Part shown: positions 1-64,000 of the stretch, piece after piece
How positions within the stretch are numbered: position 1 is the stretch's first letter
Layout: each line of letters opens with the position of its first letter
DNA from: Psychrobacillus sp. FSL K6-2836
GTDB taxonomy: Bacteria > Bacillota > Bacilli > Bacillales_A > Planococcaceae
Reading direction: 5' to 3'
DNA: 64,000 nt
Assembly: GCF_038003085.1 (NCBI RefSeq)
Contig: NZ_JBBOOM010000001.1
Coordinates: forward strand, 3,100,001-3,164,000
Notes under the pieces: generated by a model
Databases searched by the model: none
What the model saw: the letters and a program-made list of their open reading frames with translations, nothing else
Told to the model about the DNA's origin: nothing
Program-made: the position numbers and the translations under genes

Positions 1-2
1 TA

Positions 3-608
3 TATTTAATCATTTCATTGTTATTATTCTTTTGGGGAGTAGTAGAGTGGAGACGAACTATTAATAGAAGAAACAATGAAAACAGAAGGAGATGTGAGGA
101 ATTGCTCGCGGAGATTCCACATACTCAATCTCTGATTTCGGACAATTTGTTAAATGTTATGCTAATTGATGATGTAAACAATATTCTTTATATACTTCAA
201 AGGGATTCTCTGGAAGAAGATTTTAGTATAGAAAATATTCCGTTTTTTCAAGTACTAGAGGCTGCAATAGTAGAGGAAGAACATGTTGTAAACTTATATC
301 CTAAGGAAGGTTTACTGGGAAGCACTCTAGTGAATAACGAAGGAATAATGGATGAAGATTTAGATGAAGATGAAGATGAAGAAGATGATGAGGAAGAATT
401 CATAGAAGCATTGTGTTTGAAAATAGTAGTAGATGATTTAACCAATCCCATTTTAGAATATCCATTTATAGAATATGGAAAATCCCTTGAGATAGACTCG
501 GAAGAATATATGGAAGCAAATTCACTTTGTAACGAATGGTATCAAAAACTATGTATTATTATTAAACGCTATGAACATGACAAAGTAGTTGTAAGACTTT
601 GGCAATAA
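3..608 (+). CDS. hypothetical protein with N-terminal hydrophobic segment and acidic linker (5' partial)
   Basis: The reading frame is open to the left edge of the window, so the true start probably lies outside it; an internal TTG at 18 is the first start-like codon. The first visible residues form a hydrophobic stretch followed by a very basic segment (RR, NRRNN, NRRR), which is what a membrane anchor with a cytoplasmic positive side looks like. The middle is soluble and the region around 355-410 encodes a run of Asp/Glu made of GAT/GAA repeats. I recognise no family. A shadow Ser-rich frame on the other strand across the GAT/GAA run is not a gene. The next gene starts 138 bp downstream with its own ribosome binding site. 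Confidence 0.6.
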   Translation, partial: YLIISLLLFFWGVVEWRRTINRRNNENRRRCEELLAEIPHTQSLISDNLLNVMLIDDVNNILYILQRDSLEEDFSIENIPFFQVLEAAIVEEEHVVNLYPKEGLLGSTLVNNEGIMDEDLDEDEDEEDDEEEFIEALCLKIVVDDLTNPILEYPFIEYGKSLEIDSEEYMEANSLCNEWYQKLCIIIKRYEHDKVVVRLWQ

Positions 609-746
609 AGAAAATAGAAGTGGAGTATATTTATAAATTGAATAGAAGTACTAAATTGAACCATTCTAAAGGGTAGTAATTTTCTATGTAACGATATAGA
701 CAGGAAAACGTCTATATTAATAGATGACCTTTTAGGAGGCGAAAAT

Positions 747-1652
747 ATGAAAAAAATACTAAGTGCAATTCTTTTGATGAGTATTTCTTTAGTTGGATGT
801 GGAAACATGGAAAATGACGTAAAGGTACTTTCGGAAGAGCATCCTCCAGAAGAGACTAATAACCAAGAGGAAAAGGTTGTACGTAAATTAGTAGAAACAT
901 TTGGAAGTCGACTGCAAAACGTTTCATTACTAGGTCCAGATGAGGACTTAAAAAAGAGCATGCAAGAAAATTATCAAGAATTGGTTAAACCAGAGCTTAT
1001 TGAAAAATGGTTGGATGATCCGCTAAACGCTCCAGGCAGACTAACTTCCAGTCCATGGCCAGATCGGATTGAAATTAGTTCGCTCCAACAAAAGTCAGAA
1101 ATTGTATATGCGATGACTGGTGAAATAATCGAAATAACAAGTGGCGATGCGATGGCAAACAGAATACCGATAGAACTTTTAGTAGAGAAAATAGGTGAAA
1201 AGTGGCTGATAAGCGAGATAGTAATGACCGATACTGATCAGAATAATTCAACTGTTTATCAAAATTCCGAATACAACTTTTCTTTCACATTACCGGATAC
1301 TTGGAAAAACTATTCAATTGTAACAGACAAGTGGGAAGGCTTATCCATTCCTACAACTAGTAAAGAAGAAGTAATTGAAACAGGACCGATGATATCCATT
1401 CGTCATCCCGAGTGGTCTGCCAAAGATCCTCGCCAAGATATTCCCATCATGATTTTGACAATAGAACAATGGGATTTGCTGCAGCAAGAAAAATTTCATA
1501 TAGGAGCAGCACCAATTCCTCCAACTGAATTAGCAAGAAATGACAAATATGTTTTTGCTTTACCAGCACGATATAATTTTGCATTTCCAAAGGGATATGA
1601 AGAAGTTGAGCAGATTTTAGAAGGAAATCCAATAGAAGTAACTGAACAATAA
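747..1652 (+). CDS. putative lipoprotein, unknown function
   Basis: A 301-residue protein with a basic N terminus, hydrophobic core and lipobox LVGC ending near residue 18, so it should be exported and lipid-anchored at the outer face of the membrane. The start is supported by a TTAGGAGGCG ribosome binding site. The body has no motif I recognise. The residues from about 165 onward (YQNSEYNFSFTLPDTWKNYS) resemble the opening of the many Gram-positive lipoproteins with a beta-rich domain that begins 'Y.FSF.LPD.W'. It stands alone, followed directly by an intrinsic terminator. Function cannot be assigned from sequence. Confidence 0.8.
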   Translation: MKKILSAILLMSISLVGCGNMENDVKVLSEEHPPEETNNQEEKVVRKLVETFGSRLQNVSLLGPDEDLKKSMQENYQELVKPELIEKWLDDPLNAPGRLTSSPWPDRIEISSLQQKSEIVYAMTGEIIEITSGDAMANRIPIELLVEKIGEKWLISEIVMTDTDQNNSTVYQNSEYNFSFTLPDTWKNYSIVTDKWEGLSIPTTSKEEVIETGPMISIRHPEWSAKDPRQDIPIMILTIEQWDLLQQEKFHIGAAPIPPTELARNDKYVFALPARYNFAFPKGYEEVEQILEGNPIEVTEQ

Positions 1653-1658
1653 CATGAT

Positions 1659-1707
1659 AAAAGGTGTCAAACCAAGTAATGGAAGATGCTTGGGGCGGCA
1701 CCTTTTT
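1659..1707 (+). terminator. intrinsic terminator after the lipoprotein gene
   Basis: AAAAGGTG pairs with CACCTTTTT, and inside it CCAAG pairs with CTTGG, giving an extended stem that ends in a T run 7 nt after the stop codon. Confidence 0.75.
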
Positions 1708-1936
1708 AATTTTAGCGAAAATAATTTAAAGCAATAAGGTAGTAGTTGGGAAGAGCACACAGTGGCTTCCAATAATAGAAGTCGTAGTATATTTAGGAAT
1801 TTTTGTGAATGAGAAAAAACTAACAAAGCCATAGTTAGTTATTAGTAAAGACAAAAAAATAGTTGAATTAGAAAGTGAAGTTATACTAGCTAATTTTTGG
1901 ATTGAATTAAAGGATAATAATATTATTTGTGTAAGT
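1708..1936. other. intergenic stretch, possible decayed coding fragment
   Basis: No complete gene. About 1835-1972 on the plus strand can be read without a stop as a peptide-like run (starting LVISKDKKIVELESEV) but has no start codon or ribosome binding site and runs into the sigma factor gene on the other strand. It may be the tail of a lost gene. Confidence 0.3.
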
Positions 1937-2836
1937 TCAATTTTCTGTAGTGGGAGAGAAGAAATCATCCACTAATTGAAGTCTCAATTTATCTGGGTTC
2001 ATTGTAATATAAAATTCATCAATTTTGTCACTTTTAATGTAAAAGCTGATGACACTGTGTAACTTACTATTCATATAATTTATCATTGCAGGCTGACCAT
2101 TGACATTTTTTATCTCAAAATAATAATCTGGAGAGGTCTTCTTCGCAATACCATATAAAAACGCCAACACATTCGGCAAAGAATGGATAGGGCGTATAGC
2201 TGCTCTTACTTTTCCTCCACCATCAGAATAGAGGGTAACATTTTCGGATAAAAGCTCTAGTAATATATTCATATGTTGTTGTTCAAAAGCTTGGATAAAT
2301 CGGTTAATAATAGACTTGTTATTTTCATAGTTTAGACTTTCACATTCTATACCAGTGACTTTTTGCTTTGCTCGACTTAATATTTTTCGGCAGTTTTCCT
2401 CTTTCTTCTCCAGGACATTTGCAATTTCTGAATAGGAGAACTCAAAAACTTCTCTTAATAGTAAAGCTGCTCTTTCATCTGGTGCCAAATGCTCCATCAT
2501 TCTTAAGTAAGCAATACTTAAACTTTCTTTTTGTAGAACAACCTCAGATGGATCGAGGCCATGTGCTTTCTCAAGCAATAAGGGTTCCGGATTCCATGGT
2601 CCCACATATTCTTCTCGTTTGTATCGAGAGGACCTTAAGCTATCTATACACCGATTTGTCATCATCTTACAAAGGTAAGCTTTAACGTTTTCAATTTTGT
2701 CTTCTTCAACTTGATAGACTTTTAAAAAAGTTTCTTGTACAAGATCTTCGGCTTCTACTACAGATCCGAGCATACGATAACCTATGGAAAACAATAACGG
2801 TTTATACTGTTGGTAAACTTCATTGCTAATTTGCAC
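1937..2836 (-). CDS. ECF41-type RNA polymerase sigma factor (SigJ-like) with fused SnoaL-like C-terminal domain
   Basis: Alternative sigma factor of 299 residues. The sigma2 region is at about 10-75 (QYKPLLFSIGYRMLG, EDLVQETFLKVY) and sigma4 at about 110-160 (LAPDERAALLLREVFEFSYSEIA, a helix-turn-helix). The roughly 130-residue C-terminal extension is the SnoaL/NTF2-like domain that defines group ECF41. Three ECF41 hallmarks are visible: WNPEPLL in the linker (usual form WLPEP), DGGGK (usual DGGGR), and NPDKL near the C terminus. In this group the extension, not a separate anti-sigma factor, controls activity. The gene lies 4 nt downstream of the FAD oxidoreductase gene on the same strand, which matches the published ECF41 context of a neighbouring carboxymuconolactone decarboxylase, oxidoreductase or epimerase. 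That oxidoreductase is the likely target gene and co-transcribed partner. Confidence 0.9.
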   Translation of the reverse strand: MQISNEVYQQYKPLLFSIGYRMLGSVVEAEDLVQETFLKVYQVEEDKIENVKAYLCKMMTNRCIDSLRSSRYKREEYVGPWNPEPLLLEKAHGLDPSEVVLQKESLSIAYLRMMEHLAPDERAALLLREVFEFSYSEIANVLEKKEENCRKILSRAKQKVTGIECESLNYENNKSIINRFIQAFEQQHMNILLELLSENVTLYSDGGGKVRAAIRPIHSLPNVLAFLYGIAKKTSPDYYFEIKNVNGQPAMINYMNSKLHSVISFYIKSDKIDEFYITMNPDKLRLQLVDDFFSPTTEN

Positions 2837-2840
2837 AACA

Positions 2841-4118
2841 TCACCTCTGCTCTTTTTCTATTATTTCTTCCGCAGCCTGCTTCGCGCTACTTACTGCTCC
2901 TTCTGATAATATGGAGTGAGAAGAGACCCAGTCCCCTGCTAAATATAATCCAGTAACCTCCGATTTAGAACGCTGTAACTTTTGTTCATCTCCTATTTGA
3001 GGTAAGCGCTGGTTAACTGTAATAGTAGGCATAAAACGACTAGAAATTTTGTGTTTTTGCCAGCCAGGCTGTATCTTTTCTAAAAATTGTTCAAGCTCTT
3101 TTTTAAGTTCTTTTCCATCAATGTTATCATCTGGGTGAAGATATTTGAACACATGTAGTACGATAGTATTTTTGTTGTCGGAAAGAACAGCAGAATTTGA
3201 ATGTACGGAATAGTAAAAGGGTTCCGTTATTTCCATAGCAAATAGTCGATTTGGTTTAGGAAGCTGTGTTAGTGCGATATCTAAAGCAGCTCCCTTTACA
3301 GGTGACATTTGAGCAAAAAAATCCATCTGCGTTTGTGTAGTGTTATCACCTAACATTTTCATAAGCTCTTGAGGTCCAGTTGTACTGAGTACATACTTGC
3401 ATATTAGTTCCTCTTTAGTTGAAAGGGACAATATTATATTATTCTCTGCCATTTTAATCTCATTAACTATTACGCCTGTTTGTATTTGTACCCCAGAGAT
3501 AACCGCCTTGTTGTGAAGCTGGTCAATAATTGTCTGCCAACCTTTATCTATATAAAGTACACCTTGCGTAACCATCTTTAGATGGGTAACTATGACACTT
3601 GCACTTACTTTCTCAGGGGCATGGCAGTAAGTTGCTAGCCTACCAAGAATAAGGAGTAGAGATTGAACATTTTTGGAATTGGTTATTTGTTGAACCCATT
3701 GTTGAAAAGTTTGCTCTGAAAGCTTTTCGATATCCGTACTTTTAAGTTTCACTAAAACCTTCAACCACTCCATACGCTCTTTCCAGCTCAAAAAGCCAGT
3801 TGTAAATACTCCTAAAGGGTTAAAAGGAGCAGTATATTCCACCTTATCATTCATTAATAATCCCTGTAATTTTGGTGACTTACCATATAATTCTATACCG
3901 AGTTCTTGAAGAATAGGTACTGCGTTTCCTTTTTTATAAAGAGCATGTGGACCCAAATTAAAAAACTCCTGATTAATCTTATCCGTTCTAGCTCTACCAC
4001 CAACTTTTTTATCTTTTTCAATGATTAATATAGACATCCCTGTTTTAGCTAAATAATTTGCTGCAACATAACCCGCCAAACCACCACCTACTATTACAAC
4101 ATCCCATGTACCTTTCAT
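2841..4118 (-). CDS. FAD-dependent oxidoreductase, phytoene-desaturase/amine-oxidase-like
   Basis: A 425-residue flavoprotein. The N terminus carries the dinucleotide-binding signature VVIVGGGLAGYVAANYLAK followed by IIEKDKKVGGRART, the GxGxxG plus GGRA/T pattern shared by phytoene desaturases, protoporphyrinogen oxidases and flavin amine oxidases. The C terminus has the second FAD contact (GLYLAGDWVSSHSILSEGAVSSAKQAAEEI). There is no signal peptide. It is the upstream gene of a two-gene minus-strand unit with the ECF41 sigma factor, so it is probably that sigma factor's regulated partner. The substrate is unknown; no carotenoid genes are nearby. A ribosome binding site (GAGGAGGG) precedes the ATG. 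Confidence 0.82.
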   Translation of the reverse strand: MKGTWDVVIVGGGLAGYVAANYLAKTGMSILIIEKDKKVGGRARTDKINQEFFNLGPHALYKKGNAVPILQELGIELYGKSPKLQGLLMNDKVEYTAPFNPLGVFTTGFLSWKERMEWLKVLVKLKSTDIEKLSEQTFQQWVQQITNSKNVQSLLLILGRLATYCHAPEKVSASVIVTHLKMVTQGVLYIDKGWQTIIDQLHNKAVISGVQIQTGVIVNEIKMAENNIILSLSTKEELICKYVLSTTGPQELMKMLGDNTTQTQMDFFAQMSPVKGAALDIALTQLPKPNRLFAMEITEPFYYSVHSNSAVLSDNKNTIVLHVFKYLHPDDNIDGKELKKELEQFLEKIQPGWQKHKISSRFMPTITVNQRLPQIGDEQKLQRSKSEVTGLYLAGDWVSSHSILSEGAVSSAKQAAEEIIEKEQR

Positions 4119-4254
4119 AAGATGAATCCCTCCTCTTTTATTTCATAACTTAAGACGGGGGTGGAGAATGATTTGTGACACTTTTCAAAAAAGGTTTTTT
4201 TACAAATGGCAAGTAAGGGAATGCAAAAGCAAACTTATACAAGAGTGTTTAGCT

Positions 4255-4515
4255 TCTATACGAGAGCCACCAATTTATGCGATCGGAAAGTTACGCTATA
4301 CGAGAGTGTTGACCTTCGATACGAGAGCGACTAAAGCCTATACGAGAGCCACCAATTTATGCGATCGGAAAGTTACGCTATACGAGAGTGTTGGCCTTCG
4401 ATACGAGAGAAACTAAAGCCGATACGAGAGCCACCAATTTATGCGATCGCAAAGATACGCTATACGAGAGTGTTGACCTTCGATACGAGAGAAACTAAAG
4501 CCTATATGAGAGGGC
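4255..4515. repeat. CGAGAG-type phased repeat array, 82-bp period, about 3 copies
   Basis: An 82-bp unit (CGAGAG cores at 4261, 4343 and 4425) is repeated about three times and trails into a degenerate copy next to the sulfatase stop codon. Within each unit the core recurs at 19-21 bp (4261, a diverged CGATCGG at 4280, 4301, 4322, 4343). 82 is not a multiple of three, so an open frame across the array would change reading frame at every copy; it is not a protein repeat. The same 82-bp architecture recurs at 39.1-39.5 kb with different filler. Confidence 0.9.
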
Positions 4516-4519
4516 CTAC

Positions 4520-6328
4520 TTAGTTCTTACAGCTCGGCATACCTGGAACAGTTCCACTCGTTGGTGATAATCTTTTTTGATTGGATTGTTCGTGGAGTAT
4601 ATTTACTATTATTTTTTGAATAACTTTTGACTCAGGTGTTTCGTTCAAATGAAATGCAAGATTGCATTCTTCCATTGGGTCCCTTGTAACATTGTATAAT
4701 TCATATTGATCTTCGACTGGGGATTGCTTGGTTGTTGTTATACAAATTGCAACTTCCTTCGTATCTGAAACTGGTTGGGAATCTTTCAGATCCTTCTCTT
4801 CATCATCTATTCCAGGATTACTCCAAAATTGAGGGTTATCAAAATACCGAGTAAGCTTCCAAATCTCCTCCGTTTTTTCTTTTCCAGTAGGTAATTTCAA
4901 AATCACCGTTTCTAAATGATTTGGCTGAATAACTGATTCATATGGTTTTCCAGTTACAGTAAACTGGTTCAATCCTTTCGTCACTTCATCATCCGTCATA
5001 AAATATATAGGTTCGTTTGCTCGAGTGAATTTGTTATTCCCGTTTAGCAATTCGGAGAGATCTCGTCCTACCAATGGATGCACTTCGGTATGACTTTTTT
5101 TGAGGTCATTTTGAGCATCGGTAACATCGATATTTGCGAGACCTAGAAGTGTTGGGATAATGTCTAAATGGCTGGTGATCATGTCAGTTTCCTTAGTAGT
5201 AGAAAACTTCGGGCTATGAATAATTAATGGGACATGAAGGGATTCTTCATAAGCATTATGCCATTTTTGAAATAAACCACCATGAGCCCCGACTAAACTT
5301 CCATGATCTGCTGTAAAAACGATAATCGTATCCTCATAAAAAACAGAAGATTGAAGAGCCTGAAATACTTTATACATCTCATCGTCTACCTTTTTTTGAA
5401 GAGAATAGTAAAGCTGTCGATAAAGTAGTGAATCGAACGTTGGCTGAAGTGCTTGTTGATATACATCACGATAACTCAAGTGAGCGGATGGTTTAGTGAG
5501 TAGGTTTTCATTAGCTGTAGGAGCAGGCGGAACAAATGGGAGAGTCGGATCAATTTCAAAATTAAATGTGGGATTGAATCGAGTGAAAAGCCCAAGGAGA
5601 GTAATATCATGAGGATTTACAAAGGAGGACACAATGAGCCAGGGCTGATCGTCTTCTAAATGTGCATTTTTCTCAAGCGAATGAATTAAATCTACGACCT
5701 CGGCTGCATAAACTTCATCCCGACCACTTACACCGACACCAGCAGAAGACCCGGAGTTTCGTGGATTTGACCCATGTGGTTCAGGACCAATCCAACCATC
5801 GAAACCATAATTATTCAAACGATTGGCATGTTCATAAAGTTGCTCTTGTGCACGATTAGATACACCAGTTTTAGTGTTGTAGCTAGGTAGGGCCTTATGT
5901 GTACCCGGAATTAAAATATCCTCATCGGAAAGATGCCATTTTCCTTTCCAATATGTTTGATATCCTGCAGTACGAAAGTATTCGCCTAAAGTAGGTACCG
6001 TATTATGATCTAGCCAAAATACATCAGGGTCGAATGCGCCTTTTGCAACGCCAGTCGTTTGTGTCACACCGTGCAGTGATGGGTATTGTCCAGTAAAAAG
6101 AGTTGCCCTGCTTGGTGAACAAGCCGTACTTCCAATATAATGATTTAAAAATGTCATCCCATTATTTCTTAAAAGCTCTTGTGTTTTTAAATTTTTTACT
6201 CGCCATTTTTTTAAAGCTTCGGTTTCGTAAACAGTCGGAAATCTCTCTTCATCTACAATCATAAAAAGAATATTTGGTCGCTTTTTATGGTGATGAGAAC
6301 TTGAAAAGACTTTATTTGATTTGTTCAA
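4520..6328 (-). CDS. sulfatase family hydrolase (type I, Cys-type)
   Basis: A 602-residue alkaline-phosphatase-superfamily enzyme. The active-site signature C-S-P-S-R lies near residue 70 (STACSPSRATLFTGQYPSLHG); in type I sulfatases that Cys is converted to formylglycine. Other family landmarks are PNILFMIVDEE (metal ligands), YWKGKWHLS and TADHGSLVGAHGG. The length fits aryl/choline sulfatases. There is no signal peptide, so it is probably cytoplasmic. The start is a TTG preceded by GGAGGAG. No formylglycine-generating enzyme or sulfate ester transporter is in the window, so the substrate is unknown. A phospho- or phosphonate-hydrolase activity is possible, since the superfamily is broad. 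Confidence 0.85.
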   Translation of the reverse strand: MNKSNKVFSSSHHHKKRPNILFMIVDEERFPTVYETEALKKWRVKNLKTQELLRNNGMTFLNHYIGSTACSPSRATLFTGQYPSLHGVTQTTGVAKGAFDPDVFWLDHNTVPTLGEYFRTAGYQTYWKGKWHLSDEDILIPGTHKALPSYNTKTGVSNRAQEQLYEHANRLNNYGFDGWIGPEPHGSNPRNSGSSAGVGVSGRDEVYAAEVVDLIHSLEKNAHLEDDQPWLIVSSFVNPHDITLLGLFTRFNPTFNFEIDPTLPFVPPAPTANENLLTKPSAHLSYRDVYQQALQPTFDSLLYRQLYYSLQKKVDDEMYKVFQALQSSVFYEDTIIVFTADHGSLVGAHGGLFQKWHNAYEESLHVPLIIHSPKFSTTKETDMITSHLDIIPTLLGLANIDVTDAQNDLKKSHTEVHPLVGRDLSELLNGNNKFTRANEPIYFMTDDEVTKGLNQFTVTGKPYESVIQPNHLETVILKLPTGKEKTEEIWKLTRYFDNPQFWSNPGIDDEEKDLKDSQPVSDTKEVAICITTTKQSPVEDQYELYNVTRDPMEECNLAFHLNETPESKVIQKIIVNILHEQSNQKRLSPTSGTVPGMPSCKN

Positions 6329-6439
6329 TTTAAAAACTCCTCCATTTATTTTATCTATCTATTTAGCTTATGAAAAATGAAGGAGGTGTAATGGATATTT
6401 AGTCTAGAGAGATGTCCAATTTTTAAACAAAGGAAATAG

Positions 6440-6970
6440 TTACGTAACGTACATACTTTCTAAAATTTGTACAACTTCTTCAACAGGAATTTTCATATCA
6501 TCATTTAACCATTTTCTTATTACTTCAATGGTTCCTCCTGTTGAATAAGAGAAATAATATTCTAAATAAGTATTATTTGCATTTGGTAACTGTTTCTTTT
6601 CTGCGATTGAATTTTCATAGGTAAAATTCAAAATTGTATTAAATACCCGAGAGCTACTTTTTTCATTTAAAATGATTTTGCAGAATTCTTTGTTTTCAAT
6701 TATCAAATTCAATACTCCATGAAGGGATTCGTCTCCTGAATTATTTATTTTACTCATCATATTCTCTATCATTTCATCTTCAATACTTCTCATTAAATCA
6801 AAAGGGTCATTGTAATAAGAATAAAAAGTTCCACGATTAATATCAGCTTCTTTGCAAATCTCAGTTACGGTAATTTTATTTAAGTTTTTTTCCTGAAGTA
6901 ACAGTAAAAAAGCATCTATAATTACTTTTTTACTATATAGGGTTCTTCGGTTTCCTTTTATACCAACCAT
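6440..6970 (-). CDS. TetR family transcriptional regulator
   Basis: A 176-residue regulator. The N-terminal helix-turn-helix is at about 30-55 (NKITVTEICKEADINRGTFYSYYND), typical TetR/AcrR spacing, followed by a C-terminal all-helical ligand-binding domain. It is divergently transcribed from the MMPL transporter gene, the classic arrangement for a local repressor of an efflux pump. A perfect 11-bp inverted repeat lies in the intervening 220 bp. The inducer cannot be told from sequence. Confidence 0.88.
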   Translation of the reverse strand: MVGIKGNRRTLYSKKVIIDAFLLLLQEKNLNKITVTEICKEADINRGTFYSYYNDPFDLMRSIEDEMIENMMSKINNSGDESLHGVLNLIIENKEFCKIILNEKSSSRVFNTILNFTYENSIAEKKQLPNANNTYLEYYFSYSTGGTIEVIRKWLNDDMKIPVEEVVQILESMYVT

Positions 6971-7113
6971 GTATTTCTCCTCCTACTTACCATCAAATCT
7001 ATTTATTATGTCGTTATTTGAACAAAAGTTTTAAAAGTTGTCCTTTTAATAACAGGTAGTTCAACATTGTTTATTGTTATCTTCCAATAGCTTTAATATA
7101 CTATTTCTGTACC

Positions 7114-7156
7114 ATTAAAACAACAGAGTGTTTAAATAATAACTAGTTGTTTTAAT
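7114..7156. promoter_or_regulatory. candidate TetR operator between regulator and MMPL transporter
   Basis: ATTAAAACAAC (7114-7124) and GTTGTTTTAAT (7146-7156) form a perfect 11-bp inverted repeat with a 21-bp spacer, 35 bp before the transporter start. The arm spacing (32 bp centre to centre, three helical turns) suits two dimers or one wide operator. Binding by the adjacent TetR protein is an inference from position. Confidence 0.55.
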
Positions 7157-7190
7157 AGGGAGGGTAATTTAGGATGAAAGGAAGCTTTAA

Positions 7191-9368
7191 ATGGCAAAGT
7201 ATCTTTACAAGTTAGGTAAATGGGCAGCAAATAATAACAAAAAAGTAATCGGAAGCACATTAGCGATTCTCATTGTTATAGCAATCTTTGCACTAAATCT
7301 GGGACCAAATTTTTCGGAAGAGATGACTATACCAGGAACTGAATCAGAAAAAGCGCTTCAACTCATGAAAAAAGAATTTCCATCTAATACGGGTGGTCAA
7401 GTACAGTTAGTATTAAAAGCACCGGAAAATAAAACCTTAGATTCCGAAGAGGTTAACAAAGTAATTAAAGACACATTGATAGCGATAAAAGACAACGACA
7501 ATCATGTTGTTTCTGTAGTTACTCCGGTTGAATTAGGGAATTTAAGTAAAGATAAAAAAATCGGTTATGCGATTGTTGCTTACGATGTAGCAGCCGATAA
7601 AGTATCGGAAAAATCAAAGGACAATATTATTGAAAATATAAAAGAGACTCGTGATGCTGGTATTCAAACGGAGTTAGCTGGTGATGTTGTATTTTCTGAA
7701 CTGGAAATTGGAGGAATCACAGAAGCTATTGGAGTAGTAGTAGCCTATGTTATATTGGCAATTACTTTTGTCTCCTTCTTAGCGGCAGGAATGCCAATCT
7801 TAATGGCAGTTATAGGACTAGCTATTGGTCTATTATTGATAGTGATTGGAACAAATTATTTGGATATTACTTCTGTTTCGATAACCTTAGCTGCAATGTT
7901 AGGATTGGCAGTAGGTATCGATTATGCTCTCTTTATAATGACTCGGTTTAGACAACAAAGGAAAGAAGGATACTCCGTTTCAGAGTCTGTAGCAATTGCA
8001 ACTGGAACAGCCGGCAGTGCTGTAGTGTTTGCTGGTATAACTGTCATTATTGCACTGTTAGGTTTATCTGTTGCACAAATTCCATTTCTAACAATGATGG
8101 GTCTATCTGCAGCACTTTGCGTTCTATTGGCAATATTGATAGCAGTTATTGTGGTGCCGGCCTTTTTAGGAATGATGGGTCAAAAAGTAGGACCAGATAG
8201 AAAAAATACTTTTTTAACAAAAATTAAAAGTGATAAAAAACAGACTACTTCCGATAGATGGGGGAATTTTGTTGCAAAACAGCCGTGGAAGGTTGCGATT
8301 GTTGGAATTGTAGTTCTTTCTATAATTGCGACTCCTATGCTCCATATGGAACTTGGTCTCCCAGATAACGGTTCGAAAAATGAAGAGACAACGGAAAGAA
8401 AAGCATATGATTTACTAACTGAAGCTTATGGACCTGGCCATCATGCAACGTTACTTGTAGTTGCAAAAACCTCAAGTGAAACTACCAATTTACAATTGGC
8501 GTTAAATGATACTATAGAAGAGTTAAGTGGTTTATCAAATGTAAAAAGTGTTAGTCCTGCAATTCCTGGACCTTCAGGTGAGTTATATCTTATTTCTATT
8601 ACTCCAGAGACAGGGTCAAACGATTCAGCAACAAAAGATCTTGTAAATGATATTAGAAAAAGGTCCGATTTCTTGGAAAAATCCGATCATATAACATTAA
8701 TGGTTACAGGTTCTACAGCGGTAAATATTGATATATCACAAAAATTGAGTGATGCATTGCCAGTATTTGCGCTATTAATTATTGGATTTTCATTCGTTTT
8801 ATTGGTACTAGTATTTAGATCTATTTTAGTTCCATTAAAAGCAGTTCTGGGCTTTGTACTTTCTTTAGGTGCAACGCTAGGATTTACGGTATTTATTGTA
8901 CAGGATGGAAACTTGATTGATTTATTTGGATTTCCTATTGCAGATCCAGTATTAAGTTTCTTACCAGTAATAGTAATAGGAATATTGTTTGGATTAGCAA
9001 TGGACTATGAGGTCTTTTTAGTTAGTAGAATGCGTGAAGTATATACACATACAGGAAATGCACGAGAGGCTGTTTTAGCTGGGATGAGAGATAGTGGTGG
9101 AGTAGTTACAGCTGCTGGGTTAATCATGATTTCAGTGTTTACTGGATTTATGTTAGCACCAGATCCAATGATTAAATCAATGGGCTTAGCACTCACATTT
9201 GGTGTTCTATTCGATGCATTTGTAGTAAGAATGGCTATTGTACCTGCAGTAATGATTATAATGGGGAACTCGGCTTGGTATTTGCCAAAGTGGTTAGATA
9301 AAATACTTCCGAATTTAGATATAGAGGGAGAAGCATTTATGAAAGAAGTGGAAAAAAACAAGAAATAA
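7191..9368 (+). CDS. MMPL/RND-family transporter (YdfJ-like)
   Basis: A 725-residue membrane protein with the two-fold layout of the MMPL family: one N-terminal helix (about 21-38), a soluble domain, five helices (about 175-325), a second copy starting with a helix near 365-385, another soluble domain, and five more helices (about 515-705). The conserved GxxxDY motifs are visible as GLAVGIDYALFIMTRFR in the first half and FGLAMDYEVFLVSRMRE in the second. Such proteins export lipids or lipophilic compounds using the proton gradient. It is probably repressed by the divergent TetR protein. The ATG at 7191 follows GAAAGGAAG; an ATG at 7174 is in another frame and only opens a short peptide. Confidence 0.9.
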   Translation: MAKYLYKLGKWAANNNKKVIGSTLAILIVIAIFALNLGPNFSEEMTIPGTESEKALQLMKKEFPSNTGGQVQLVLKAPENKTLDSEEVNKVIKDTLIAIKDNDNHVVSVVTPVELGNLSKDKKIGYAIVAYDVAADKVSEKSKDNIIENIKETRDAGIQTELAGDVVFSELEIGGITEAIGVVVAYVILAITFVSFLAAGMPILMAVIGLAIGLLLIVIGTNYLDITSVSITLAAMLGLAVGIDYALFIMTRFRQQRKEGYSVSESVAIATGTAGSAVVFAGITVIIALLGLSVAQIPFLTMMGLSAALCVLLAILIAVIVVPAFLGMMGQKVGPDRKNTFLTKIKSDKKQTTSDRWGNFVAKQPWKVAIVGIVVLSIIATPMLHMELGLPDNGSKNEETTERKAYDLLTEAYGPGHHATLLVVAKTSSETTNLQLALNDTIEELSGLSNVKSVSPAIPGPSGELYLISITPETGSNDSATKDLVNDIRKRSDFLEKSDHITLMVTGSTAVNIDISQKLSDALPVFALLIIGFSFVLLVLVFRSILVPLKAVLGFVLSLGATLGFTVFIVQDGNLIDLFGFPIADPVLSFLPVIVIGILFGLAMDYEVFLVSRMREVYTHTGNAREAVLAGMRDSGGVVTAAGLIMISVFTGFMLAPDPMIKSMGLALTFGVLFDAFVVRMAIVPAVMIIMGNSAWYLPKWLDKILPNLDIEGEAFMKEVEKNKK

Positions 9369-9430
9369 TACTGTGGTGAGTAACTCTTAAGTAAATTTCT
9401 TAAACTTCATACATTTAGTTGAATAATACA

Positions 9431-9460
9431 AAAAAGGACCTAAAGTAGGTCCTTTTTTTT
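9431..9460 (+). terminator. intrinsic terminator after the MMPL gene
   Basis: AAAGGACC and GGTCCTTT form the stem, with a run of eight T. Confidence 0.9.
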
Positions 9461-9489
9461 AGATAGGAAAGTATAGAAAAATGACCAGG

Positions 9490-9720
9490 GAACACTGAGT
9501 TTTCAGCACTATTAAAAATGAATGAATACTGATTTCGGTTTCAGGTGGTTACAAAGGAACGAAGGCTAGGAGCGTCACCTCATGTGGCAATGCCTTCGTG
9601 ACCAACCTCCTGTTGGCCTCCGCAGGGTGATCCACGAACCATGGAAATAGTAAGTGGTTACTATATAAAGAAGTATTATAGCGAACGAAATTGCATCTTC
9701 GTGAGCTTACTCTAGGAATA
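9490..9720. repeat. dispersed intergenic element, copy A (degenerate)
   Basis: A non-coding stretch whose first about 60 bp match the sequence at 44881-44942: GAACACTG(A/G)GTTT, then GATTTC(G/C)GTTT(C/T)AGGTGG. The GATTT-CGTTT-GG part also recurs at 34098 next to an IS remnant. The rest is GC-richer than its surroundings and does not code in any convincing frame. Confidence 0.5.
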
Positions 9721-9819
9721 GTTAGTAGCTTTTCTCTAGTTATCCAAAAATGCACTAACCTGTTTCTAAAAGTTGTGGTTGGACGACGGACAGACAAATG
9801 CCATAAGATTATGGAGAAA

Positions 9820-9859
9820 AGAGCAGCTGGTCGTGGTGTTAGTCACGACCAGCTGCTCT
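9820..9859. terminator. perfect 16-bp inverted repeat, terminator-like
   Basis: AGAGCAGCTGGTCGTG and CACGACCAGCTGCTCT are exact complements around an 8-nt loop. It is flanked by A-rich rather than T-rich sequence on the plus strand and could end minus-strand transcription from the alarmone synthetase gene. Its perfection suggests recent origin or selection. Confidence 0.5.
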
Positions 9860-9941
9860 AAAAAATATTCGGTGATCATATAGCGACAAGTCTGTTCAGA
9901 GGACTTCGAAAACATTAGAAACATGTTTTGAACTATATGGA

Positions 9942-9960
9942 CCAGGCATTTTTTGCCTGG
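9942..9960. terminator. small hairpin downstream of the alarmone synthetase gene
   Basis: CCAGGCA and TGCCTGG around a T-rich loop, about 77 bp beyond the minus-strand stop codon. It has no clear T run, so termination is only possible. Confidence 0.35.
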
Positions 9961-10036
9961 CTATTCTTATTATTGAAATACTATCAAAAAGCCTCAACAG
10001 ATATCTACTATATTGCAATACAAGTCAAAGGATATC

Positions 10037-10780
10037 TTATTTAACTTTTTCTAGCATTTCCAAAAAAGCAGGAGGAATGGTTATTGGCTGACTTGAATTG
10101 CTTATTAGCTTAGTTATTTCATCTACTTCAGTTATTTTATTTTCATCTTTAATTACTTTAACTTCGTTATGCAGTCTTTCCATTTTCTCATCTAGTGCAA
10201 ATGCCGAATCGGCCGCTTCTTTTAACTCGATTAATAATTGTTCCGGCACAAACTGATCATATTTATAAAAGATTTTATGTTCAAGGCTTGCCCAAAAATC
10301 CATTGCAATAGTTCGGATTTGCACTTCGACCGTCACAATTTCCTTGCCATCCGACATAAACACGGGAGTTTCCAACAACACATGCAAACTCTTATAGCCA
10401 TTACTTTTTGGATTTTTAATATAATCTTTTACTTCCAATACTTTTATATCACTTTGTTTTTCCAACATCTCAAATACCCGATAAATATCAGAAATAAAAG
10501 AACAAGAAACCCGCAATCCCGCAATGTCTTTCACATTTTCTCGTATACTGTCTACTGAAATACTTTTACCCTTTCGATTAAGTTTTTTTAAAATACTTTC
10601 TGGTGATTTCAATCTAGAATTCGTATGTTCAATTGGATTATAGTCATGGATCATTAAAAATTCTTCTCGTAGAATTTCAATTTTTGTTTCAAGCTCACTT
10701 AATGCAAATTTATATAACAGCATCATTCGCGTCATTTTCTTTTTCATCTGCTGAAACTGTTCTACTTGCTCTGGATTCAT
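10037..10780 (-). CDS. sasA: small alarmone synthetase, SasA/RelP (YwaC) type GTP pyrophosphokinase
   Basis: A single-domain (p)ppGpp synthetase of 247 residues that transfers pyrophosphate from ATP to GDP/GTP. Features of the YwaC branch are seen in order: YKFALSELETK, HDYNPIEHTNSRLKSPESI, DIAGLRVSCSFISDIY, a substrate-binding KNPKSNGYKSLH, and EVQIRTIAMDFWASLEHKI. It lacks HD hydrolase, TGS and ACT domains, so it is a small synthetase and not Rel. It is about 35 residues longer than B. subtilis SasA because of a C-terminal tail (VKVIKDENKITEVDEITKL and beyond). In B. subtilis the gene responds to cell-wall stress; no such signal is evident here. It is monocistronic, with an AAGGAGCG site before the ATG. 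Confidence 0.92.
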   Translation of the reverse strand: MNPEQVEQFQQMKKKMTRMMLLYKFALSELETKIEILREEFLMIHDYNPIEHTNSRLKSPESILKKLNRKGKSISVDSIRENVKDIAGLRVSCSFISDIYRVFEMLEKQSDIKVLEVKDYIKNPKSNGYKSLHVLLETPVFMSDGKEIVTVEVQIRTIAMDFWASLEHKIFYKYDQFVPEQLLIELKEAADSAFALDEKMERLHNEVKVIKDENKITEVDEITKLISNSSQPITIPPAFLEMLEKVK

Positions 10781-10917
10781 CTATAAGCGCTCCTTCAAAT
10801 ATCTACCTGTAAAAAGGATAACAAATTTATCATTGCTAAACAAATATATCGATAGGTAGCGAAAGCGAAATGAACCGTATTAACCTACTATCTTTTTATA
10901 ATAGTATTTATTTTTTA

Positions 10918-11205
10918 TTATCTAGAATCTTTACAAGTAAATGCTGTCTGTAATTTCATATAATTATATAGCTTGCGAGCATGTCTTCCTTTTTTTGTGT
11001 AATTATTGATTTTAGGCTCTAGCCGACGGAGAAATTCTCGATCACATTCACACCGATTATTTCCCCTTCTATAACATTCATCATGTGCTTTACAAGCCGC
11101 ATCCACATCATTTATTGGTGCACCAGGTCCACTGCAACCGGGTCCACACCAATTGTACCCTGGCAACACGCAAAAACTGGGTTTTCTATTTTTTCTACGT
11201 GCCAA
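10918..11205 (-). CDS. small phospholipase A2-like protein (parvovirus VP1 PLA2-like fold)
   Basis: A 95-residue basic protein. Residues about 16-50 carry the elements of a minimal secreted-type PLA2: a glycine-rich calcium loop (YNWCGPGCSGPGAPIND) followed by the catalytic His-Asp helix motif (ACKAHDECYRR). This arrangement is the one seen in the PLA2 domain of parvovirus VP1. A second Cys pair (CECD) follows, and the C terminus is Lys/Arg-rich. There is no signal peptide. The start is TTG at 11205, chosen because AAGGAGGT lies 7 nt before it; no ATG fits. Activity, location and role are unknown; a spore or membrane-lytic role would be speculation. It is flanked by non-coding DNA on both sides. 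Confidence 0.75.
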   Translation of the reverse strand: MARRKNRKPSFCVLPGYNWCGPGCSGPGAPINDVDAACKAHDECYRRGNNRCECDREFLRRLEPKINNYTKKGRHARKLYNYMKLQTAFTCKDSR

Positions 11206-11567
11206 ATTAAAAACCTCCTTAGAATTGATTTACTTCTTATAGTCTATTCCGAAACTTTAACAGTGTATAAACTATCAAACAAAAAATGTCATTTATTAGT
11301 GGAGGAAAGTAGCAATTAAATATAGATAGCACCTTTTGTTGTTCTCACAACATATTCACTTCATTTAACTCTCTTTCTCGTCTACTTAGCACATTGCGGA
11401 ATGTTTCACATGATGATGTGAAGAAAAGAGTAGAAAGGCAGTCGAAGCAGTAGGAAAAGATGTTTTATTAGTATATTTTGATGCTACAGAGGAATAAGAA
11501 GCATCCAATTTATGTGATAATAAGAATATAGCGAAAAATCTGGTAATAAGATAATAGAGACAAAAAA
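11206..11567. other. intergenic region with palindrome and coding debris
   Basis: It contains an 18-bp palindrome (TTCACAT-GATG-ATGTGAA, 11405-11422) and a short stop-free stretch near 11436-11498 readable as AVEAVGKDVLLVYFDATEE with no start. No complete gene, RNA or clear promoter is seen. Confidence 0.3.
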
Positions 11568-13439
11568 ATGGGGATGAAAAAAATGAGAAAAGTTATATTG
11601 TTTGTTGTTTTCGTTTTACTTATTAGTCAATACCCAACAACGATGTTGGCAACTGAAAATAGCGATGCAACACCATCAGGTATTCCTTACTCAGAACTAC
11701 AGCATCGGGTGGATGAATACGCTGCAAACTATATTGGGGAAACAACAACTGGGGCAGCAATTGCCATTGTGAAAGATGGAGAGTTAGTTATTAATTCATC
11801 GTATGGTTATGGTGATTTAGAAAAGAAGGAAGAAGTTAGGGAGGATACGGTTTTTGAATGGGGATCTGCCACTAAGCTACTAGTATGGACAAGTGTGATG
11901 CAGCTTGTGGAACAAGGTAAACTGGACTTAGAAGAAGATATTCAAGCGTACTTGCCTCAAGGGTTTTTCAAAAAACTAAAATATGATACACCAATTACCA
12001 TGTTAAATCTTATGCACCATGACGCTGGATGGGAGGATAATTATACGGATTTATTTTATCATTCGGCTAAAGATGTTAAACCTTTAGGGGAAATGCTAAC
12101 TATTTCCGAACCAAGTCAGATTAACAAACCAGGAGAAATTGTCGCCTATTCCAATTATGGGGTTGCTGTTGCAGGCTATATTGTAGAAAAAATTACGGAA
12201 CAACCATTTTATGACTATGTGAATGAACATATTTTTACCGCTCTTGATATGAAGAACACAGCCATACACCCTTCACAAGAAGATAATAAGAGTGTCGCAC
12301 TGAAAAGGGAATCCGTCCATGGGTACTTAGGAAATAGAGATAGTGGTTTTAGCCGTTCACCATACAGCAGAATATATATCGGTTTATACCCTGCCGGTAG
12401 TGCAATTGGAACAACGGAGGATGCTGCAAAGTTTCTTGCGGCATTGATGCCTCAAGAAGGAAAAAATAGTCCTTTGTTTAAGACTAATACTACTTTAGAT
12501 AATATGCTTACTACAAGCGATTATTATGATGATGGTATCCCTAGAAATGCACATGGGTTTTGGCAAGGCATGTATGCAGTAGGGGTGCTTGAGCATGGGG
12601 GAAATACAGATAGCTTTTCTAGTAATTTCACCTTTTCGAAGGAAGAAAATTTAGCTGTTATAGTGATGACAAATCAAATTGCTGAAACAGGATTAAGTTA
12701 TGGGTTACCTGTTTATATATATGGCGATTATGTTCACGAAGACAGTGAAGGGGCATTATCAACTGCCCGTGATTTGGAAGGAAGCTATATGCAGGCAAGA
12801 CAAGTCTATAAAGGTTTTTCCAAGTTAATGGGTGTTTTTATGACAGGTCATTTAAAGGCAGAAGATGATTCAACTTTTGCTTTGTTTGGTACGACATTCA
12901 AAAAAGTTTCTCCTTATTTATACCGGTCGACAGATGAACATAACTTGTTTCTTCATTTTACAGAGGATGATGGAAAAGTAGAGAAAGTTTCAATGATGGT
13001 TACAGATATGTTCCCAATGCCTATAGGTTTGAAGAGCTTTTCTATTTTTAGTAGTATTACCACGGTCATTTCCGTTTTGTACTTGTTTGGTTCACTAATA
13101 GCGATGACTGTAAACAGCATCAGAAATAGAAAAAAGTCTATTACCACTTTACCAACTAAGAAGTGGATTATTTTATTAAATGTAGCTGGAATCATGGCGT
13201 TATTTAATGTCGCAATACTAGCATATCGAACACTTTACTACGCATCGTATGCATCGTTAAAAATACATTTTTGGATTAACTATACTTATTTAGCTATGGT
13301 TGCAATATGTATAACGACAATTGCAATACAGTGGAAAAAAGCTCCGTCTAGTAAATTACAAAACATAAACTATATTCTTTCATGTATGGTGGGTTTCTTG
13401 CTAGCGACTTTAATCATAGGCTGGGAACTTTATAAGTAA
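11568..13439 (+). CDS. membrane-anchored serine hydrolase of the beta-lactamase/PBP-like (class C) family
   Basis: A 623-residue protein: N-terminal signal/anchor (about 5-28), then a class-C beta-lactamase-type catalytic domain (about 40-390). The nucleophile motif SxxK is seen as GSATK, the second motif YxN as YSNYG, and the third as HGG in VLEHGGNTDSF. A beta-rich linker follows, and four hydrophobic segments fill residues about 500-620, so the enzyme domain faces outside. Relatives (FmtA/PbpE/YfeW-like) act on D-alanyl esters or peptides of the cell wall; the true substrate is unknown. Three ATGs (11568, 11574, 11583) are possible starts and none has an ideal ribosome binding site. It is monocistronic. 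Confidence 0.82.
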   Translation: MGMKKMRKVILFVVFVLLISQYPTTMLATENSDATPSGIPYSELQHRVDEYAANYIGETTTGAAIAIVKDGELVINSSYGYGDLEKKEEVREDTVFEWGSATKLLVWTSVMQLVEQGKLDLEEDIQAYLPQGFFKKLKYDTPITMLNLMHHDAGWEDNYTDLFYHSAKDVKPLGEMLTISEPSQINKPGEIVAYSNYGVAVAGYIVEKITEQPFYDYVNEHIFTALDMKNTAIHPSQEDNKSVALKRESVHGYLGNRDSGFSRSPYSRIYIGLYPAGSAIGTTEDAAKFLAALMPQEGKNSPLFKTNTTLDNMLTTSDYYDDGIPRNAHGFWQGMYAVGVLEHGGNTDSFSSNFTFSKEENLAVIVMTNQIAETGLSYGLPVYIYGDYVHEDSEGALSTARDLEGSYMQARQVYKGFSKLMGVFMTGHLKAEDDSTFALFGTTFKKVSPYLYRSTDEHNLFLHFTEDDGKVEKVSMMVTDMFPMPIGLKSFSIFSSITTVISVLYLFGSLIAMTVNSIRNRKKSITTLPTKKWIILLNVAGIMALFNVAILAYRTLYYASYASLKIHFWINYTYLAMVAICITTIAIQWKKAPSSKLQNINYILSCMVGFLLATLIIGWELYK

Positions 13440-13493
13440 CCTTTAGCAACCATATAGTTTAAGACCTGGTGGCTGATATTCAGAAATAAAACT

Positions 13494-13530
13494 GCACCTA
13501 GTCTAAACCAATTAAGTTAAGGCTAGGTGC
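13494..13530 (+). terminator. hairpin after the serine hydrolase gene
   Basis: GCACCTAG pairs with CTAGGTGC across a 21-nt loop; the T run is weak. Confidence 0.55.
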
Positions 13531-13648
13531 TAAATGTTTTGGAATTAAAATAAACGGCGTTTAATATACCTTGACTTCAAGATAATATTTCCTTAAGCTT
13601 AACTAAACCAAGTGGAAAAATATGCTTTATAATAAAGGATGATGAAAA

Positions 13649-14647
13649 GTGAAAGAGACTAATAAACAAATACCATCAGAAGTCGATGAAAAGGGCAAAT
13701 TTATTCGTCAAAAAAATCGTTTTGCCACACCTTTCGGAAATGAACCTGGGGAGCTTCCAGTAGAAGCTGGAAGATATCGTCTTTTATGGGCGGCGGTTTG
13801 TCCGTGGGCACATCGCTCTGTCATTGTACGAAGTGTACTTGGGTTAGAAAATGTTATTAGCTTAGGTACAGCAAGTCCGATGCGTCCGAATATTAATCGA
13901 GTAGATTGGGAGTTTTCATTGGATGAAAATGGAGTAGATCCTGTTTTAGGTATTAAATATATGAGTGAAATATATCTTCAAGCAGATGCTACATATGAGG
14001 GCAGACCAACAGTACCTGTTATTGTCGATGTGAAAGAGAAAAAAGCCGTGAACAACGATTACTTCCGATTAACAAATCATTTAGAGACAGCTTGGAAACC
14101 ATTCCACAAAGAAAATGCACCAAATTTGTATCCGGAGCATTTGCGTGAAGAGATTGATGCATTAAGTGATACTATTTTCCATGAAGTGAATAATGGTGTA
14201 TATAAATGTGGTTTTGCTCGTTCGCAGGAGGCTTATGAAGAGGCATATGATGTTTTATTTGCTCGATTAGACCAATTAGAAGAACGACTTTCTACACAAC
14301 GCTTCTTATTGGGAGACTATATAACGGATTCAGATGTCCGCTTATATGCGACACTTGTCCGCTTCGATGTTGCGTATTATGCTGCTTTTAAAACAAATCG
14401 AAATCGCATCGTAGATTTTCCGAATTTGTGGGGTTACCTACGCGATTTATATCAAACACCTGGATTCGGAGATACAACAGACTTTCAAGCGATTAAAATT
14501 CACTATCATTTATCGAACCATATTGCGAGTGATGATCAAAAAGGGTCAAATAACATACTACCAAAAGGTCCAGATACCACTATCTTCAGCTTAAAACATG
14601 ATCGTGAAGCTTTGAGTGGTAAGGAAGTGAAATATCTTATTCAATAA
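13649..14647 (+). CDS. glutathionyl-hydroquinone reductase-like protein (Xi-class GST, YqjG/ECM4 family)
   Basis: A 332-residue protein of the Xi-class glutathione transferase family. The thioredoxin-fold half has the catalytic CPWAHR motif (residues about 52-57), and the C-terminal helical half contains LGDYITDSDVRLYATLVRFDVAYY, typical of the family. Family members reduce S-glutathionyl-hydroquinones. Bacillales normally use bacillithiol rather than glutathione, so the physiological thiol is in doubt here. The GTG start at 13649 follows AAAGGATGATG. A GNAT acetyltransferase follows 5 nt after the stop codon, so the two are probably co-transcribed. A ring-cleaving dioxygenase, another quinone-related enzyme, lies far away at 38 kb. 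Confidence 0.85.
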   Translation: MKETNKQIPSEVDEKGKFIRQKNRFATPFGNEPGELPVEAGRYRLLWAAVCPWAHRSVIVRSVLGLENVISLGTASPMRPNINRVDWEFSLDENGVDPVLGIKYMSEIYLQADATYEGRPTVPVIVDVKEKKAVNNDYFRLTNHLETAWKPFHKENAPNLYPEHLREEIDALSDTIFHEVNNGVYKCGFARSQEAYEEAYDVLFARLDQLEERLSTQRFLLGDYITDSDVRLYATLVRFDVAYYAAFKTNRNRIVDFPNLWGYLRDLYQTPGFGDTTDFQAIKIHYHLSNHIASDDQKGSNNILPKGPDTTIFSLKHDREALSGKEVKYLIQ

Positions 14648-14652
14648 GGGAG

Positions 14653-15165
14653 ATGGGAAAATTGTTCATACGTGATTCGAAAGAGGAAGAATTAGCTTAT
14701 ATACGTGAAATGAGATTACAGGCATACGAGGAGCATGCATCCAAAATACCAGAAGCTCATTGGAATACACTCAAACAATCCATCTTATCGGATGCAGATT
14801 CAAAACCTGGTATTGAAAGAATGGTAGCAGAGATTAATGGAGAAATAGTAGGAAGTGTTGCCTTATTTGCACCGGATAAGCAAATTTACGAGGGCTTATT
14901 AGATGAAGAACTGGATTACCCAGAGCTACGTATGCTAGCAATCTCTCAACAGGCAAGAGGAAAAGGAGTAGCTACAGCACTCATCAATGAATGCATTAAG
15001 CGCACAAAAGAAAAAGGTTTCACGGAGATGGGACTCCATACCGCAGATTTTATGGAAAATGCCATAAAACTATATACTCATCTTGGCTTTGAACGATTGC
15101 CGCAATTTGACTTTGAACCAGCAAATGATGGAATTATCGTAAAAGCATTCCGGATTACGGTTTAA
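14653..15165 (+). CDS. GNAT family N-acetyltransferase
   Basis: A 170-residue acetyl-CoA-dependent acyltransferase. Motif A with the pantetheine-binding loop is LRMLAISQQARGKGVATALINECI (the Q/RxxGxG/A form), and motif B is the C-terminal IKLYTHLGFERLPQF. The acceptor substrate cannot be read from sequence. It follows the hydroquinone reductase-like gene by 5 nt. The ATG at 14653 sits almost on the AAGGGAG site; a TTG three codons later would have better spacing, so the start is uncertain by three residues. Confidence 0.85.
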   Translation: MGKLFIRDSKEEELAYIREMRLQAYEEHASKIPEAHWNTLKQSILSDADSKPGIERMVAEINGEIVGSVALFAPDKQIYEGLLDEELDYPELRMLAISQQARGKGVATALINECIKRTKEKGFTEMGLHTADFMENAIKLYTHLGFERLPQFDFEPANDGIIVKAFRITV

Positions 15166-15189
15166 TTTTCAAAATGAAAGAATAAACAA

Positions 15190-15242
15190 AAAAGTACCTG
15201 GCCCAAAGCAATTCACGTTGTTTTGGACCAGGTACTTTTTTA
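15190..15242 (+). terminator. intrinsic terminator after the GNAT gene
   Basis: AAAAGTACCTGG pairs with CCAGGTACTTTT with a T run. It overlaps the 5' extension of the following open frame, which shows that the GGDEF gene starts downstream of here. Confidence 0.88.
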
Positions 15243-15340
15243 TAGAATTTATTTCTAGTAGAATATTGCTATTTAAATTATCTGAATATAAAATTAGTGG
15301 AAGACAAGCAGACGAAAATGTGAAATATAAGGGGGATGTT

Positions 15341-16978
15341 ATGTTATCACAACCTAATACATTAATGATGGTGATTTTAGAAATTCGAAAAACTGCATTA
15401 AAGTATCCAGAGGAAGCTTTTGAAAGGGCTTCTGGTACATACGAAGAAGCGTGTATCTTACAAGCTCGTGAAGAAGAAGCTGCTTCTTTGTATGTAATGG
15501 CTGTAGCTTGTAGATCAATGACAAGATTAGAAAGTTGTTTTGATTATGCTTATGATGCCTACCAAATATATGATGAGCTAGAAGATTTAGAAGGTGTCGC
15601 AACTGCACTGAATTTAATAGGAGTGGCTTACTTTTATAATGCTATGTATGAGCAATCGATGGAAAATTTCTTAAAAGCAATGCGAGTACTGAGTCTTCCT
15701 AAAGACGCGGAGCTGATGAGTCGAATTTATAATAATATCGGAGAAATATACCGAAAGATAGGTAATACGGAGGAAGCTCTAATAGCTTATTTGAAAGCCC
15801 TTGATTTATCACAGCAGTCCGAGGTTCTGATGAATAGTGCGGTCATTATGGGAAACATTGGGCAGGTTTATTTTCAACAAGGAGATTTGAAAGCAAGCTA
15901 TAATTATTATCAAGAAAGTTATGAAATGCTTTTAAGGCTCGACAATGTGGCTTCACTTGCGGAAGTTGAAAACAAGATTGGTAAAATATATTATCTACAA
16001 AAAGATTTAGACCTGGCAAAACAATTTTATGTTCAATCACTATCTCGGTTAGAAACGATTGGAAATAAATACTATGCGATTGATGTATTGGTCGATTTGG
16101 CGGAATATGAAGTTCAGTTCAATGAACAATTATTTTTGCAGTACCTTAACAAAGCGATTAATTACGCAGAAACTATTCAGGCTAGAGAAAAATCTAGCCA
16201 TATTTTTAAAAAACTATCCGACTTTTACGAATCAAAAGGGAATCATGATCTGGCATTAGACTATTACAAAAAGTTTCATCAAATGGAACAAATGGTGGGG
16301 TCTACAGCTATATCCCAGCGGTTAGAAATTATCAAACTCGAGTTAAATAAACTGTATGCTGGGGAAGAGATAGAAGAAATAGAAAATATGTATAATCAAT
16401 TAGAAAATGAGATTGCTGCTCAAAAGAAAATGATGGAAGAACTTCAAAAAACCAATTTGCATCTAAGTGGGGAAGTTTTCTATGATGATTTGACACAGCT
16501 ACCCAACCGAAAATATGTGACAAAATACTTGAAAGATGTATGGGATCTAGGAAGTGAAGATTTGCAAGTTGCACTTTGTATGATTGATATTGATCATTTC
16601 AAGCGCTACAATGATTTTCATGGTCATATGGAAGGTGATCATTGTTTACAGCAAGTAGCAGATTGTATGAAATCTGTGATGGATGGTCGAGAAGGCATTC
16701 TAGGGCGTTTCGGTGGAGAAGAATTTGTTTGTTTTTTAAAGGATATTAGTCGAGAAGAGTTTGCTCAATTTGCAGAAACTTTGAGAGACAAGATTGAAAA
16801 ACTGTCCTTACTTTATTGTTGGGAGCAGCATTCTTTTCATGTGACTATCAGTGTGGGCGGTGTCCATGGTATTTGTAGCCAGTTTAAGGACAAAGCACAA
16901 ATGTATTCTATAGCAGATGAGGAGCTTTATAGAGCGAAATCTACCGGACGTAATAACGTCAAAATTATATTCAAGTGA
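15341..16978 (+). CDS. TPR-GGDEF diguanylate cyclase
   Basis: A 545-residue cytoplasmic protein. Residues about 30-365 form a series of tetratricopeptide repeats (for instance ATALNLIGVAYFYNAMYEQS, IYNNIGEIYRKIGNTEEAL, MGNIGQVYFQQGDLKASYNY). A coiled coil follows at about 345-375 (EEIEEIENMYNQLENEIAAQ). The C-terminal GGDEF domain (about 385-545) has the start signature DDLTQLPNR, metal Asp in CMIDIDHFKRYND and the active-site GRFGGEEF, so c-di-GMP synthesis is expected. No RxxD inhibitory site precedes GGEEF. The TPR part probably senses a peptide or protein partner, as in Rap/PlcR-like proteins. The start at 15341 has GGGGGA 6 nt upstream; the longer frame from 15218 would begin inside the preceding terminator. 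Confidence 0.88.
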   Translation: MLSQPNTLMMVILEIRKTALKYPEEAFERASGTYEEACILQAREEEAASLYVMAVACRSMTRLESCFDYAYDAYQIYDELEDLEGVATALNLIGVAYFYNAMYEQSMENFLKAMRVLSLPKDAELMSRIYNNIGEIYRKIGNTEEALIAYLKALDLSQQSEVLMNSAVIMGNIGQVYFQQGDLKASYNYYQESYEMLLRLDNVASLAEVENKIGKIYYLQKDLDLAKQFYVQSLSRLETIGNKYYAIDVLVDLAEYEVQFNEQLFLQYLNKAINYAETIQAREKSSHIFKKLSDFYESKGNHDLALDYYKKFHQMEQMVGSTAISQRLEIIKLELNKLYAGEEIEEIENMYNQLENEIAAQKKMMEELQKTNLHLSGEVFYDDLTQLPNRKYVTKYLKDVWDLGSEDLQVALCMIDIDHFKRYNDFHGHMEGDHCLQQVADCMKSVMDGREGILGRFGGEEFVCFLKDISREEFAQFAETLRDKIEKLSLLYCWEQHSFHVTISVGGVHGICSQFKDKAQMYSIADEELYRAKSTGRNNVKIIFK

Positions 16979-17074
16979 TGAAGTTACTTGATGAGGGATT
17001 AAGCATCTTTTCTCAGACAATAAATGAATTGTACCGATATATTAATAGAATAAACGTAAAGTGGGAGGGGTAGA

Positions 17075-17785
17075 TTGAAAACTACATTTGAAATGTTTTC
17101 AGCAGTACATCTAAGTATAATAGTTTCCTTATGCTTTTTCATACTTCTGTTATTTTTCAGTAGAAATAGGTGGACTATTGAACAACAGAAAGTTCAATTC
17201 ATCGAACGTTTTTTTGCTCTTACCTTATTAATAATGGACGGTTGTTATTATATATGGCTTGTTCAAACAGGAAGATGGGACTTTGGCAACTCATTGCCAC
17301 TTGAACTATGTAGTATTAGTTTAATAGTAACGATTGTTTTGCTCTGGACAGGGAATAAGAAGATCTATCCATTTGTATTTTACGCAGGTATTGGAGGAGC
17401 TATTCAGGCAGTTGCTACACCAGTTTTAGATATTAACTTTCCGCATTTTAGGTTCTTTCATTTTTTCTATACGCATTTTGGAATTATTTTAACCGCCCTT
17501 TATTTTACGTGGGTGAAAGGTTACAGACCCACCTTTAAAGGGGTTATCCAGACGATGATAACGTTAAATATATTGCTACCATTCCTATTTGCTATAAATT
17601 TTCTAGTTGAAGGCAACTATATGTTTTTACGAGAAAAGCCTAAAGGTGGAAGCTTGTTGGACTTTTTAGGCCCTTATCCATGGTATATTTTATCACTAGA
17701 ATTCGTTGCGCTTATTGTATTTAGCTGTTTGTGGCTTTTGTTTAAGGAGCGGAACAGTCAAGGGGAGAGTGTAGATGTTAAATAA
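17075..17785 (+). CDS. YwaF-like TIGR02206 family integral membrane protein
   Basis: A 236-residue protein with about seven transmembrane helices, matching the YwaF/TIGR02206 family in length and in the opening FEMFSAVHLSIIVS, the central SLPLELCSISLIVTIVLLW and the LGPYPWYILSLEFVAL segment. Function of the family is unknown. The start is TTG at 17075 with GGGAGGGG upstream. The last 11 nt overlap the next gene, a methyltransferase, which suggests translational coupling. Confidence 0.82.
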   Translation: MKTTFEMFSAVHLSIIVSLCFFILLLFFSRNRWTIEQQKVQFIERFFALTLLIMDGCYYIWLVQTGRWDFGNSLPLELCSISLIVTIVLLWTGNKKIYPFVFYAGIGGAIQAVATPVLDINFPHFRFFHFFYTHFGIILTALYFTWVKGYRPTFKGVIQTMITLNILLPFLFAINFLVEGNYMFLREKPKGGSLLDFLGPYPWYILSLEFVALIVFSCLWLLFKERNSQGESVDVK

Positions 17786-18551
17786 TCCAACGACCTTTTC
17801 TGAATGGTTAACACCACATTCCATAGACTGGTATCAACAACTTTCAGAATTACAGGGTGTTTATAAATATACTTGGGATTCTACAATTACAGGCCCAAGC
17901 GGAGAGTCTATTTTTGATGGAGAAGTAACAAAGATGATCAAGGATAAAAAAGTTTTGGATGTTGGTTGTGGACATGGCGAGTTTACTAAGTATTGTAGTT
18001 CGTTTGCAAAACAGATAGTGGGGTTTGATGTAACAGAAAATTTCTTAGAAGTTGCAAAAGTGAATGAAAAGTCGAATCTTTCGTTCATTGTTGGAAATAC
18101 AAAACAGGGATTACCTTTTGAAAAAGAGGAGTTTGAATGTGCATTCGTCCGAAAGGGGCCAACTTCTGCATATCGAGCCCTTACAGAAGTAGTAATGAAG
18201 GGAGGATCAATTCTCGGGCTTCATCCTGGTGATGGTTCTGCAAAGGAACTTCCTCTAATTTTTCCAAATCTATTTGCCCACTCTTTTGGTACACCAATAT
18301 TAAATAAAGTAAATCGACAACTGGAGATTAGTAGTTTTACTTCCGCTGAGCTCGAACATGTAACAAGTAAAGAATATCTGCATTCCCCTATAGATGTATT
18401 AAAAATACGCTGCTTTGGTCAAAAGGTCTCGGTTTATGAAAGACTAAAGAAAGAAAATTTATCGGAAATTACGCAAATATTTGAAAAAAATAGTACTCCT
18501 CAAGGGCTACCTATAACATTTTCTCGTTATATAGTTCGTTTAACCATTTAA
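17775..18551 (+). CDS. class I SAM-dependent methyltransferase
   Basis: A 258-residue Rossmann-fold methyltransferase. Motif I is VLDVGCGHGEF near residue 58, followed by the acidic end of beta2 (IVGFDVTENFLEVAK) and a motif II region (EFECAFVRKGPTSAYR). The methyl acceptor is unknown. It overlaps the upstream YwaF-like gene by 11 nt, and its GGGGAGAG site lies within that gene. Confidence 0.85.
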   Translation: MLNNPTTFSEWLTPHSIDWYQQLSELQGVYKYTWDSTITGPSGESIFDGEVTKMIKDKKVLDVGCGHGEFTKYCSSFAKQIVGFDVTENFLEVAKVNEKSNLSFIVGNTKQGLPFEKEEFECAFVRKGPTSAYRALTEVVMKGGSILGLHPGDGSAKELPLIFPNLFAHSFGTPILNKVNRQLEISSFTSAELEHVTSKEYLHSPIDVLKIRCFGQKVSVYERLKKENLSEITQIFEKNSTPQGLPITFSRYIVRLTI

Positions 18552-18621
18552 ACGAAAGAAGTGTTTTATATATTTCTGGTAGGGAACAGAAAATAGATGA
18601 CACTTTGTAGGAGGAATGATT

Positions 18622-19407
18622 ATGAGTAAAACTATTTTTATCACAGGTGCGGGTAGTGGACTTGGAAGAGGTGCTGCAATTGGACTTGCTAAGAAGGGGC
18701 ATCGTTTAATCGCTACGACAGAAAATACCGCTCAGAAAACCGATCTGTTACGAGAGGCCAACGAGTTAGGTTTAGATATGGAAATATTTAAGATGGACAT
18801 TACAAATGAACGAGACCGTGCTCAAATGGAAGATTATGATTTTGATATTTTTGTTGCTAATGCCGCTATCAATGAAGGAGGTCCACTAGGAGAGGTACCA
18901 ATGGATCGGATTCGTGCATTGTTTGAAGTAAATGTTTTCGCTACTTTAGAAACGGTGCAGATTGCTACTAAGAAATTCGTGAGTAATGGTAGTGGAAAGA
19001 TAGTATTTATGAGTTCTATTGCAGGCGTATCTGCAACACCTTATGTGGGTCCATATACTGCCACAAAGCATGCAATTGAAGGAATTGCCAAGACTCTTGA
19101 AAAAGAGTTAAAAGTGTTTGGAGTACAAGTGGCAACGGTTAATCCTGGACCATATAAAACAGGATTTAATGATAGAAGTGCGGAGGAAAAATATAAATGG
19201 TATAATGAAGAAAGCAATTTCACCAACAAGGAAGATATGCAAAAACAAGAAGAGCAGTTAAAAAACCAATTCGATCCCAAAGATATGATTGAAAAAATGA
19301 TTGAAATCATACCAGCTGACCATCATAAGTTTCGTACTATGTATCCACAAGAAACTGAAAAACAAGCTAAACAAGCTCAACAAGAACGCTGGGATATGGA
19401 AATTTAA
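18622..19407 (+). CDS. short-chain dehydrogenase/reductase
   Basis: A 261-residue classical SDR. The cofactor site GAGSGLGRG lies at the N terminus, NAA at about 86 (VANAAINEG), the catalytic Ser in FMSSIAG, and YxxxK in YTATK. The C-terminal segment (PADHHKFRTMYPQETEKQ) is charged. NAD(P)-dependent oxidation or reduction of an unknown alcohol or ketone is expected. The ATG at 18622 is preferred over that at 18616 because TAGGAGG ends only 1 nt before the latter. A terminator follows. Confidence 0.87.
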   Translation: MSKTIFITGAGSGLGRGAAIGLAKKGHRLIATTENTAQKTDLLREANELGLDMEIFKMDITNERDRAQMEDYDFDIFVANAAINEGGPLGEVPMDRIRALFEVNVFATLETVQIATKKFVSNGSGKIVFMSSIAGVSATPYVGPYTATKHAIEGIAKTLEKELKVFGVQVATVNPGPYKTGFNDRSAEEKYKWYNEESNFTNKEDMQKQEEQLKNQFDPKDMIEKMIEIIPADHHKFRTMYPQETEKQAKQAQQERWDMEI

Positions 19408-19423
19408 TATTTTTCATATAGGG

Positions 19424-19460
19424 GTAGAGCTAACCAATATACTGGTGCTCTACTTTTTTT
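19424..19460 (+). terminator. intrinsic terminator after the SDR gene
   Basis: GTAGAGC pairs with GCTCTAC, followed by seven T. Confidence 0.85.
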
Positions 19461-19579
19461 ATGTATATGTTCCGGGGTGGTCGGACGAATTGCTTCAGGA
19501 TCTCTGTATATATGGTGTAAAGGAATGAAAGTTGTTAATTTACAAAAGGGTCTAATTCATAAAGGAGAGAGTTAATGAT

Positions 19580-20041
19580 ATGAACTTATTTAAAAAGTCT
19601 GGTTGGAGCATGGTTGTTCTAGTAATGTTAGGTATTATTTTGCTAGGAGCCTGTTCGGAAGAGGAAACACCAAAAGAAACAGATACGCCAGGTAAACAAT
19701 TAGCGATCATAAAGAATTATGAACTTTCTACCAGAAATCTTGTTTTGGATGAGGTTGAATGGATAGAGGAATCGGACAAAGATAGAATTAAGGAGTTAGG
19801 GCTGGACGTGGAGAAGGACTTACCTACTGGCTTTGTGATGTATAATGAAACAAAAGAAGAATCTAGTATGAAAGTAGCCGAGGATGCAGAGTTCTTACTT
19901 GTTAATCAAGAGAATCCCTCGGAGCCTAGAGTAGTGGATGAGAAGGAATTTATCACCTACTTACTTGGTGTCAAAGGACCTTATTATGTGACAGTTGAAG
20001 ATGATGTAATAGTGAAAGTTGAAGAGAAATATATGCCATAA
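19580..20041 (+). CDS. small lipoprotein, unknown function
   Basis: A 153-residue protein with a signal peptide and lipobox LLGAC near residue 25, hence a lipid-anchored surface protein. The mature part is short and acidic (SEEETPKETDTPGKQ linker, then a compact domain). I recognise no family. GGAGAG precedes the ATG, and a strong terminator follows, so it is monocistronic. Confidence 0.75.
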   Translation: MNLFKKSGWSMVVLVMLGIILLGACSEEETPKETDTPGKQLAIIKNYELSTRNLVLDEVEWIEESDKDRIKELGLDVEKDLPTGFVMYNETKEESSMKVAEDAEFLLVNQENPSEPRVVDEKEFITYLLGVKGPYYVTVEDDVIVKVEEKYMP

Positions 20042-20049
20042 TGATGGAA

Positions 20050-20097
20050 AAGCACTCAAGTTACTGTTTAGAAACAGTAACTTGAGTGCTTTTTTTG
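20050..20097 (+). terminator. strong intrinsic terminator
   Basis: A near-20-bp stem (AAGCACTCAAGTTACTGTTT with its complement) and a T run directly after the lipoprotein gene. Confidence 0.92.
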
Positions 20098-20117
20098 TTG
20101 CAAGTGTATAGACGTTT

Positions 20118-20258
20118 AGACTATGGGCTATTTTGTGATTTTATGTGCAGTGGTAATAGTTTTAAGGGCTATATTGGTGACTTTATGGGCGATGCCGTGA
20201 TTTTTTGGCGGATAACAGCAGTTTAAAGGCTAATTCCACATTTTTATGGTCTATCTCA
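20118..20258 (+). repeat. TATGGGC-type phased repeat locus 1
   Basis: Seven degenerate copies of a unit like TTTATGGGCTAT. The GGGC core (or one-base variants) falls at 20125, 20145, 20166, 20187, 20206, 20227 and 20248, intervals of 19-21 bp. No long frame and no gene. It lies between a terminator and the oxidase cluster. Sister loci are at 47.3 and 61.1 kb. Confidence 0.8.
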
Positions 20259-20269
20259 AAATTACCATC

Positions 20270-20310
20270 GTGTTCAAAATCACAGCTACAAGTGATTTAG
20301 AACACTTTTT
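20270..20310 (+). terminator. terminator-like hairpin upstream of the oxidase cluster
   Basis: GTGTTCAAAATCAC pairs with GTGATTTAGAACAC with one mismatch and is followed by TTTTT. It lies 58 bp before the subunit IIa start; it may block read-through into the operon or be a leftover of a lost gene. Confidence 0.55.
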
Positions 20311-20367
20311 AGTATGTGTTTTATTACTAGAATAGGAGTAAGAAGAAATTCAAGGAGGGCGAAACAG

Positions 20368-20508
20368 ATGGGAATCAATAAAGAAATAAAAGTGAAAAAA
20401 CATGGGGAATCTTATAGTGGAGCATTATTTGCCTCTCTCGTCTTTGTAGGGGTACCGATTATTTTATGTATTGTTCTACTACTAGTTTTATATATAGATC
20501 GAGTTTGA
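20368..20508 (+). CDS. b(o/a)3-type cytochrome c oxidase subunit IIa
   Basis: A 46-residue protein with a charged N terminus and one transmembrane helix (about 20-43), followed 16 nt later by the subunit II gene. This is the size and position of the single-helix subunit IIa of B-family (ba3-type) haem-copper oxidases. The start at 20368 is fixed by AAGGAGGG 9 nt upstream; a longer frame from 20314 has no ribosome binding site. Confidence 0.85.
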   Translation: MGINKEIKVKKHGESYSGALFASLVFVGVPIILCIVLLLVLYIDRV

Positions 20509-20524
20509 TAGGAGGAGAAAAAGG

Positions 20525-20992
20525 ATGAAAATGCATCGTGCAGAAGAAATTTGGCTAATAATTGGCGTAGCCATTTTAGTTATTTCGATGGCAATCACGG
20601 GATATCAGGCTTTTGCTTTGGATATGGGGACACCTAGTGGACTGGAGACAATTGATCCGCAAAAGGTTGATGAAACAGCGCCTTTTGATAAACCAGGTGT
20701 TTATAAAACGGGAGACAATGAATACGAGGTCATCATGACTCTACAAATATTCTCATTCACACCTATGGATATTGAAGTCCCAGCAGGAGCAGAAGTAACT
20801 TTTATCATGACATCTAAAGATGTTGTTCATGGCTTCCAAGTAGCAAATACTAATTTAAATGCAATGGTTACACCAGGACATATACAAAGAGTAACTCAAA
20901 AGTTCGATGAACCCGGAGAATACTTAGTTTTATGTAACGAGTATTGTGGAGCTGGACATCAGATGATGAGTACTACGATTACTGTTAAATAG
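20525..20992 (+). CDS. b(o/a)3-type cytochrome c oxidase subunit II
   Basis: A 155-residue CuA subunit. One N-terminal helix (about 8-30) anchors a cupredoxin domain outside the membrane. The CuA ligands are visible as a distant His (VVHGFQ) and the C-terminal cluster CNEYCGAGHQMM (Cys, Glu, Cys, His, Met). A single helix rather than two is typical of ba3-type enzymes. It accepts electrons from cytochrome c and passes them to subunit I. It sits between subunit IIa (16 nt) and subunit I (16 nt). Confidence 0.93.
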   Translation: MKMHRAEEIWLIIGVAILVISMAITGYQAFALDMGTPSGLETIDPQKVDETAPFDKPGVYKTGDNEYEVIMTLQIFSFTPMDIEVPAGAEVTFIMTSKDVVHGFQVANTNLNAMVTPGHIQRVTQKFDEPGEYLVLCNEYCGAGHQMMSTTITVK

Positions 20993-21008
20993 GGGAAGGA
21001 GGATCATC

Positions 21009-22688
21009 ATGGAAGCAGTAGCAAAGAAAACAATGAAACAAAAAGTAAATAACGTGTTAGGAGCTAATCCTCTAGATGCACGATTTTCTCTAGCGCTTTT
21101 TATAGTAGCATTTATCGCGTTTTTTATCGGAGGAGTTTTAGGATTGCTTCAAGGTCTTAATCGCGCTGGAATATTAGAACTGCCGGCCTGGTTAAATTAC
21201 TATCAAGTATTGTCAGGTCATGGGGTACTTTTAGTTCTTGTATTTAGTACAACATTTACGGTTGGATATTTTTATGCTGCATTATCTCATACATTAGGAG
21301 GGCTACTTCCGAAGGTTAGAAAACTTGGATGGATTGGCTTTGGATCAATGGTAGTCGGGGTTGTGTTTGTTGCAACAACTATTATTATGGGTGATGCATC
21401 TGTCATGTATACGTTTTATCCACCAATGGCAGCATCTGGTTGGTTTTATGTAGGATTAGTATTTCTAGTAGTAGGTATTTGGCTATGCGCATTTGGTGCA
21501 TTCATAAATGTAGCGAACTGGAGAAAGAACCATAAAGGACAGCATATTCCTTTGCTTGCATTCTTTGCAGTTGGCGTATTTGTACTTTTGTTCTTCGGTA
21601 GTATCGGTGTAACAATTGAAGTTTTAATGATTATTCCTTGGGCGTTTGGTTGGACGGATACGATTAATGTGCTGTTAAGTCGTACGCTATTCTGGAGCTT
21701 TGGACATACATTAGTAAACATTTGGTACCTTACTGCTGTATCTACTTGGTATATTGCTGTACCGAAAATTATCGGCGGAAGACAATGGAGTGACACGCTT
21801 ACTCGACTGGTTGTAATACTATTAGTAGTTTTAAATATTACTGGTGGATTCCATCATCAAATTGTCGATCCAGGAATCACAGAAGGTATTAAATTCATGC
21901 ATGTATTTATGAGTCTATCTATCGGATTTCCTTCCTTAATGACAGCATTTGCAATGTTTGCGATATTTGAACGTTCAGGTAGAAAGAAAGGCGCGAAAGG
22001 TCTGTTAGGTTGGATAAAAAAATTACCATGGGGCGATGTTCGATTCCTAGCGCCAATGATTGCGATGATCGCTTTTATACCTGCTGGGGCAGGGGGTATC
22101 GCACAAACAAATAACCAACTGAACACCGTTGTACACAATTCAATGTGGGTTGTAGGTCACTTCCACTTAACTCTAGGCGTTACAGTTGTATTATCATTCT
22201 TTGGAGTTGCTTACTGGTTGATACCTCATTTAACCGGACGTATTCTAACTCCTCGAATAAATAAATTAGGGATTATTCAAACATTAGTTTGGACAATGGG
22301 TATGGCACTAATGTCTGGGGCTATGCACTATGTTGGCCTATTTGGTTCTCCAAGAAGAACTTCTTATACAACTTATGGAGATAATGCGACAGCATTAGGA
22401 TGGGATCCTTACCTGTTGCTGCTAGCAGTTGGTGGTACATTGTTAATGGTTGGTGTCGTGCTAATGGTCTACATCGCATTCAATCTAATGTTCTTTGCAC
22501 CAAAAGGACAAACGGAATTCCAAATCGCGGAGCCAGAGGAAAATGCTGCGCCAACACCGAAATGGACAGAACGTTGGACATTATGGATTGTCCTAATGAT
22601 TTTAATAGTTTCCATGGCATACGTAATACCAGTTGTCGATATGATCGTAAACGCACCACCAGGCTCACCACCATTTAGAACTTGGTAA
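21009..22688 (+). CDS. b(o/a)3-type cytochrome c oxidase subunit I
   Basis: A 559-residue catalytic subunit with about 13 helices. Haem and CuB ligands can be placed: YQVLSGHGVLLV (low-spin haem His), LFWSFGHTLVNIWYL (CuB His with cross-linked Tyr in the GHxxVxxxY form), GGFHHQIVDPG (two CuB His) and VVGHFHLTLG (two haem His). The enzyme reduces oxygen to water and pumps protons, with high oxygen affinity in this family. The neighbouring SCO and CtaG-like genes fit copper-centre assembly. Confidence 0.94.
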   Translation: MEAVAKKTMKQKVNNVLGANPLDARFSLALFIVAFIAFFIGGVLGLLQGLNRAGILELPAWLNYYQVLSGHGVLLVLVFSTTFTVGYFYAALSHTLGGLLPKVRKLGWIGFGSMVVGVVFVATTIIMGDASVMYTFYPPMAASGWFYVGLVFLVVGIWLCAFGAFINVANWRKNHKGQHIPLLAFFAVGVFVLLFFGSIGVTIEVLMIIPWAFGWTDTINVLLSRTLFWSFGHTLVNIWYLTAVSTWYIAVPKIIGGRQWSDTLTRLVVILLVVLNITGGFHHQIVDPGITEGIKFMHVFMSLSIGFPSLMTAFAMFAIFERSGRKKGAKGLLGWIKKLPWGDVRFLAPMIAMIAFIPAGAGGIAQTNNQLNTVVHNSMWVVGHFHLTLGVTVVLSFFGVAYWLIPHLTGRILTPRINKLGIIQTLVWTMGMALMSGAMHYVGLFGSPRRTSYTTYGDNATALGWDPYLLLLAVGGTLLMVGVVLMVYIAFNLMFFAPKGQTEFQIAEPEENAAPTPKWTERWTLWIVLMILIVSMAYVIPVVDMIVNAPPGSPPFRTW

Positions 22689-22753
22689 AAAGAAGTGGAG
22701 ATAGTCTTTGAAGGCTATCTTTTTCTTTAATAAAACATGAGGTTGTGATTGTT

Positions 22754-23386
22754 ATGAAGAACAAACAATACAATTCAATAGCAATCCTTGTTGTCCTATT
22801 ATTCGGAGCAATTTTATTTTATATCGGAACAGACGGATTTACTGCATATACAGTGGAAACTGCTCGGGTGAATAAATTAATGGAGGAAAACCCAGTTTTT
22901 CCTGGAGTCACACTAGAGGATAGTAAAGAAAGAGTCTATTCCTTTTCAGAGTTCGAGGGAAAATATGTGATGCTGACATTTATATATACTGCCTGCTCGG
23001 ACGTTTGTCCACAATTAGAATTCAATTTAGCTGAGGTTTATAAGCAAATTCAACCCAAGTATATAGGTAAGGATATCGTCTTTTTAAGTATTAGCTTTGA
23101 TCCAAAGAATGATGATCCGGCAACTCTTGAGAAGTATCGCTATTATTTTGATAGCGATGGTGAAACATGGAGAATGGCGAGAATCTCAGACCAACGAGAG
23201 TTAGAAGGATTACTGAAAGAATTTGGAGTGACTGTTATCCCTGATGAAAATGGCAACTTCCAGCATAATTCGGCATTCTATTTAGTAGATCCAAATGGTA
23301 TTTTAATAGAAGTTATGGACTATGAAAAAGTCGAAATTGCAGCGAATAAAGTAAATTCCATTCTCGATTCGAAAGTGGGGGAGTAG
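22754..23386 (+). CDS. SCO1/SenC family copper chaperone
   Basis: A 210-residue thioredoxin-fold protein anchored by one N-terminal helix. The copper ligands are the CxxxC in YTACSDVCPQL and the distant His in FQHNSAFYLVDP. SCO proteins deliver copper to the CuA site of cytochrome oxidase; its place directly after the oxidase subunits supports that role. The ATG at 22754 is preferred to the GTG at 22745, as GAGG lies about 11 nt upstream. Confidence 0.9.
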   Translation: MKNKQYNSIAILVVLLFGAILFYIGTDGFTAYTVETARVNKLMEENPVFPGVTLEDSKERVYSFSEFEGKYVMLTFIYTACSDVCPQLEFNLAEVYKQIQPKYIGKDIVFLSISFDPKNDDPATLEKYRYYFDSDGETWRMARISDQRELEGLLKEFGVTVIPDENGNFQHNSAFYLVDPNGILIEVMDYEKVEIAANKVNSILDSKVGE

Positions 23387-23387
23387 C

Positions 23388-23936
23388 TTGAAATACGGAC
23401 TAGTCCTATATATTTTCTTAATGCTACCGCCTGTTGCCAATTTAGCAGAATCAGTTATGGCTATTCATATGCATATGCAGATGACGTTGCTTGTTGTCGT
23501 TGGTGTACTGATGGCTCCATTTTTTCAAACACGATTTCGTAGATTATTTGAAAAATGGAATAGCAATGGTGTACCGGGTATTCTATTGTTTATGGTGATA
23601 CTCGGATACTGGCTGCTTCCGAGAACAATGGATGAAGCACTGTCGATACCCGCAGTCGAGCTATTTAAATTTATAAGCTTACCATTTTTTGCTGGAGTTC
23701 CATTGCGAGATAGCTGGGGAAAACTAAGCAATATAGGAAAAAATATTATGTATGTTTTGGTAAGTGTAATTTTCGGAGTCATGGCATGGTTATACATCGC
23801 ATCACCCGTTCAGCTATGCAATAATTATTTAATCATCGAACAAAAGACACTAGGCTGGGGTTTTGTATTTTTTGCAGTCAGTATTATGATTTACTTCATC
23901 TCAACTCTAATAATTGACCCTTTAGATTATGAATAA
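23388..23936 (+). CDS. CtaG/DUF1404-like membrane protein of the oxidase cluster
   Basis: A 182-residue protein with five predicted helices. The first helices contain a His-rich patch (ESVMAIHMHMQMTLLV) like the haem- or copper-binding helices of CtaG-type assembly factors. It starts with TTG one nucleotide after the SCO stop codon, inside a GGGGGAG context, so it is translationally coupled to SCO. A role in oxidase maturation is inferred from context; family assignment is tentative. Confidence 0.65.
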   Translation: MKYGLVLYIFLMLPPVANLAESVMAIHMHMQMTLLVVVGVLMAPFFQTRFRRLFEKWNSNGVPGILLFMVILGYWLLPRTMDEALSIPAVELFKFISLPFFAGVPLRDSWGKLSNIGKNIMYVLVSVIFGVMAWLYIASPVQLCNNYLIIEQKTLGWGFVFFAVSIMIYFISTLIIDPLDYE

Positions 23937-23940
23937 AAAC

Positions 23941-23976
23941 GTGGACGATTTGTTTATCGAATTGTCCACTTTTTAT
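23941..23976 (+). terminator. intrinsic terminator of the oxidase operon
   Basis: GTGGAC pairs with GTCCAC across an A/T-rich loop, followed by TTTTTA. Confidence 0.75.
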
Positions 23977-23987
23977 ATTGTATTGGT

Positions 23988-24625
23988 ATTCGAGAGAGCT
24001 TGTGAGCTATCCGAGAGAGATCGGGGCTTATGCGAGAGAGATTATGGGCTTTACGAGAGAGCTAATCGCATACGAGAGACATCGGGGTTTATGCGAGAGA
24101 GATCATGGGCTTTACGAGAGAGCTAATCGTATACGAAAGACATCGGGCGTTATGCGAGAGAGATTATGGGCTTTACGAGAGAGCTAACCGCATACGAGAG
24201 ACATCGGGGTTTATGCGAGAGAGATTATGAGCTTTGCGAGAGAGATCAAGGGTTTTACGAGAGAGCTAATCGTATACGAGAGAGATCGGGGCTTATGCGA
24301 GAGAGATTATGGGCTTTACGAGAGAGCTAATCGCATACGAGAGACATCGGGGTTTATGCGAGAGAGATCATGGGCTTTACGAGAGAGCTAATCGTATACG
24401 AAAGACATCGGGCTTTATGCGAGAGAGATTATGGGCTTTACGAGAGAGCTAATCGCATACGAGAGGCATTAGGGTTTATGCGAGAGAGATTATGAGCTTT
24501 ACGAGAGAGCCAATCGCATACGAGAGACATCGGGGTTTATACGAGAGAGCCAATCGTATACGAGAGGCATTAGGGTTTATGTGAGAGAGATTATGAGCTT
24601 TACGAGAGAGATCAAGGTACGAGAG
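23988..24625. repeat. CGAGAG-type phased repeat array, about 61-bp period
   Basis: About 640 bp of head-to-tail units. Core-to-core distances run 21, 21, 19 bp, giving a 60-61-bp higher-order unit with about ten copies (for example CATACGAGAGACATCGGGG at about 24069, 24190 and 24333, with variants between). The period is not a multiple of three. It fills the gap between the oxidase operon and the convergent DUF59 gene. Arginine/glutamate-rich frames across it are artefacts. Confidence 0.92.
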
Positions 24626-24709
24626 AGCCTAGCGTCTAAGAACCCTGTTGTGCTTCCGTATGGACTTGCGATTCATCCACTTTAATTCATTTTATTCAAG
24701 CACAAAAAA

Positions 24710-24734
24710 AGACTTGCTCATCAAGAACAAGTCT
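24710..24734 (-). terminator. intrinsic terminator for the minus-strand DUF59 operon
   Basis: AGACTTG and CAAGTCT form the stem; on the minus strand it is followed by seven T. Confidence 0.8.
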
Positions 24735-24747
24735 TATCAAACTACCT

Positions 24748-25041
24748 TTACAACAGCTCCTTCGCTCGGTCACTCATATTAGTTGGACTCCATTCTGGCT
24801 CCCAAACAAGATTTACTTCAACTTCTCCAATATCCTCTAGATGACTAACTCGGTGCTTAACCCCATTGGTAATACTGTCATGCATTGGACAACCAGGGGT
24901 AGTGAGCGTCATAGTAATTATCACATTGTTATTTTCATCAGAACTTACTTCGTAAACTAGCCCTAAATCCACAATATTAATCCCTAATTCTGGATCGACT
25001 ACATCATATAATGATTGTTCTACTATTTCCTCATAAGACAT
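24748..25041 (-). CDS. metal-sulfur cluster assembly factor, DUF59/MIP18 family (SufT/PaaD-like)
   Basis: A 97-residue single-domain protein with the family core DPELGINIVDLGLVY and TTPGCPM, whose Cys is the proposed Fe-S ligand. DUF59 proteins help mature Fe-S enzymes. It is the last gene of a minus-strand group with a polytopic membrane protein and two DUF2249 proteins, preceded by a GTGA palindrome, so a role in making Fe-S proteins under low oxygen or nitrogen-oxide conditions is plausible but inferred. Confidence 0.85.
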   Translation of the reverse strand: MSYEEIVEQSLYDVVDPELGINIVDLGLVYEVSSDENNNVIITMTLTTPGCPMHDSITNGVKHRVSHLEDIGEVEVNLVWEPEWSPTNMSDRAKELL

Positions 25042-25061
25042 ACTAAGAACTCCCTTCCTTA

Positions 25062-26315
25062 CTATTTAAATAGAATACGAATGATGGAAATTGCATAGAA
25101 AAAGGATGTTGCAGTCAGTAACACTTGGAAAGTCAAAACGACTAAACTGATTTGTAATAATGCTCCGGCAGTCAATCCGCTAATACTAACTACAAACAAA
25201 CTAAATAATACGACGCTCATCTTTTCGTCAATCATATCCTTCATTGTCGGAACTTTTTCTTTACCGATTTTATCTGCGTATTTATGTGTCCACCAAAGAA
25301 ACGGTACAATTTTATACAAATATCCTAAAATACTAAATATAATCCAGCTCATTACGTATAGAAATATTAGCCAGCTCCAAATAGACGGATCGTTTATTCC
25401 TATCAGACTGAGTATTAAAGCAAGAAAATGTGTTACTAAACCGTTCCCTATCGCAATAATCGAAAACACAAAAGGCTTATCTAGTTTTTTCTTTAAGCTT
25501 TTATGTAGAATTTCTCTCATATCTAATACAAAAAAGCAAAACCCTACAAAAAGAAATAGCCAACCAATTTTAGTTAGTGCAGCAAACTCAACCCAAAAGG
25601 AAACGATGAGTATAAGTAATCCGAATACATAAGTTGAGAAGGAAAGGCTGGTCCATTTCAATGAAAACCCATGTGATAGGCTGAACATAGGCACTAATTT
25701 ATAAGAAAAACCGAATATTAAAAGTGTAAACCATCCAGCTACACCTAACGTTATATGGGAATAGAGAATTGTATTGTGACTTTCTATTCCTCCGTAAGCA
25801 ATATTCCAAGCTAGTAAAAACCCTGCCAAGATAGTGAGTGCAAAACTCGAAATAGCCGCAATAACAAAAAGTGAAATCATATTTCGCTTTTTCTGTTTAC
25901 CTATAGTCATTGCCATTTGGAAGATGAATAAGGTAATGCCAATGATTGTCAGAATCCCTCCATAAAATGCGTGGCTAGGCTGAAATCCAAGAAGGAGGGT
26001 AAGGCTAGTTATTCCAACAACTGTAATTATAAATTGGAGATATCCCAATTTTTGATTCCAAATTGGGGTTAAAAATGCAACGGGAACTAACTGATACATT
26101 GCCCCCATAGCTATCATTACTGCAAAGCCGAGCAATAGGAAATGTGCGCCCATCCACAAACTTGGAAGTCGAAATTGACTTGATACTAACAAATCACTAT
26201 TCAGTAAAAGAACACCCTGTGCTACAACAAAAGCTATTAACGCATATAAGATAAACGCTAATGGAAGTTTAATATTTGTGTCGGATTTTAAACTTGTAGA
26301 ATTCAAATTACTCAC
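25062..26315 (-). CDS. polytopic membrane protein, NnrS/haem-copper-oxidase-subunit-I-like
   Basis: About 417 residues with roughly twelve hydrophobic helices. Several helices carry single His (WMGAHFLLLG, TILYSHITLG, LVTHFLALI, LWWTHKYAD), as in NnrS-type or oxidase-subunit-I-like proteins that bind haem. The longer open frame begins 72 nt upstream inside the DUF2249 gene. A GTG at 26315 overlapping the upstream stop (GTGAGTAA) is a better start and implies coupling. Linkage to DUF2249 and DUF59 genes and a GTGA box suggests a role in anaerobic or nitric-oxide physiology; the exact function is unknown. Confidence 0.65.
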   Translation of the reverse strand: MSNLNSTSLKSDTNIKLPLAFILYALIAFVVAQGVLLLNSDLLVSSQFRLPSLWMGAHFLLLGFAVMIAMGAMYQLVPVAFLTPIWNQKLGYLQFIITVVGITSLTLLLGFQPSHAFYGGILTIIGITLFIFQMAMTIGKQKKRNMISLFVIAAISSFALTILAGFLLAWNIAYGGIESHNTILYSHITLGVAGWFTLLIFGFSYKLVPMFSLSHGFSLKWTSLSFSTYVFGLLILIVSFWVEFAALTKIGWLFLFVGFCFFVLDMREILHKSLKKKLDKPFVFSIIAIGNGLVTHFLALILSLIGINDPSIWSWLIFLYVMSWIIFSILGYLYKIVPFLWWTHKYADKIGKEKVPTMKDMIDEKMSVVLFSLFVVSISGLTAGALLQISLVVLTFQVLLTATSFFYAISIIRILFK

Positions 26316-26523
26316 CAGACTTTGTAATTGTAATTTTAAAGCTACCATCTTCAAGAGCTTCGGTATTATGCAAATAACCAAGCCCATTTAACTCTTCGTA
26401 TAAAAACATGGGTCTACGGTCGTTTATAATGGTAATTGTTTCACCAGCATCCATGTTTTCTAGCTTTGTTAATGTGCGCATCATTGGATGTGGAGGTTCT
26501 AACCCGCGATTATCAAGAATCAC
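26308..26523 (-). CDS. DUF2249 domain protein (a)
   Basis: A 71-residue protein with the DUF2249/SirA-like opening LDNRGLEPPHPMMRTLTKLENM and a beta-alpha-beta layout. Its start overlaps the upstream DUF2249 gene by 11 nt and its stop overlaps the membrane protein start by 8 nt, so the three are coupled. DUF2249 proteins often accompany nitrite/nitric-oxide and oxidase genes; the biochemical role is unknown. Confidence 0.75.
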   Translation of the reverse strand: MILDNRGLEPPHPMMRTLTKLENMDAGETITIINDRRPMFLYEELNGLGYLHNTEALEDGSFKITITKSGE

Positions 26524-26767
26524 TGTTCTCCACTTCTTTCTGTATATAAGTAACCTGCCAATGTTTTTTCTCTAACTTAATCACTTCGTAAATGAATCCT
26601 TTTTTACTTAATAGCTTGTGCAATGGTAACGGGTTGAATGGTGCATGTAGTACTAAAGCTTGACCGGGCTCCAACTGTTTAATTGCTCCCATGATCTTGT
26701 CAAAAGGCTCTTTTTTTAGTAATAAATCCTCTCTAACGTCTAACTCTACAATCGTTTGCAAATACAT
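26513..26767 (-). CDS. DUF2249 domain protein (b)
   Basis: An 84-residue protein and first gene of the minus-strand operon, with the DUF2249 pattern LDVREDLLLKKEPFDKIMGAIKQLEPGQALVLHAPFNPLPL. A good AAAGGTGGG site precedes the ATG. A GTGA-type palindrome lies 57 bp upstream, so the operon is a probable target of the Crp/Fnr-type regulator encoded at 29.2-29.9 kb. Confidence 0.78.
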   Translation of the reverse strand: MYLQTIVELDVREDLLLKKEPFDKIMGAIKQLEPGQALVLHAPFNPLPLHKLLSKKGFIYEVIKLEKKHWQVTYIQKEVENSDS

Positions 26768-26823
26768 AAGTATCCCACCTTTTTATTGTTATCTATATGA
26801 TAATCGTTTTCAATTACAAACGT

Positions 26824-26839
26824 AGTGACGTACATCACT
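26824..26839. promoter_or_regulatory. Crp/Fnr-type box upstream of the DUF2249 operon
   Basis: AGTGA-N6-TCACT, a symmetric match to the Fnr/Crp-family consensus TGTGA-N6-TCACA. The nearby regulator has the ExxSR recognition helix expected to read GTGA. Confidence 0.7.
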
Positions 26840-27051
26840 TTATGCAAAAAGCCTAATTCTGCGAGTATATATTTTATTATTAAGGAAGGTATTAGATGGT
26901 CTTAGTAGAATGTAATAAAAGAAATGAACTAGTAAAAGCAGAGGGGAGTCCATATTTGTTGTCATGAATGGTGAGGATGTTATAAGTTATTTTTGTTTTA
27001 ATAGAGTAGATAAAGAAAAAATTGATATAGGCTGAATGATTTAAAAATGCC

Positions 27052-27132
27052 AAGTATGACCTGAAAGTACATTCCTATGAACTGAACATTCAGGAGCATT
27101 TATTTCTCAATTTAGTAGATAAAGGAATATGA
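27052..27132 (+). pseudogene. decayed coding fragment
   Basis: A 26-codon stop-free stretch (KYDLKVHSYELN...LNLVDKGI) with protein-like composition, no start codon or ribosome binding site, and stops immediately after. The surrounding 26.87-27.19 kb holds no intact gene. It looks like debris of a lost gene of unknown family. Confidence 0.35.
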
Positions 27133-27212
27133 AGGGTTTAATGATTTGATGTCGAAGTAGTTATGGGAGCATAATATTTCTTGTTCCTGTAATGACGAAA
27201 GGAGATGCGAGT

Positions 27213-28112
27213 TTGAATGTAGTAAAGAGAAATTTACCTTTTCTATTTATGGTTATTGCCCTCATTATTTTTTATTCTATTTTGTTAGCTGCCTATAATA
27301 ATGATCTCATAAATGGTTTTGTTTTTATAGGAGTAATGCTAGTTGCATTTGCAATAATCTTAATTCCTTTAATTGTATATCGAAATGATAGAAAAAGGGT
27401 ACGAAAGTTAAGCTGGATTGTACTAATCCTGGGGGGGATATTGTGCTTTGAAACTCCACTATTATGGTACGAATCTAATACATATACAGCTAGTTGTCAT
27501 GCTGAACCGATAGAAGCCTTCGACAATTCAGGAATCCATTTAATGCTTGTAACTACTTTTGAAATTGGATACCTAGAAGATAAGGATCTTATCATGGAAG
27601 GACTACAACAAGATAACTTAGACATCATAGACTTACATAAAGTTACCAATAAAATTCGTTACCACAGTAAAAATAGTGAGATCCTTCGATGGTTAAAAAT
27701 TCAAAAAGATGATTTCACTATTATGAGAGATAATGTAACTAGTTATCTTGTGGCTAAAACGGATAGTATCGATGACGTTTTAAATAGAAATGATATTTCT
27801 GGTGATAGTGTGGGACTTGGATTAGCACTGTCAGGTTTGATTGGAGAAGGAAAACTAGAAAATGATTTAACTTTTGGGGTGACAGGTGCTTTAAGCGCTT
27901 CAGGAGATGTGAAGGCAATTGGCATGATTAAAGAAAAAGTATTGATAGCAGCTGAACATGCATACCCGTATATGATTATTCCTAGTGAGAACGCAGAGGA
28001 AGCTAATGAAGTGAAGAAAATGCACGATCTTAAAGTAGAGATATTTGATGTTAATCATATTGATCAGGCTATGGATCTTATTAAAAAATTAAATGAAGAA
28101 CATGCAAAATAA
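27213..28112 (+). CDS. membrane protein with a C-terminal Lon-type protease domain (no AAA+ module)
   Basis: About 299 residues. Three hydrophobic segments (about 5-25, 30-52 and 65-83) precede a soluble domain. The C-terminal domain (about 190-295) resembles the Lon S16 peptidase: catalytic Ser in SGDSVGLGLALSG and Lys in IGMIKEKVLIAAEH, with GVTGALSASGDVKAIG between, as in Lon. There is no ATPase domain, which recalls YlbL-like membrane Lon-domain proteins, but no PDZ domain is evident. The TTG at 27213 is chosen because AAAGGAG lies 8 nt upstream; an ATG at 27192 sits ahead of that site. It may be co-transcribed with the methyltransferase 17 nt downstream. Confidence 0.75.
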   Translation: MNVVKRNLPFLFMVIALIIFYSILLAAYNNDLINGFVFIGVMLVAFAIILIPLIVYRNDRKRVRKLSWIVLILGGILCFETPLLWYESNTYTASCHAEPIEAFDNSGIHLMLVTTFEIGYLEDKDLIMEGLQQDNLDIIDLHKVTNKIRYHSKNSEILRWLKIQKDDFTIMRDNVTSYLVAKTDSIDDVLNRNDISGDSVGLGLALSGLIGEGKLENDLTFGVTGALSASGDVKAIGMIKEKVLIAAEHAYPYMIIPSENAEEANEVKKMHDLKVEIFDVNHIDQAMDLIKKLNEEHAK

Positions 28113-28129
28113 TTGAGAGGGAGGAAATT

Positions 28130-28885
28130 ATGACTACTGAAATCTTAAAACAAAACAAGCAAAGTTGGGATGTGGTAGCTCACCATTTTAATGGAGTAGA
28201 TGCTTTGCCTAATTATGGTCCCTTTGCGCAAACTGAAGAAGAACTAAGCTTATTAAAAGATATAGCAAACAAGAAAGTACTGGATATTGGTTGCGGAAGC
28301 GGACACTCATTATTGTATATGGCGAACAGGGGTGCTAGCGAACTATGGGGAGTTGATCTTTCTGAGAAGCAGATTAAGACTGCCGAAGAAACGCTAAAAG
28401 ATGTAGAAACTCATTTATTCTGTTCACCAATGGAAGTTGATATTGGATTACCGAAATTGTATTTTGACTGTGTATATTCTATTTATGCTATTGGATGGAC
28501 TACTGATTTGACTACTACCTTTAGATTAATTTATTCCTATTTGAAGCAAGGAGGAAGCTTTGTATTTAGTTGGGATCATCCGTTATATCCTCATATAGCC
28601 AGTCAAAATGGGCAACTAAGTCTTAATGGTTCATATCAGGAGGAAGGGATCACAACATATCCTAACTTCAAAGGTGAAGATGCTCCGATGGTAATTCCTA
28701 AAAGAAAGCTCAGTACATATATTAATGAATTGATAAAAGTAGAATTCACAATAGACTCTGTAATTGAAAGTGATGTATCAGTTAATTATGAATCAGTTCC
28801 AGAAGAAGTATCTGATCGATATTATTCTTTGTACAAAGCAAAAAGATTCCCGACTACTATGATTATTAAAGCTACAAAAAAATAG
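28130..28885 (+). CDS. class I SAM-dependent methyltransferase
   Basis: A 251-residue UbiE/COQ5-like methyltransferase with motif I VLDIGCGSGHS, GVDLSEKQIKTAEE at the end of beta2, and a motif II region FDCVYSIYAIGWT. The C-terminal half (SWDHPLYPHIASQNG) is typical of many Bacillus homologues. The substrate is unknown. GGGAGG precedes the ATG; it follows the Lon-domain gene by 17 nt. Confidence 0.85.
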   Translation: MTTEILKQNKQSWDVVAHHFNGVDALPNYGPFAQTEEELSLLKDIANKKVLDIGCGSGHSLLYMANRGASELWGVDLSEKQIKTAEETLKDVETHLFCSPMEVDIGLPKLYFDCVYSIYAIGWTTDLTTTFRLIYSYLKQGGSFVFSWDHPLYPHIASQNGQLSLNGSYQEEGITTYPNFKGEDAPMVIPKRKLSTYINELIKVEFTIDSVIESDVSVNYESVPEEVSDRYYSLYKAKRFPTTMIIKATKK

Positions 28886-28912
28886 TTTGAGCTATTAGAT
28901 GGAGGAGAGAAA

Positions 28913-29179
28913 TTGGAGGAGGACAATAAGTTCACTTTATATTTTCATACTTGTATAGGTGCATTAGGTCTGATTCTTTTAACAGTAACTATTATCAAAT
29001 ATTATGAAACTATTGAAGTTACTTCTGGTTATTTGCTACCTTTCTTTGGATTTATTCTTACTTTTTCTTATATAAATTATCTGGAAAATAAAGCTGGCGT
29101 TAGTAAAAAAGTTATTTGGATCAGATCTATTTCATCAATCATTATATTGTTGTTAATTTCAAAAGTATTATTTTTTTAA
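28913..29179 (+). CDS. small integral membrane protein (possibly DUF3953)
   Basis: An 88-residue protein with three hydrophobic segments (about 11-28, 39-53 and 66-86). The start is TTG with GGAGGAG upstream. Size and layout recall the DUF3953/YczI group, but similarity is weak by eye. It is the last gene of a three-gene plus-strand unit. Confidence 0.6.
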   Translation: MEEDNKFTLYFHTCIGALGLILLTVTIIKYYETIEVTSGYLLPFFGFILTFSYINYLENKAGVSKKVIWIRSISSIIILLLISKVLFF

Positions 29180-29200
29180 TATGTAAATTTCTATTGTAAT

Positions 29201-29236
29201 AAAAAGGCATCCAATTAATTTGGTTGCCTTTTTTTC
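29201..29236. terminator. bidirectional terminator between convergent genes
   Basis: AAAAAGGCATCCAA pairs with TTTGGTTGCCTTTTTT; A and T runs on the two sides serve both strands. Confidence 0.88.
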
Positions 29237-29239
29237 TCT

Positions 29240-29932
29240 TTAAAACAATTCATCTTTTAACTTATCTATATTCAAAATAATATTGCCTGCTGGATCAGCG
29301 CTTATTAGTTTTGACTTTTTTAAAGAAGTGAGCGTTCTGCTAACTGTTTCACGGCTCGAACCGATCATATTAGCTAAATCTCGATTTGTGAACTGCGTTG
29401 TGAAGATATAGTGATTGTCATCGTATTTCTTCCCATGACTTTTTACTAAGCGTATTAATAGTAAAATAATTTGCTCGTATGTATTATGCAAAATTTTCTC
29501 TTCCAACCGATTTTGTAGGTCTACGATTTTGTCTCCGAGTATTCGGAAAATCTTCACACAAATTTCTGGATTAGTTTTTAGGAATTGCTCGAACAATTGA
29601 ATTGGTATATATATTAAAACCGCATCCTCTGACACCTCTGCATGAGCGGGGTAGGTACCTTTGCGAAAGAATCCCATATGAGGAAACATTTCACCCTCCC
29701 CAAGAACATTGATGATTTGTTCTTTTCCTTGCATGTCCGTACGATATATTTTTATTTGCCCCTGATGAACAAAATAAACATTAGTTAGTGGATCATCTTG
29801 CATAAAAATATGAGTACCTTGGCGATAAAATCGATTTTTTGCCAAATCAAGTATTGGTTCTATTTCTGTATTGGTCAAATCTTTAAATAAGGAAAAACGT
29901 TGTAGAAGTGCCTGTATCGATTCTGCATTCAT
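29240..29932 (-). CDS. Crp/Fnr family transcriptional regulator, cysteine-poor
   Basis: About 230 residues: an N-terminal cyclic-nucleotide-binding-type beta barrel (about 10-120), a dimerisation helix, and a C-terminal winged helix with recognition helix SSRETVSRTL, the ExxSR form that reads GTGA half-sites. It contains only one Cys (in NPEICVK). It therefore lacks the four Cys of enteric Fnr and the C-terminal Cys cluster of B. subtilis Fnr, and cannot carry a standard 4Fe-4S oxygen sensor. Start 29932 is preferred, since AAAGG abuts the ATG at 29941. The shared upstream region with the divergent DUF2249 gene holds a GTGA box, so autoregulation is possible. Confidence 0.85.
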   Translation of the reverse strand: MNAESIQALLQRFSLFKDLTNTEIEPILDLAKNRFYRQGTHIFMQDDPLTNVYFVHQGQIKIYRTDMQGKEQIINVLGEGEMFPHMGFFRKGTYPAHAEVSEDAVLIYIPIQLFEQFLKTNPEICVKIFRILGDKIVDLQNRLEEKILHNTYEQIILLLIRLVKSHGKKYDDNHYIFTTQFTNRDLANMIGSSRETVSRTLTSLKKSKLISADPAGNIILNIDKLKDELF

Positions 29933-30004
29933 ATAGCTCATCCTTTCTCTTTAGACTGTCCTTTTCATTGTACCATCAAAAGTTTTTCTTTGGAGAACCT
30001 GAGA

Positions 30005-30020
30005 TGTGATTAAAATCATA
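30005..30020. promoter_or_regulatory. Crp/Fnr-type box between the regulator and a DUF2249 gene
   Basis: TGTGA-TTAAAA-TCATA, one mismatch from a symmetric TGTGA-N6-TCACA. It lies between divergent genes at 29932 and 30106. Confidence 0.65.
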
Positions 30021-30105
30021 GGGTCAATGTGTTTTTTCTCACTTCAGTTTAAAATGGCAAGCCTTATGATAGGAACAGAAGCAAAAATAATGGAGGGAAA
30101 CCAAA

Positions 30106-30345
30106 ATGAGTAATATTCAATTTGCAGTAAAACTAAACGCACCTGATATTGAACCAAGAATTCGTCATCCTAGAATATTTGAAGCGTTTGATGCTTTACA
30201 GTCAGGCGAGTTTTTAGAACTTTCAAATGACCATGATCCAAAACCATTGCTTTATCAATTTATGATAGAACGTGAAGACACATACACATGGGAATATATT
30301 GAAAACGGCCCTAATCATTGGCGAGTTGCTATCGGTAAAAAATAA
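30106..30345 (+). CDS. DUF2249 domain protein (c)
   Basis: A 79-residue protein with the DUF2249 core DALQSGEFLELSNDHDPKPLLYQFMIERED and a C-terminal beta hairpin (NHWRVAIGKK). GGAGGG precedes the ATG. It is divergent from the Crp/Fnr regulator, with a GTGA box between them. The DHDPxPL motif is the most conserved part of the family; its function is unknown. Confidence 0.82.
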   Translation: MSNIQFAVKLNAPDIEPRIRHPRIFEAFDALQSGEFLELSNDHDPKPLLYQFMIEREDTYTWEYIENGPNHWRVAIGKK

Positions 30346-30355
30346 TATTTCACGT

Positions 30356-30391
30356 AAAGATCCTAGAGAGAGCTATTTCGGGATCTTTTTG
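30356..30391 (+). terminator. intrinsic terminator after the DUF2249 gene
   Basis: AAGATCC pairs with GGATCTT, followed by a T run. Confidence 0.8.
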
Positions 30392-30422
30392 TTTATTATT
30401 TGTCATATCTTCCTATTTTTTA

Positions 30423-30438
30423 TGTGAATAATATCACT
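30423..30438 (+). promoter_or_regulatory. Crp/Fnr-type box upstream of the radical SAM gene
   Basis: TGTGA-ATAATA-TCACT, a close match to the Fnr consensus, 83 bp before the start codon of the radical SAM/SPASM gene. Confidence 0.72.
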
Positions 30439-30520
30439 TCGGATTAAAAGTGAAAATGTTAAAATCCAAGTATAAGTTAACTTACGGTCATTTTAGGAAA
30501 CAAATTAGGAGGGAATAAGT

Positions 30521-31654
30521 ATGTTTTCACGAGATTATAATAAAAATCCATTTATTGTTATTTGGGAGTTAACCCGTGCATGTCAGCTTCATTGTCTGCA
30601 TTGTCGTGCAGAGGCTCAGCATCATAGACATCCATTGGAGTTAACGTTTGATGAAGGTAAAAAATTAATAGATGATATTTATGAAATGGAAAATCCCTTA
30701 CTTGTATTTACAGGTGGGGATCCGTTGGAACGACCAGATGTATTTGATATTGCCGAGTATGCTATTAAAAAGGGTATCCGTGTATCTATGACTCCATCTG
30801 CTACTCCAAATGTGACAAAAGAAGCAATGCAAAAGGCAAAAGATATTGGGCTAGCTAGGTGGGCTTTTAGTATTGATGGGCATTCTGCAGAAGTACATGA
30901 TCACTTTAGGGGAACGACTGGTTCGTTTGATTTGACGATAAAGGCTATCGAATATTTAAATGAATTAGGAATGCCTTTACAGATTAATACAGTTATTTCG
31001 AGATATAACTATGAATACTTGGATGAGTTAGCAGAAATGGTAGAGAAGCTTAACTGTGTATTATGGAGTGTGTTCTTCTTAGTTCCAACTGGTCGTGGGA
31101 AAGAAACAGACATGATTTCACCAGCAGAACATGAAAAAGTATTTAGATGGCTGTATGATCTTTCCAAACGTGTACCGTTTGATATTAAAACAACTGCAGC
31201 ACAGCATTATCGCCGAGTGGTTATTCAACAAAAATTACGGGAACAAAAAGGATTGAGTGATAAAGAGCATATCCTCTATGAAGATACATTGACAATGGGA
31301 GATACCGGTAAAATTGATGGTTTAGGACGAGCACCAAAAGGAGTAAATGACGGAAATGGCTTTGTCTTTATCTCGCATACAGGTGATGTGTTTCCAAGTG
31401 GACTACTTCCGATAAAAGCTGGTAATGTCCGTCAAACACCATTAGCAGAAATTTACCGTGACTCAGAAGTTTTCCGAAACCTTCGCAGTCCTGATAAATA
31501 TAAAGGGAAATGTGGAGTTTGTGAGTTCAATAAAGTGTGCGGAGGATCCAGATCCAGAGCATACAATGTAACAGGAGATTATATGGAAAGCGAACCATAC
31601 TGCGTATATATTCCGCAGTCCATGCGAAAGAAATCCAAACAACCAACTGTATAA
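30521..31654 (+). CDS. radical SAM/SPASM domain protein (TIGR04053-like; NirJ/AhbC-related)
   Basis: A 377-residue radical SAM enzyme. The N-terminal 4Fe-4S site is CxxxCxxC in TRACQLHCLHCRAEA; the SAM-contact GGDP is in LVFTGGDPLERPD. A C-terminal SPASM region holds further Cys (KGKCGVCEFNKVCGGSRSR and EPYCVY) for an auxiliary cluster. The sequence resembles the group including NirJ and AhbC/AhbD, which modify haem precursors, and the TIGR04053 family. Its own substrate is unknown. A GTGA box upstream and DUF2249 neighbours fit anaerobic control. GGAGGG precedes the ATG, and a terminator follows. Confidence 0.85.
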   Translation: MFSRDYNKNPFIVIWELTRACQLHCLHCRAEAQHHRHPLELTFDEGKKLIDDIYEMENPLLVFTGGDPLERPDVFDIAEYAIKKGIRVSMTPSATPNVTKEAMQKAKDIGLARWAFSIDGHSAEVHDHFRGTTGSFDLTIKAIEYLNELGMPLQINTVISRYNYEYLDELAEMVEKLNCVLWSVFFLVPTGRGKETDMISPAEHEKVFRWLYDLSKRVPFDIKTTAAQHYRRVVIQQKLREQKGLSDKEHILYEDTLTMGDTGKIDGLGRAPKGVNDGNGFVFISHTGDVFPSGLLPIKAGNVRQTPLAEIYRDSEVFRNLRSPDKYKGKCGVCEFNKVCGGSRSRAYNVTGDYMESEPYCVYIPQSMRKKSKQPTV

Positions 31655-31659
31655 CTATA

Positions 31660-31700
31660 AAGCAAGTAATAGGAGGAGATGCTATTACTTGTTTTTTTTA
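31660..31700 (+). terminator. intrinsic terminator after the radical SAM gene
   Basis: AAGCAAGTAATAG pairs with CTATTACTTG, followed by seven T. Confidence 0.9.
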
Positions 31701-31817
31701 TGTGACGACAAGGTTGAGTTGCAAATTTATTTTAGGCTAGGCAAATTTCTATGAAAACAAGTAGAATAGATGTATTAGTCAGAAAAATACGACGAAAGAA
31801 TAACGAGGGATTAGGCA

Positions 31818-32318
31818 ATGGCAATTGAACTAGTAAAAGAGTATTTTAAAGAGTTTGGAATGGAAAACCAAATACAAGAATATGAGGCGTCTAGTGCCAC
31901 CGTAGAATTAGCGGCTGCGGCATTGAATGTGGAATCTGCTAGGATAGCTAAAACACTATCGTTTAAAATGGAGGATGGCTGTATTCTCATAGTAGCTGCT
32001 GGTGATACAAAAATTGATAATGCAAAATTTAAAAGTGTATTCGGTGTAAAAGCAAAAATGCTATCTCCAGAAGAAGTATTAGAGCAGGTAGGACATGCAG
32101 TTGGAGGAGTTTGTCCATTTGGCATCCCAGCACATATTAACGTCTATCTAGATGAGTCATTAAAACGTTTTGAGACGGTTTTTCCGGCTTGTGGGAGCAG
32201 TAATAGTGCAATTGAGCTTTCATGTGAAGAACTTTTTATCTTTGCAAAAGCGGCTGAGTGGGTAGATGTTTGCAAAGGCTGGTACGAGGAGGAAACTACT
32301 AATGGATATATCGTTTAA
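31818..32318 (+). CDS. YbaK/EbsC-type aminoacyl-tRNA deacylase
   Basis: A 166-residue trans-editing domain protein. Family landmarks are the Lys in IAKTLSFK, GDTKIDNAKFKSVFG, and HAVGGVCPFGIP. Members remove mis-attached amino acids such as Ala or Cys from tRNAs. The specificity here is unknown. Its last 17 nt overlap the following Nudix gene, so the two are coupled. Confidence 0.88.
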   Translation: MAIELVKEYFKEFGMENQIQEYEASSATVELAAAALNVESARIAKTLSFKMEDGCILIVAAGDTKIDNAKFKSVFGVKAKMLSPEEVLEQVGHAVGGVCPFGIPAHINVYLDESLKRFETVFPACGSSNSAIELSCEELFIFAKAAEWVDVCKGWYEEETTNGYIV

Positions 32319-32775
32319 GACTACGGAGGGAAGATTTAATTATCGTGTTGCAGGATTGGTGGTACACGATGAGAAACTGCTAGTTATGCAAGACAAAGGC
32401 CAAGCTTATTATTATGTACCAGGTGGTCGGATCAAGATGAACGAAAAAAGCGAAGATGCCGTAAAGCGTGAAATAAAAGAAGAACTCGGAATAGAAGTGA
32501 AGGTAAGCCGGATGCTTTGGGTTAATGAAAACTTTTTCAAAGAAGATAAATTACATGAGCAATTTCATGAAGTTTGCTTTTTTTATTTGCTAGAGCTTAT
32601 AGATGAGGAAATCCTTAAAAAAGGCAGTGAATTTATAGTAGATGAGAACGGGAAAATACATACTTATTATTGGAAAACGTTGGACGAAATAAAATTAATA
32701 AATCTATATCCAGAGTTTCTGAAGGAGAAAATGAGCGAGTTACCTTTACATATAAAGCATATTGTTGAAACTTGA
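32302..32775 (+). CDS. Nudix hydrolase
   Basis: A 157-residue protein with a full Nudix box (GGRIKMNEKSEDAVKREIKEE, then LGIEV; GX5EX7REUXEEXGU), hence Mg-dependent hydrolysis of a nucleoside diphosphate linked to X. The substrate is unknown. The ATG at 32302 follows GAGGAGG and lies within the YbaK gene; the longer frame from 32266 has no such site. Confidence 0.88.
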   Translation: MDISFKTTEGRFNYRVAGLVVHDEKLLVMQDKGQAYYYVPGGRIKMNEKSEDAVKREIKEELGIEVKVSRMLWVNENFFKEDKLHEQFHEVCFFYLLELIDEEILKKGSEFIVDENGKIHTYYWKTLDEIKLINLYPEFLKEKMSELPLHIKHIVET

Positions 32776-32826
32776 AAAAAGCTCTGAGGTAGTGTGACAG
32801 GATGAGGAGGAATTAATAAAAAAAAA

Positions 32827-32922
32827 ATTAAAATAAGTCGTAGTAAATTGCAAACTAATGATGACATTTGGAATGCTGTTTTATCAGCTTATAGCGATTA
32901 TGTTTCCCGACAGACAATGTGA
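32827..32922 (+). pseudogene. fragment resembling the N terminus of a DMP19/DUF4375-like protein
   Basis: A 31-codon stop-free run (IKISRSKLQ, then NDDIWNAVLSAYSDY) preceded by GAGGAGG but without a start codon, ending at TGA after RQTM. The 'ISRSxL...IWNA' pattern is like the start of DMP19-type proteins. The remaining 33 kb gap (32776-33215) has no other gene except the hairpin at 33058. Confidence 0.35.
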
Positions 32923-33057
32923 AAATGAACTATGATTGAAATAGTGGATTAATAGTTTTCCTTACTTCATTAACAGTAGTATTTCAACACTAACTAAGTG
33001 GAGACGCATTTGAGGATAGATTTGTACAAGTTATAAATTGAATAATTTATGTTTTAG

Positions 33058-33090
33058 AGCATTTCTTGTAAATTAGAAATGCTTTTTTTC
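33058..33090 (+). terminator. hairpin with T run
   Basis: AGCATTTC pairs with GAAATGCT, then TTTTTTT. No intact gene precedes it directly, which supports loss of a gene here. Confidence 0.8.
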
Positions 33091-33215
33091 TTTTTAAAAA
33101 AACGAACAAAATTTATTTAACAATAATAGTATGTTAAATTACAACAATGTTTTATTGTAAATCGATAAAACGTATGTTAAAGTAAAATTAACAACAAATG
33201 AGTGAGGTGCTTTTC

Positions 33216-33698
33216 ATGAAACAAGGTTCAACAATCTTTTTAAAGATAGCTGTTTTTCTTATTGGGACTCCAGTTCTTGCTATATGTATATTTGGGTTGC
33301 CTTTATTAGCTAAAGAGGCAGCTGAAAGTAATTCGGAGTTCACTTATGTACTATACGGCATTTTAATAGTTATGTATGTATCCGTGGTACCATTTTTCGC
33401 TGCATTGTATCAAGCTTTTAAACTTTTAAGTTATATTGATAAGAGTAAAGCGTTTTCGGAAGTGTCTGTAAAAGCTTTAAAAATTATTAAATATTGTGCA
33501 ATTATAATCAGTGGTCTATATGTGGCTGGTATGCCATTCTTCTTTATATTTGCGCAGTTAGACGATGCGCCAGGTGTAGTATTGATTGGAATGCTCTTTG
33601 TTTTTGCTCCGATTATGATTGCAGTCTTTGCAGCCGTTCTCCAAAGACTTTTACAAGAAGCGATTAATATAAAGTCTGAAAATGATTTAACGGTCTGA
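33216..33698 (+). CDS. DUF2975 family membrane protein (YoaS-like)
   Basis: A 160-residue protein with four transmembrane helices (about 10-28, 43-63, 92-112 and 125-148). The DUF2975 domain is normally encoded directly upstream of a small XRE repressor, as here; B. subtilis has the pair YoaS/YozG. The ATG at 33216 follows GAGGTG; the frame could extend to 33198 but lacks a site there. GTATGTTAAA occurs twice upstream (33129 and 33172, 43 bp apart) and may be bound by the partner repressor. The function is unknown. Confidence 0.82.
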   Translation: MKQGSTIFLKIAVFLIGTPVLAICIFGLPLLAKEAAESNSEFTYVLYGILIVMYVSVVPFFAALYQAFKLLSYIDKSKAFSEVSVKALKIIKYCAIIISGLYVAGMPFFFIFAQLDDAPGVVLIGMLFVFAPIMIAVFAAVLQRLLQEAINIKSENDLTV

Positions 33699-33708
33699 GG
33701 TGAATAAA

Positions 33709-33930
33709 ATGGGAATAATAATTAATATTGATGTGATGCTAGCTGTAAGGAAGATGAGCGTTACGGAACTCTCTGAGAAAGTTGGAATAACAATGGCTAA
33801 TCTTTCTATATTGAAAAACGGAAAAGCGAAAGCAATTCGATTATCAACTTTAGAGGCAATTTGTAAGGCTTTGGACTGTCAGCCTGGAGACATTTTAGAA
33901 TACAAAAGTGAAGAAGAAGCTCAAAAATAA
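33709..33930 (+). CDS. XRE-family HTH regulator (YozG-like)
   Basis: A 73-residue single-domain protein. The helix-turn-helix is at about 14-60 (SVTELSEKVGITMANLSILK, then STLEAICKALDCQPGDIL), the Cro/CI-like 'YozG' type. It lies 10 nt after the DUF2975 gene with GAGGTG before the ATG, so the pair is an operon and the regulator probably controls it. Confidence 0.88.
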   Translation: MGIIINIDVMLAVRKMSVTELSEKVGITMANLSILKNGKAKAIRLSTLEAICKALDCQPGDILEYKSEEEAQK

Positions 33931-33981
33931 TAGGATTAGATAACAAAATTATCAATGGCTTAGTTTCCATAAAGAGAAATA

Positions 33982-34005
33982 AAACGCTGAATATACTCAG
34001 CGTTT
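33982..34005. repeat. terminator palindrome, copy 1 flanking an IS remnant
   Basis: AAACGCTGA-ATATAC-TCAGCGTTT, identical to 34390-34413. Copy 1 lacks the downstream T run and continues into IS-end sequence. Confidence 0.85.
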
Positions 34006-34389
34006 CAGACTGTAGACAAACTCGAGAAATTTAGAGTTTAACTACAGTCTTTTTTCTTTTAAAATAGAATTAGTATTTTTCGAATTAGGGTTAGTTGATT
34101 TTCGTTTCGGCGGACGCTTTCCGCGGGCCCGGCTCAAGCCTCCTCGTCGCAAGCTCCTGCGGGGTCTCAAGACTCGGGCTGTTCCCGCAGGAGTCGCCGC
34201 CTACACTACAATCAACTACTTTCTAAATAAACATTGAGGTGAATGGATATGATGACTAAAAATCAAAACGTTGAACGCGATCAAATAGAGATGATTACGA
34301 TTGATGAACTTGTACCACAAGATCATCTTGTACAAAAGCTTGAAGCTACCATAGATTTTTCATTCATATATCCAGTAGTCGAACCTCTG
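34006..34389 (+). mobile_element. IS1182-family insertion sequence remnant inserted in a terminator hairpin
   Basis: The segment begins with a self-complementary IS-end-like sequence (AGACTGTAG ... CTACAGTCT with AACTC/GAGTT inside, then a T run, 34007-34054). It contains a GC-rich inverted-repeat block and ends in the first 46 codons of an IS1182-type transposase. Both sides carry the same 24-bp palindrome, one of them with the terminator T run. This indicates insertion into the terminator of the YozG-like gene followed by loss of most of the IS. Confidence 0.7.
34092..34218. repeat. GC-rich inverted-repeat element, copy B
   Basis: TAGTTGATT (34092) and AATCAACTA (34210) enclose a GC-rich core beginning GGCGGACGCTTTCCGCGGG and ending GTCGCCGCC. 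GATTT-CGTTT-GG(C/T)GGACGC-TTCCGCGGG is shared with 44.93 kb. It resembles GC-rich repeats I recall between genes in other Bacillaceae; I could not verify this. Confidence 0.65.
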
Positions 34390-34398
34390 AAACGCTGA
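34249..34398 (+). pseudogene. truncated IS1182-family transposase (N-terminal 49 codons)
   Basis: It starts ATGATG after GAGGTG and reads through MITIDELVPQDHLVQKLEA, TIDFSFIYPVVEPL, the characteristic N terminus of IS1182 transposases. It then runs into the 24-bp palindrome and stops at 34398. More than 400 residues including the DDE catalytic core are missing, so it is inactive. Confidence 0.8.
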
Positions 34399-34419
34399 AT
34401 ATACTCAGCGTTTTTTTTA
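34390..34419 (+). terminator. terminator palindrome, copy 2
   Basis: The same AAACGCTGA-N6-TCAGCGTTT stem as 33982-34005, here followed by TTTTTTTT. It was probably the original terminator of the XRE gene. Confidence 0.85.
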
Positions 34420-34451
34420 CGTCTTTATATACAGGATATACTTCTGTTTAC

Positions 34452-35906
34452 TTAATAAGTAGTCACTTTCATAAACTTTTGCAATGTATAAATCCATCGC
34501 TGCCACCAAGTAAAGTTGTCTTGGAACTCTTCCAATTCTACCGTGTACATAGCATCTTCATTGTTCCAAAGTCGTTCAAAATAAGTTTCCATTTTGACTA
34601 CTAACTCACTATCATTTGGTGCAATTACCCTTAAGTTATTTTCTAGATTATAATCATCTAATGTTCGTTCAGTATAATTCGAGGAACCACTTGAAATAAT
34701 TGTTTGCTCGTCTGATTGAATCCAAATTGCTTTTGTATGGTATTGACCGATAACGGTATTGTACCAACGTATATTTAACTTACCTTTTGTGTCCTCGACC
34801 ATTTCCTGCACGACTGGACGATTCGGAAGTCCAGACTTCTGCTGACCGAAGGAGTTTTCGTTTGGATCGAGAATCATATTAACTTCAACACCACGATTTG
34901 CTGCGTCTATGAGTGCATTGACAATATCTCTTTTAGCTACAAAGAACATACCGAGCCAAATTTTATCCCCTTTTTTTGTTGCTGCTAAGTCCGCAAGTAA
35001 CACATCTAGGATTTTCTTCTCTGTTAAATACTGAACTTGATATTGCCCGCCAGATTCTTTCGTATCAACCCGGGGTAATTTAGGTCCTCCGGAAAACAAA
35101 GAAACAGCTTCCTCCGATTCTAAAATATCATTTAAGATAGGACCAGTTACTTTCAAAGCAACATTTCCATGAAAACCACTTGCATCATGAGGGTTAGAAG
35201 AAGTCACCATCGCTTCTTTCTCCGTTACTACTGCCTTCCGATGATTTGCTTTCACATTGAGTAATGTCAAATACGAGGCCACGGTCATCTTGGGTGCCTC
35301 ACTTGCCATCGCATTCGCAATCCAACCCTCGCCTCCAAAGTCAAACCATTGGAAAAAAGTACGATAAATACCCGAATAGATAGGGGTAGAATCGCGCAAT
35401 TGGTCTAGATCGGTGTAAACAATCTCTACGCCAGCTTCTCTCATTTTCTTAAACCATTTACTTTCAAAGGACCCATAACCCTTGTTCAGTGGATCCGTGA
35501 TAAATATAACAGGCATATCCGGATGATTTCTCTTTTTTTGAGCTAATGTAATTGACAAAGTATCTGCAATCTTCGGGAAATCTTCCTTTTCATCGTAAAA
35601 ACCATCAACCAAGAAAAAATCTACTACGACAAAATCTTCCGCTTCCTCAATCATGTTATAAACTTCGTCAAATATATAGTTTTCGTGTACCATGCCAGTT
35701 CCTTTTCTGTCCTGTGCAAAGGTTAAGTCAGTAATCATCTCAACTGAATCTGTATTATGTATTTCCCCTTTAAAGGAAACGCCTTCTGGTAAAGGCTTAT
35801 ATGTATGCCATAATATAACTGCAATATAGAAAAGTACAAATACTCCTAGTGAACCCATCACGATTCTCTTCTTTTTGCTCCATGGCTTCCTTTTCTTTTT
35901 AGCCAT
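34452..35906 (-). CDS. phospholipase D family protein
   Basis: A 484-residue protein with one N-terminal transmembrane helix (about 14-33). Two HKD half-sites are present: NHRKAVVTEKEAMVTSSNPHD near 220-240 and YHTKAIWIQSDEQTIISSGSSNY near 390-412. Both have HxK with downstream N/S residues, though the Asp is replaced by Glu or Ser in places. The family includes cardiolipin synthases and phosphodiesterases; the layout with a single anchor differs from two-helix cardiolipin synthases. Substrate is uncertain. It stands alone on the minus strand. Confidence 0.82.
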   Translation of the reverse strand: MAKKKRKPWSKKKRIVMGSLGVFVLFYIAVILWHTYKPLPEGVSFKGEIHNTDSVEMITDLTFAQDRKGTGMVHENYIFDEVYNMIEEAEDFVVVDFFLVDGFYDEKEDFPKIADTLSITLAQKKRNHPDMPVIFITDPLNKGYGSFESKWFKKMREAGVEIVYTDLDQLRDSTPIYSGIYRTFFQWFDFGGEGWIANAMASEAPKMTVASYLTLLNVKANHRKAVVTEKEAMVTSSNPHDASGFHGNVALKVTGPILNDILESEEAVSLFSGGPKLPRVDTKESGGQYQVQYLTEKKILDVLLADLAATKKGDKIWLGMFFVAKRDIVNALIDAANRGVEVNMILDPNENSFGQQKSGLPNRPVVQEMVEDTKGKLNIRWYNTVIGQYHTKAIWIQSDEQTIISSGSSNYTERTLDDYNLENNLRVIAPNDSELVVKMETYFERLWNNEDAMYTVELEEFQDNFTWWQRWIYTLQKFMKVTTY

Positions 35907-36100
35907 TTTTCTTCCCCCTATTAATCTCTTTGTAAGTGCTTTCCCTTAAACAGTCGATTACAAACTATTAGTTGGTGAACACGGGAGATTATTTTAACCG
36001 AGTACTTGTTGTTAGAAATAGGAGACAATGAAAAATATAACTAAAAATTAGATAAGTGCTATAGTAAAATACATACACTACCCTTTTAGGAGCTGATAAA

Positions 36101-36652
36101 ATGGAAGCACAGATTCAAAGGTATTTTGACGATTTAAAATCACCAATCAAAGAAATGAAATATGAAGCATACAAAAGTTTATTGGCGGTTACAGAAAAAG
36201 AAGTAGACTGGGCATATGAGGTTTGGGATAAATTATTACAAGACTTAAACAATCGAGACAATCATAAAAGATCACTTGCAGCACAATTTCTTTCTCATTT
36301 AGCAATAAGCGACCCTGAGAAGAGAATGCTTAATGATTTTTCTTCATTGTGGAAAGTGACAAAAGACCCTAAGTTTGTTACTGCAAGACATAGTTTGCAA
36401 TCCATATGGAGAGTAGGTTTAGCAGGAGTTGAACAAAAAGAGCTGCTTATTAATCACTTGACTGATCGCTTTAGAAACTGCGCCGAAGAAAAAAATTACA
36501 CATTGATCCGATTTGATATTATTCAAGGTCTTAGAAATCTATATGATGAGACAAAACAAGAAGAAATAAAACAAACCTCACTTGATCTCATTGCAACAGA
36601 AGAAGACAGTAAATATCAAAAGAAATATGCAACTGTATGGAGAAATACATAG
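36101..36652 (+). CDS. HEAT-like helical repeat protein
   Basis: A 183-residue, entirely helical-looking soluble protein. Repeated amphipathic segments (IKEMKYEAYKSLLAVTEKEV, NHKRSLAAQFLSHLAISDPE, TARHSLQSIWRVGLAGVEQK) suggest HEAT-type repeats; a role in protein binding is likely. I cannot name a family member. The start has a TTAGGAG site. It is monocistronic. Confidence 0.7.
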   Translation: MEAQIQRYFDDLKSPIKEMKYEAYKSLLAVTEKEVDWAYEVWDKLLQDLNNRDNHKRSLAAQFLSHLAISDPEKRMLNDFSSLWKVTKDPKFVTARHSLQSIWRVGLAGVEQKELLINHLTDRFRNCAEEKNYTLIRFDIIQGLRNLYDETKQEEIKQTSLDLIATEEDSKYQKKYATVWRNT

Positions 36653-36738
36653 GGTTCTACTCAATATTTTGTATACTTAATAACTTTTAAGCTACTTAGA
36701 TAGCTCTTTTTCTTATTATAATAATTAAGGAGTATGAA

Positions 36739-37284
36739 ATGGAGATTTCATTGATAAGGCACGGTAAATCACAATTAATAGAAAATGATAGAATAGCTTT
36801 TGCAGACTTTAAGAAGTGGGTTGAAAAATATGATTTTAATGGAGTATTTGAAGAGTCGGTCTATCCTGTAGGGACAATCGAAAAAGTAACAGCTGCGAAG
36901 CTTGTAATTACAAGTGATTTGAAAAGATCTGTTGTTTCAGCAAAATTATTAAATTCAAAAACAAAAACCATTTCTGACTCCTTGTTTCGAGAAACCGAGT
37001 TACCCGCTAGTCCAAGAATATTATTAAATATAAAATTAAAGCCAAATACATGGGCAGTTATTTTAAGATTGCTATGGTTTAGCGGCTATTCTAATCAATG
37101 TGAATCTTTGAGTCAGGCGAGATTAAGGGCAAAGAAGGCCGCGCAGCAATTAATTGATCACACGAATGAACATAAATCAATCGTTTTAGTTGGTCATGGT
37201 TTTTTTAATATGTTAATCACCAAGGAATTAAAGAAGATGGGGTGGAAAGGTAGAACAAGGACTGGTGCAAAACATTGGAATTGA
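36739..37284 (+). CDS. histidine phosphatase (phosphoglycerate mutase-like) family protein
   Basis: A 181-residue protein with the N-terminal catalytic RHG motif (EISLIRHGKSQ) and the second His in IVLVGHGFFN, as in the histidine phosphatase superfamily. The substrate is unknown. AAGGAG precedes the ATG. A broken small gene follows 57 nt downstream. Confidence 0.85.
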   Translation: MEISLIRHGKSQLIENDRIAFADFKKWVEKYDFNGVFEESVYPVGTIEKVTAAKLVITSDLKRSVVSAKLLNSKTKTISDSLFRETELPASPRILLNIKLKPNTWAVILRLLWFSGYSNQCESLSQARLRAKKAAQQLIDHTNEHKSIVLVGHGFFNMLITKELKKMGWKGRTRTGAKHWN

Positions 37285-37341
37285 ACGACATATTCCTGGT
37301 TTGACTAGAGGAAGAGGTTTAGACAAAAAAGGAGAGTAAAT

Positions 37342-37662
37342 ATGTTTGTTAAAATCTATCAGTACCATATACAACAAGATAAGGTTGAAGAATATTTAAG
37401 TATTCAAGAAAAAGCCTCAGAAATCTATAGCAAATATTTAAATTTTCATACAATGTAAATCAATAGCAAAGATGATGAAACAAAATGGATAGAAATTTCT
37501 AGATATGCAGATGAAAAAGAATACAATAAAAGTATGACCATTATAAATGAGCAGAAAGAGATTCAAGAGCTATTTGCAAGATTCCAATATCTTTTAGTTA
37601 CAGATAAGAAAGAAGTATGGGAAGAAGATTTTATTGAAAAGAGAGAAATGGGTAGCTTATAA
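37342..37662 (+). pseudogene. ABM-like (antibiotic biosynthesis monooxygenase-type) protein with an in-frame stop
   Basis: A 106-residue reading frame starting MFVKIYQYHIQQDKVEEY after AAGGAGAG, interrupted by TAA at 37456-37458 (between NFHTM and INSKDDETK) and continuing in the same frame to RFQYLLVTDKKEVWEEDF. Length and the 'DETKWIEISRYADEKEY' type pattern suggest a dimeric alpha/beta-barrel domain. There is one nonsense codon and no frameshift, so this is recent inactivation or a sequencing error. Confidence 0.75.
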
Positions 37663-37827
37663 AAATAATATATTTGGTGTTATATTATTAAATATGTTTG
37701 TAGATCATAAATAAATCCACTGAGAAAGACAATGATTACGATTACTAAATATGAAAACAAAGATAGTAATTGCATTTGTGATTAAGAATGTTTAATAAGT
37801 ATGATACGTATTTTCAGCAGCAAGTAG

Positions 37828-37856
37828 AAACTGTCTTAACTGGGACAGTTTTTTTA
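37828..37856 (+). terminator. intrinsic terminator
   Basis: AAACTGTC pairs with GACAGTTT, with a T run. The 37663-37998 gap holds nothing else I can identify. Confidence 0.85.
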
Positions 37857-37998
37857 TTTGTGAAAAATTACTCTAATAGGTGGTTTTCTTTTGTAATTTG
37901 GTGGAAGAATGGAGTTGTTGACATGTTTTTTTATTCATGATAAAATTACTTCGAATTGAAGATAATTAAATTAAAGACAAAATATTGGAGGAATATAT

Positions 37999-38976
37999 AT
38001 GAATCACTTAAAAGGTATGCACCATGTTACTGCAATTACAAGCAGTGCTGAAGAAAATTACAAATTTTTCACTTATGTATTAGGCATGCGACTCGTTAAG
38101 AAAACAGTCAACCAGGATGATATTCAAACCTATCATTTGTTTTTTGCAGATGATGTTGGGGGAGCTGGAACGGATATGACGTTCTTCGATTTTCCAAACA
38201 TTCCAAAGGGGACGCATGGTACAAATGAAATATACCGTACGGGCTTCCGTGTACCGACTGACGCGGCTTTAGATTACTGGGTAAAACGTTTTGATCGACT
38301 AGATGTGAAGCATACTGGAATCCAAGAGCAATTCGGAACTAAAGTATTGTCATTTGTAGATTTCGATGATCAACATTATCAACTAGTGTCAGACGAAAAC
38401 AATAAAGGTGTTGCAGCAGGTACACCATGGCAAAAAGGTCCGATTCCACTAGAGTATGCTATTACCGGTCTAGGTCCGATTACTATTCGTATTGCAGAAT
38501 TTGATTATATGAAAGAAGTGCTTGAAAAGGTTCTATTATTTAAAGAAATTGGACAGAACGGAGCATTTCACTTATTTGAAGTAGGTGAAGGTGGTAATGG
38601 TGCACAGGTTATTGTGGAAAAAAATATCATTCTTCCACCAGGTCGTCAAGGTTTTGGAACAGTTCACCATGCTGCTTTCCGAGTTGAAGATAGAGCAGTG
38701 CTAGATGAATGGACACATCGTATGGAAAGCTTCGGCTTCCAGACATCAGGATTCGTCGATCGTTTCTTTTTTCAATCATTGTATTCGAGAGTTGCAAACG
38801 GAATCCTATTTGAATTTGCAACAGATGGTCCAGGATTTATGGGAGACGAACCATATGAAACTCTAGGAGAAAAACTATCATTGCCTCCTTTCTTAGAACC
38901 AAAACGAGAACAAATCGAAGGACTAGTGCGTCCGATCGACACAGTACGTAGCACCATCGAGTTTGTAAAAGAATAA
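37999..38976 (+). CDS. ring-cleaving dioxygenase, VOC family (MhqO/MhqE-like)
   Basis: A 325-residue protein with two vicinal-oxygen-chelate modules. Metal ligands can be placed at MHHVTAITSS (first His), HHAAFRVED (second module His) and NGILFEFATDGPGF (Glu). The MhqO-type proteins of Bacillus are induced by methylhydroquinone and catechol and are thought to cleave hydroquinone rings. No MhqR-type regulator is in the neighbourhood. GGAGG precedes the ATG, and a terminator follows. Confidence 0.88.
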   Translation: MNHLKGMHHVTAITSSAEENYKFFTYVLGMRLVKKTVNQDDIQTYHLFFADDVGGAGTDMTFFDFPNIPKGTHGTNEIYRTGFRVPTDAALDYWVKRFDRLDVKHTGIQEQFGTKVLSFVDFDDQHYQLVSDENNKGVAAGTPWQKGPIPLEYAITGLGPITIRIAEFDYMKEVLEKVLLFKEIGQNGAFHLFEVGEGGNGAQVIVEKNIILPPGRQGFGTVHHAAFRVEDRAVLDEWTHRMESFGFQTSGFVDRFFFQSLYSRVANGILFEFATDGPGFMGDEPYETLGEKLSLPPFLEPKREQIEGLVRPIDTVRSTIEFVKE

Positions 38977-38985
38977 TAACAGAGT

Positions 38986-39013
38986 GAGCCGCTTCCTGAA
39001 GGAGGCGGTTTTT
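38986..39013 (+). terminator. intrinsic terminator after the dioxygenase gene
   Basis: GCCGC-TTCC pairs with GGA-GGCGGT, followed by TTTT. Confidence 0.82.
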
Positions 39014-39059
39014 GCATGCGTACATTTGGAAGTGAAAGTAGATACTTTTGACTGTTCTA

Positions 39060-39545
39060 AACGAGAGCCGCCAAGGTCTAAACGAGAGAGTCTGTTCTAT
39101 GCGAGAGAGATCAGCCTCTATACGAGAGAGAAACTGTTCTATACGAGAGCCGCCGAGGTCAAAACGAGAGAGCCTGTGCTATGTGAGAGAGATCAGCCCC
39201 TATACGAGAGAGAAATTGTTCTATACGAGAGCCACCGAGGTCTAAACGAGAGAGCCTGCAATATGCGAGAGAGATCAGCCCTTATACGAGAGAGAAATTG
39301 TTCTGAACGAGAGCGACCGAGGTCAAAACGAGAGAGCCTGTGCTATGCGAGAGCGATCAGCCCCTATGCGAGAGAGAAATTGTTCTAAACGAGAGCCACC
39401 GAGGTCAAAACGAGAGAGCCTGTGCTATGCGAGAGCGATCAGCCCCTATACGAGAGAGAAATTGTTCTAAACGAGAGCCGCCGAGTTCTAAACGAGAGCC
39501 ACCAGTAGCTATACAAGAGAGCAAGTTCCCTATACGAGAGAGCAC
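39060..39545. repeat. CGAGAG-type phased repeat array, 82-bp period, six copies
   Basis: ACGAGAGCC-type unit starts lie at 39061, 39143, 39225, 39307, 39389 and 39471, exactly 82 bp apart. Within a unit, cores are spaced 21, 19, 21 and 21 bp, and the array at 4.2 kb also has an 82-bp unit of four 19-21-bp steps. It starts 47 bp after a terminator and ends 130 bp before the ABC transporter operon. Arg/Glu-rich open frames over it are artefacts. Confidence 0.93.
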
Positions 39546-39674
39546 AACATAAACGATGATTTCCACAAACTCCAAAATTTTTCACGAAATAGATCGGATA
39601 AAAGGCTTTATCATAAACTTTTTAGGGTAAATATAGTAGAAACTAAATATAGTAGAAGAAAGGAGGCCAGTGAT

Positions 39675-40637
39675 TTGATTCGTTTTGAAAATATTATGAA
39701 AGTATATCCTGATGGAACGAATGCTTTGAGGGATGTCTCTTTAACAATTCCGAAAGAGCGATTAGTGGTCATTATTGGACCGAGTGGTTGCGGTAAAACT
39801 ACCCTATTAAAACTGATCAATCTCTTAGAAACTCCTACGTCTGGTGAAGTTTACGTGGAGGATAAAGCAATATCCACTATAGATCCCGTTGAGCTACGTA
39901 AAACGATTGGATACGTTATTCAACGAATTGGCTTGTTCCCTCATATGACGATTGAAAAAAATGCTGCGCTTGTACCGAATTTGAAAGGATGGCCAAAGGA
40001 GAAGACGACAGCTCGAATTCATGAGTTAATGAAGATGGTTGGACTTGAACCCGACCAATTTCTACGTAAATATCCACTTGAGCTAAGTGGTGGTCAGCAG
40101 CAAAGAATAGGTGTTGTGCGGGCGCTTGCTGCGAACCCGGATATTATTTTAATGGATGAACCATTTAGTGCACTGGATCCGATAAGCCGTGAACAATTGC
40201 AATATGAGATAAAGTATTTGCAGGAAAAAATAAAAAAAACAATCATTTTTGTTACTCATGATATAGATGAGGCATTAAAGATTGCGGATATGATTGTCGT
40301 CATGAAAGATGGAATGATTGAGCAAGTTGGAACACCAGCAGAGATAATAGAAAACCCTATTAATGACTTTGTGAAAAACTTTATTGGGATCGAACGTATC
40401 AATAGAAAAAAATCGGTTGGCAAAAGAGAGTTACAGGACTTCGCTTCATTTTTTGATGGTGAAAGGGGATCTCATTATCTAGAGGTTGACGGTTCTATGT
40501 TAGTGGAAGAAGCTATCGCTTTACTGGAAAATGAAAGTACGAGAGGGCTGCTAGTAATGCAAAGTAATAAGGAGCTAGGCTTTGTTAACCAATCAATACT
40601 TCTTCGAGCAATGCTTGTAAAGGAAGAGGTGTTATAA
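39675..40637 (+). CDS. opuCA: osmoprotectant (glycine betaine/carnitine/choline) ABC transporter ATP-binding protein
   Basis: A 320-residue ATPase. Walker A is GPSGCGKTT, the signature LSGGQQQR, and Walker B IILMDEP, followed by the switch His in IFVTHDIDEA. The C-terminal part (about 240-320) is a CBS-type domain that is shorter than in OpuCA of B. subtilis (about 380 residues). The start is TTG at 39675 after AAAGGAGG. It abuts the permease gene without a gap. Together the three genes import compatible solutes. Confidence 0.87.
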   Translation: MIRFENIMKVYPDGTNALRDVSLTIPKERLVVIIGPSGCGKTTLLKLINLLETPTSGEVYVEDKAISTIDPVELRKTIGYVIQRIGLFPHMTIEKNAALVPNLKGWPKEKTTARIHELMKMVGLEPDQFLRKYPLELSGGQQQRIGVVRALAANPDIILMDEPFSALDPISREQLQYEIKYLQEKIKKTIIFVTHDIDEALKIADMIVVMKDGMIEQVGTPAEIIENPINDFVKNFIGIERINRKKSVGKRELQDFASFFDGERGSHYLEVDGSMLVEEAIALLENESTRGLLVMQSNKELGFVNQSILLRAMLVKEEVL

Positions 40638-41282
40638 GTGAGTAATTTTATAGAAACGATTCAAAGTCGTTCAGATTTAATACAAGAGGCATTTATGCAA
40701 CATATTTACTTATCCTTTATAGCTTTAGCAGTAGGGATTGCAATTGCCCTACCTTTAGGGATATTAGTTGCAAGATATCGTAGAGTAGCGGAGCCAGTTA
40801 TAGGAATCACCGCGATCTTTCAGACAATTCCTAGTTTAGCATTATTCGGATTTCTCGTTCCACTAATAGGAATTGGTGCTAAAACAGCTTTAATCGCCCT
40901 GATCATTTATGCACTTTTACCAATATTACGTAATACATATACTGGGATTTCAAATATTGATGAATCGATGATAGAGGCTGGAAGAGGAATGGGTATGACG
41001 AAAAGTCAGCTGCTTTGGCAGATTGAATTTCCGCTTGCTTTGCCGTTTATAATGGCGGGTATTCGAACCGCTACAGTTCTGACTGTAGGTATTGCTACAC
41101 TGGCAACATTTGTTGGAGCAGGTGGGTTAGGGGATGTAATTTACCGTGGATTGCAATCTTATAATAATTCGCTCGTTTTAGCTGGTGCATTACCCGTTGC
41201 ATTATTAGCAATTCTATTCGATCTACTATTGAAATGGATTGAGAAAAGAGCTACACCAAAAGGAATGAGTACTGGAGGATGA
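40638..41282 (+). CDS. opuCB: osmoprotectant ABC transporter permease
   Basis: A 214-residue membrane protein with five helices and the BPD-transport EAA loop (SMIEAGRGMGMTKSQLLWQIEFPLALP). It matches OpuCB-type permeases. The GTG start directly follows the ATPase stop codon. The operon has only this permease; B. subtilis OpuC has two (OpuCB and OpuCD), so a homodimeric channel is expected. Confidence 0.87.
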   Translation: MSNFIETIQSRSDLIQEAFMQHIYLSFIALAVGIAIALPLGILVARYRRVAEPVIGITAIFQTIPSLALFGFLVPLIGIGAKTALIALIIYALLPILRNTYTGISNIDESMIEAGRGMGMTKSQLLWQIEFPLALPFIMAGIRTATVLTVGIATLATFVGAGGLGDVIYRGLQSYNNSLVLAGALPVALLAILFDLLLKWIEKRATPKGMSTGG

Positions 41283-41286
41283 TGGG

Positions 41287-42180
41287 ATGAAAAAGTTAAT
41301 AGGGATAGTGGGACTTGCAGCAATAATGCTTTTAAGTGCCTGCTCGGATTCAGAGGAAACATTAGTAATCAGTGGGAAACCATGGACGGAACAATTTATA
41401 CTTCCTCAGATTTTAGGACAATATATTGAGGGAAAGACAGATATTGATGTGGAGTATAAAGAAGGTCTAGGAGAAGTTGCAATTATGACTCCTGCTTTGG
41501 AAAAAGGCGATATTGATCTATATGTGGAGTATACTGGCACGGGCTTAAAGGATGTTTTGAAAGAGGAATCTGCGGTGGGAGAAAGCTCAGATAGTGTGCT
41601 GGAAAAAGTAAGAAAAGGCTACGAGGAACAGTTTGAAGCTACATGGTTGAGCCCACTTGGATTTGAAAATACGTATACATTAGCTTATACAAAGGATAAT
41701 GGGTACAATGCAGAAACTTACTCTGATTTAGTAGAGGCTTCTAAAACTAGTGATATGGTATTTGGGGCACCTCATGCTTTCTATGAAAGAAAAGGAGATG
41801 GCTTTGACGATCTAATAAATACGTATCCATTTGTATTTTCAGAAACGCAAAGTTTAGATCCAAATGTGATGTATGAAGCGTTGAAAAATGGAGACGTCGA
41901 TGTGATACCTGCATTTACGACTGATGGACGTATTGAGCGTTTTGATTTGCTAACGACAACGGATGATTTAGGCTTTTTCCCTAAGTATGATGCAGCTCCA
42001 GTCGTGCGTATGGAAGCATTAGAAAAATTCCCGGAACTAGAAAATACACTAAACGAGTTGGCTGGTCAAATATCTGAAGAAGATATGCTAAAGATGAATG
42101 CAAGAGTAGATATAGATGGCGATAAACCAGAGGATGTTGCTCGAGACTTTCTAGTAGAGAAAGGTTTAATAGAAGAATAA
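41287..42180 (+). CDS. opuCC: osmoprotectant-binding lipoprotein
   Basis: A 297-residue substrate-binding protein with signal peptide and lipobox LLSAC near residue 19, anchored outside the membrane. The family pattern SGKPWTEQFILPQILGQYIE and VEYTGTGL (the opening of the ligand pocket) is clear. It ends the three-gene operon, with a terminator right after. Confidence 0.9.
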   Translation: MKKLIGIVGLAAIMLLSACSDSEETLVISGKPWTEQFILPQILGQYIEGKTDIDVEYKEGLGEVAIMTPALEKGDIDLYVEYTGTGLKDVLKEESAVGESSDSVLEKVRKGYEEQFEATWLSPLGFENTYTLAYTKDNGYNAETYSDLVEASKTSDMVFGAPHAFYERKGDGFDDLINTYPFVFSETQSLDPNVMYEALKNGDVDVIPAFTTDGRIERFDLLTTTDDLGFFPKYDAAPVVRMEALEKFPELENTLNELAGQISEEDMLKMNARVDIDGDKPEDVARDFLVEKGLIEE

Positions 42181-42185
42181 AAAAA

Positions 42186-42215
42186 CACCCGGTTCTAGAA
42201 TACTAGAATCGGGTG
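42186..42215. terminator. bidirectional terminator between opu and queT
   Basis: CACCCGGTTCTAG pairs with CTAGAATCGGGTG; the flanking A run gives a T run on the minus strand. Confidence 0.82.
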
Positions 42216-42222
42216 GAATTAT

Positions 42223-42705
42223 TTAGATTAGAGTCTTGAAATTCAGTCGTCTATCTAAAGCAATAATAATCGGAATACCGACGGCCAGTACAGCGAATTC
42301 ACCAGCTGCAACGGTTAACCATGTATAGAAGAATGGGAAATCAAGCGCAAGCATTAATTCAAATGCGATAATACACATGGTAATTGTAAAGAGAACTGTA
42401 TTAATAACCATGCGAGCGATGTTTCCTTTAACATATTTAGTTGCCAAAATCGTTAGTGATAGCGTAATAATAGAATGAGCTACTCCAAATGTTAGGTCGT
42501 AAGCGGCCATTGGAGAGAACATGTTTGTGATGAATACTCCTAATACAATTCCAAAAAAGTATTTTTTATTAAATACGATTAAGTGATTAAACATCTCTGC
42601 AATACGAAACTGTACTGCACCAAATGCAAAAGGAGCCACTAGTAGAGATACCGCAACATAAAGAGCGGCAATTACACCAGTTACTGCAATAGTCTTTGTT
42701 TTCAT
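42223..42705 (-). CDS. queT: queuosine precursor ECF transporter substrate-binding component QueT
   Basis: A 160-residue, six-helix membrane protein of the QueT family (VAPFAFGAVQFRIAEMFNHL and SPMAAYDLTFGVAHSI are family features). It is the S component of an ECF transporter importing a queuosine precursor such as preQ1. The start at 42705 is chosen over 42711 because AAGGAG lies 8 nt before it but only 2 nt before the other. A preQ1 riboswitch directly upstream supports the assignment. Confidence 0.92.
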   Translation of the reverse strand: MKTKTIAVTGVIAALYVAVSLLVAPFAFGAVQFRIAEMFNHLIVFNKKYFFGIVLGVFITNMFSPMAAYDLTFGVAHSIITLSLTILATKYVKGNIARMVINTVLFTITMCIIAFELMLALDFPFFYTWLTVAAGEFAVLAVGIPIIIALDRRLNFKTLI

Positions 42706-42711
42706 TATCAT

Positions 42712-42757
42712 TTCTCCTTAGTTTTTTTACGTGGGAGGTTCTCGAACCACGTTAGTT
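42712..42757 (-). ncRNA. preQ1-I riboswitch of queT
   Basis: On the minus strand, stem CGTGG/CCACG encloses TTCGAGAACCTC, followed by the A-rich tail TAAAAAAACTAAGGAG. This is the class I preQ1 aptamer layout, in which the A-rich tail folds back as an H-type pseudoknot. The tail runs straight into the queT ribosome binding site, so ligand binding should hide it and block translation. Confidence 0.88.
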
Positions 42758-42871
42758 TTCACAAACAGTTATTCTATGCGAATAGTTATCAACTGTCAAG
42801 GGAATTTGTAATATATGAATTTTGTTTTCCTATGGTAGAATGGTACACAGCAACGAAAAGGAAGGTTTTAT

Positions 42872-44071
42872 ATGAGAAAGATAGTAATGATAGTTTGTAT
42901 ATGTATGGCAGTTTTGCTTAGTGGTTGTACACTAAATCAGCAAACGAACAAGACATTAGAATCTTCTCAGGTACCAGTCGAGGCTCGTAAAGAGATGAAG
43001 GTCCATTTTCTAGACGTAGGGCAAGGGGATTCTATTTTAGTACAATCTCCAAGCGGAAAAAATTTACTAGTCGATGGAAGTACAAAAAAAGCTGGAAAAG
43101 ATGTAGTAGATTACTTACGAAAGCAGGGAGTTGAAAAACTAGATTATGTAGTGGCAACTCACCCTGATGCCGACCATATCGGCGGACTGATTTCCGTTTT
43201 GAACTCTATATCTATAAAAAACTTTGTGGATTCTGGTAAGGTACATACCTCTCAAACATATGAGGAAATGCTACAGCTTATATTAGATAAAGCTATACCG
43301 TTTACCGTGCCAAATATTGGTGATAATATCTCATTAGATGATGAACTAGATATTAAGGTTTTAAATGTAGGGGATGATTCAGATGATAATAATGAAGCAT
43401 CTATTGTATTAAAAATATCTTATGGGGAGATTTCCTTTTTATTGATGGGGGATGCTGATACTGTTGTGGAAAAGGAAATATTAGAACGCGCAAACGTAGA
43501 AGCAACTGTTTTGAAAGCTGGACATCATGGTTCAGACACGAGTAGCTCAAAAGAGTTTATCGAGGCAGTAAATCCAAAGGTTACTATTTTAAGTTATGGT
43601 AAAGATAATTCCTATGGTCATCCGGATGCGGAAGTTATGTCGAGACTGGAACAAATAAAAACACAAATATATGGTACTGCAGAAGTTGGCAATATAGTGG
43701 TGGAAACGGATGGGCAAGATTATAACGTATTAACAAATGGAAGTGTGGAGCCATCTGAAATTGCTGATACAGCAATAGGCATTAACATTTCTAGTAAAGA
43801 TCTTCGAGGTGAGATAGTCGGGATTACCAATTATGGTGATACTGCTATTATTTTAAAAGACTGGCAATTAGTTTCAGTAATTGGCAATCAAATATTCAAG
43901 TTTCCAAATATCAACTTACAGGCTGGGGAGACGATTTATGTAACAAGTGGTTCAGAAGCAAAAGAGGGCTCAGGCTATCTGAAATGGACGACTGGACAAA
44001 TGTGGAGAAATGATGGGGACGCAGCCACATTATTGAATAACAAAGGAGAGATTGTGAGTGAACTCGAATAA
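42872..44071 (+). CDS. secreted ComEC-like metallo-beta-lactamase-fold hydrolase with lamin-tail-type domain
   Basis: A 399-residue lipoprotein (lipobox VLLSGC). The MBL domain (about 45-290) has the ComEC/Rec2-type metal site: FLDVGQGDS, THPDADHIGG, LLMGDAD and AGHHGSDTSSS. The C-terminal about 100 residues (EIVGITNYGDTAIILKDWQL) form a beta-sandwich like the LTD domain. Such proteins are thought to be extracellular nucleases or phosphodiesterases. The downstream DUF3006 gene overlaps by 14 nt, a common pairing. Confidence 0.85.
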   Translation: MRKIVMIVCICMAVLLSGCTLNQQTNKTLESSQVPVEARKEMKVHFLDVGQGDSILVQSPSGKNLLVDGSTKKAGKDVVDYLRKQGVEKLDYVVATHPDADHIGGLISVLNSISIKNFVDSGKVHTSQTYEEMLQLILDKAIPFTVPNIGDNISLDDELDIKVLNVGDDSDDNNEASIVLKISYGEISFLLMGDADTVVEKEILERANVEATVLKAGHHGSDTSSSKEFIEAVNPKVTILSYGKDNSYGHPDAEVMSRLEQIKTQIYGTAEVGNIVVETDGQDYNVLTNGSVEPSEIADTAIGINISSKDLRGEIVGITNYGDTAIILKDWQLVSVIGNQIFKFPNINLQAGETIYVTSGSEAKEGSGYLKWTTGQMWRNDGDAATLLNNKGEIVSELE

Positions 44072-44303
44072 ATATACATTAGACCGTTTTGAAGGGGACT
44101 ATGCAGTCTTTTTGAAATATCCAAATGAAACTGAGAGCCTGCTTGTCCAAAGTTCTGAACTAAATGATAAGGTAAAAAAAGGAGATATAGTTAATATTTC
44201 AATTAAAGAAGAAAAATATAAGATTGAACCTTTAGCTGAAGAAACAGCGAGCCAGAAGGAAAGGATTAGCCAATTACTTGAACAACTAAAAAATAGAACC
44301 TGA
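44058..44303 (+). CDS. DUF3006 domain protein
   Basis: An 81-residue protein with the DUF3006 pattern YTLDRFEGDYAVFL and a beta-rich body ending in a charged helix. It starts with GTG inside the MBL gene (GGAGAG upstream), so the two are coupled. The domain's function is unknown; it recurs beside ComEC-like secreted hydrolases. Confidence 0.85.
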   Translation: MNSNKYTLDRFEGDYAVFLKYPNETESLLVQSSELNDKVKKGDIVNISIKEEKYKIEPLAEETASQKERISQLLEQLKNRT

Positions 44304-44381
44304 TGAAAGTTTCAATTTATTGGTTCTGAAAAATTTTCACTTGTATTAAAATAGGAAATAGCGAACTTGGAGGTGAGTGGA

Positions 44382-44505
44382 ATGGCAAATAGTAGGATCT
44401 TGCTAGACAGTGCAACGCCTCATGCAAAGCCTAAAGATGAAAGGGCGATACTTTGTATGAGAAGTTATAATATTTTTATCGCCATTTCATAATGTTGGCT
44501 TTGCA
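44382..44505 (+). other. long imperfect stem-loop, overlapped by a 36-codon ORF
   Basis: TGCAAAGCC (44423) pairs with GGCTTTGCA (44497), and inside it ATGAAAGGGCGATA (44437) pairs with TATCGCCATTTCAT (44477) with one mismatch, an about 83-nt structured element. An ATG at 44382 with a strong GGAGGTGAGTGG site opens a 36-codon frame (stop 44490) that covers it. Either a leader peptide/attenuator for the next gene or a small structured repeat; a real peptide product is uncertain. Confidence 0.45.
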
Positions 44506-44542
44506 CCTTATTTAGATAGTAAAAATAAGGAGCGAGCGTAAA

Positions 44543-44806
44543 ATGACATATATTAAAGCAACTTCCGTTTTACCTGAGGAGCTAGTGAAGGAAATTCAAA
44601 AGTATATTCAAGGGGAAACGATTTATATCCCAAAACCGGGAAAAACTTATAAACAATGGGGAACGCTTTCTGGGGAAAGAAAGCGGATTGATGAGCGAAA
44701 TAATTCTCTAAAAGAAGCATATAGAAGTGGGATTTCCATGGAGCAGCTTGCAAAAGAGTATTATCTTTCTATCGAAACTGTTAAGAAAATTATTTATACA
44801 AAGTAA
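44543..44806 (+). CDS. CD3324/Mor-like small DNA-binding protein
   Basis: An 87-residue protein: N-terminal part SVLPEELVKEIQKYIQGETIYIPKP and a C-terminal helix-turn-helix (SGISMEQLAKEYYLSIETVKKIIY). This is the layout of the CD3324 family, related to the C-terminal domain of Mor-type activators. A transcription-factor role is likely; the target is unknown. AAGGAGCG precedes the ATG; the structured element at 44423-44505 is directly upstream. Confidence 0.8.
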   Translation: MTYIKATSVLPEELVKEIQKYIQGETIYIPKPGKTYKQWGTLSGERKRIDERNNSLKEAYRSGISMEQLAKEYYLSIETVKKIIYTK

Positions 44807-44815
44807 TAAGTATAC

Positions 44816-44853
44816 ACTGGTAGCTCCTATAGGGGCTGCCAGTTTTTTAAAAG
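44816..44853 (+). terminator. intrinsic terminator
   Basis: ACTGGTAGC pairs with GGCTGCCAGT, with T6. Confidence 0.85.
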
Positions 44854-44880
44854 AAAAGAAAGTATAAAAACATGTAGCGT

Positions 44881-45040
44881 GAACACTGGGTTTATAGAAC
44901 TTAGTAGTATGAATAATACGAATGATTTCCGTTTTAGGTGGACGCGTTCCGCGGGGGGAGCGATGAACCATCACCGCCCTTTCGGGTACGTAGTGATGTT
45001 TCATCTTTCTCCCTCATCCCGCTGGAGTCAAAAGAAGCGA
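44881..45040. repeat. dispersed intergenic element, copy C
   Basis: The first about 60 bp match 9490-9548 (GAACACTGGGTTT ... GATTTCCGTTTTAGGTGG). The GGTGGACGCGTTCCGCGGGG part matches the GC-rich block at 34.1 kb. It contains an imperfect hairpin around ATCACC/GGTACGTAGTGAT. Non-coding. Confidence 0.6.
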
Positions 45041-45223
45041 AATCAAAGCCCTTCGAAAACGATAGAAGCAGGTTTTGATCTTCAGGGACAGGGCGTCTTT
45101 TTGACCGGTTTTTCTTATGATTTATATGGTGAAAACAATTCCTAATCATCTTATCCGTTTATTAAGCAATTACTTTTCGATACAATTGGACTAATGAAAA
45201 TAATTATGAATGGAGAGGGATAT

Positions 45224-45865
45224 ATGAATCCTTTCATTAGAAGTGATCAATATAACTTTATAAAAAGACAAGCGCAAACATTGGTAAATGGACATGCCAC
45301 TGTAAACGATCGTGCGGTTTTAAATGCCTTACAAGCATTATCATACGAGAAGGTATTCGGATTATTTGCGGAAATGACAGTAGACCAAAAAAGTCTATTG
45401 AATCCGATTGTAGAAGTAAAAGAAAAATTAGATGCCGAAGAATTTTTAGAAACTCTAAAGCCCTATGTCATTCCATTTAAAGAAATTAGCGAGACTGCTA
45501 TTAAAAAGATTTTTCCGAAGGCGAAGAAACTCAAAGTTCCTTCATTAGAAAGTATTGATTTTAAGGAAATATCTTATTTAGGCTGGTTAGATAAAGGGTC
45601 CAATAAAAAATTTCTCGTTGTTGAACACAAAAACAAATTAGTCGGAATATCTGGTGGTTATAAAGTTTCGAACAAAAAAGGAATTTGTGCATTATGTAAT
45701 CGCACAGAAGAAATTGGAATGTTTACTTCATCGGTCAAGGGTGTAACACAAGATGCCTTTATTACGAGAGGGAATTATATTTGCCAGGATAGTCAAAAGT
45801 GTAACGAAAACATTATTTCATTGGAAAAATTAAATAATTTCGTAGAGCTTATTCAAAATAAATAA
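45224..45865 (+). CDS. FusB/FusC-family EF-G-binding protein
   Basis: A 213-residue protein: helical N-terminal half (NPFIRSDQYNFIKRQAQTLVNG) and a C-terminal treble-clef zinc domain. Zinc ligands are visible as CALCNRTEE and CQDSQKCNENI. FusB/FusC proteins bind EF-G and release it from the ribosome stalled by fusidic acid; chromosomal homologues occur in many Bacillales. Whether this copy gives resistance is not known. The ATG at 45224 follows GGAGAGGG; the frame could extend to 45194. Confidence 0.85.
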   Translation: MNPFIRSDQYNFIKRQAQTLVNGHATVNDRAVLNALQALSYEKVFGLFAEMTVDQKSLLNPIVEVKEKLDAEEFLETLKPYVIPFKEISETAIKKIFPKAKKLKVPSLESIDFKEISYLGWLDKGSNKKFLVVEHKNKLVGISGGYKVSNKKGICALCNRTEEIGMFTSSVKGVTQDAFITRGNYICQDSQKCNENIISLEKLNNFVELIQNK

Positions 45866-45881
45866 ATGAAGAGGTATTAAT

Positions 45882-46523
45882 ATGGAACAAGAACTACTAA
45901 AAGTATTTGACGAGGAGCATAACCAAATAGGGGTGGAGACCCGGGAGGAGATTCATAAACTTGGTTTGTGGCATGAAACATTTCAATGCTGGTTTATAGG
46001 TAAACATGAGGGAAAACAATATGTTTACTTGCAATTACGAAGTGATTTGAAAAAAGACTATCCTGGACTGTTGGACATTACTGCTGCGGGGCATTTACTC
46101 GCGAGTGAAACAGTTTTTGATGGGATAAGAGAGGTGAAAGAGGAGCTCGGTATAGACGTGCTCTTTGAGGAATTATATTCACTTGGTGTTATGAAGTATT
46201 CTGTTAAGACGGGTGAATTAGTAGATAATGAATTAGCTCATGTATTTTTGTATGACTGCGTATTGGAATGGGAGCAATTTGCGTTACAGGCAGAAGAGGT
46301 TTCAGGAATAGTACGTGTGGAGATTTCGGAGTTTGTTAAACTTTGGAAAGAGGAATTAAAGGAAATAGAAATCTTCGGTTTTAAAATGAATGAAGAGGGT
46401 GCTAAAAGTCCGATTCACCAGGTTGTTGGAAAAACGAGTTTTGTTCCACATGATCAGTTTTACTACGAAGAAATTTGCAAAGAAATGATATCTTTTTCAT
46501 TAAAAAACCAACTTTCTAGTTAA
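45882..46523 (+). CDS. Nudix hydrolase, isopentenyl-diphosphate-isomerase-like branch
   Basis: A 213-residue protein beginning with the conserved QELLKVFDEEHNQIG seen in Nudix enzymes resembling IPP isomerase. The Nudix box is GHLLASETVFDGIREVKEE, then LGIDV. The C-terminal extension is family-typical. The substrate is unknown. It follows the FusB-like gene by 16 nt, with a GAAGAGG site. Confidence 0.85.
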   Translation: MEQELLKVFDEEHNQIGVETREEIHKLGLWHETFQCWFIGKHEGKQYVYLQLRSDLKKDYPGLLDITAAGHLLASETVFDGIREVKEELGIDVLFEELYSLGVMKYSVKTGELVDNELAHVFLYDCVLEWEQFALQAEEVSGIVRVEISEFVKLWKEELKEIEIFGFKMNEEGAKSPIHQVVGKTSFVPHDQFYYEEICKEMISFSLKNQLSS

Positions 46524-46535
46524 GAAAGTTGGTTA
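46506..46535. terminator. bidirectional terminator between convergent genes
   Basis: AACCAACTTTCT pairs with AGAAAGTTGGTT; it overlaps the end of the Nudix gene. Confidence 0.75.
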
Positions 46536-46539
46536 TATT

Positions 46540-47106
46540 CTATTCTAAAATTTTGATTTTTACACTTTTGCGACCCCATTTATAGGCCTCGCTTTTCGTT
46601 GGGAAAAATACATCTATTTTATTTCCTTTGATAGCACTTCCTGTATCTCCAGCTATTGCATAACCATATCCTTCGACATAAACTTTCGTACCAAGTGCAA
46701 TTATTTTAGGATCTACTGCGATGACCTTTACATCCGGATTACGCTTGAGATTGATGCCTGTGCTAGTGACACCAGAGCAGCCATTACAGGTTGCTGTAAA
46801 TGCACTTGCAGTAACAACAATTTCTTTTACTACCTTATCATCTGTAGATCTTGAAGGTGTTTTCGGTTTCTTTGCAGCAGTTGCCGCTTTTGATGAGATT
46901 TTTAACTTTTGGTTAAGTTTAATCGTATCTGATTTTAAATGATTCCATGATTTTAAAGTTGATACAGAGACTTTGTGCGTTTTAGCAATTTTATACAAAG
47001 TATCGCCTTTTTGAACAGTATAAGTTGAAGATGCGGCTAGGCTTGTGCTTGTTCCGCTAACCAATAATGCAAATGTAATAATGAGTGTCCCAAGAATTCT
47101 TCTCAA
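46540..47106 (-). CDS. LysM-3D domain secreted cell-wall protein (YocH-like)
   Basis: A 188-residue exported protein: signal peptide (1-25), one LysM peptidoglycan-binding domain (about 28-72, [19 protein letters not shown]), a linker, and a C-terminal 3D domain (about 95-188). The 3D Asp residues are visible in [22 protein letters not shown] and KIDVFFPT. The fold matches lytic transglycosylase-like murein hydrolases such as B. subtilis YocH. GTTACA twice upstream (47188 and 47206, minus-strand TGTAAC) recalls WalR half-sites but with the wrong spacing. Confidence 0.9.
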
Positions 47107-47311
47107 ATACTCTACCCCTTGCTATTTAGTCTAAGCACATCTTACCAGGACTTTATTACGAGAGTATTACGATGACTTACCAATATCGTTACAAATCTTA
47201 ATAATGTTACATCTGAAAATTAACATTCGCAGATTATAGTTTATTAAATAGATTTGCGTTTTATACCAATGGAAACTATATTCCCTGCTGATAGCTCTTA
47301 AATATCTTAAG

Positions 47312-47424
47312 GTAGCCCATAATTCCTCCAAGCTAATTGCTCAAACGGACGAAAGCCCATAAATTGCTCAGTTTAGCCCATAACCCCTCATCAATAACCC
47401 ATAAACAAACGAAGGTAGCCCATA
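47312..47424 (-). repeat. TATGGGC-type phased repeat locus 2
   Basis: GCCC cores (GGGC on the minus strand) fall at 47315, 47355, 47376, 47397 (ACCC) and 47418, steps of 40, 21, 21 and 21 bp, with degenerate cores filling the 40-bp step. The motif reads TATGGGCT in the direction of dapF transcription, just beyond the dapF terminator. Confidence 0.78.
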
Positions 47425-47460
47425 AAAAAAGAACCTCACTAGTTTTCACTAAAAGGCTCT
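47424..47460 (-). terminator. intrinsic terminator after dapF
   Basis: On the minus strand AGAGCCT pairs with AGGTTCT (with G-U pairs), followed by seven T. Confidence 0.7.
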
Positions 47461-47471
47461 CCGGCAATCAA

Positions 47472-48326
47472 TCAATTTATCGGCTCTATTAAAATCTCTC
47501 CATCAAACACACTTACTGCGGGCCCTGTCATAAATACTCCTTCATCGGTGTAGCGTATAACAAGATCACCACCTAATAGTTTTACAGTTATATCGGCGTC
47601 TTTGTCGCAGTGTCCATTTAAGACAGCAGCCACTACTGCAGCACAAGCGCCAGTTCCACAGGCAAGTGTTTCACCACTGCCCCGTTCCCATACGCGCATA
47701 TAAATAGTCTTGCGATTTTCTATCGAGATAAACTCTGTATTTACACTTTCCGGGAAAAACGAATGATGCTCAAATTTAGGTCCAATAAGTGGTAAGTCTA
47801 CTAACATTGGATCTTCCACAAAAACAACACAGTGAGGATTACCCATTGATACAGTTGTGATATGATATGTTTTTTCTTCCACCTCGAAGGGGAAGTTTAT
47901 TAGCGGATTTGATGCTTTTGAATGAACAGGTATAAGAGTTGGCTCTAAAATGGCTTTGCCCATATCTACTTTAGCGGAAGTCATTTTGCCATTTTCGATA
48001 AAAAGTTCAATTGTTTTAATGCCACTTAATGTATCGATGGTTAACACTTCTTTTGTGGAAAGATTATTATCGTACACGTATTTGGCAACGCAGCGGATAG
48101 CATTTCCACACATTTTTCCTTCACTGCCATTTATATTGAACATACGCATTTGAGCATCTGCTATATCAGATGGGCATATTAATACAAGTCCATCTCCACC
48201 AATACCAAAATGTCGGTCAGAGATATGCTTGCTTAGTGTATTGGGATTATCGATAGCATGCTCAAAACAATTAATGTAAATATAATCATTTCCGCAGCCA
48301 TGCATTTTTGTGAATGGTATTTTCAT
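47472..48326 (-). CDS. dapF: diaminopimelate epimerase
   Basis: A 284-residue cytoplasmic enzyme converting LL- to meso-diaminopimelate for lysine and peptidoglycan synthesis. The N-terminal MHGCGNDYIYIN and the two catalytic Cys (GKMCGNAIRC and ACGTGACAA) are all present. Length is typical. It is monocistronic on the minus strand; AAGGAGTT precedes the ATG. Confidence 0.97.
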   Translation of the reverse strand: MKIPFTKMHGCGNDYIYINCFEHAIDNPNTLSKHISDRHFGIGGDGLVLICPSDIADAQMRMFNINGSEGKMCGNAIRCVAKYVYDNNLSTKEVLTIDTLSGIKTIELFIENGKMTSAKVDMGKAILEPTLIPVHSKASNPLINFPFEVEEKTYHITTVSMGNPHCVVFVEDPMLVDLPLIGPKFEHHSFFPESVNTEFISIENRKTIYMRVWERGSGETLACGTGACAAVVAAVLNGHCDKDADITVKLLGGDLVIRYTDEGVFMTGPAVSVFDGEILIEPIN

Positions 48327-48399
48327 CTTTAGCGTAACTCCTTTTGTCGCAATCTTCTTAGTTATCCCATTATAACATACGGGTCATTGAGAAAATATG

Positions 48400-49248
48400 T
48401 TATGGAGTTTTGCTATTAAACGTGTCCCCACCTTGAATCGTGCCGTTTTCATAGCCTTTATAAAACCAATCTTTACGCTGTTCAGAGGTACCATGTGTGA
48501 AACTTTCAGGAACGACATAGCCCATCGCCTGTTTTTGAAGTGTGTCGTCTCCAACAGCACTTGCAGCAGTCAATGCTTCGTCTAAATCTCCTTCTTCAAG
48601 ATAGCCCAGACCTTGCGCATGTTTTGCCCATACTCCGGAGAAATAATCTGCCTGAAGCTCGAAGCGGACAAGGTATTTATTGAATTCTTCCTCATTTAAC
48701 TTCTGACGCAGGGGCATTACTTGTTCAGTTGTACCAAGTAAAGTTTGGACATGGTGCCCGACTTCATGTGCAATCACGTAAGCCATTGCAAAATCTCCTG
48801 GTGCATTGAACTTCGTTTGTAATTCTTGATAAAAGCTTAAGTCGATATATAATTTTTGATCACCCGGACAATAAAATGGTCCGACTGATGCACCTGCAGC
48901 ACCACACGCTGAATTGACGCTATCTGTATATAACACTAAAGTTGGCTCTACATAATCTAAGCCGTTTTCTTGGAATATTTTAGTCCAAACCTTTTCGGTA
49001 TCAGCTAGTACAACGGAAACGAATTCCGATAGCTCTTTTTCTTGTTCAGTCTCCTCATAGGGTATACTGTTCGATTGATCTGTTGTACTAAGATTACCCG
49101 TCAAATCATCAGGGTTTCCGCCAAGTAATGTAACAATGATAATAATAATTAGTCCTAAGCCGCCGCCTACTCCGGCAATAGCTTTACCTCCACCCATTCC
49201 TCGACGGTCTTCTACATTGGAGCTGCCGGCTCGACCTTTCCATTTCAT
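48400..49248 (-). CDS. neutral zinc metallopeptidase, KPN_02809/YpfJ family
   Basis: About 282 residues: a short basic N terminus with a Gly-rich segment (RRGMGGGKAIAGVGGGLG), one transmembrane helix (about 34-50), and an extracellular zincin domain with HEVGHHVQ and the downstream FELQADYFSGVWA. The family's C terminus DWFYKGYENG is present. The substrate is unknown. The ATG at 49248 follows AAAGGAAGTG; an upstream in-frame ATG at 49302 has poor context. Confidence 0.88.
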   Translation of the reverse strand: MKWKGRAGSSNVEDRRGMGGGKAIAGVGGGLGLIIIIIVTLLGGNPDDLTGNLSTTDQSNSIPYEETEQEKELSEFVSVVLADTEKVWTKIFQENGLDYVEPTLVLYTDSVNSACGAAGASVGPFYCPGDQKLYIDLSFYQELQTKFNAPGDFAMAYVIAHEVGHHVQTLLGTTEQVMPLRQKLNEEEFNKYLVRFELQADYFSGVWAKHAQGLGYLEEGDLDEALTAASAVGDDTLQKQAMGYVVPESFTHGTSEQRKDWFYKGYENGTIQGGDTFNSKTP

Positions 49249-49369
49249 CTCTCGCACTTCCTTTTCCATTGCAAATAGTATGTATATTATTTTTATACCC
49301 AATAATTTTTAAATTAGACATTCACAGAGGTACGATTGCTTTATAATGTATAAAAAAGGGGGATTTTTC

Positions 49370-50401
49370 ATGCTTATAAAACCAAAAATGCTAAAAGCTG
49401 GAGACAAGATAGCTACAATTAGTTTGTCTTGGGGAGGAGCTGGCGAACCTGAGCTACGATGGAGATATGAACAAGGGGTAGATAGATTACGTAATGTGTT
49501 TGGACTGGAAGTTGTGGCAATGCCAAATAGTTTGAAGGGTGGCGACTATTTATATGAAAACCCACAGGCACGTGCAGAAGATTTAATGAATGCATTTAAG
49601 GATCCTTCCATTAAAGGGATATTCTCTAATATTGGTGGTAGCGAAAGCATTCGATTATTACCTTATATTGATTTTGATGTAATTCGAGAGAATCCAAAAG
49701 TATTTATAGGCTACTCTGATTCTACTGTAACGCACCTATTCTGTCATAAAGCAGGGATATCCTCCTTTTATGGACCAGCTATATTAATGGATTTTGCGGA
49801 AAATGTAGTGATGCATGAATATACCGTAGAGGCATTGAAGAAGGCTTTGTTTGCAGTCGATGCAATTGGTGAAGTGAAGCCTGCAACTGAATGGACAAGT
49901 GAACGACTAGAATGGATTGTTGAAAACAAAGATAAAAAACGGAAGATGAATCCAAATAAAGGGTATGAACTACTACAAGGTTCTGGGGTAGTGCAAGGTA
50001 GATTAATAGGAGGCTGTATCGAAGTATTAGAATTTGCAAAAGGCACATCGCTTTGGCCAGCAGAAGAATATTGGAAAGACAGTATTTTATTTTTCGAAAC
50101 GTCTGAGGAGCTACCAACACCTGGTCAATTAGAATATTGGCTCCGTAATTACGGCACTCAAGGAATTCTTCAGCAAGCAAAAGGAATTATTTTTGGTAAG
50201 CCACAAAATGAGAAATACTATGAGGAATATAAAGAGTCTATTCGTTTAATCATGAAAGAGCTTTCCTTAGATAATCTGCCAATTTTATATAACTTGAACT
50301 TTGGACATACGGAACCTAAATTTGTTCTTCCGTACGGGGCAAATGTGGAAATTAATTGTGAAAATGTAACGTTTTCTATTTTAGATAGTGGAGTGGAGTA
50401 A
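49370..50401 (+). CDS. S66-family LD-carboxypeptidase (MccF-like)
   Basis: A 343-residue serine peptidase. The nucleophile is in FIGYSDSTVTHLF; the Glu/His of the catalytic triad fit FFETSEELPTP and NFGHTEP near the C terminus. The family cleaves LD bonds in murein peptides or amide bonds in microcin C-like aminoacyl nucleotides (MccF). The NIGGSESIRLLPYIDF motif suits the MccF side. The ATG at 49370 follows AAGGGGG. It is coupled to the FAD oxidase 3 nt downstream. Confidence 0.87.
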   Translation: MLIKPKMLKAGDKIATISLSWGGAGEPELRWRYEQGVDRLRNVFGLEVVAMPNSLKGGDYLYENPQARAEDLMNAFKDPSIKGIFSNIGGSESIRLLPYIDFDVIRENPKVFIGYSDSTVTHLFCHKAGISSFYGPAILMDFAENVVMHEYTVEALKKALFAVDAIGEVKPATEWTSERLEWIVENKDKKRKMNPNKGYELLQGSGVVQGRLIGGCIEVLEFAKGTSLWPAEEYWKDSILFFETSEELPTPGQLEYWLRNYGTQGILQQAKGIIFGKPQNEKYYEEYKESIRLIMKELSLDNLPILYNLNFGHTEPKFVLPYGANVEINCENVTFSILDSGVE

Positions 50402-50404
50402 TTG

Positions 50405-51493
50405 ATGTCTTCTTATATAGTTGTAGGTGGTGGAATTTTGGGAGCATCCACTGCATATCATCTCGCAAAACGAAATGTGAAGGTTACTCTAGTGGATCGT
50501 CAGGATAAGGGGCAGGCATCCGCTGCAGCTGCTGGAATAATTTGCCCTTGGATTTCCCAAAGAAGAAATAAAAAGTGGTACGCATTAGTTAAAAATGGTG
50601 CACATTATTATAAACAGCTTGTGGAAGAGTTAGAGGCTTTAGGAGAAACTTCCACAGGCTATAAACAGGTGGGGGCTATTGCACTTCAAAATGATCCGAA
50701 AAAACTTCAGAAAATGCTAGAGCGAGCTCTGGAAAAAAGAGTGGATGCACCGGAAATTGGTGAGTTGAAAATATTATCACCAGAAGAGACGAAAGTACAA
50801 TTTCCTCTAATATCAGAAGACTTCACTTCCTTATATGTGGAGGGTGCTGCTCGAGTAGACGGCGGTGGGATGCGCGATGCATTAATAAGCGCTGCTAAAA
50901 AGCTTGGGACAGAAGTGATCTATGGCAATGCCACATTTTCGAATGGTGTTTTAAAAGTGGATGGTCAGCTAATGGAAGCAAATGCAATCGTATTTACTGC
51001 AGGTGCGTGGGGCAATGAGTTACCACAGAAGCTTGGTGTTGATATGAAAGTTAGTTTTCAAAAAGCACAAATCATGCATTTTCTAGTGAATAATTTGGAC
51101 ACTGGAGAATGGCCGGTCGTGTTGCCTCCTACTAATCAGTATTTATTAACATTTGATAATGGGAAAGTTGTAGCAGGGTCTACATACGAAGAAAATACTG
51201 GTTATGATACAGAGGTGACAGAGGCTGGTAAGAAAGAGCTTCTAGAGAACGCTATAAGTATCGCTAGTTCACTGGAGAATGCTTCAGTTGAAGAAGTTCG
51301 AGTAGGATTTAGACCATATACGCCAGAATTTCTTCCGGTAATTGGGAAGTTACCTGGCTATGAGTCCATTTATTTTTCCAACGGATTAGGGGCCTCTGGT
51401 TTAACAGCAGGGCCATTTGTTGGAGCAGAGCTAGCTAGATTCATCTTAGGGGAAGAAACGATTCTGAATTTAACTGATTATGTACCAATGTAA
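50405..51493 (+). CDS. FAD-dependent D-amino-acid-oxidase-family protein (glycine-oxidase-like)
   Basis: A 362-residue flavoprotein of the DAO family. The FAD site is YIVVGGGILGASTAYHLAKRN, followed by VTLVDR; the C-terminal FAD loop is VGFRPYTPEFLPVIGKLPG. Oxidation of a small amine or amino acid is expected. It starts 3 nt after the LD-carboxypeptidase gene, so the pair could break down D-amino-acid-containing peptides, which is an inference from linkage. Confidence 0.83.
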   Translation: MSSYIVVGGGILGASTAYHLAKRNVKVTLVDRQDKGQASAAAAGIICPWISQRRNKKWYALVKNGAHYYKQLVEELEALGETSTGYKQVGAIALQNDPKKLQKMLERALEKRVDAPEIGELKILSPEETKVQFPLISEDFTSLYVEGAARVDGGGMRDALISAAKKLGTEVIYGNATFSNGVLKVDGQLMEANAIVFTAGAWGNELPQKLGVDMKVSFQKAQIMHFLVNNLDTGEWPVVLPPTNQYLLTFDNGKVVAGSTYEENTGYDTEVTEAGKKELLENAISIASSLENASVEEVRVGFRPYTPEFLPVIGKLPGYESIYFSNGLGASGLTAGPFVGAELARFILGEETILNLTDYVPM

Positions 51494-51517
51494 AGATTAA
51501 CATGGGGGTTGGGGATT

Positions 51518-52426
51518 GTGAATTATTCACAGGTAGAAGAAGTAAACGATATGACAGTGGTTGAGGCTTTAGAAAAGAATTTAGCTATTATCCGATTCGA
51601 TTTAGATCGTCGAGTTGCTTATGTAAATGAAAACTTTGCAAAAGAAATCGGCTATTCTGTTAGTGAATTAATGGGGAAGCAGCATAAAGAATTATGTTTC
51701 CCTGCTTTTGCAAAAAGTCCGGAATATGAAAAGTTTTGGAAGGATTTAATTGGCGGAAAGAATTTTCAAGATAAGGTGGAGCGTAAAACTAAACAAGGTA
51801 ATAGTGTTATGTTAGAAGCAACTTATATGCCGATATTTGGCTCTGCAGGAAAGGTGTTAGGGGTAACTAAAGTCGCGACAAATGTAACGGAACGTCATGA
51901 AATATTGCTGAATGTGACGGAAGAACTTAAAGAGATGTCAATGGAATTAAGTACACGTGCAGAGGTCGGTACAAATAGAAGTGAGAAATTACTTCAGCGA
52001 ATTGATGAGATTGCGACCGGCTCAAAAGAGAATACGGATACTTTGTACAGCCTACAAGTACAAGCAGATTCTATCCGCGGGATTGTGCAAACGATTCGAG
52101 AAATTGCAGCTCAAACGAATTTACTTGCATTGAATGCGGCGATAGAAGCGGCGCGGGCAGGAGAACATGGAAGAGGATTTAATGTAGTAGCCCAGGAAGT
52201 GCGTAAATTAGCTGGAAGAGTAGAGAACTCCATCGTGGAAGTACGTGAAAATATCGAAGGCATCGCGAAGCAAGTAGAGAAAGTAACGAGTAGTAATAGC
52301 AATTCTCAGGCAAGTATAGAAAAAAGTCAGGAAGAAATACGTTCTGCTTTAGAGGAGTTCAAAGATATTTCATCAGCGGCTATCAAATTAGAAAGTCAGA
52401 CGGCTGAATTTGTGAAAATGATTTAA
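51518..52426 (+). CDS. soluble PAS-methyl-accepting chemotaxis-type signalling protein
   Basis: About 302 residues without transmembrane segments. An N-terminal PAS domain (about 12-125: [50 protein letters not shown]) is joined to an MCP signalling hairpin with the conserved tip [22 protein letters not shown]. It should signal to CheA from a cytoplasmic PAS sensor. GTG at 51518 or TTG at 51509 are both possible starts. The C-terminal methylation helix is short. Confidence 0.85.
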
Positions 52427-52494
52427 GAAGGTCTCTTAGCGTATATTCCAACCTAAATCATGTTAAACTAGATGAGGTATAGGAGGTACAGCGG

Positions 52495-52785
52495 ATGAGT
52501 AAATATTTCATAGGATATATTGAAATCGAACGGCAAATAGATTTCTATTTTCAAATGAAGCAGGTTGAAAAACAATTCGAACTCCAGTTAACGATGGATG
52601 GAATCATATCTGAGCGCAATAAGTTTAAGCTGCAGCATGTGTATGATGTATCTCATAAACCATTCTCGTTTGGAGGTGGCCTTTTATATCTACATACAAA
52701 CCAAGGTGTTTTTCCATTTCAAATTCAAGAAAATCCATCTAACTTTATACAAGGCTTTAAGTTATTGAAAACTGAACACTCGTGA
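52495..52785 (+). CDS. hypothetical protein
   Basis: A 96-residue soluble protein, beta-rich by eye (SKYFIGYIEIERQIDFYFQM; FGGGLLYLHTNQGVFPFQI). It has a strong AGGAGGT site and its own terminator, so it is probably expressed. No family recognised; the last part resembles PH-like small proteins only vaguely. Confidence 0.65.
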   Translation: MSKYFIGYIEIERQIDFYFQMKQVEKQFELQLTMDGIISERNKFKLQHVYDVSHKPFSFGGGLLYLHTNQGVFPFQIQENPSNFIQGFKLLKTEHS

Positions 52786-52821
52786 ACATCTACGTTTTAA
52801 TAAGGCGTGGATGTTTTTTTT
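52785..52821 (+). terminator. intrinsic terminator
   Basis: AACATCTACG pairs with CGTGGATGTT, then T7. It begins at the last base of the preceding stop codon. Confidence 0.85.
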
Positions 52822-52826
52822 AGTGG

Positions 52827-53430
52827 GGGCGCATGGCAGCGTGCCTCGGGCGGATACGCTATGCTCTTGGGCGGATAGCGCAAATCCCCGGACGTTCGCT
52901 ACCCTCCCGAGCGGATAGCGACGTGGCTAGGGCGGATAAGTTATGCTATCGGGCGCATGGCAGTCTGGCTCGAGCGGATACGCCACTCTATGGGGCGGGT
53001 AGCGCAAAAATCTGGGACGTTCGCTATCCTCCCAAGCGGATAGCGTCCTGGCTGGGACGGATGCGTTATGCTATCGGGCGCATGGCAGCCTGGCTCGAGC
53101 GGATACGCCACTCTCTCGGGCGGATAGCCCAAAAATCTGGGGCGTTGCTATCCTCCCGGGCGGATAGCGACGTGGCTAGGGCGGATGCGTTAAGCTATCG
53201 GGCGCATGGCAGCCTGGCTCGAGCGGATACGCCACTCTCTCGGGCGGATAGCCCAAAAATCTGGGGCGTTGCTACCCTCCCGAGCGGATAGCGACGTGGC
53301 TAGGGCGGATGCGTTATGCTATCGGGCGCATGGCAGCCTGGCTCGAACGGATACGCCACTCTCTCGGGCGGATAGCGCAAAAATCTGGGACGTTCGCTAT
53401 CCTCCCGAGCACATGACAGCTTGGCTAGTG
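52827..53430. repeat. GGGCGGAT-type phased repeat array, 124-bp period, five copies, GC-rich
   Basis: GGGCGCATGGCAG-type unit starts lie at 52827, 52951, 53076, 53200 and 53324 (124, 125, 124 and 124 bp). Each unit holds six sub-units of 17-23 bp headed by CGGGCGGAT or a variant. It is far richer in G+C than its surroundings. 124 is not a multiple of three, so the Ala/Arg-rich frames in it are artefacts. It starts 6 bp after a terminator and ends 90 bp before the xpt promoter. Confidence 0.93.
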
Positions 53431-53519
53431 CATATACGGCTTTAATCCTAGGCACAAGATACCACTGGTTTGTGAATTTCGACTGAATTTTATGAATCAT
53501 AGAACATATTTGTGGGTGA

Positions 53520-53547
53520 TTGTAAATAGGGATAAGCGTGCTATAAT
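53520..53547 (+). promoter_or_regulatory. sigma-A-type promoter of xpt-pbuX
   Basis: TTGTAA, 16-bp spacer, TATAAT, placed about 22 bp before the riboswitch aptamer. Confidence 0.7.
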
Positions 53548-53569
53548 GAGAAATATTCAAATAGCAACA

Positions 53570-53638
53570 ACTCGTATAATAGCAGGGATATGGCCTGCAA
53601 GTTTCTACCAGCTTACCGTAAACAAGCTGACTATGGGT
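53570..53638 (+). ncRNA. guanine-class purine riboswitch
   Basis: The aptamer has the purine riboswitch landmarks in order: ACTCGTATAAT, a P2 arm ending GATATGGCCTGC, AAGTTTCTACC, a P3 arm with CCGTAAA, and GACTATGGGT closing P1. The J3/1 sequence GACTATG has C at the specificity position (as in B. subtilis xpt), so it should bind guanine/hypoxanthine rather than adenine. The terminator of the expression platform follows. Confidence 0.92.
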
Positions 53639-53704
53639 GGCGATGAAATACTTGGTTTATGGCATTATTGCCATAATCTATTTTATTTCGATTCGACTTT
53701 TTTA

Positions 53705-53765
53705 GCTCGAATGACATTGCTCCACTCCATAACTGAGTGGCTGCAATATCATTCGGGCTTTTTAT
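53705..53765 (+). terminator. riboswitch expression-platform terminator
   Basis: CTCGAATGA-N-ATTGC pairs with GCAAT-N-TCATTCGGG, with CCACTC/GAGTGG at the tip and a T run at the base; it lies between the aptamer and xpt. Confidence 0.85.
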
Positions 53766-53795
53766 TTGTCCAAATTAAAACTCGAGAGGGAATGA

Positions 53796-55660
<1,865 letters not shown>

Positions 55661-55777
55661 AACTATTAAATTCAAATAAGATTTTACCTTGAAATACCCC
55701 ACATATTTTGAGGTAAAATATGATAAAATGTCGCCTACTTTTTCTATTCATTTAGATTAAAGGAGGGGACATTTTTT

Positions 55778-56026
55778 ATGAGAAAAAGGGTGCATCTTAG
55801 AGGTAGAGATTTAAGTGATGATGTAATTGTTTCATTCACGTTTCAACAAGCATTTGATTATTTTTATTCAGCTAAGAAATTAGAAGATATGCGAAAGACC
55901 ACTCTAATAACTTACAAAGAACATTTTAATTTTTTTATGAATTGGGTCAGAAATACCAATAAAGATATTGGACTTGTTAAAACAAAACCCCTAGTATATC
56001 AACTTTCACGCACATATAAATTTTGA
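55778..56026 (+). pseudogene. truncated tyrosine recombinase (phage integrase), N-terminal domain only
   Basis: 82 residues with the core-binding (SAM-like) domain pattern of tyrosine integrases: TFQQAFDYFYSAKKLEDMRK, TTLITYKEHFNFFMNWVRN. It then ends abruptly after PLVYQLSRTYKF. The catalytic R-H-R-Y domain is absent. AGGAGGGG precedes the ATG. Its position at the element's left end fits an original integrase gene. Confidence 0.7.
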
Positions 56027-56056
56027 CAATTAACCTATCATTTAGATATATTGTCA
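56023..56056 (+). promoter_or_regulatory. phage-type promoter with overlapping operator
   Basis: TTGACA, 18-bp spacer, TATATT. TGACAAT (56024) and ATTGTCA (56050) form an inverted repeat that overlaps both hexamers, as in repressor-controlled phage promoters. Confidence 0.55.
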
Positions 56057-56258
56057 TGGTACTATATGGGTAAATATGTTTACAGGGGTGAGAATAATAA
56101 AAGATTTTAAAACAGGAAATGAGAAAAAAGTTCAGAAGGTGATTGATGAGAGGAAAACTCCTAATACTAGTCCTCAACCGTTCAAGTTCGTCCAATCTCC
56201 TGATTTATTTAAAAAAAATACATTTAATGAATCAAGAAAGTTTACAATGGGTAGGAAT

Positions 56259-56957
56259 ATGAAAAAAAAAATAAAGTTGACATTTATTAAAAAGTTATTA
56301 GTTATCATTGGGATTCTAGGAATTATATTATTATTCAACTTAAATAACATAACGGATTTTATTGAAGAAAGAAAATTAAATCAAACGGTATATGATAGTG
56401 GGTATTCAGATATGTTAGAAGCAAACGAAAATGATGTGGAAAGTTTAAGTAAAGGTTTAGGTGCTTTTGAATGGATAGTAAGGGTAAATTCTCCTGATGA
56501 TAAAATGATTAAGAAATATAATGAAATCGTTACTTTATATTTAGAGCATGAAGAAGTTAAAAATATAGATATTCACTCATTACCAGATGCTCGTGCAATG
56601 GGATATTATGTTGATGAATTAGAATATATCAATGGAAATTCAAACTATTTAGGTGATTCTCAAAAAGAAATGATAAGCAAATATGATATTGAAAAACTTC
56701 GTGGTATTGTATTATCTTATGAAAACAAAGAAGAACGAGAAAGAGAAAGTTATAATACGACAACTACTACATCAACTACAAAGTATGAACCATTTATAGG
56801 TATGACCGATTATGAAGCAATAGAATCTACATGGGGAAAACCAAAAAGTATAAATAAAACTGAAACTACTTATGGAGTTAAAGAACAATGGGTTTATGAT
56901 AGAGGGAGTTTATATTTTGAAGACCATTATATAACCAGTATTCAAAGTTCAAGATAA
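56259..56957 (+). CDS. membrane-anchored hypothetical protein of the element
   Basis: About 232 residues from the ATG at 56259; the same frame is open from 56076 (293 residues), so the start is uncertain. A transmembrane helix (LLVIIGILGIILLFNL) is followed by an extracytoplasmic domain. The C terminus FIGMTDYEAIESTWGKP ... GVKEQWVYDRGSLYFEDHYITSIQ is a small beta-domain found at the end of many Gram-positive phage or accessory proteins. A Thr-rich linker (YNTTTTTSTTKYE) precedes it. Function is unknown. A terminator follows. Confidence 0.65.
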   Translation: MKKKIKLTFIKKLLVIIGILGIILLFNLNNITDFIEERKLNQTVYDSGYSDMLEANENDVESLSKGLGAFEWIVRVNSPDDKMIKKYNEIVTLYLEHEEVKNIDIHSLPDARAMGYYVDELEYINGNSNYLGDSQKEMISKYDIEKLRGIVLSYENKEERERESYNTTTTTSTTKYEPFIGMTDYEAIESTWGKPKSINKTETTYGVKEQWVYDRGSLYFEDHYITSIQSSR

Positions 56958-56988
56958 ATATATTTCTGTAAAAGGATTAATTCACAAA

Positions 56989-57016
56989 GTCACATCTAAA
57001 TGATGTGGCTTTTTCT
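56989..57016 (+). terminator. intrinsic terminator
   Basis: AGTCACATC pairs with GATGTGGCT, then a T-rich run. Confidence 0.82.
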
Positions 57017-57050
57017 TTTGTCCAAATTTCACACTATAGGAGGTGTTAAA

Positions 57051-57341
57051 ATAGAAAAGTTATTATTCGTCTTCACCCTTTTAGGAACATTCTTTGTTTT
57101 CTTAATAGGTGGATGGCACATATCACTAACAATATTAGTTGTATTCATGGTTATTGATATAATCACAGGTTTAATAAAAGCAGCGATACAGAAAAAATTA
57201 AATTCTAAAGTATCTTATAGGGAATTTTTAAAAAAATCATCCATTATGTTAGTTATCATCATTGCTAACTTGTTGAACGTATTAACTGCATCAGGGTGTC
57301 TGTTTTTAGAACATGGCTATTTCTTTTATATGGGTATTTGA
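57051..57341 (+). pseudogene. phage holin (holin_4/TcdE-like), broken at both ends
   Basis: The protein (EKLLFVFTLLGTFFVFLIGG, ILVVFMVIDIITGLIKAA, SYREFLKKSSIMLVIIIANL) is a clear phage holin of the phi-29/TcdE-type family with three helices. AGGAGGT at 57038 points to codon 57051, which is ATA rather than ATG, so the start appears mutated. The C terminus is cut short by a stop after FFYMGI, about 40 residues early compared with the family. It should be inactive. Confidence 0.75.
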
Positions 57342-57526
57342 GATTGTAGCATTACTGCTATGCTCTTTTTTTTATGTGTTATCATCCTATGTTGCTAAAT
57401 AATAGTAAATGATTTATATTTGAATTAATATGATAGTGAAATGTAGGCGACTATCAAAAATGTGGGATTATTAAAGTAATGAAGTTATTGATATATCAGT
57501 GGTTTAAAAGTAATAGTAATGTGTAT

Positions 57527-57936
57527 CGTTTTCTCAAAACGTAGGGCTTATGCAAATCTCAGGTGTTAAGACGAAAACAGTTATTTATATAACTGGAGCA
57601 ATGCTTATCGTACTTGGCTTCATCCCTAAGATTGCTTCTCTTACAACAATCATTCCTGAGTCCGTGTTAGGTGGAGCAATGATTGCTATGTTCGGAATGA
57701 TTGTAGCACAAGGGATAAAAATGTTAAGTAAAGTAGTGTCCGATACTGAGGATAATTCGATGATAATAGCATGTTCAATTGGTATTGGGCTTGGTGTGAC
57801 AGTGGTTCCTGAGTTATTTGCTGAGTTACCAAAGAACATGAAAATATTGACGAGTAATGGGATTGTAGCAGGAAGCGTGACCGCAATCGTTTTAAATATC
57901 GTCTTTAACATGATTCCAAGAAGAAAAATTTCATAA
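57527..57936 (+). pseudogene. displaced 3' fragment of pbuX (right copy of the 402-bp repeat)
   Basis: Encodes the last about 135 residues of PbuX ending in PRRKIS, without the first two thirds. It is followed at once by a terminator, so it probably represents the original end of pbuX before insertion. Confidence 0.93.
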
Positions 57937-57946
57937 CTTTCTAGAG

Positions 57947-57980
57947 ACTACGAGGGAGATAATCATTCGTAGTTTTTTTT
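57947..57980 (+). terminator. probable ancestral pbuX terminator
   Basis: ACTACGA pairs with TCGTAGT, then eight T, 11 bp after the displaced pbuX stop codon. Confidence 0.85.
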
Positions 57981-58040
57981 TAGCTGTGTATAGTGTACTT
58001 CCTAGCTATTTTCTCCATACTAATGGAGGAGGTGATAAAA

Positions 58041-59008
58041 ATGACAATTGTACGTCTAGGATATGTTGCGATGAGTATGGAACTAAAAAATGCTTCCCCA
58101 TCCAAAACAATGACATTCTCTCAATTTCAAAAATACAGAGATCGTGAAGCTGCAATTTCTAAATTAGAACAGATTGCGCTGGCTAATTTAGAAAATACGC
58201 ATAGACTTCTTAAACATAATATGTTTAGTGAAATTCATTTTTATCGCTTAACTTCTCGAATAATTCCATTAGCCAATCATGTAGATATTCCCGATTGGGA
58301 TTTTATGATACCGTCGATAAAAGAAAAGCTACATGAAATAGGTGAGTTTACGAGTAAACATAATATGAGAATAGATTTTCACGCGGACCATTTTGTTATA
58401 CTGAATTCCTCCAAACCAGAAGTATTAATTAATTCATTAAAAACATTAAAGATGCATTATTTGCTGTTAAAGGAAATGCAGATTGATCCTACCCATCGCT
58501 GTGTTCTTCATATAGGTGGTAACTATAAGGATACAGAAAAATCATTGGAACGTTTTATAAATAACTGGAATGATGTTCCTAGCTCCATTCAAAAGATGAT
58601 CATACTAGAAAACGATGATACTTCTTTTACATTTGACGATACTCTTTATTTGTGCGAAAAATTAGGAGTTCCGCTTGTATTTGATTACCATCATCATCTT
58701 GCCCACCATCGTAACAAAAATTGGGAAGGTAATTGGAATCGAGCAGTGGCAACTTGGGATGATTCTCCCCTTCCTATCAAATGCATATTTCTAGTCCAAA
58801 AAATGAGGCTGAATTTCGTCATCATTCGGACTATGTGGATGTGAATATGTTTTTCCACTTTTTAAAAGAAGTCAAGGAAACGGTTTCGCAGATTGATTGT
58901 ATGATTGAGGCGAAAAAGAAGGATGAAGCTTTGTTTTTCTTAATCGATGAGATTAAAAAAAGGAAAGATGTTGAAATGATTGATGGTTCCTCTTTTTATT
59001 TAAAGTAA
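58041..59008 (+). pseudogene. uvsE: UV DNA damage endonuclease UvsE, frameshifted
   Basis: UvsE homologue (TIM-barrel enzyme that nicks 5' of UV photoproducts). The first frame (58041-58781) reads VRLGYVAMSMELKNASPSK to TWDDSPLPIK. The second frame continues from about 58781 (MHISSPKNEAEFRHHSDYVD ... PQIDCMIEAKKKDEALF-like). Adding one A to the AAA at 58779-58781 would join them into about 322 residues, the normal length. GGAGGAGGTGAT precedes the ATG, so expression signals are intact. This is either a real frameshift mutation or a homopolymer sequencing error. Confidence 0.88.
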
Positions 59009-59114
59009 TTACATCCAGTCGTATTAAGGATTTATGAATCTTGAAAATTTTTCTGCGAGTTGGATATCGACACCAATGAAGGCATTTTTTCATACTATAC
59101 TTTGGGGTGAAAAA

Positions 59115-59555
59115 ATGCCAAGAGTAAATTACAGAAGTAAAGACGTGGACTTAATGGCTAGGATGATGAGAGCAGAAGCCGAAGGTGAAGGTAAACAAGG
59201 AATGTTATACGTTGGAAATGTAATTGTTAATCGTGCTAAAGCTGATTGTTTAGACTTTCAAGATGTAAGAACAATTGAAGATGTCATTTTTCAAGTTCAA
59301 GGAGGAAATTATTCTTTTGAAGCAGTTCAAAAAGGTAATTTGTTTTATGAAAGAGCGAGATCTGTTGAAAAAAGATTAGCAAAAAAGGCTTTGGATTATT
59401 GGAGAGAACATCCAGGGAAATATGCACTATGGTATTTTAATCCATATGCACCTTGCCCTCCTACATGGTATGATCAACCTTTTGCGGGTCAATATAAACA
59501 ACATTGTTATTATGAACCAGCACCTGGAACTTGTGAAAGTGTTTATATGGGGTAA
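59115..59555 (+). CDS. cwlJ: spore cortex-lytic cell wall hydrolase CwlJ
   Basis: A 146-residue SleB/CwlJ (Hydrolase_2) domain protein with no signal peptide, as for CwlJ. It shares with B. subtilis CwlJ the patterns DVDLMARMMRAEAEGEGKQG (catalytic Glu), NVIVNRAKADCLDF, ALWYFNPYAPCPPTWYDQPF and a Cys/Tyr-rich end. It degrades spore cortex during germination. The ATG at 59115 has GGGGTG 5 nt upstream; the frame from 59034 is longer but lacks a site. Linkage to uvsE puts two spore-related functions together. Confidence 0.9.
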   Translation: MPRVNYRSKDVDLMARMMRAEAEGEGKQGMLYVGNVIVNRAKADCLDFQDVRTIEDVIFQVQGGNYSFEAVQKGNLFYERARSVEKRLAKKALDYWREHPGKYALWYFNPYAPCPPTWYDQPFAGQYKQHCYYEPAPGTCESVYMG

Positions 59556-59601
59556 GGAACAATTTAATTTACTTTACTTGATTTGTATTTAAACAACTTT
59601 A

Positions 59602-59644
59602 AAGAGCCATACTACATAGTCTAATGTAGTATGGCTCTAGTTTT
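59602..59644 (+). terminator. strong intrinsic terminator after cwlJ
   Basis: AGAGCCATACTACAT pairs exactly with ATGTAGTATGGCTCT across a 6-nt loop, followed by a T-rich run. Confidence 0.9.
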
Positions 59645-59710
59645 ATGAAAAGAAAATTAAATGATATATTCAACGCCTTATTTGTAAAGTAATTGTAAAA
59701 TATAAAAAAA

Positions 59711-59726
59711 TGTGAGAAAAGTCACT
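59711..59726 (+). promoter_or_regulatory. Crp/Fnr-type box upstream of the HemAT-like gene
   Basis: TGTGA-GAAAAG-TCACT. A TATAAT-like -10 lies at 59758-59763, placing the box centre roughly 50 bp upstream of the expected transcript start, an activating position. Confidence 0.65.
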
Positions 59727-59786
59727 GTGGACAAATTGCCTATTTGCTAGCATATATTATAATGCTTTATAATTAGGAGGTTTGAA

Positions 59787-61073
59787 ATGTTTTGGAAAAA
59801 ACGAAATTTGCCAGCAATCAATCTGTTAAATAATCCTGAAGTTCACTTAGCAATTCGAGATACAGACATTCTATCTCAGTTACAGTTGATTGATTTCTCC
59901 GAAAAAGATCTAGCAAACCTTAAACAAATGGAGTCATTCATGGTGCCTTACATTCCCGGAGCAGTGAAGAACTTCTACGATTCCCTAATGGTAAATGAAA
60001 AATTAGTGGATATTATCAATAAACATAGTTCACGCGATCGTTTAGAACAAACATTGGTAAAGCACTTAGAAGAATGGTTTACCGGAGTTTTGAACGAGCA
60101 ATACATAGAAAAACGTAAGAAAATTGCTAAAATGCATGTGCATATTCAGCTAGAAACGAAAAGCTATTTAGGCGCTTGTTATCAGCTTCAAAATAGTTTG
60201 GTTGAGAAGATACTATTAACTCAACTGCCAATAGAGCCACAAATCCAATTTGTATCATCTTTAAACAAGATAATTAGCTATGAGCAACAATTAGTTGTGG
60301 AGGCTTACGATCAATATGCGGAAGAGCAAGCAAAGGAAAAAGAAGGTGAAATAAAAAGAGCAATCAAAGAGACATTGGGAAATATCGTTACTAACCTAGA
60401 ATATCAATCTTCCGAAACAACTACCTCTGTAGAAGAGCTAGTTGGAACGACAAAAGAAGTGGAGACTGAGGTGGCAAAAAGTATCGAAACCTCCAATAAG
60501 GCGATTGAAAAGGCGGAAACTGGCAAGCAAATTATAAAAACCTTAACTAGTCATTCGCAGGAAATATACGGCAAAACAAATTCCATGTCAGGTTTAATCG
60601 ATAAATTAAACCAATCCTCTCAAGAAATTTTGAATGTTGTAAAAATAGTCAAAGACATAGCGATAAAAACAAATTTACTAGCATTAAACTCAGCTATAGA
60701 AGCAGCGAGAGCAGGTGAGTATGGAAAGGGTTTTGCTGTAGTTGCGGAGGAAGTGCGTAGGCTTGCCGAACAAACCAAGAATTCTGTAGAGCAAATCGAC
60801 TTGCTAATTGGAGTCTCGAACGATGCGCAATTGGAAGTTGTAAAATCTATTGAGGATGTACAGCGTTTAGCAAATATAGGTTTGAAAGAAAGTGACCAAA
60901 CAGCCTTATCCTTAGCGAGTATTTCCATCATGATTCAAGAAGTAGCAGCTGACGCTGAGATAGTCGGCAAGGATATTAATGACTTAACATTTGCAGTTGA
61001 ATCTATTGGAGCGGCGTCCATTCAAATACTAGAGTCTACAAAACTTTTAGATGAGACAATTCAAAAAATTTAG
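59787..61073 (+). CDS. globin-coupled aerotaxis/oxygen sensor, HemAT family
   Basis: A 428-residue soluble chemoreceptor. The N-terminal about 175 residues form a sensor globin ([21 protein letters not shown] opening), with the proximal haem His in [19 protein letters not shown]. The C-terminal half is an MCP signalling coiled coil with the conserved tip [22 protein letters not shown]. Size matches B. subtilis HemAT (about 430 residues). It should report oxygen to CheA. GGAGG precedes the ATG. The Crp/Fnr-like box upstream suggests induction by the same regulator as the 26-31 kb genes. Confidence 0.92.
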
Positions 61074-61120
61074 TTAATCCTTGTAAGCTTATCAGGTGAA
61101 TATGTCGTAAACCTTAGACC

Positions 61121-61256
61121 TTCTATGGGCGGTTGGTTGCAGTTTTAGAGCTATTTGCGAAGCTTTAAGGGTTATTATTTGGTTTAAGGGCTTGCAGTAC
61201 AGATATGGGCTGTATAAGAAGGCTTAAGGGCTATATTAGTAGTTTTACCGGGCTTT
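61121..61256 (+). repeat. TATGGGC-type phased repeat locus 3
   Basis: GGGC cores (or one-base variants) at 61127, 61148, 61169, 61188, 61207, 61228 and 61250, intervals of 19-22 bp, in filler like TTTAAGGGCTAT. It begins 48 bp beyond the HemAT-like stop codon and reads in the same direction as that gene. Confidence 0.78.
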
Positions 61257-61369
61257 ACTACTCATCTCACAAGACTCACGTACTAAGAAAACGAACTCTA
61301 GTAAAATATCTATTTCGCAAACCGAAATAATGTGATAGTATTGTCTAATCTAAGAGTTGTGAGGAAAAA

Positions 61370-62647
61370 ATGATGAGAATAAGAGATTGGGATCGTAGTT
61401 TGAAGGTCCGTTTGTTTGGAGAGTTTTTTAGTAATTTAAGTTTTTGGATGGTATTTCCCTTTTTAGCGATTTATTTTGCTGATGAATTTGGTACGAGTAT
61501 GGCAGGGATTTTACTCGTTGCATCGCAAGTATTTTCGGTTGGTTCTAATTTAATCGGAGGTTATTGTGCAGATAGATTTGGTCGAAGGACAATGTTATTT
61601 TTCTCTGCAACTGCAGAAGGGCTAGCATTTATTTTATTTGCTTTTGCGAATTCTCCATGGTTCGATTCACCGATGCTAAGCTTTGTGGCCTTTACGATTG
61701 CAGGTATGGCTGGTTCCTTGTATCATCCTGCAAGTCAAGCAATTGTCGCAGATGTTGTGCCAGAGAAGGACAGAAGTACTGTATTTTCGGTGTTCTATAC
61801 GTCCATAAATATTTCGGTAGTTATTGGACCAATAGTAGGAGCGGTATTATTCTTTAATTACCGTTTTGTGCTTTTATTGGTTTCTGGAATTATTTTCTGT
61901 TTGGTTGGATTGGCCATTAGATTTTTAACAGAAGAGACGTTACCGACTGATGTACGGGCACAGATGGCAAGCGGCTCGAATAATTGGATGCAGGTTGTCG
62001 TCAAGCAAGTTAAAGCTTATGGATTGATCGTGAAGGATAAGGTTTTCTTCTTATTTGTCATTGCTGGTATTTTGTTGGCACAAACATATATGCAATTGGA
62101 TATGCTCATACCAGTTTATATGAAGGAAGCTATTGATAAGCAGGTACTTGGTAATCTGTTTAACAGGGAGTGGGCGGTAACGGGGGAAGGTTCGTTCGGT
62201 ATTTTACTTTCGGAAAATGGATTATTAGTAGTGATGTTTACGGTATTTGTCACCAGATGGATGACGAAGTATCCGGAAAAGTGGGTATTCTTTCTATCCT
62301 CGTTTTTATACGCAGTGGCAATGCTTGTATTTCCGATGACAGCGAACTTCTGGGTTTTTCTAATTGCTATGGCAATCTTTACATTAGGAGAACTAGCAAC
62401 GGTTGGATTGCAGGAAAGCTTTGTTTCAAAATTAGCTCCTGATGATATGAGGGGACAGTATTTTGCGGCGGCAAGTTTGCGCTATACAATTGGTCGTACA
62501 ATTGCACCATTAGTATTTCCGCTAGTCACATGGATTGGGTTTACATGGACATTTGTTATACTAGCAGCTTTAGCGTTACTAAGTGGATTCATCTATCTGC
62601 TGATGTTTAAAGAATACAATAAACGAAAAAAAGAAATAGCCGTATAA
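61370..62647 (+). CDS. MFS transporter
   Basis: A 425-residue, 12-helix major facilitator. The loop 2-3 signature is GGYCADRFGRRTM; an elongated loop lies between helices 6 and 8. It resembles drug:proton antiporters of the YttB/YfnC-like type, but specificity cannot be told. The ATG at 61370 (or 61373) follows GAGG. A terminator follows; it is monocistronic. Confidence 0.87.
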   Translation: MMRIRDWDRSLKVRLFGEFFSNLSFWMVFPFLAIYFADEFGTSMAGILLVASQVFSVGSNLIGGYCADRFGRRTMLFFSATAEGLAFILFAFANSPWFDSPMLSFVAFTIAGMAGSLYHPASQAIVADVVPEKDRSTVFSVFYTSINISVVIGPIVGAVLFFNYRFVLLLVSGIIFCLVGLAIRFLTEETLPTDVRAQMASGSNNWMQVVVKQVKAYGLIVKDKVFFLFVIAGILLAQTYMQLDMLIPVYMKEAIDKQVLGNLFNREWAVTGEGSFGILLSENGLLVVMFTVFVTRWMTKYPEKWVFFLSSFLYAVAMLVFPMTANFWVFLIAMAIFTLGELATVGLQESFVSKLAPDDMRGQYFAAASLRYTIGRTIAPLVFPLVTWIGFTWTFVILAALALLSGFIYLLMFKEYNKRKKEIAV

Positions 62648-62653
62648 TTGGAC

Positions 62654-62690
62654 AAGGGGTGTTCTCCTAATGAGAACACCCCTTGATTTT
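62654..62690 (+). terminator. intrinsic terminator after the MFS gene
   Basis: AAGGGGTGTTCTC pairs exactly with GAGAACACCCCTT, followed by a T-rich run. Confidence 0.9.
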
Positions 62691-63037
62691 GTATAGGTAT
62701 AACATAACTTTTGAATTTTAAATTTCATCCCGAAAAGCTCGGGGAATAATTTCCATGAAAGAAACACTTTCAATGCCGCGGTAAATTGTTCCACTGGTTG
62801 CCTTCTAACCTAAGCAACGTAAACCCTACCTTCTTTTACGTCCTTGCGACCCTGTAGCCGCTCCAGTGTGAATAAGTATTATCAAAAACACATATAGCAG
62901 AATGCCAATATCTAAAAACTATGTCGTACCAAATGTTAACTAGGACATTATCTCACACAAAAAAACAAATGTCAAATATGGTCAAAAATAACGAGCAAAA
63001 ATGATATACTAATTCAATGGTAAATTAAGTAAAGTGG
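62691..63037. other. intergenic region with degenerate sequence
   Basis: No intact gene. A patch near 62750-62880 is GC-richer than its surroundings. On the minus strand 62826-62905 can be read as a hydrophobic peptide ending GAATGSQGRKRR but without a start codon; probably the tail of a lost gene. Confidence 0.3.
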
Positions 63038-64000
63038 GTGGAGAAAATAGAACAATGGGATATCTTAAATGAGTTCAGAGAGAAAACAGGAAAGACTTGG
63101 ATAAGAGGAGATGAAATGATGGAAGGGGACTTTCATCAGGTTGTTCATATTTGGATTATGAATGAAAAAGGAGAGTTTCTTATACAACAGCGTCAGCCTT
63201 GGAAAATAGGGTGGCCTAATATGTGGGACTGTGCTGCTGCAGGATCTGTTTTAGTAGGAGAAACTAGTGAAATAGGTGCTATGCGTGAAACTAAAGAAGA
63301 ATTGGGCATTGAGCTACAAATGGATCATGCAGAGGTTGTATTTACTGTAAAGTTTTCTCGTGGTTTTGATGATCATTGGTTGGTAAAACAAGAAATAGAT
63401 CTGGAACAATTAAATCTGCAGTACGAAGAGGTAGCAGATGCTAAATGGGCAACAATGGATGAAATACTCGAGCTTGTCGAAAGTAGGGATTTCATTCCTT
63501 ATCATATTCTAGAACCGCTTTTCCAGATTAGCAGATCATCTATTTCTTTAAGGAAGGCTAGTCTATTAGATGCTGAAGAATTATTTGCGATGCAAAAAAA
63601 GGTTTTTCAACCTATTTATGAAAAATATCAGGATCATGATACGAGTCCGGTTTTCCAATCTTTTGAAAGATTTACAGAACGTCTGCAAACAGGAGACTAT
63701 TTTAAAATCTATGAAGATAGCTTATTGGTAGGAAGTGTCCATGTTTATCCGAAGTCTTCGGGCATTATGCGATTACATATGATCAATATTTTACAACAGT
63801 TTCAGGGTAAAGGAATTGCCCAAAAGGTCATGAGCCGTCTAGAAAGTATGTATCCACAAGCGCAAAGCTGGGAGCTAGATACGATTAAGCAGGAACAAAG
63901 AAATTGCTATTTATACGAGAAAATGGGCTATCTGAAAACAGGTGATGAATGGAAGGTAAATGAGCAGATGACACTTGTTCACTATACAAAGTTAATTGGG
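63038..64000 (+). CDS. Nudix hydrolase-GNAT acetyltransferase fusion (3' partial)
   Basis: The frame is open from GTG 63038 to the window edge (321 codons). Residues about 25-165 are a Nudix domain of the IPP-isomerase-like type (WKIGWPNMWDCAAAGSVLVG, box with MRETKEELGIEL). After about 170 comes a GNAT acetyltransferase domain (SLRKASLLDAEELFAMQKKVF; acetyl-CoA loop QFQGKGIAQKVMSRLE; CYLYEKMGYLKTGDEWK). The two enzymatic modules are in one polypeptide. The ribosome binding site is weak, so the start is uncertain. Confidence 0.85.
   Translation, partial: MEKIEQWDILNEFREKTGKTWIRGDEMMEGDFHQVVHIWIMNEKGEFLIQQRQPWKIGWPNMWDCAAAGSVLVGETSEIGAMRETKEELGIELQMDHAEVVFTVKFSRGFDDHWLVKQEIDLEQLNLQYEEVADAKWATMDEILELVESRDFIPYHILEPLFQISRSSISLRKASLLDAEELFAMQKKVFQPIYEKYQDHDTSPVFQSFERFTERLQTGDYFKIYEDSLLVGSVHVYPKSSGIMRLHMINILQQFQGKGIAQKVMSRLESMYPQAQSWELDTIKQEQRNCYLYEKMGYLKTGDEWKVNEQMTLVHYTKLIG

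What the first reader, a model, noticed from the sequence alone, without database searches (positions are those of the whole stretch)
4255..61256. Seven intergenic loci built from a 20.5-bp phased unit, in three core families
At 4.2, 20.1, 24.0, 39.1, 47.3, 52.8 and 61.1 kb, non-coding DNA carries a short core every 19-22 bp, mean near 20.5 bp, i.e. two helical turns. Core families: CGAGAG (4.2, 24, 39 kb), TATGGGC (20.1, 47.3, 61.1 kb), GGGCGGAT (52.8 kb). Higher-order periods are 82, 61 and 124 bp, that is 4, 3 and 6 units; all are 1 mod 3, so they do not code. Every locus begins just beyond the 3' end or terminator of a gene. Same-face phasing suggests a protein that binds along one side of the helix (a nucleoid or chromosome-organising factor) or repeated units amplified by slippage. 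I know of no named element like this.
Basis: partly seen in the sequence, partly recalled or inferred. Interest (0 to 1): 0.85.

Follow-up and report, generated by a model that had tools for sequence, protein, structure and literature searches.

The report
Phased 21-bp repeat arrays between genes
Between the genes of this soil bacterium lie many short arrays in which a small DNA word recurs every 21 bases; the words differ from family to family and species to species but the step does not, and the words are kept while the letters between them drift, which suggests rows of binding sites for proteins not yet known.

Summary
The window lies in a Psychrobacillus chromosome. In 1.664 Mb of that genome, chains of three or more identical 7-mers form 46 intergenic clusters (39 gaps) at 19-22 bp, but only 1-2 outside these arrays at each control lag. 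The usual step is exactly 21 bp (380 of 443 distinct gaps), not 20.5. At least nine core families occur here, others in congeners, and arrays with other cores in five further genera. Arrays lie beyond gene 3' ends: 0 of 38 gaps divergent. The two commonest families ignore gene direction. Against a close congener, cores are 91.5% identical, like the flanks (91.7%), spacers 75%. Family abundance swings from near 0 to 340 pairs between species. Most arrays show no RNA structure; no convincing phage or plasmid counterpart, TnpB, Argonaute or Rep_3 was found here. Best explanation: DNA-level rows of half-sites for head-to-tail DNA-binding proteins, with selection on the core. Reader and function are not identified. 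Neutral minisatellites remain possible but explain core conservation badly.

The parts
4236..4516 (+). CGAGAG-family array, 9 exact cores plus variants, three 82-bp blocks; 3' of the sulfatase-like gene 4520-6328(-), orientation opposite to that gene
20118..20270 (+). weak TATGGGC-family array just past a terminator-like hairpin after gene 19580-20041(+)
   Evidence: not found by the exact-chain test
23987..24637 (+). largest CGAGAG array (29 exact cores; blocks of 61/82/143/204/265 bp) in a convergent gap; a single GGACTTGCGATT remnant of a second family follows at ~24660
39050..39544 (+). CGAGAG array, 22 exact cores, 82-bp blocks x5.4, after gene 37999-38976(+)
47290..47427 (-). TATGGGC-family array 3' of dapF (47472-48326, -)
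52826..53440 (+). GGGCGGAT-family array, 124-bp blocks x4.7, after a terminator-like hairpin; site empty in L057 and in G007
61118..61256 (+). TATGGGC/TTAAGGGC array 3' of a chemotaxis-receptor-like gene 59787-61073(+)

Best explanation
These are rows of protein-binding half-sites acting at the DNA level. Each family has a non-palindromic core of about 8-16 bp; copies point the same way within an array (by inspection) and are mostly set exactly 21 bp apart (two B-DNA turns), so that a sequence-specific protein could bind head to tail along one face with neighbour contacts. Shown: the 21-bp step with unrelated spacers, lower variability of cores, position beyond gene 3' ends, no tie to gene direction in the two commonest families, rapid change of family between species. 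Inferred: that proteins bind; that several related binding proteins (or one fast-evolving kind) read the families; that the role is architectural, insulating or anchoring chromatin in the promoter-free zone past terminators. Arrays lengthen by segmental duplication of several units and shrink or decay by mutation.
For: Step: 21 bp in 380 of 443 distinct-spacer gaps over seven families (my sum). Excess over control lags: (own genome); congeners 18 intergenic clusters in 400 kb against 0, 0, 0, 0 (9 of the 18 come from the 4 of 20 stretches that were chosen because they held arrays, and one, L400, looks like another repeat). Between species: 12 orthologous pairs with the congener G007: cores 711 of 777 aligned sites identical (0.915), spacers 897 of 1196 (0.750), flanks of 200 bp 4220 of 4602 (0.917); in the six pairs with at most 3 gaps in the own array, cores 277 of 304, spacers 310 of 470 (my sums, gaps counted as differences). 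Inside arrays, where copies align by period: 15 arrays, variable columns 40 of 576 in cores, 116 of 960 in spacers, Fisher p 0.0012 with columns taken as independent; 10 arrays with cores less variable, 4 the other way, 1 tied. Place: 27 clusters in tandem, 18 in convergent, 0 in divergent gaps, 1 edge, where 127 of 621 gaps of 120 bp or more are divergent; counted by gap, 0 of 38, chance about 2e-4 (my arithmetic). Orientation in tandem gaps: CGAGAG 7 with and 6 against the gene, GCAAGTA 7 and 8. Whole-genome pair counts against the reversed-pattern control: CGAGAG 236 v 22, GCAAGTA 123 v 0, CCACATA 100 v 0. dapF 3' site: TATGGGC array clear in 5 of 19 species, decayed in 1 (by eye).
Against: No binding protein found. 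At least nine families in one genome would need many proteins or broad specificity. 20- and 22-bp steps are rare and 19 is common in two families, stricter than helical phasing needs; rarity of indels after tandem copying could explain this with no constraint. CCACATA arrays are not orientation-neutral: 10 with, 1 against the gene. Some sites are empty or decayed in near relatives (52.8, 47.3 and 24 kb in G007), so no single array is essential. Cores resemble each other, so alignment can pair non-orthologous cores and inflate. Four of 15 arrays go the other way. A looser count made first, which took in blocks whose copies do not align without gaps, gave a weaker contrast (328 of 953 v 663 of 1663, p 0.006).
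Confidence: 0.45

Rival explanations
1. Neutral minisatellites: a 21-bp duplication arises in unconstrained DNA past terminators, expands by slippage and unequal exchange, and spreads by ectopic gene conversion; cores look conserved only because conversion homogenises them.
For: Block periods 61-265 bp; rapid change in unit number between species and empty sites; CCACATA loci cluster (13 of 17 within 1.0-1.4 Mb) and neighbouring loci share family more often than in shuffles (27 of 70 neighbours, 54 of 5000 shuffles as high), as local copying would give. Caveat: part of that sample was fetched because it held such arrays.
Against: Spacers differ between loci while cores do not, and cores vary less than spacers even among recent ungapped copies; conversion tracts would not stop at the core edge each time.
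Confidence: 0.25
2. Iteron-like decoys: chromosomal arrays titrate replication initiators of plasmids or phages, each family answering to one element.
For: Head-to-tail direct repeats at about two turns are iteron geometry (recalled); many unrelated families with one step.
Against: Two array queries against 72,556 plasmid records gave one 34-bp archaeal match and none (blastn is a blunt tool for arrays with drifting spacers). No Rep_3 in this genome, 1 of 19 in the genus. Other Rep types not tested.
Confidence: 0.08
3. Binding sites of LytTR-type regulators, whose known sites are 9-bp direct repeats with a 12-bp spacer, i.e. a 21-bp step.
For: Same step (PMC6193735, passages seen: most 12 bp, minority 11 or 13); some cores resemble listed sites (ACCACATAA against ACCACTTAC).
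Against: LytTR counts do not follow arrays: 5 here, 2-6 in the genus, 0-8 in 18 other genera of the family. In 1.9-2.5 kb round four of the five LytTR genes no array core recurs as a 19-22 bp pair; one gene has its own 21-bp repeat of another sequence, GGATGAATGA. The operon start of one (L486) may lie outside the piece and the promoter of the fifth was not scanned. At least nine core families exceed five proteins.
Confidence: 0.07
4. RNA-level function: the arrays act in 3' transcripts as decoys or processing sites.
For: They follow gene 3' ends; CCACATA runs with the gene in 10 of 11 tandem gaps.
Against: The two commonest families ignore gene direction; several lie beyond a terminator-like hairpin (by inspection); of 16 arrays folded (first 300 bases, both strands) 13 have no z-score below -2, the exceptions being the 52.8-kb array (both strands), the 24-kb array and L463 (one strand each); no Rfam gathering match at the window arrays.
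Confidence: 0.07
5. RNA-guided DNA binding (TnpB/TldR-like or Argonaute), with guides giving the cores.
For: One protein with changing guides would explain one step and many cores; several cores read TTTA plus a GC-rich word.
Against: No PF07282 match in this genome (congeners not searched); no Piwi match in any of 19 genus genomes; several cores lack TTTA. IscB and Cas proteins not tested.
Confidence: 0.03

Closest known systems
Replication iterons (recalled)
   Same: Direct, same-orientation repeats about two helical turns apart
   Different: Dispersed on the chromosome at dozens of loci, many families, no Rep_3 gene here, spacers not conserved
LytTR-family direct repeats
   Same: 21-bp step of short non-palindromic half-sites
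   Different: There, one pair upstream of a promoter; here rows of copies beyond gene 3' ends; cores not found as pairs at the four LytTR loci looked at
REP/BIME elements of enterobacteria (recalled)
   Same: Dispersed, extragenic, often past 3' ends, in clusters
   Different: No folding excess in most arrays; many unrelated cores with one step
Bacterial minisatellites/VNTRs (recalled)
   Same: Tandem block growth and loss
   Different: Only the core of the 21-bp unit is repeated; cores are shared between loci and species, spacers are not
CRISPR arrays (recalled)
   Same: Constant word alternating with varying spacers of near-fixed length
   Different: Core about 8-16 bp and spacer about 5-13 bp, far too short; many families

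Membership tests
Iteron arrays | direct repeats at ~20-22 bp | tested here: met
Iteron arrays | cognate Rep initiator gene or replicon beside the repeats | tested here: not met
   Rep_3 absent in G000, present in 1 of 19 genus genomes; the window's flanking genes are ordinary or unmatched; other Rep types not tested
LytTR sites | 9-bp direct repeats with 12 (11-13) bp spacer | tested here: met
   step 21; the 19-bp mode does not fit
LytTR sites | placed upstream of promoters, with an autoregulatory copy at the regulator gene | tested here: not met
   0 of 38 gaps divergent; cores not paired near four of five LytTR genes (coverage of promoters incomplete)
REP/BIME | palindromic units | tested here: not met
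   no folding excess in 13 of 16 arrays; the 52.8-kb block has a hairpin
Minisatellite | near-identical tandem units evolving alike over their length | tested here: not met
   variable columns: cores 6.9%, spacers 12.1%; met only for the 61-265 bp blocks
CRISPR | repeats of about 21-48 bp with longer unique spacers, cas genes (recalled) | tested here: not met
   core and spacer lengths; cas genes not tested
MITE/transposon | defined ends, target-site duplication, empty sites | tested here: inconclusive
   empty 52.8-kb site in L057 and G007; I see no duplication or repeated ends (by eye); one site only
Protein-coding repeats | open frame through the array | tested here: not met
   12 of 16 arrays have stops in all six frames, 4 have one open frame; 19-bp steps break frame
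TnpB/TldR or Argonaute target arrays | effector gene in the genome | tested here: not met
   PF07282 0 in G000; PF02171 0 of 19

The most novel reading that the evidence does not exclude
A bacterial chromatin system whose sequence code turns over while its geometry stays: a class of head-to-tail DNA-binding proteins coats arrays in the promoter-free DNA past terminators with a rigid 21-bp pitch, and the recognised word is replaced lineage by lineage across Bacillaceae/Planococcaceae, so that sister species use different sets of words at partly the same sites.
Probability: 0.2. Interest if true: 0.92.

Novelty: categorically new. Interest (0 to 1): 0.74.

Why it matters
A repeat class with a constant step and interchangeable sequence would be missed by repeat searches based on sequence families. 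If proteins bind it, these genomes hold a wide DNA-organising system with unknown readers and fast-changing specificity, in genera that can be grown. If nothing binds, it is a rare case of apparent constraint on non-functional DNA and a warning for motif discovery.

Tried and rejected
Coding repeats: rejected. RNA structure: no excess in 13 of 16 arrays. Known RNA families: none at the window arrays. Plasmid origin. TnpB, Argonaute, Rep_3. LytTR. Replication polarity: the two commonest families show a mild leading-strand lean (CGAGAG 11 of 18, GCAAGTA 18 of 27), CCACATA a strong one (15 of 17), which there cannot be told apart from gene direction. G022 (another genus), noted in the notebook as rich in CGAGAG pairs, has 15 against 13 reversed-pattern controls; that note was wrong and G022 is not counted. 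The first masked k-mer count hid arrays under spurious ORFs and was replaced. The first count of core and spacer variation took in blocks that do not align without gaps; one search uses a stricter rule, written after one search was seen, and drops 62 blocks for too few or gapped copies, 11 without a listed core and 23 overlapping ones. Both results are given.

Literature: seven searches of the held open-access library (listings and starts of abstracts only) showed no description of such arrays in the papers listed; one paper, PMC6193735, was seen in passages. Most subscription papers are not held.
Full report
What the window is. It is 64 kb of a 4.23-Mb chromosome contig (G000:C1:3100001-3164000). 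Its dapF is 86-90% identical to that of four named Psychrobacillus records, so I take the host to be a Psychrobacillus. GC skew flips between 2.16 and 2.21 Mb of the contig, the likely origin. Genes next to the arrays include a sulfatase-like gene, dapF, an ABC transporter ATPase, a SUF-type protein, a chemotaxis receptor and several without a match.

Check of the observation. All seven loci are there, six of them by an objective test of exact 7-mer chains, the one at 20.1 kb only by looser reading. Over the window plus 80 stretches of 20 kb (1.664 Mb) there are 46 intergenic chain clusters, in 39 gaps, at lag 19-22 and 2, 2, 3, 13, 3 at control lags; 15 of those 23 control clusters lie in or beside the same arrays. 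In 400 kb from other species of the genus the count is 18 against 0, 0, 0, 0; 4 of those 20 stretches were chosen because they held arrays and give 9 of the 18, and one of the rest (L400) looks like another repeat. The step is 21 bp in 380 of 443 distinct gaps; 19 is the second mode in CGAGAG and CCACATA, 20 in GCAAGTA.

More families than three. In this genome I see CGAGAG, TATGGGC, GGGCGGAT, GCAAGTAAA, GAATCGCAAG, GAATCGCTAGAAT, GTTGCG(TAAA), CCACATAA and CGCTCGAG; some may be variants of one another. Congeners add TTCCAACTAAA, CCGATTAT, GCAACCA and AATTTGCG. In 76 loci fetched only because they carry dapF relatives, 15 intergenic clusters appear at 19-22 against 4, 5, 5, 3 at controls, including clear arrays with other cores in Allobacillus, Alkalibacillus, Aquisalibacillus, Tenuibacillus and Sporosarcina luteola. 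Eighteen pieces from other genera of the window's family (325 kb) gave 1 against 2, 1, 1, 1, so nothing above background. The trait is patchy but not confined to this genus.

Lineage-specific booms. Pairs of GCAAGTA at the array spacing number 340 in G008, 123 here, 66 in G006, 61 in G007 and 0-3 in the other 15 genus genomes, with 1 control match in all. CCACATA pairs number 100 here, all on the main contig, 28 in G007, none in G004 and G006. CGAGAG pairs are common in G000 (236), G006 (113), G004 (82), G007 (38) and G017 (38), and few in the other genus genomes.

Place and orientation. Of 45 clusters with both neighbours known, 27 lie between tandem genes, 18 between convergent genes and none between divergent genes, though 127 of 621 gaps are divergent. 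With targeted loci added, 42 tandem, 24 convergent, 1 divergent, 3 inside ORFs that I take for spurious and 1 edge, of 71. Genes were called as long ORFs by script, not by a gene finder. Orientation in tandem gaps is even for CGAGAG (7 and 6) and GCAAGTA (7 and 8) but follows the gene for CCACATA (10 and 1). In the convergent gap at 24 kb two families coexist, CGAGAG on the left gene's side and CTTGCGATT on the right gene's side; both are visible in G007, while G008 keeps the second and only remnants of the first.

Turnover and constraint. The TATGGGC array behind dapF is clear in 5 of 19 species, decayed in G007, and not seen in the other 13 (by eye). At the 39-kb site species differ in family or carry two. 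Of 17 distinct array sites of this genome with both flanks found in G007, 13 have an array there too; this is biased, since most of the G007 pieces were fetched because they hold arrays, and of 19 rows one was dropped as mapping to another array and two were one locus. In 12 such pairs cores are as alike as the 200-bp flanks (0.915 and 0.917 of aligned sites) and spacers less (0.750). Because cores resemble one another, alignment could inflate this; the comparison of ungapped higher-order copies lacks that weakness and points the same way (40 of 576 against 116 of 960 variable columns, p 0.0012, 10 arrays for and 4 against).

Mechanism. Four facts have to be explained together: a two-turn step with little slack, cores shared across the genome with free spacers, indifference to gene direction in the commonest families, and fast replacement of cores. 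Rows of half-sites for proteins that bind head to tail fit all four, with block duplication supplying growth. Position past terminators is where such rows would not disturb promoters, and may be where an insulator or anchor is useful; that last step is inference. I could not name a reader: LytTR proteins have the right geometry but not, as far as tested, the right distribution or sites; RNA-guided readers lack their genes as far as tested; iteron logic lacks its replicons. Pure slippage explains growth, clustering and loss but not conserved cores among drifting spacers. The rarity of 20- and 22-bp steps may reflect rigid contacts, or only the rarity of indels; the data do not decide.

Novelty. 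The library searches made (listings only) show no such element. Iterons, LytTR sites, REP/BIME, minisatellites and CRISPR arrays each fail at least one defining feature as tested here, so I file it under none of them; iteron and LytTR rows remain the best models of how it may work.

Noticed in passing
window 44930-45060: A GC-rich dispersed repeat, seemingly with inverted halves, lies between two genes and is missing in P. psychrodurans (L055); similar-looking elements sit at the 52.8-kb site of L058 and behind dapF in L348.
   Followed up: no
window 53552-53653 (+), 42712-42756 (-), 62804-62891 (+), 9550-9616 (+): Purine riboswitch soon after the 52.8-kb array, PreQ1 riboswitch, BsrC RNA and Bacillaceae-1 RNA (Rfam gathering matches).
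   Followed up: no
G000:C1 1.0-1.4 Mb: CCACATA arrays cluster: 13 of 17 loci lie in this tenth of the chromosome, and G007 has most of its copies in what appears to be the corresponding region.
   Followed up: partly
L483 447-478: A LytTR gene of this genome has a 21-bp direct repeat (GGATGAATGA twice) just upstream, as expected of self-regulating LytTR genes.
   Followed up: no
window 52880-53420: The 124-bp block of the GGGCGGAT array holds a unit that reads in reverse, giving a hairpin of about 9 bp (by eye); this array has the lowest folding z-scores of the window arrays (-2.4 and -2.8).
   Followed up: no
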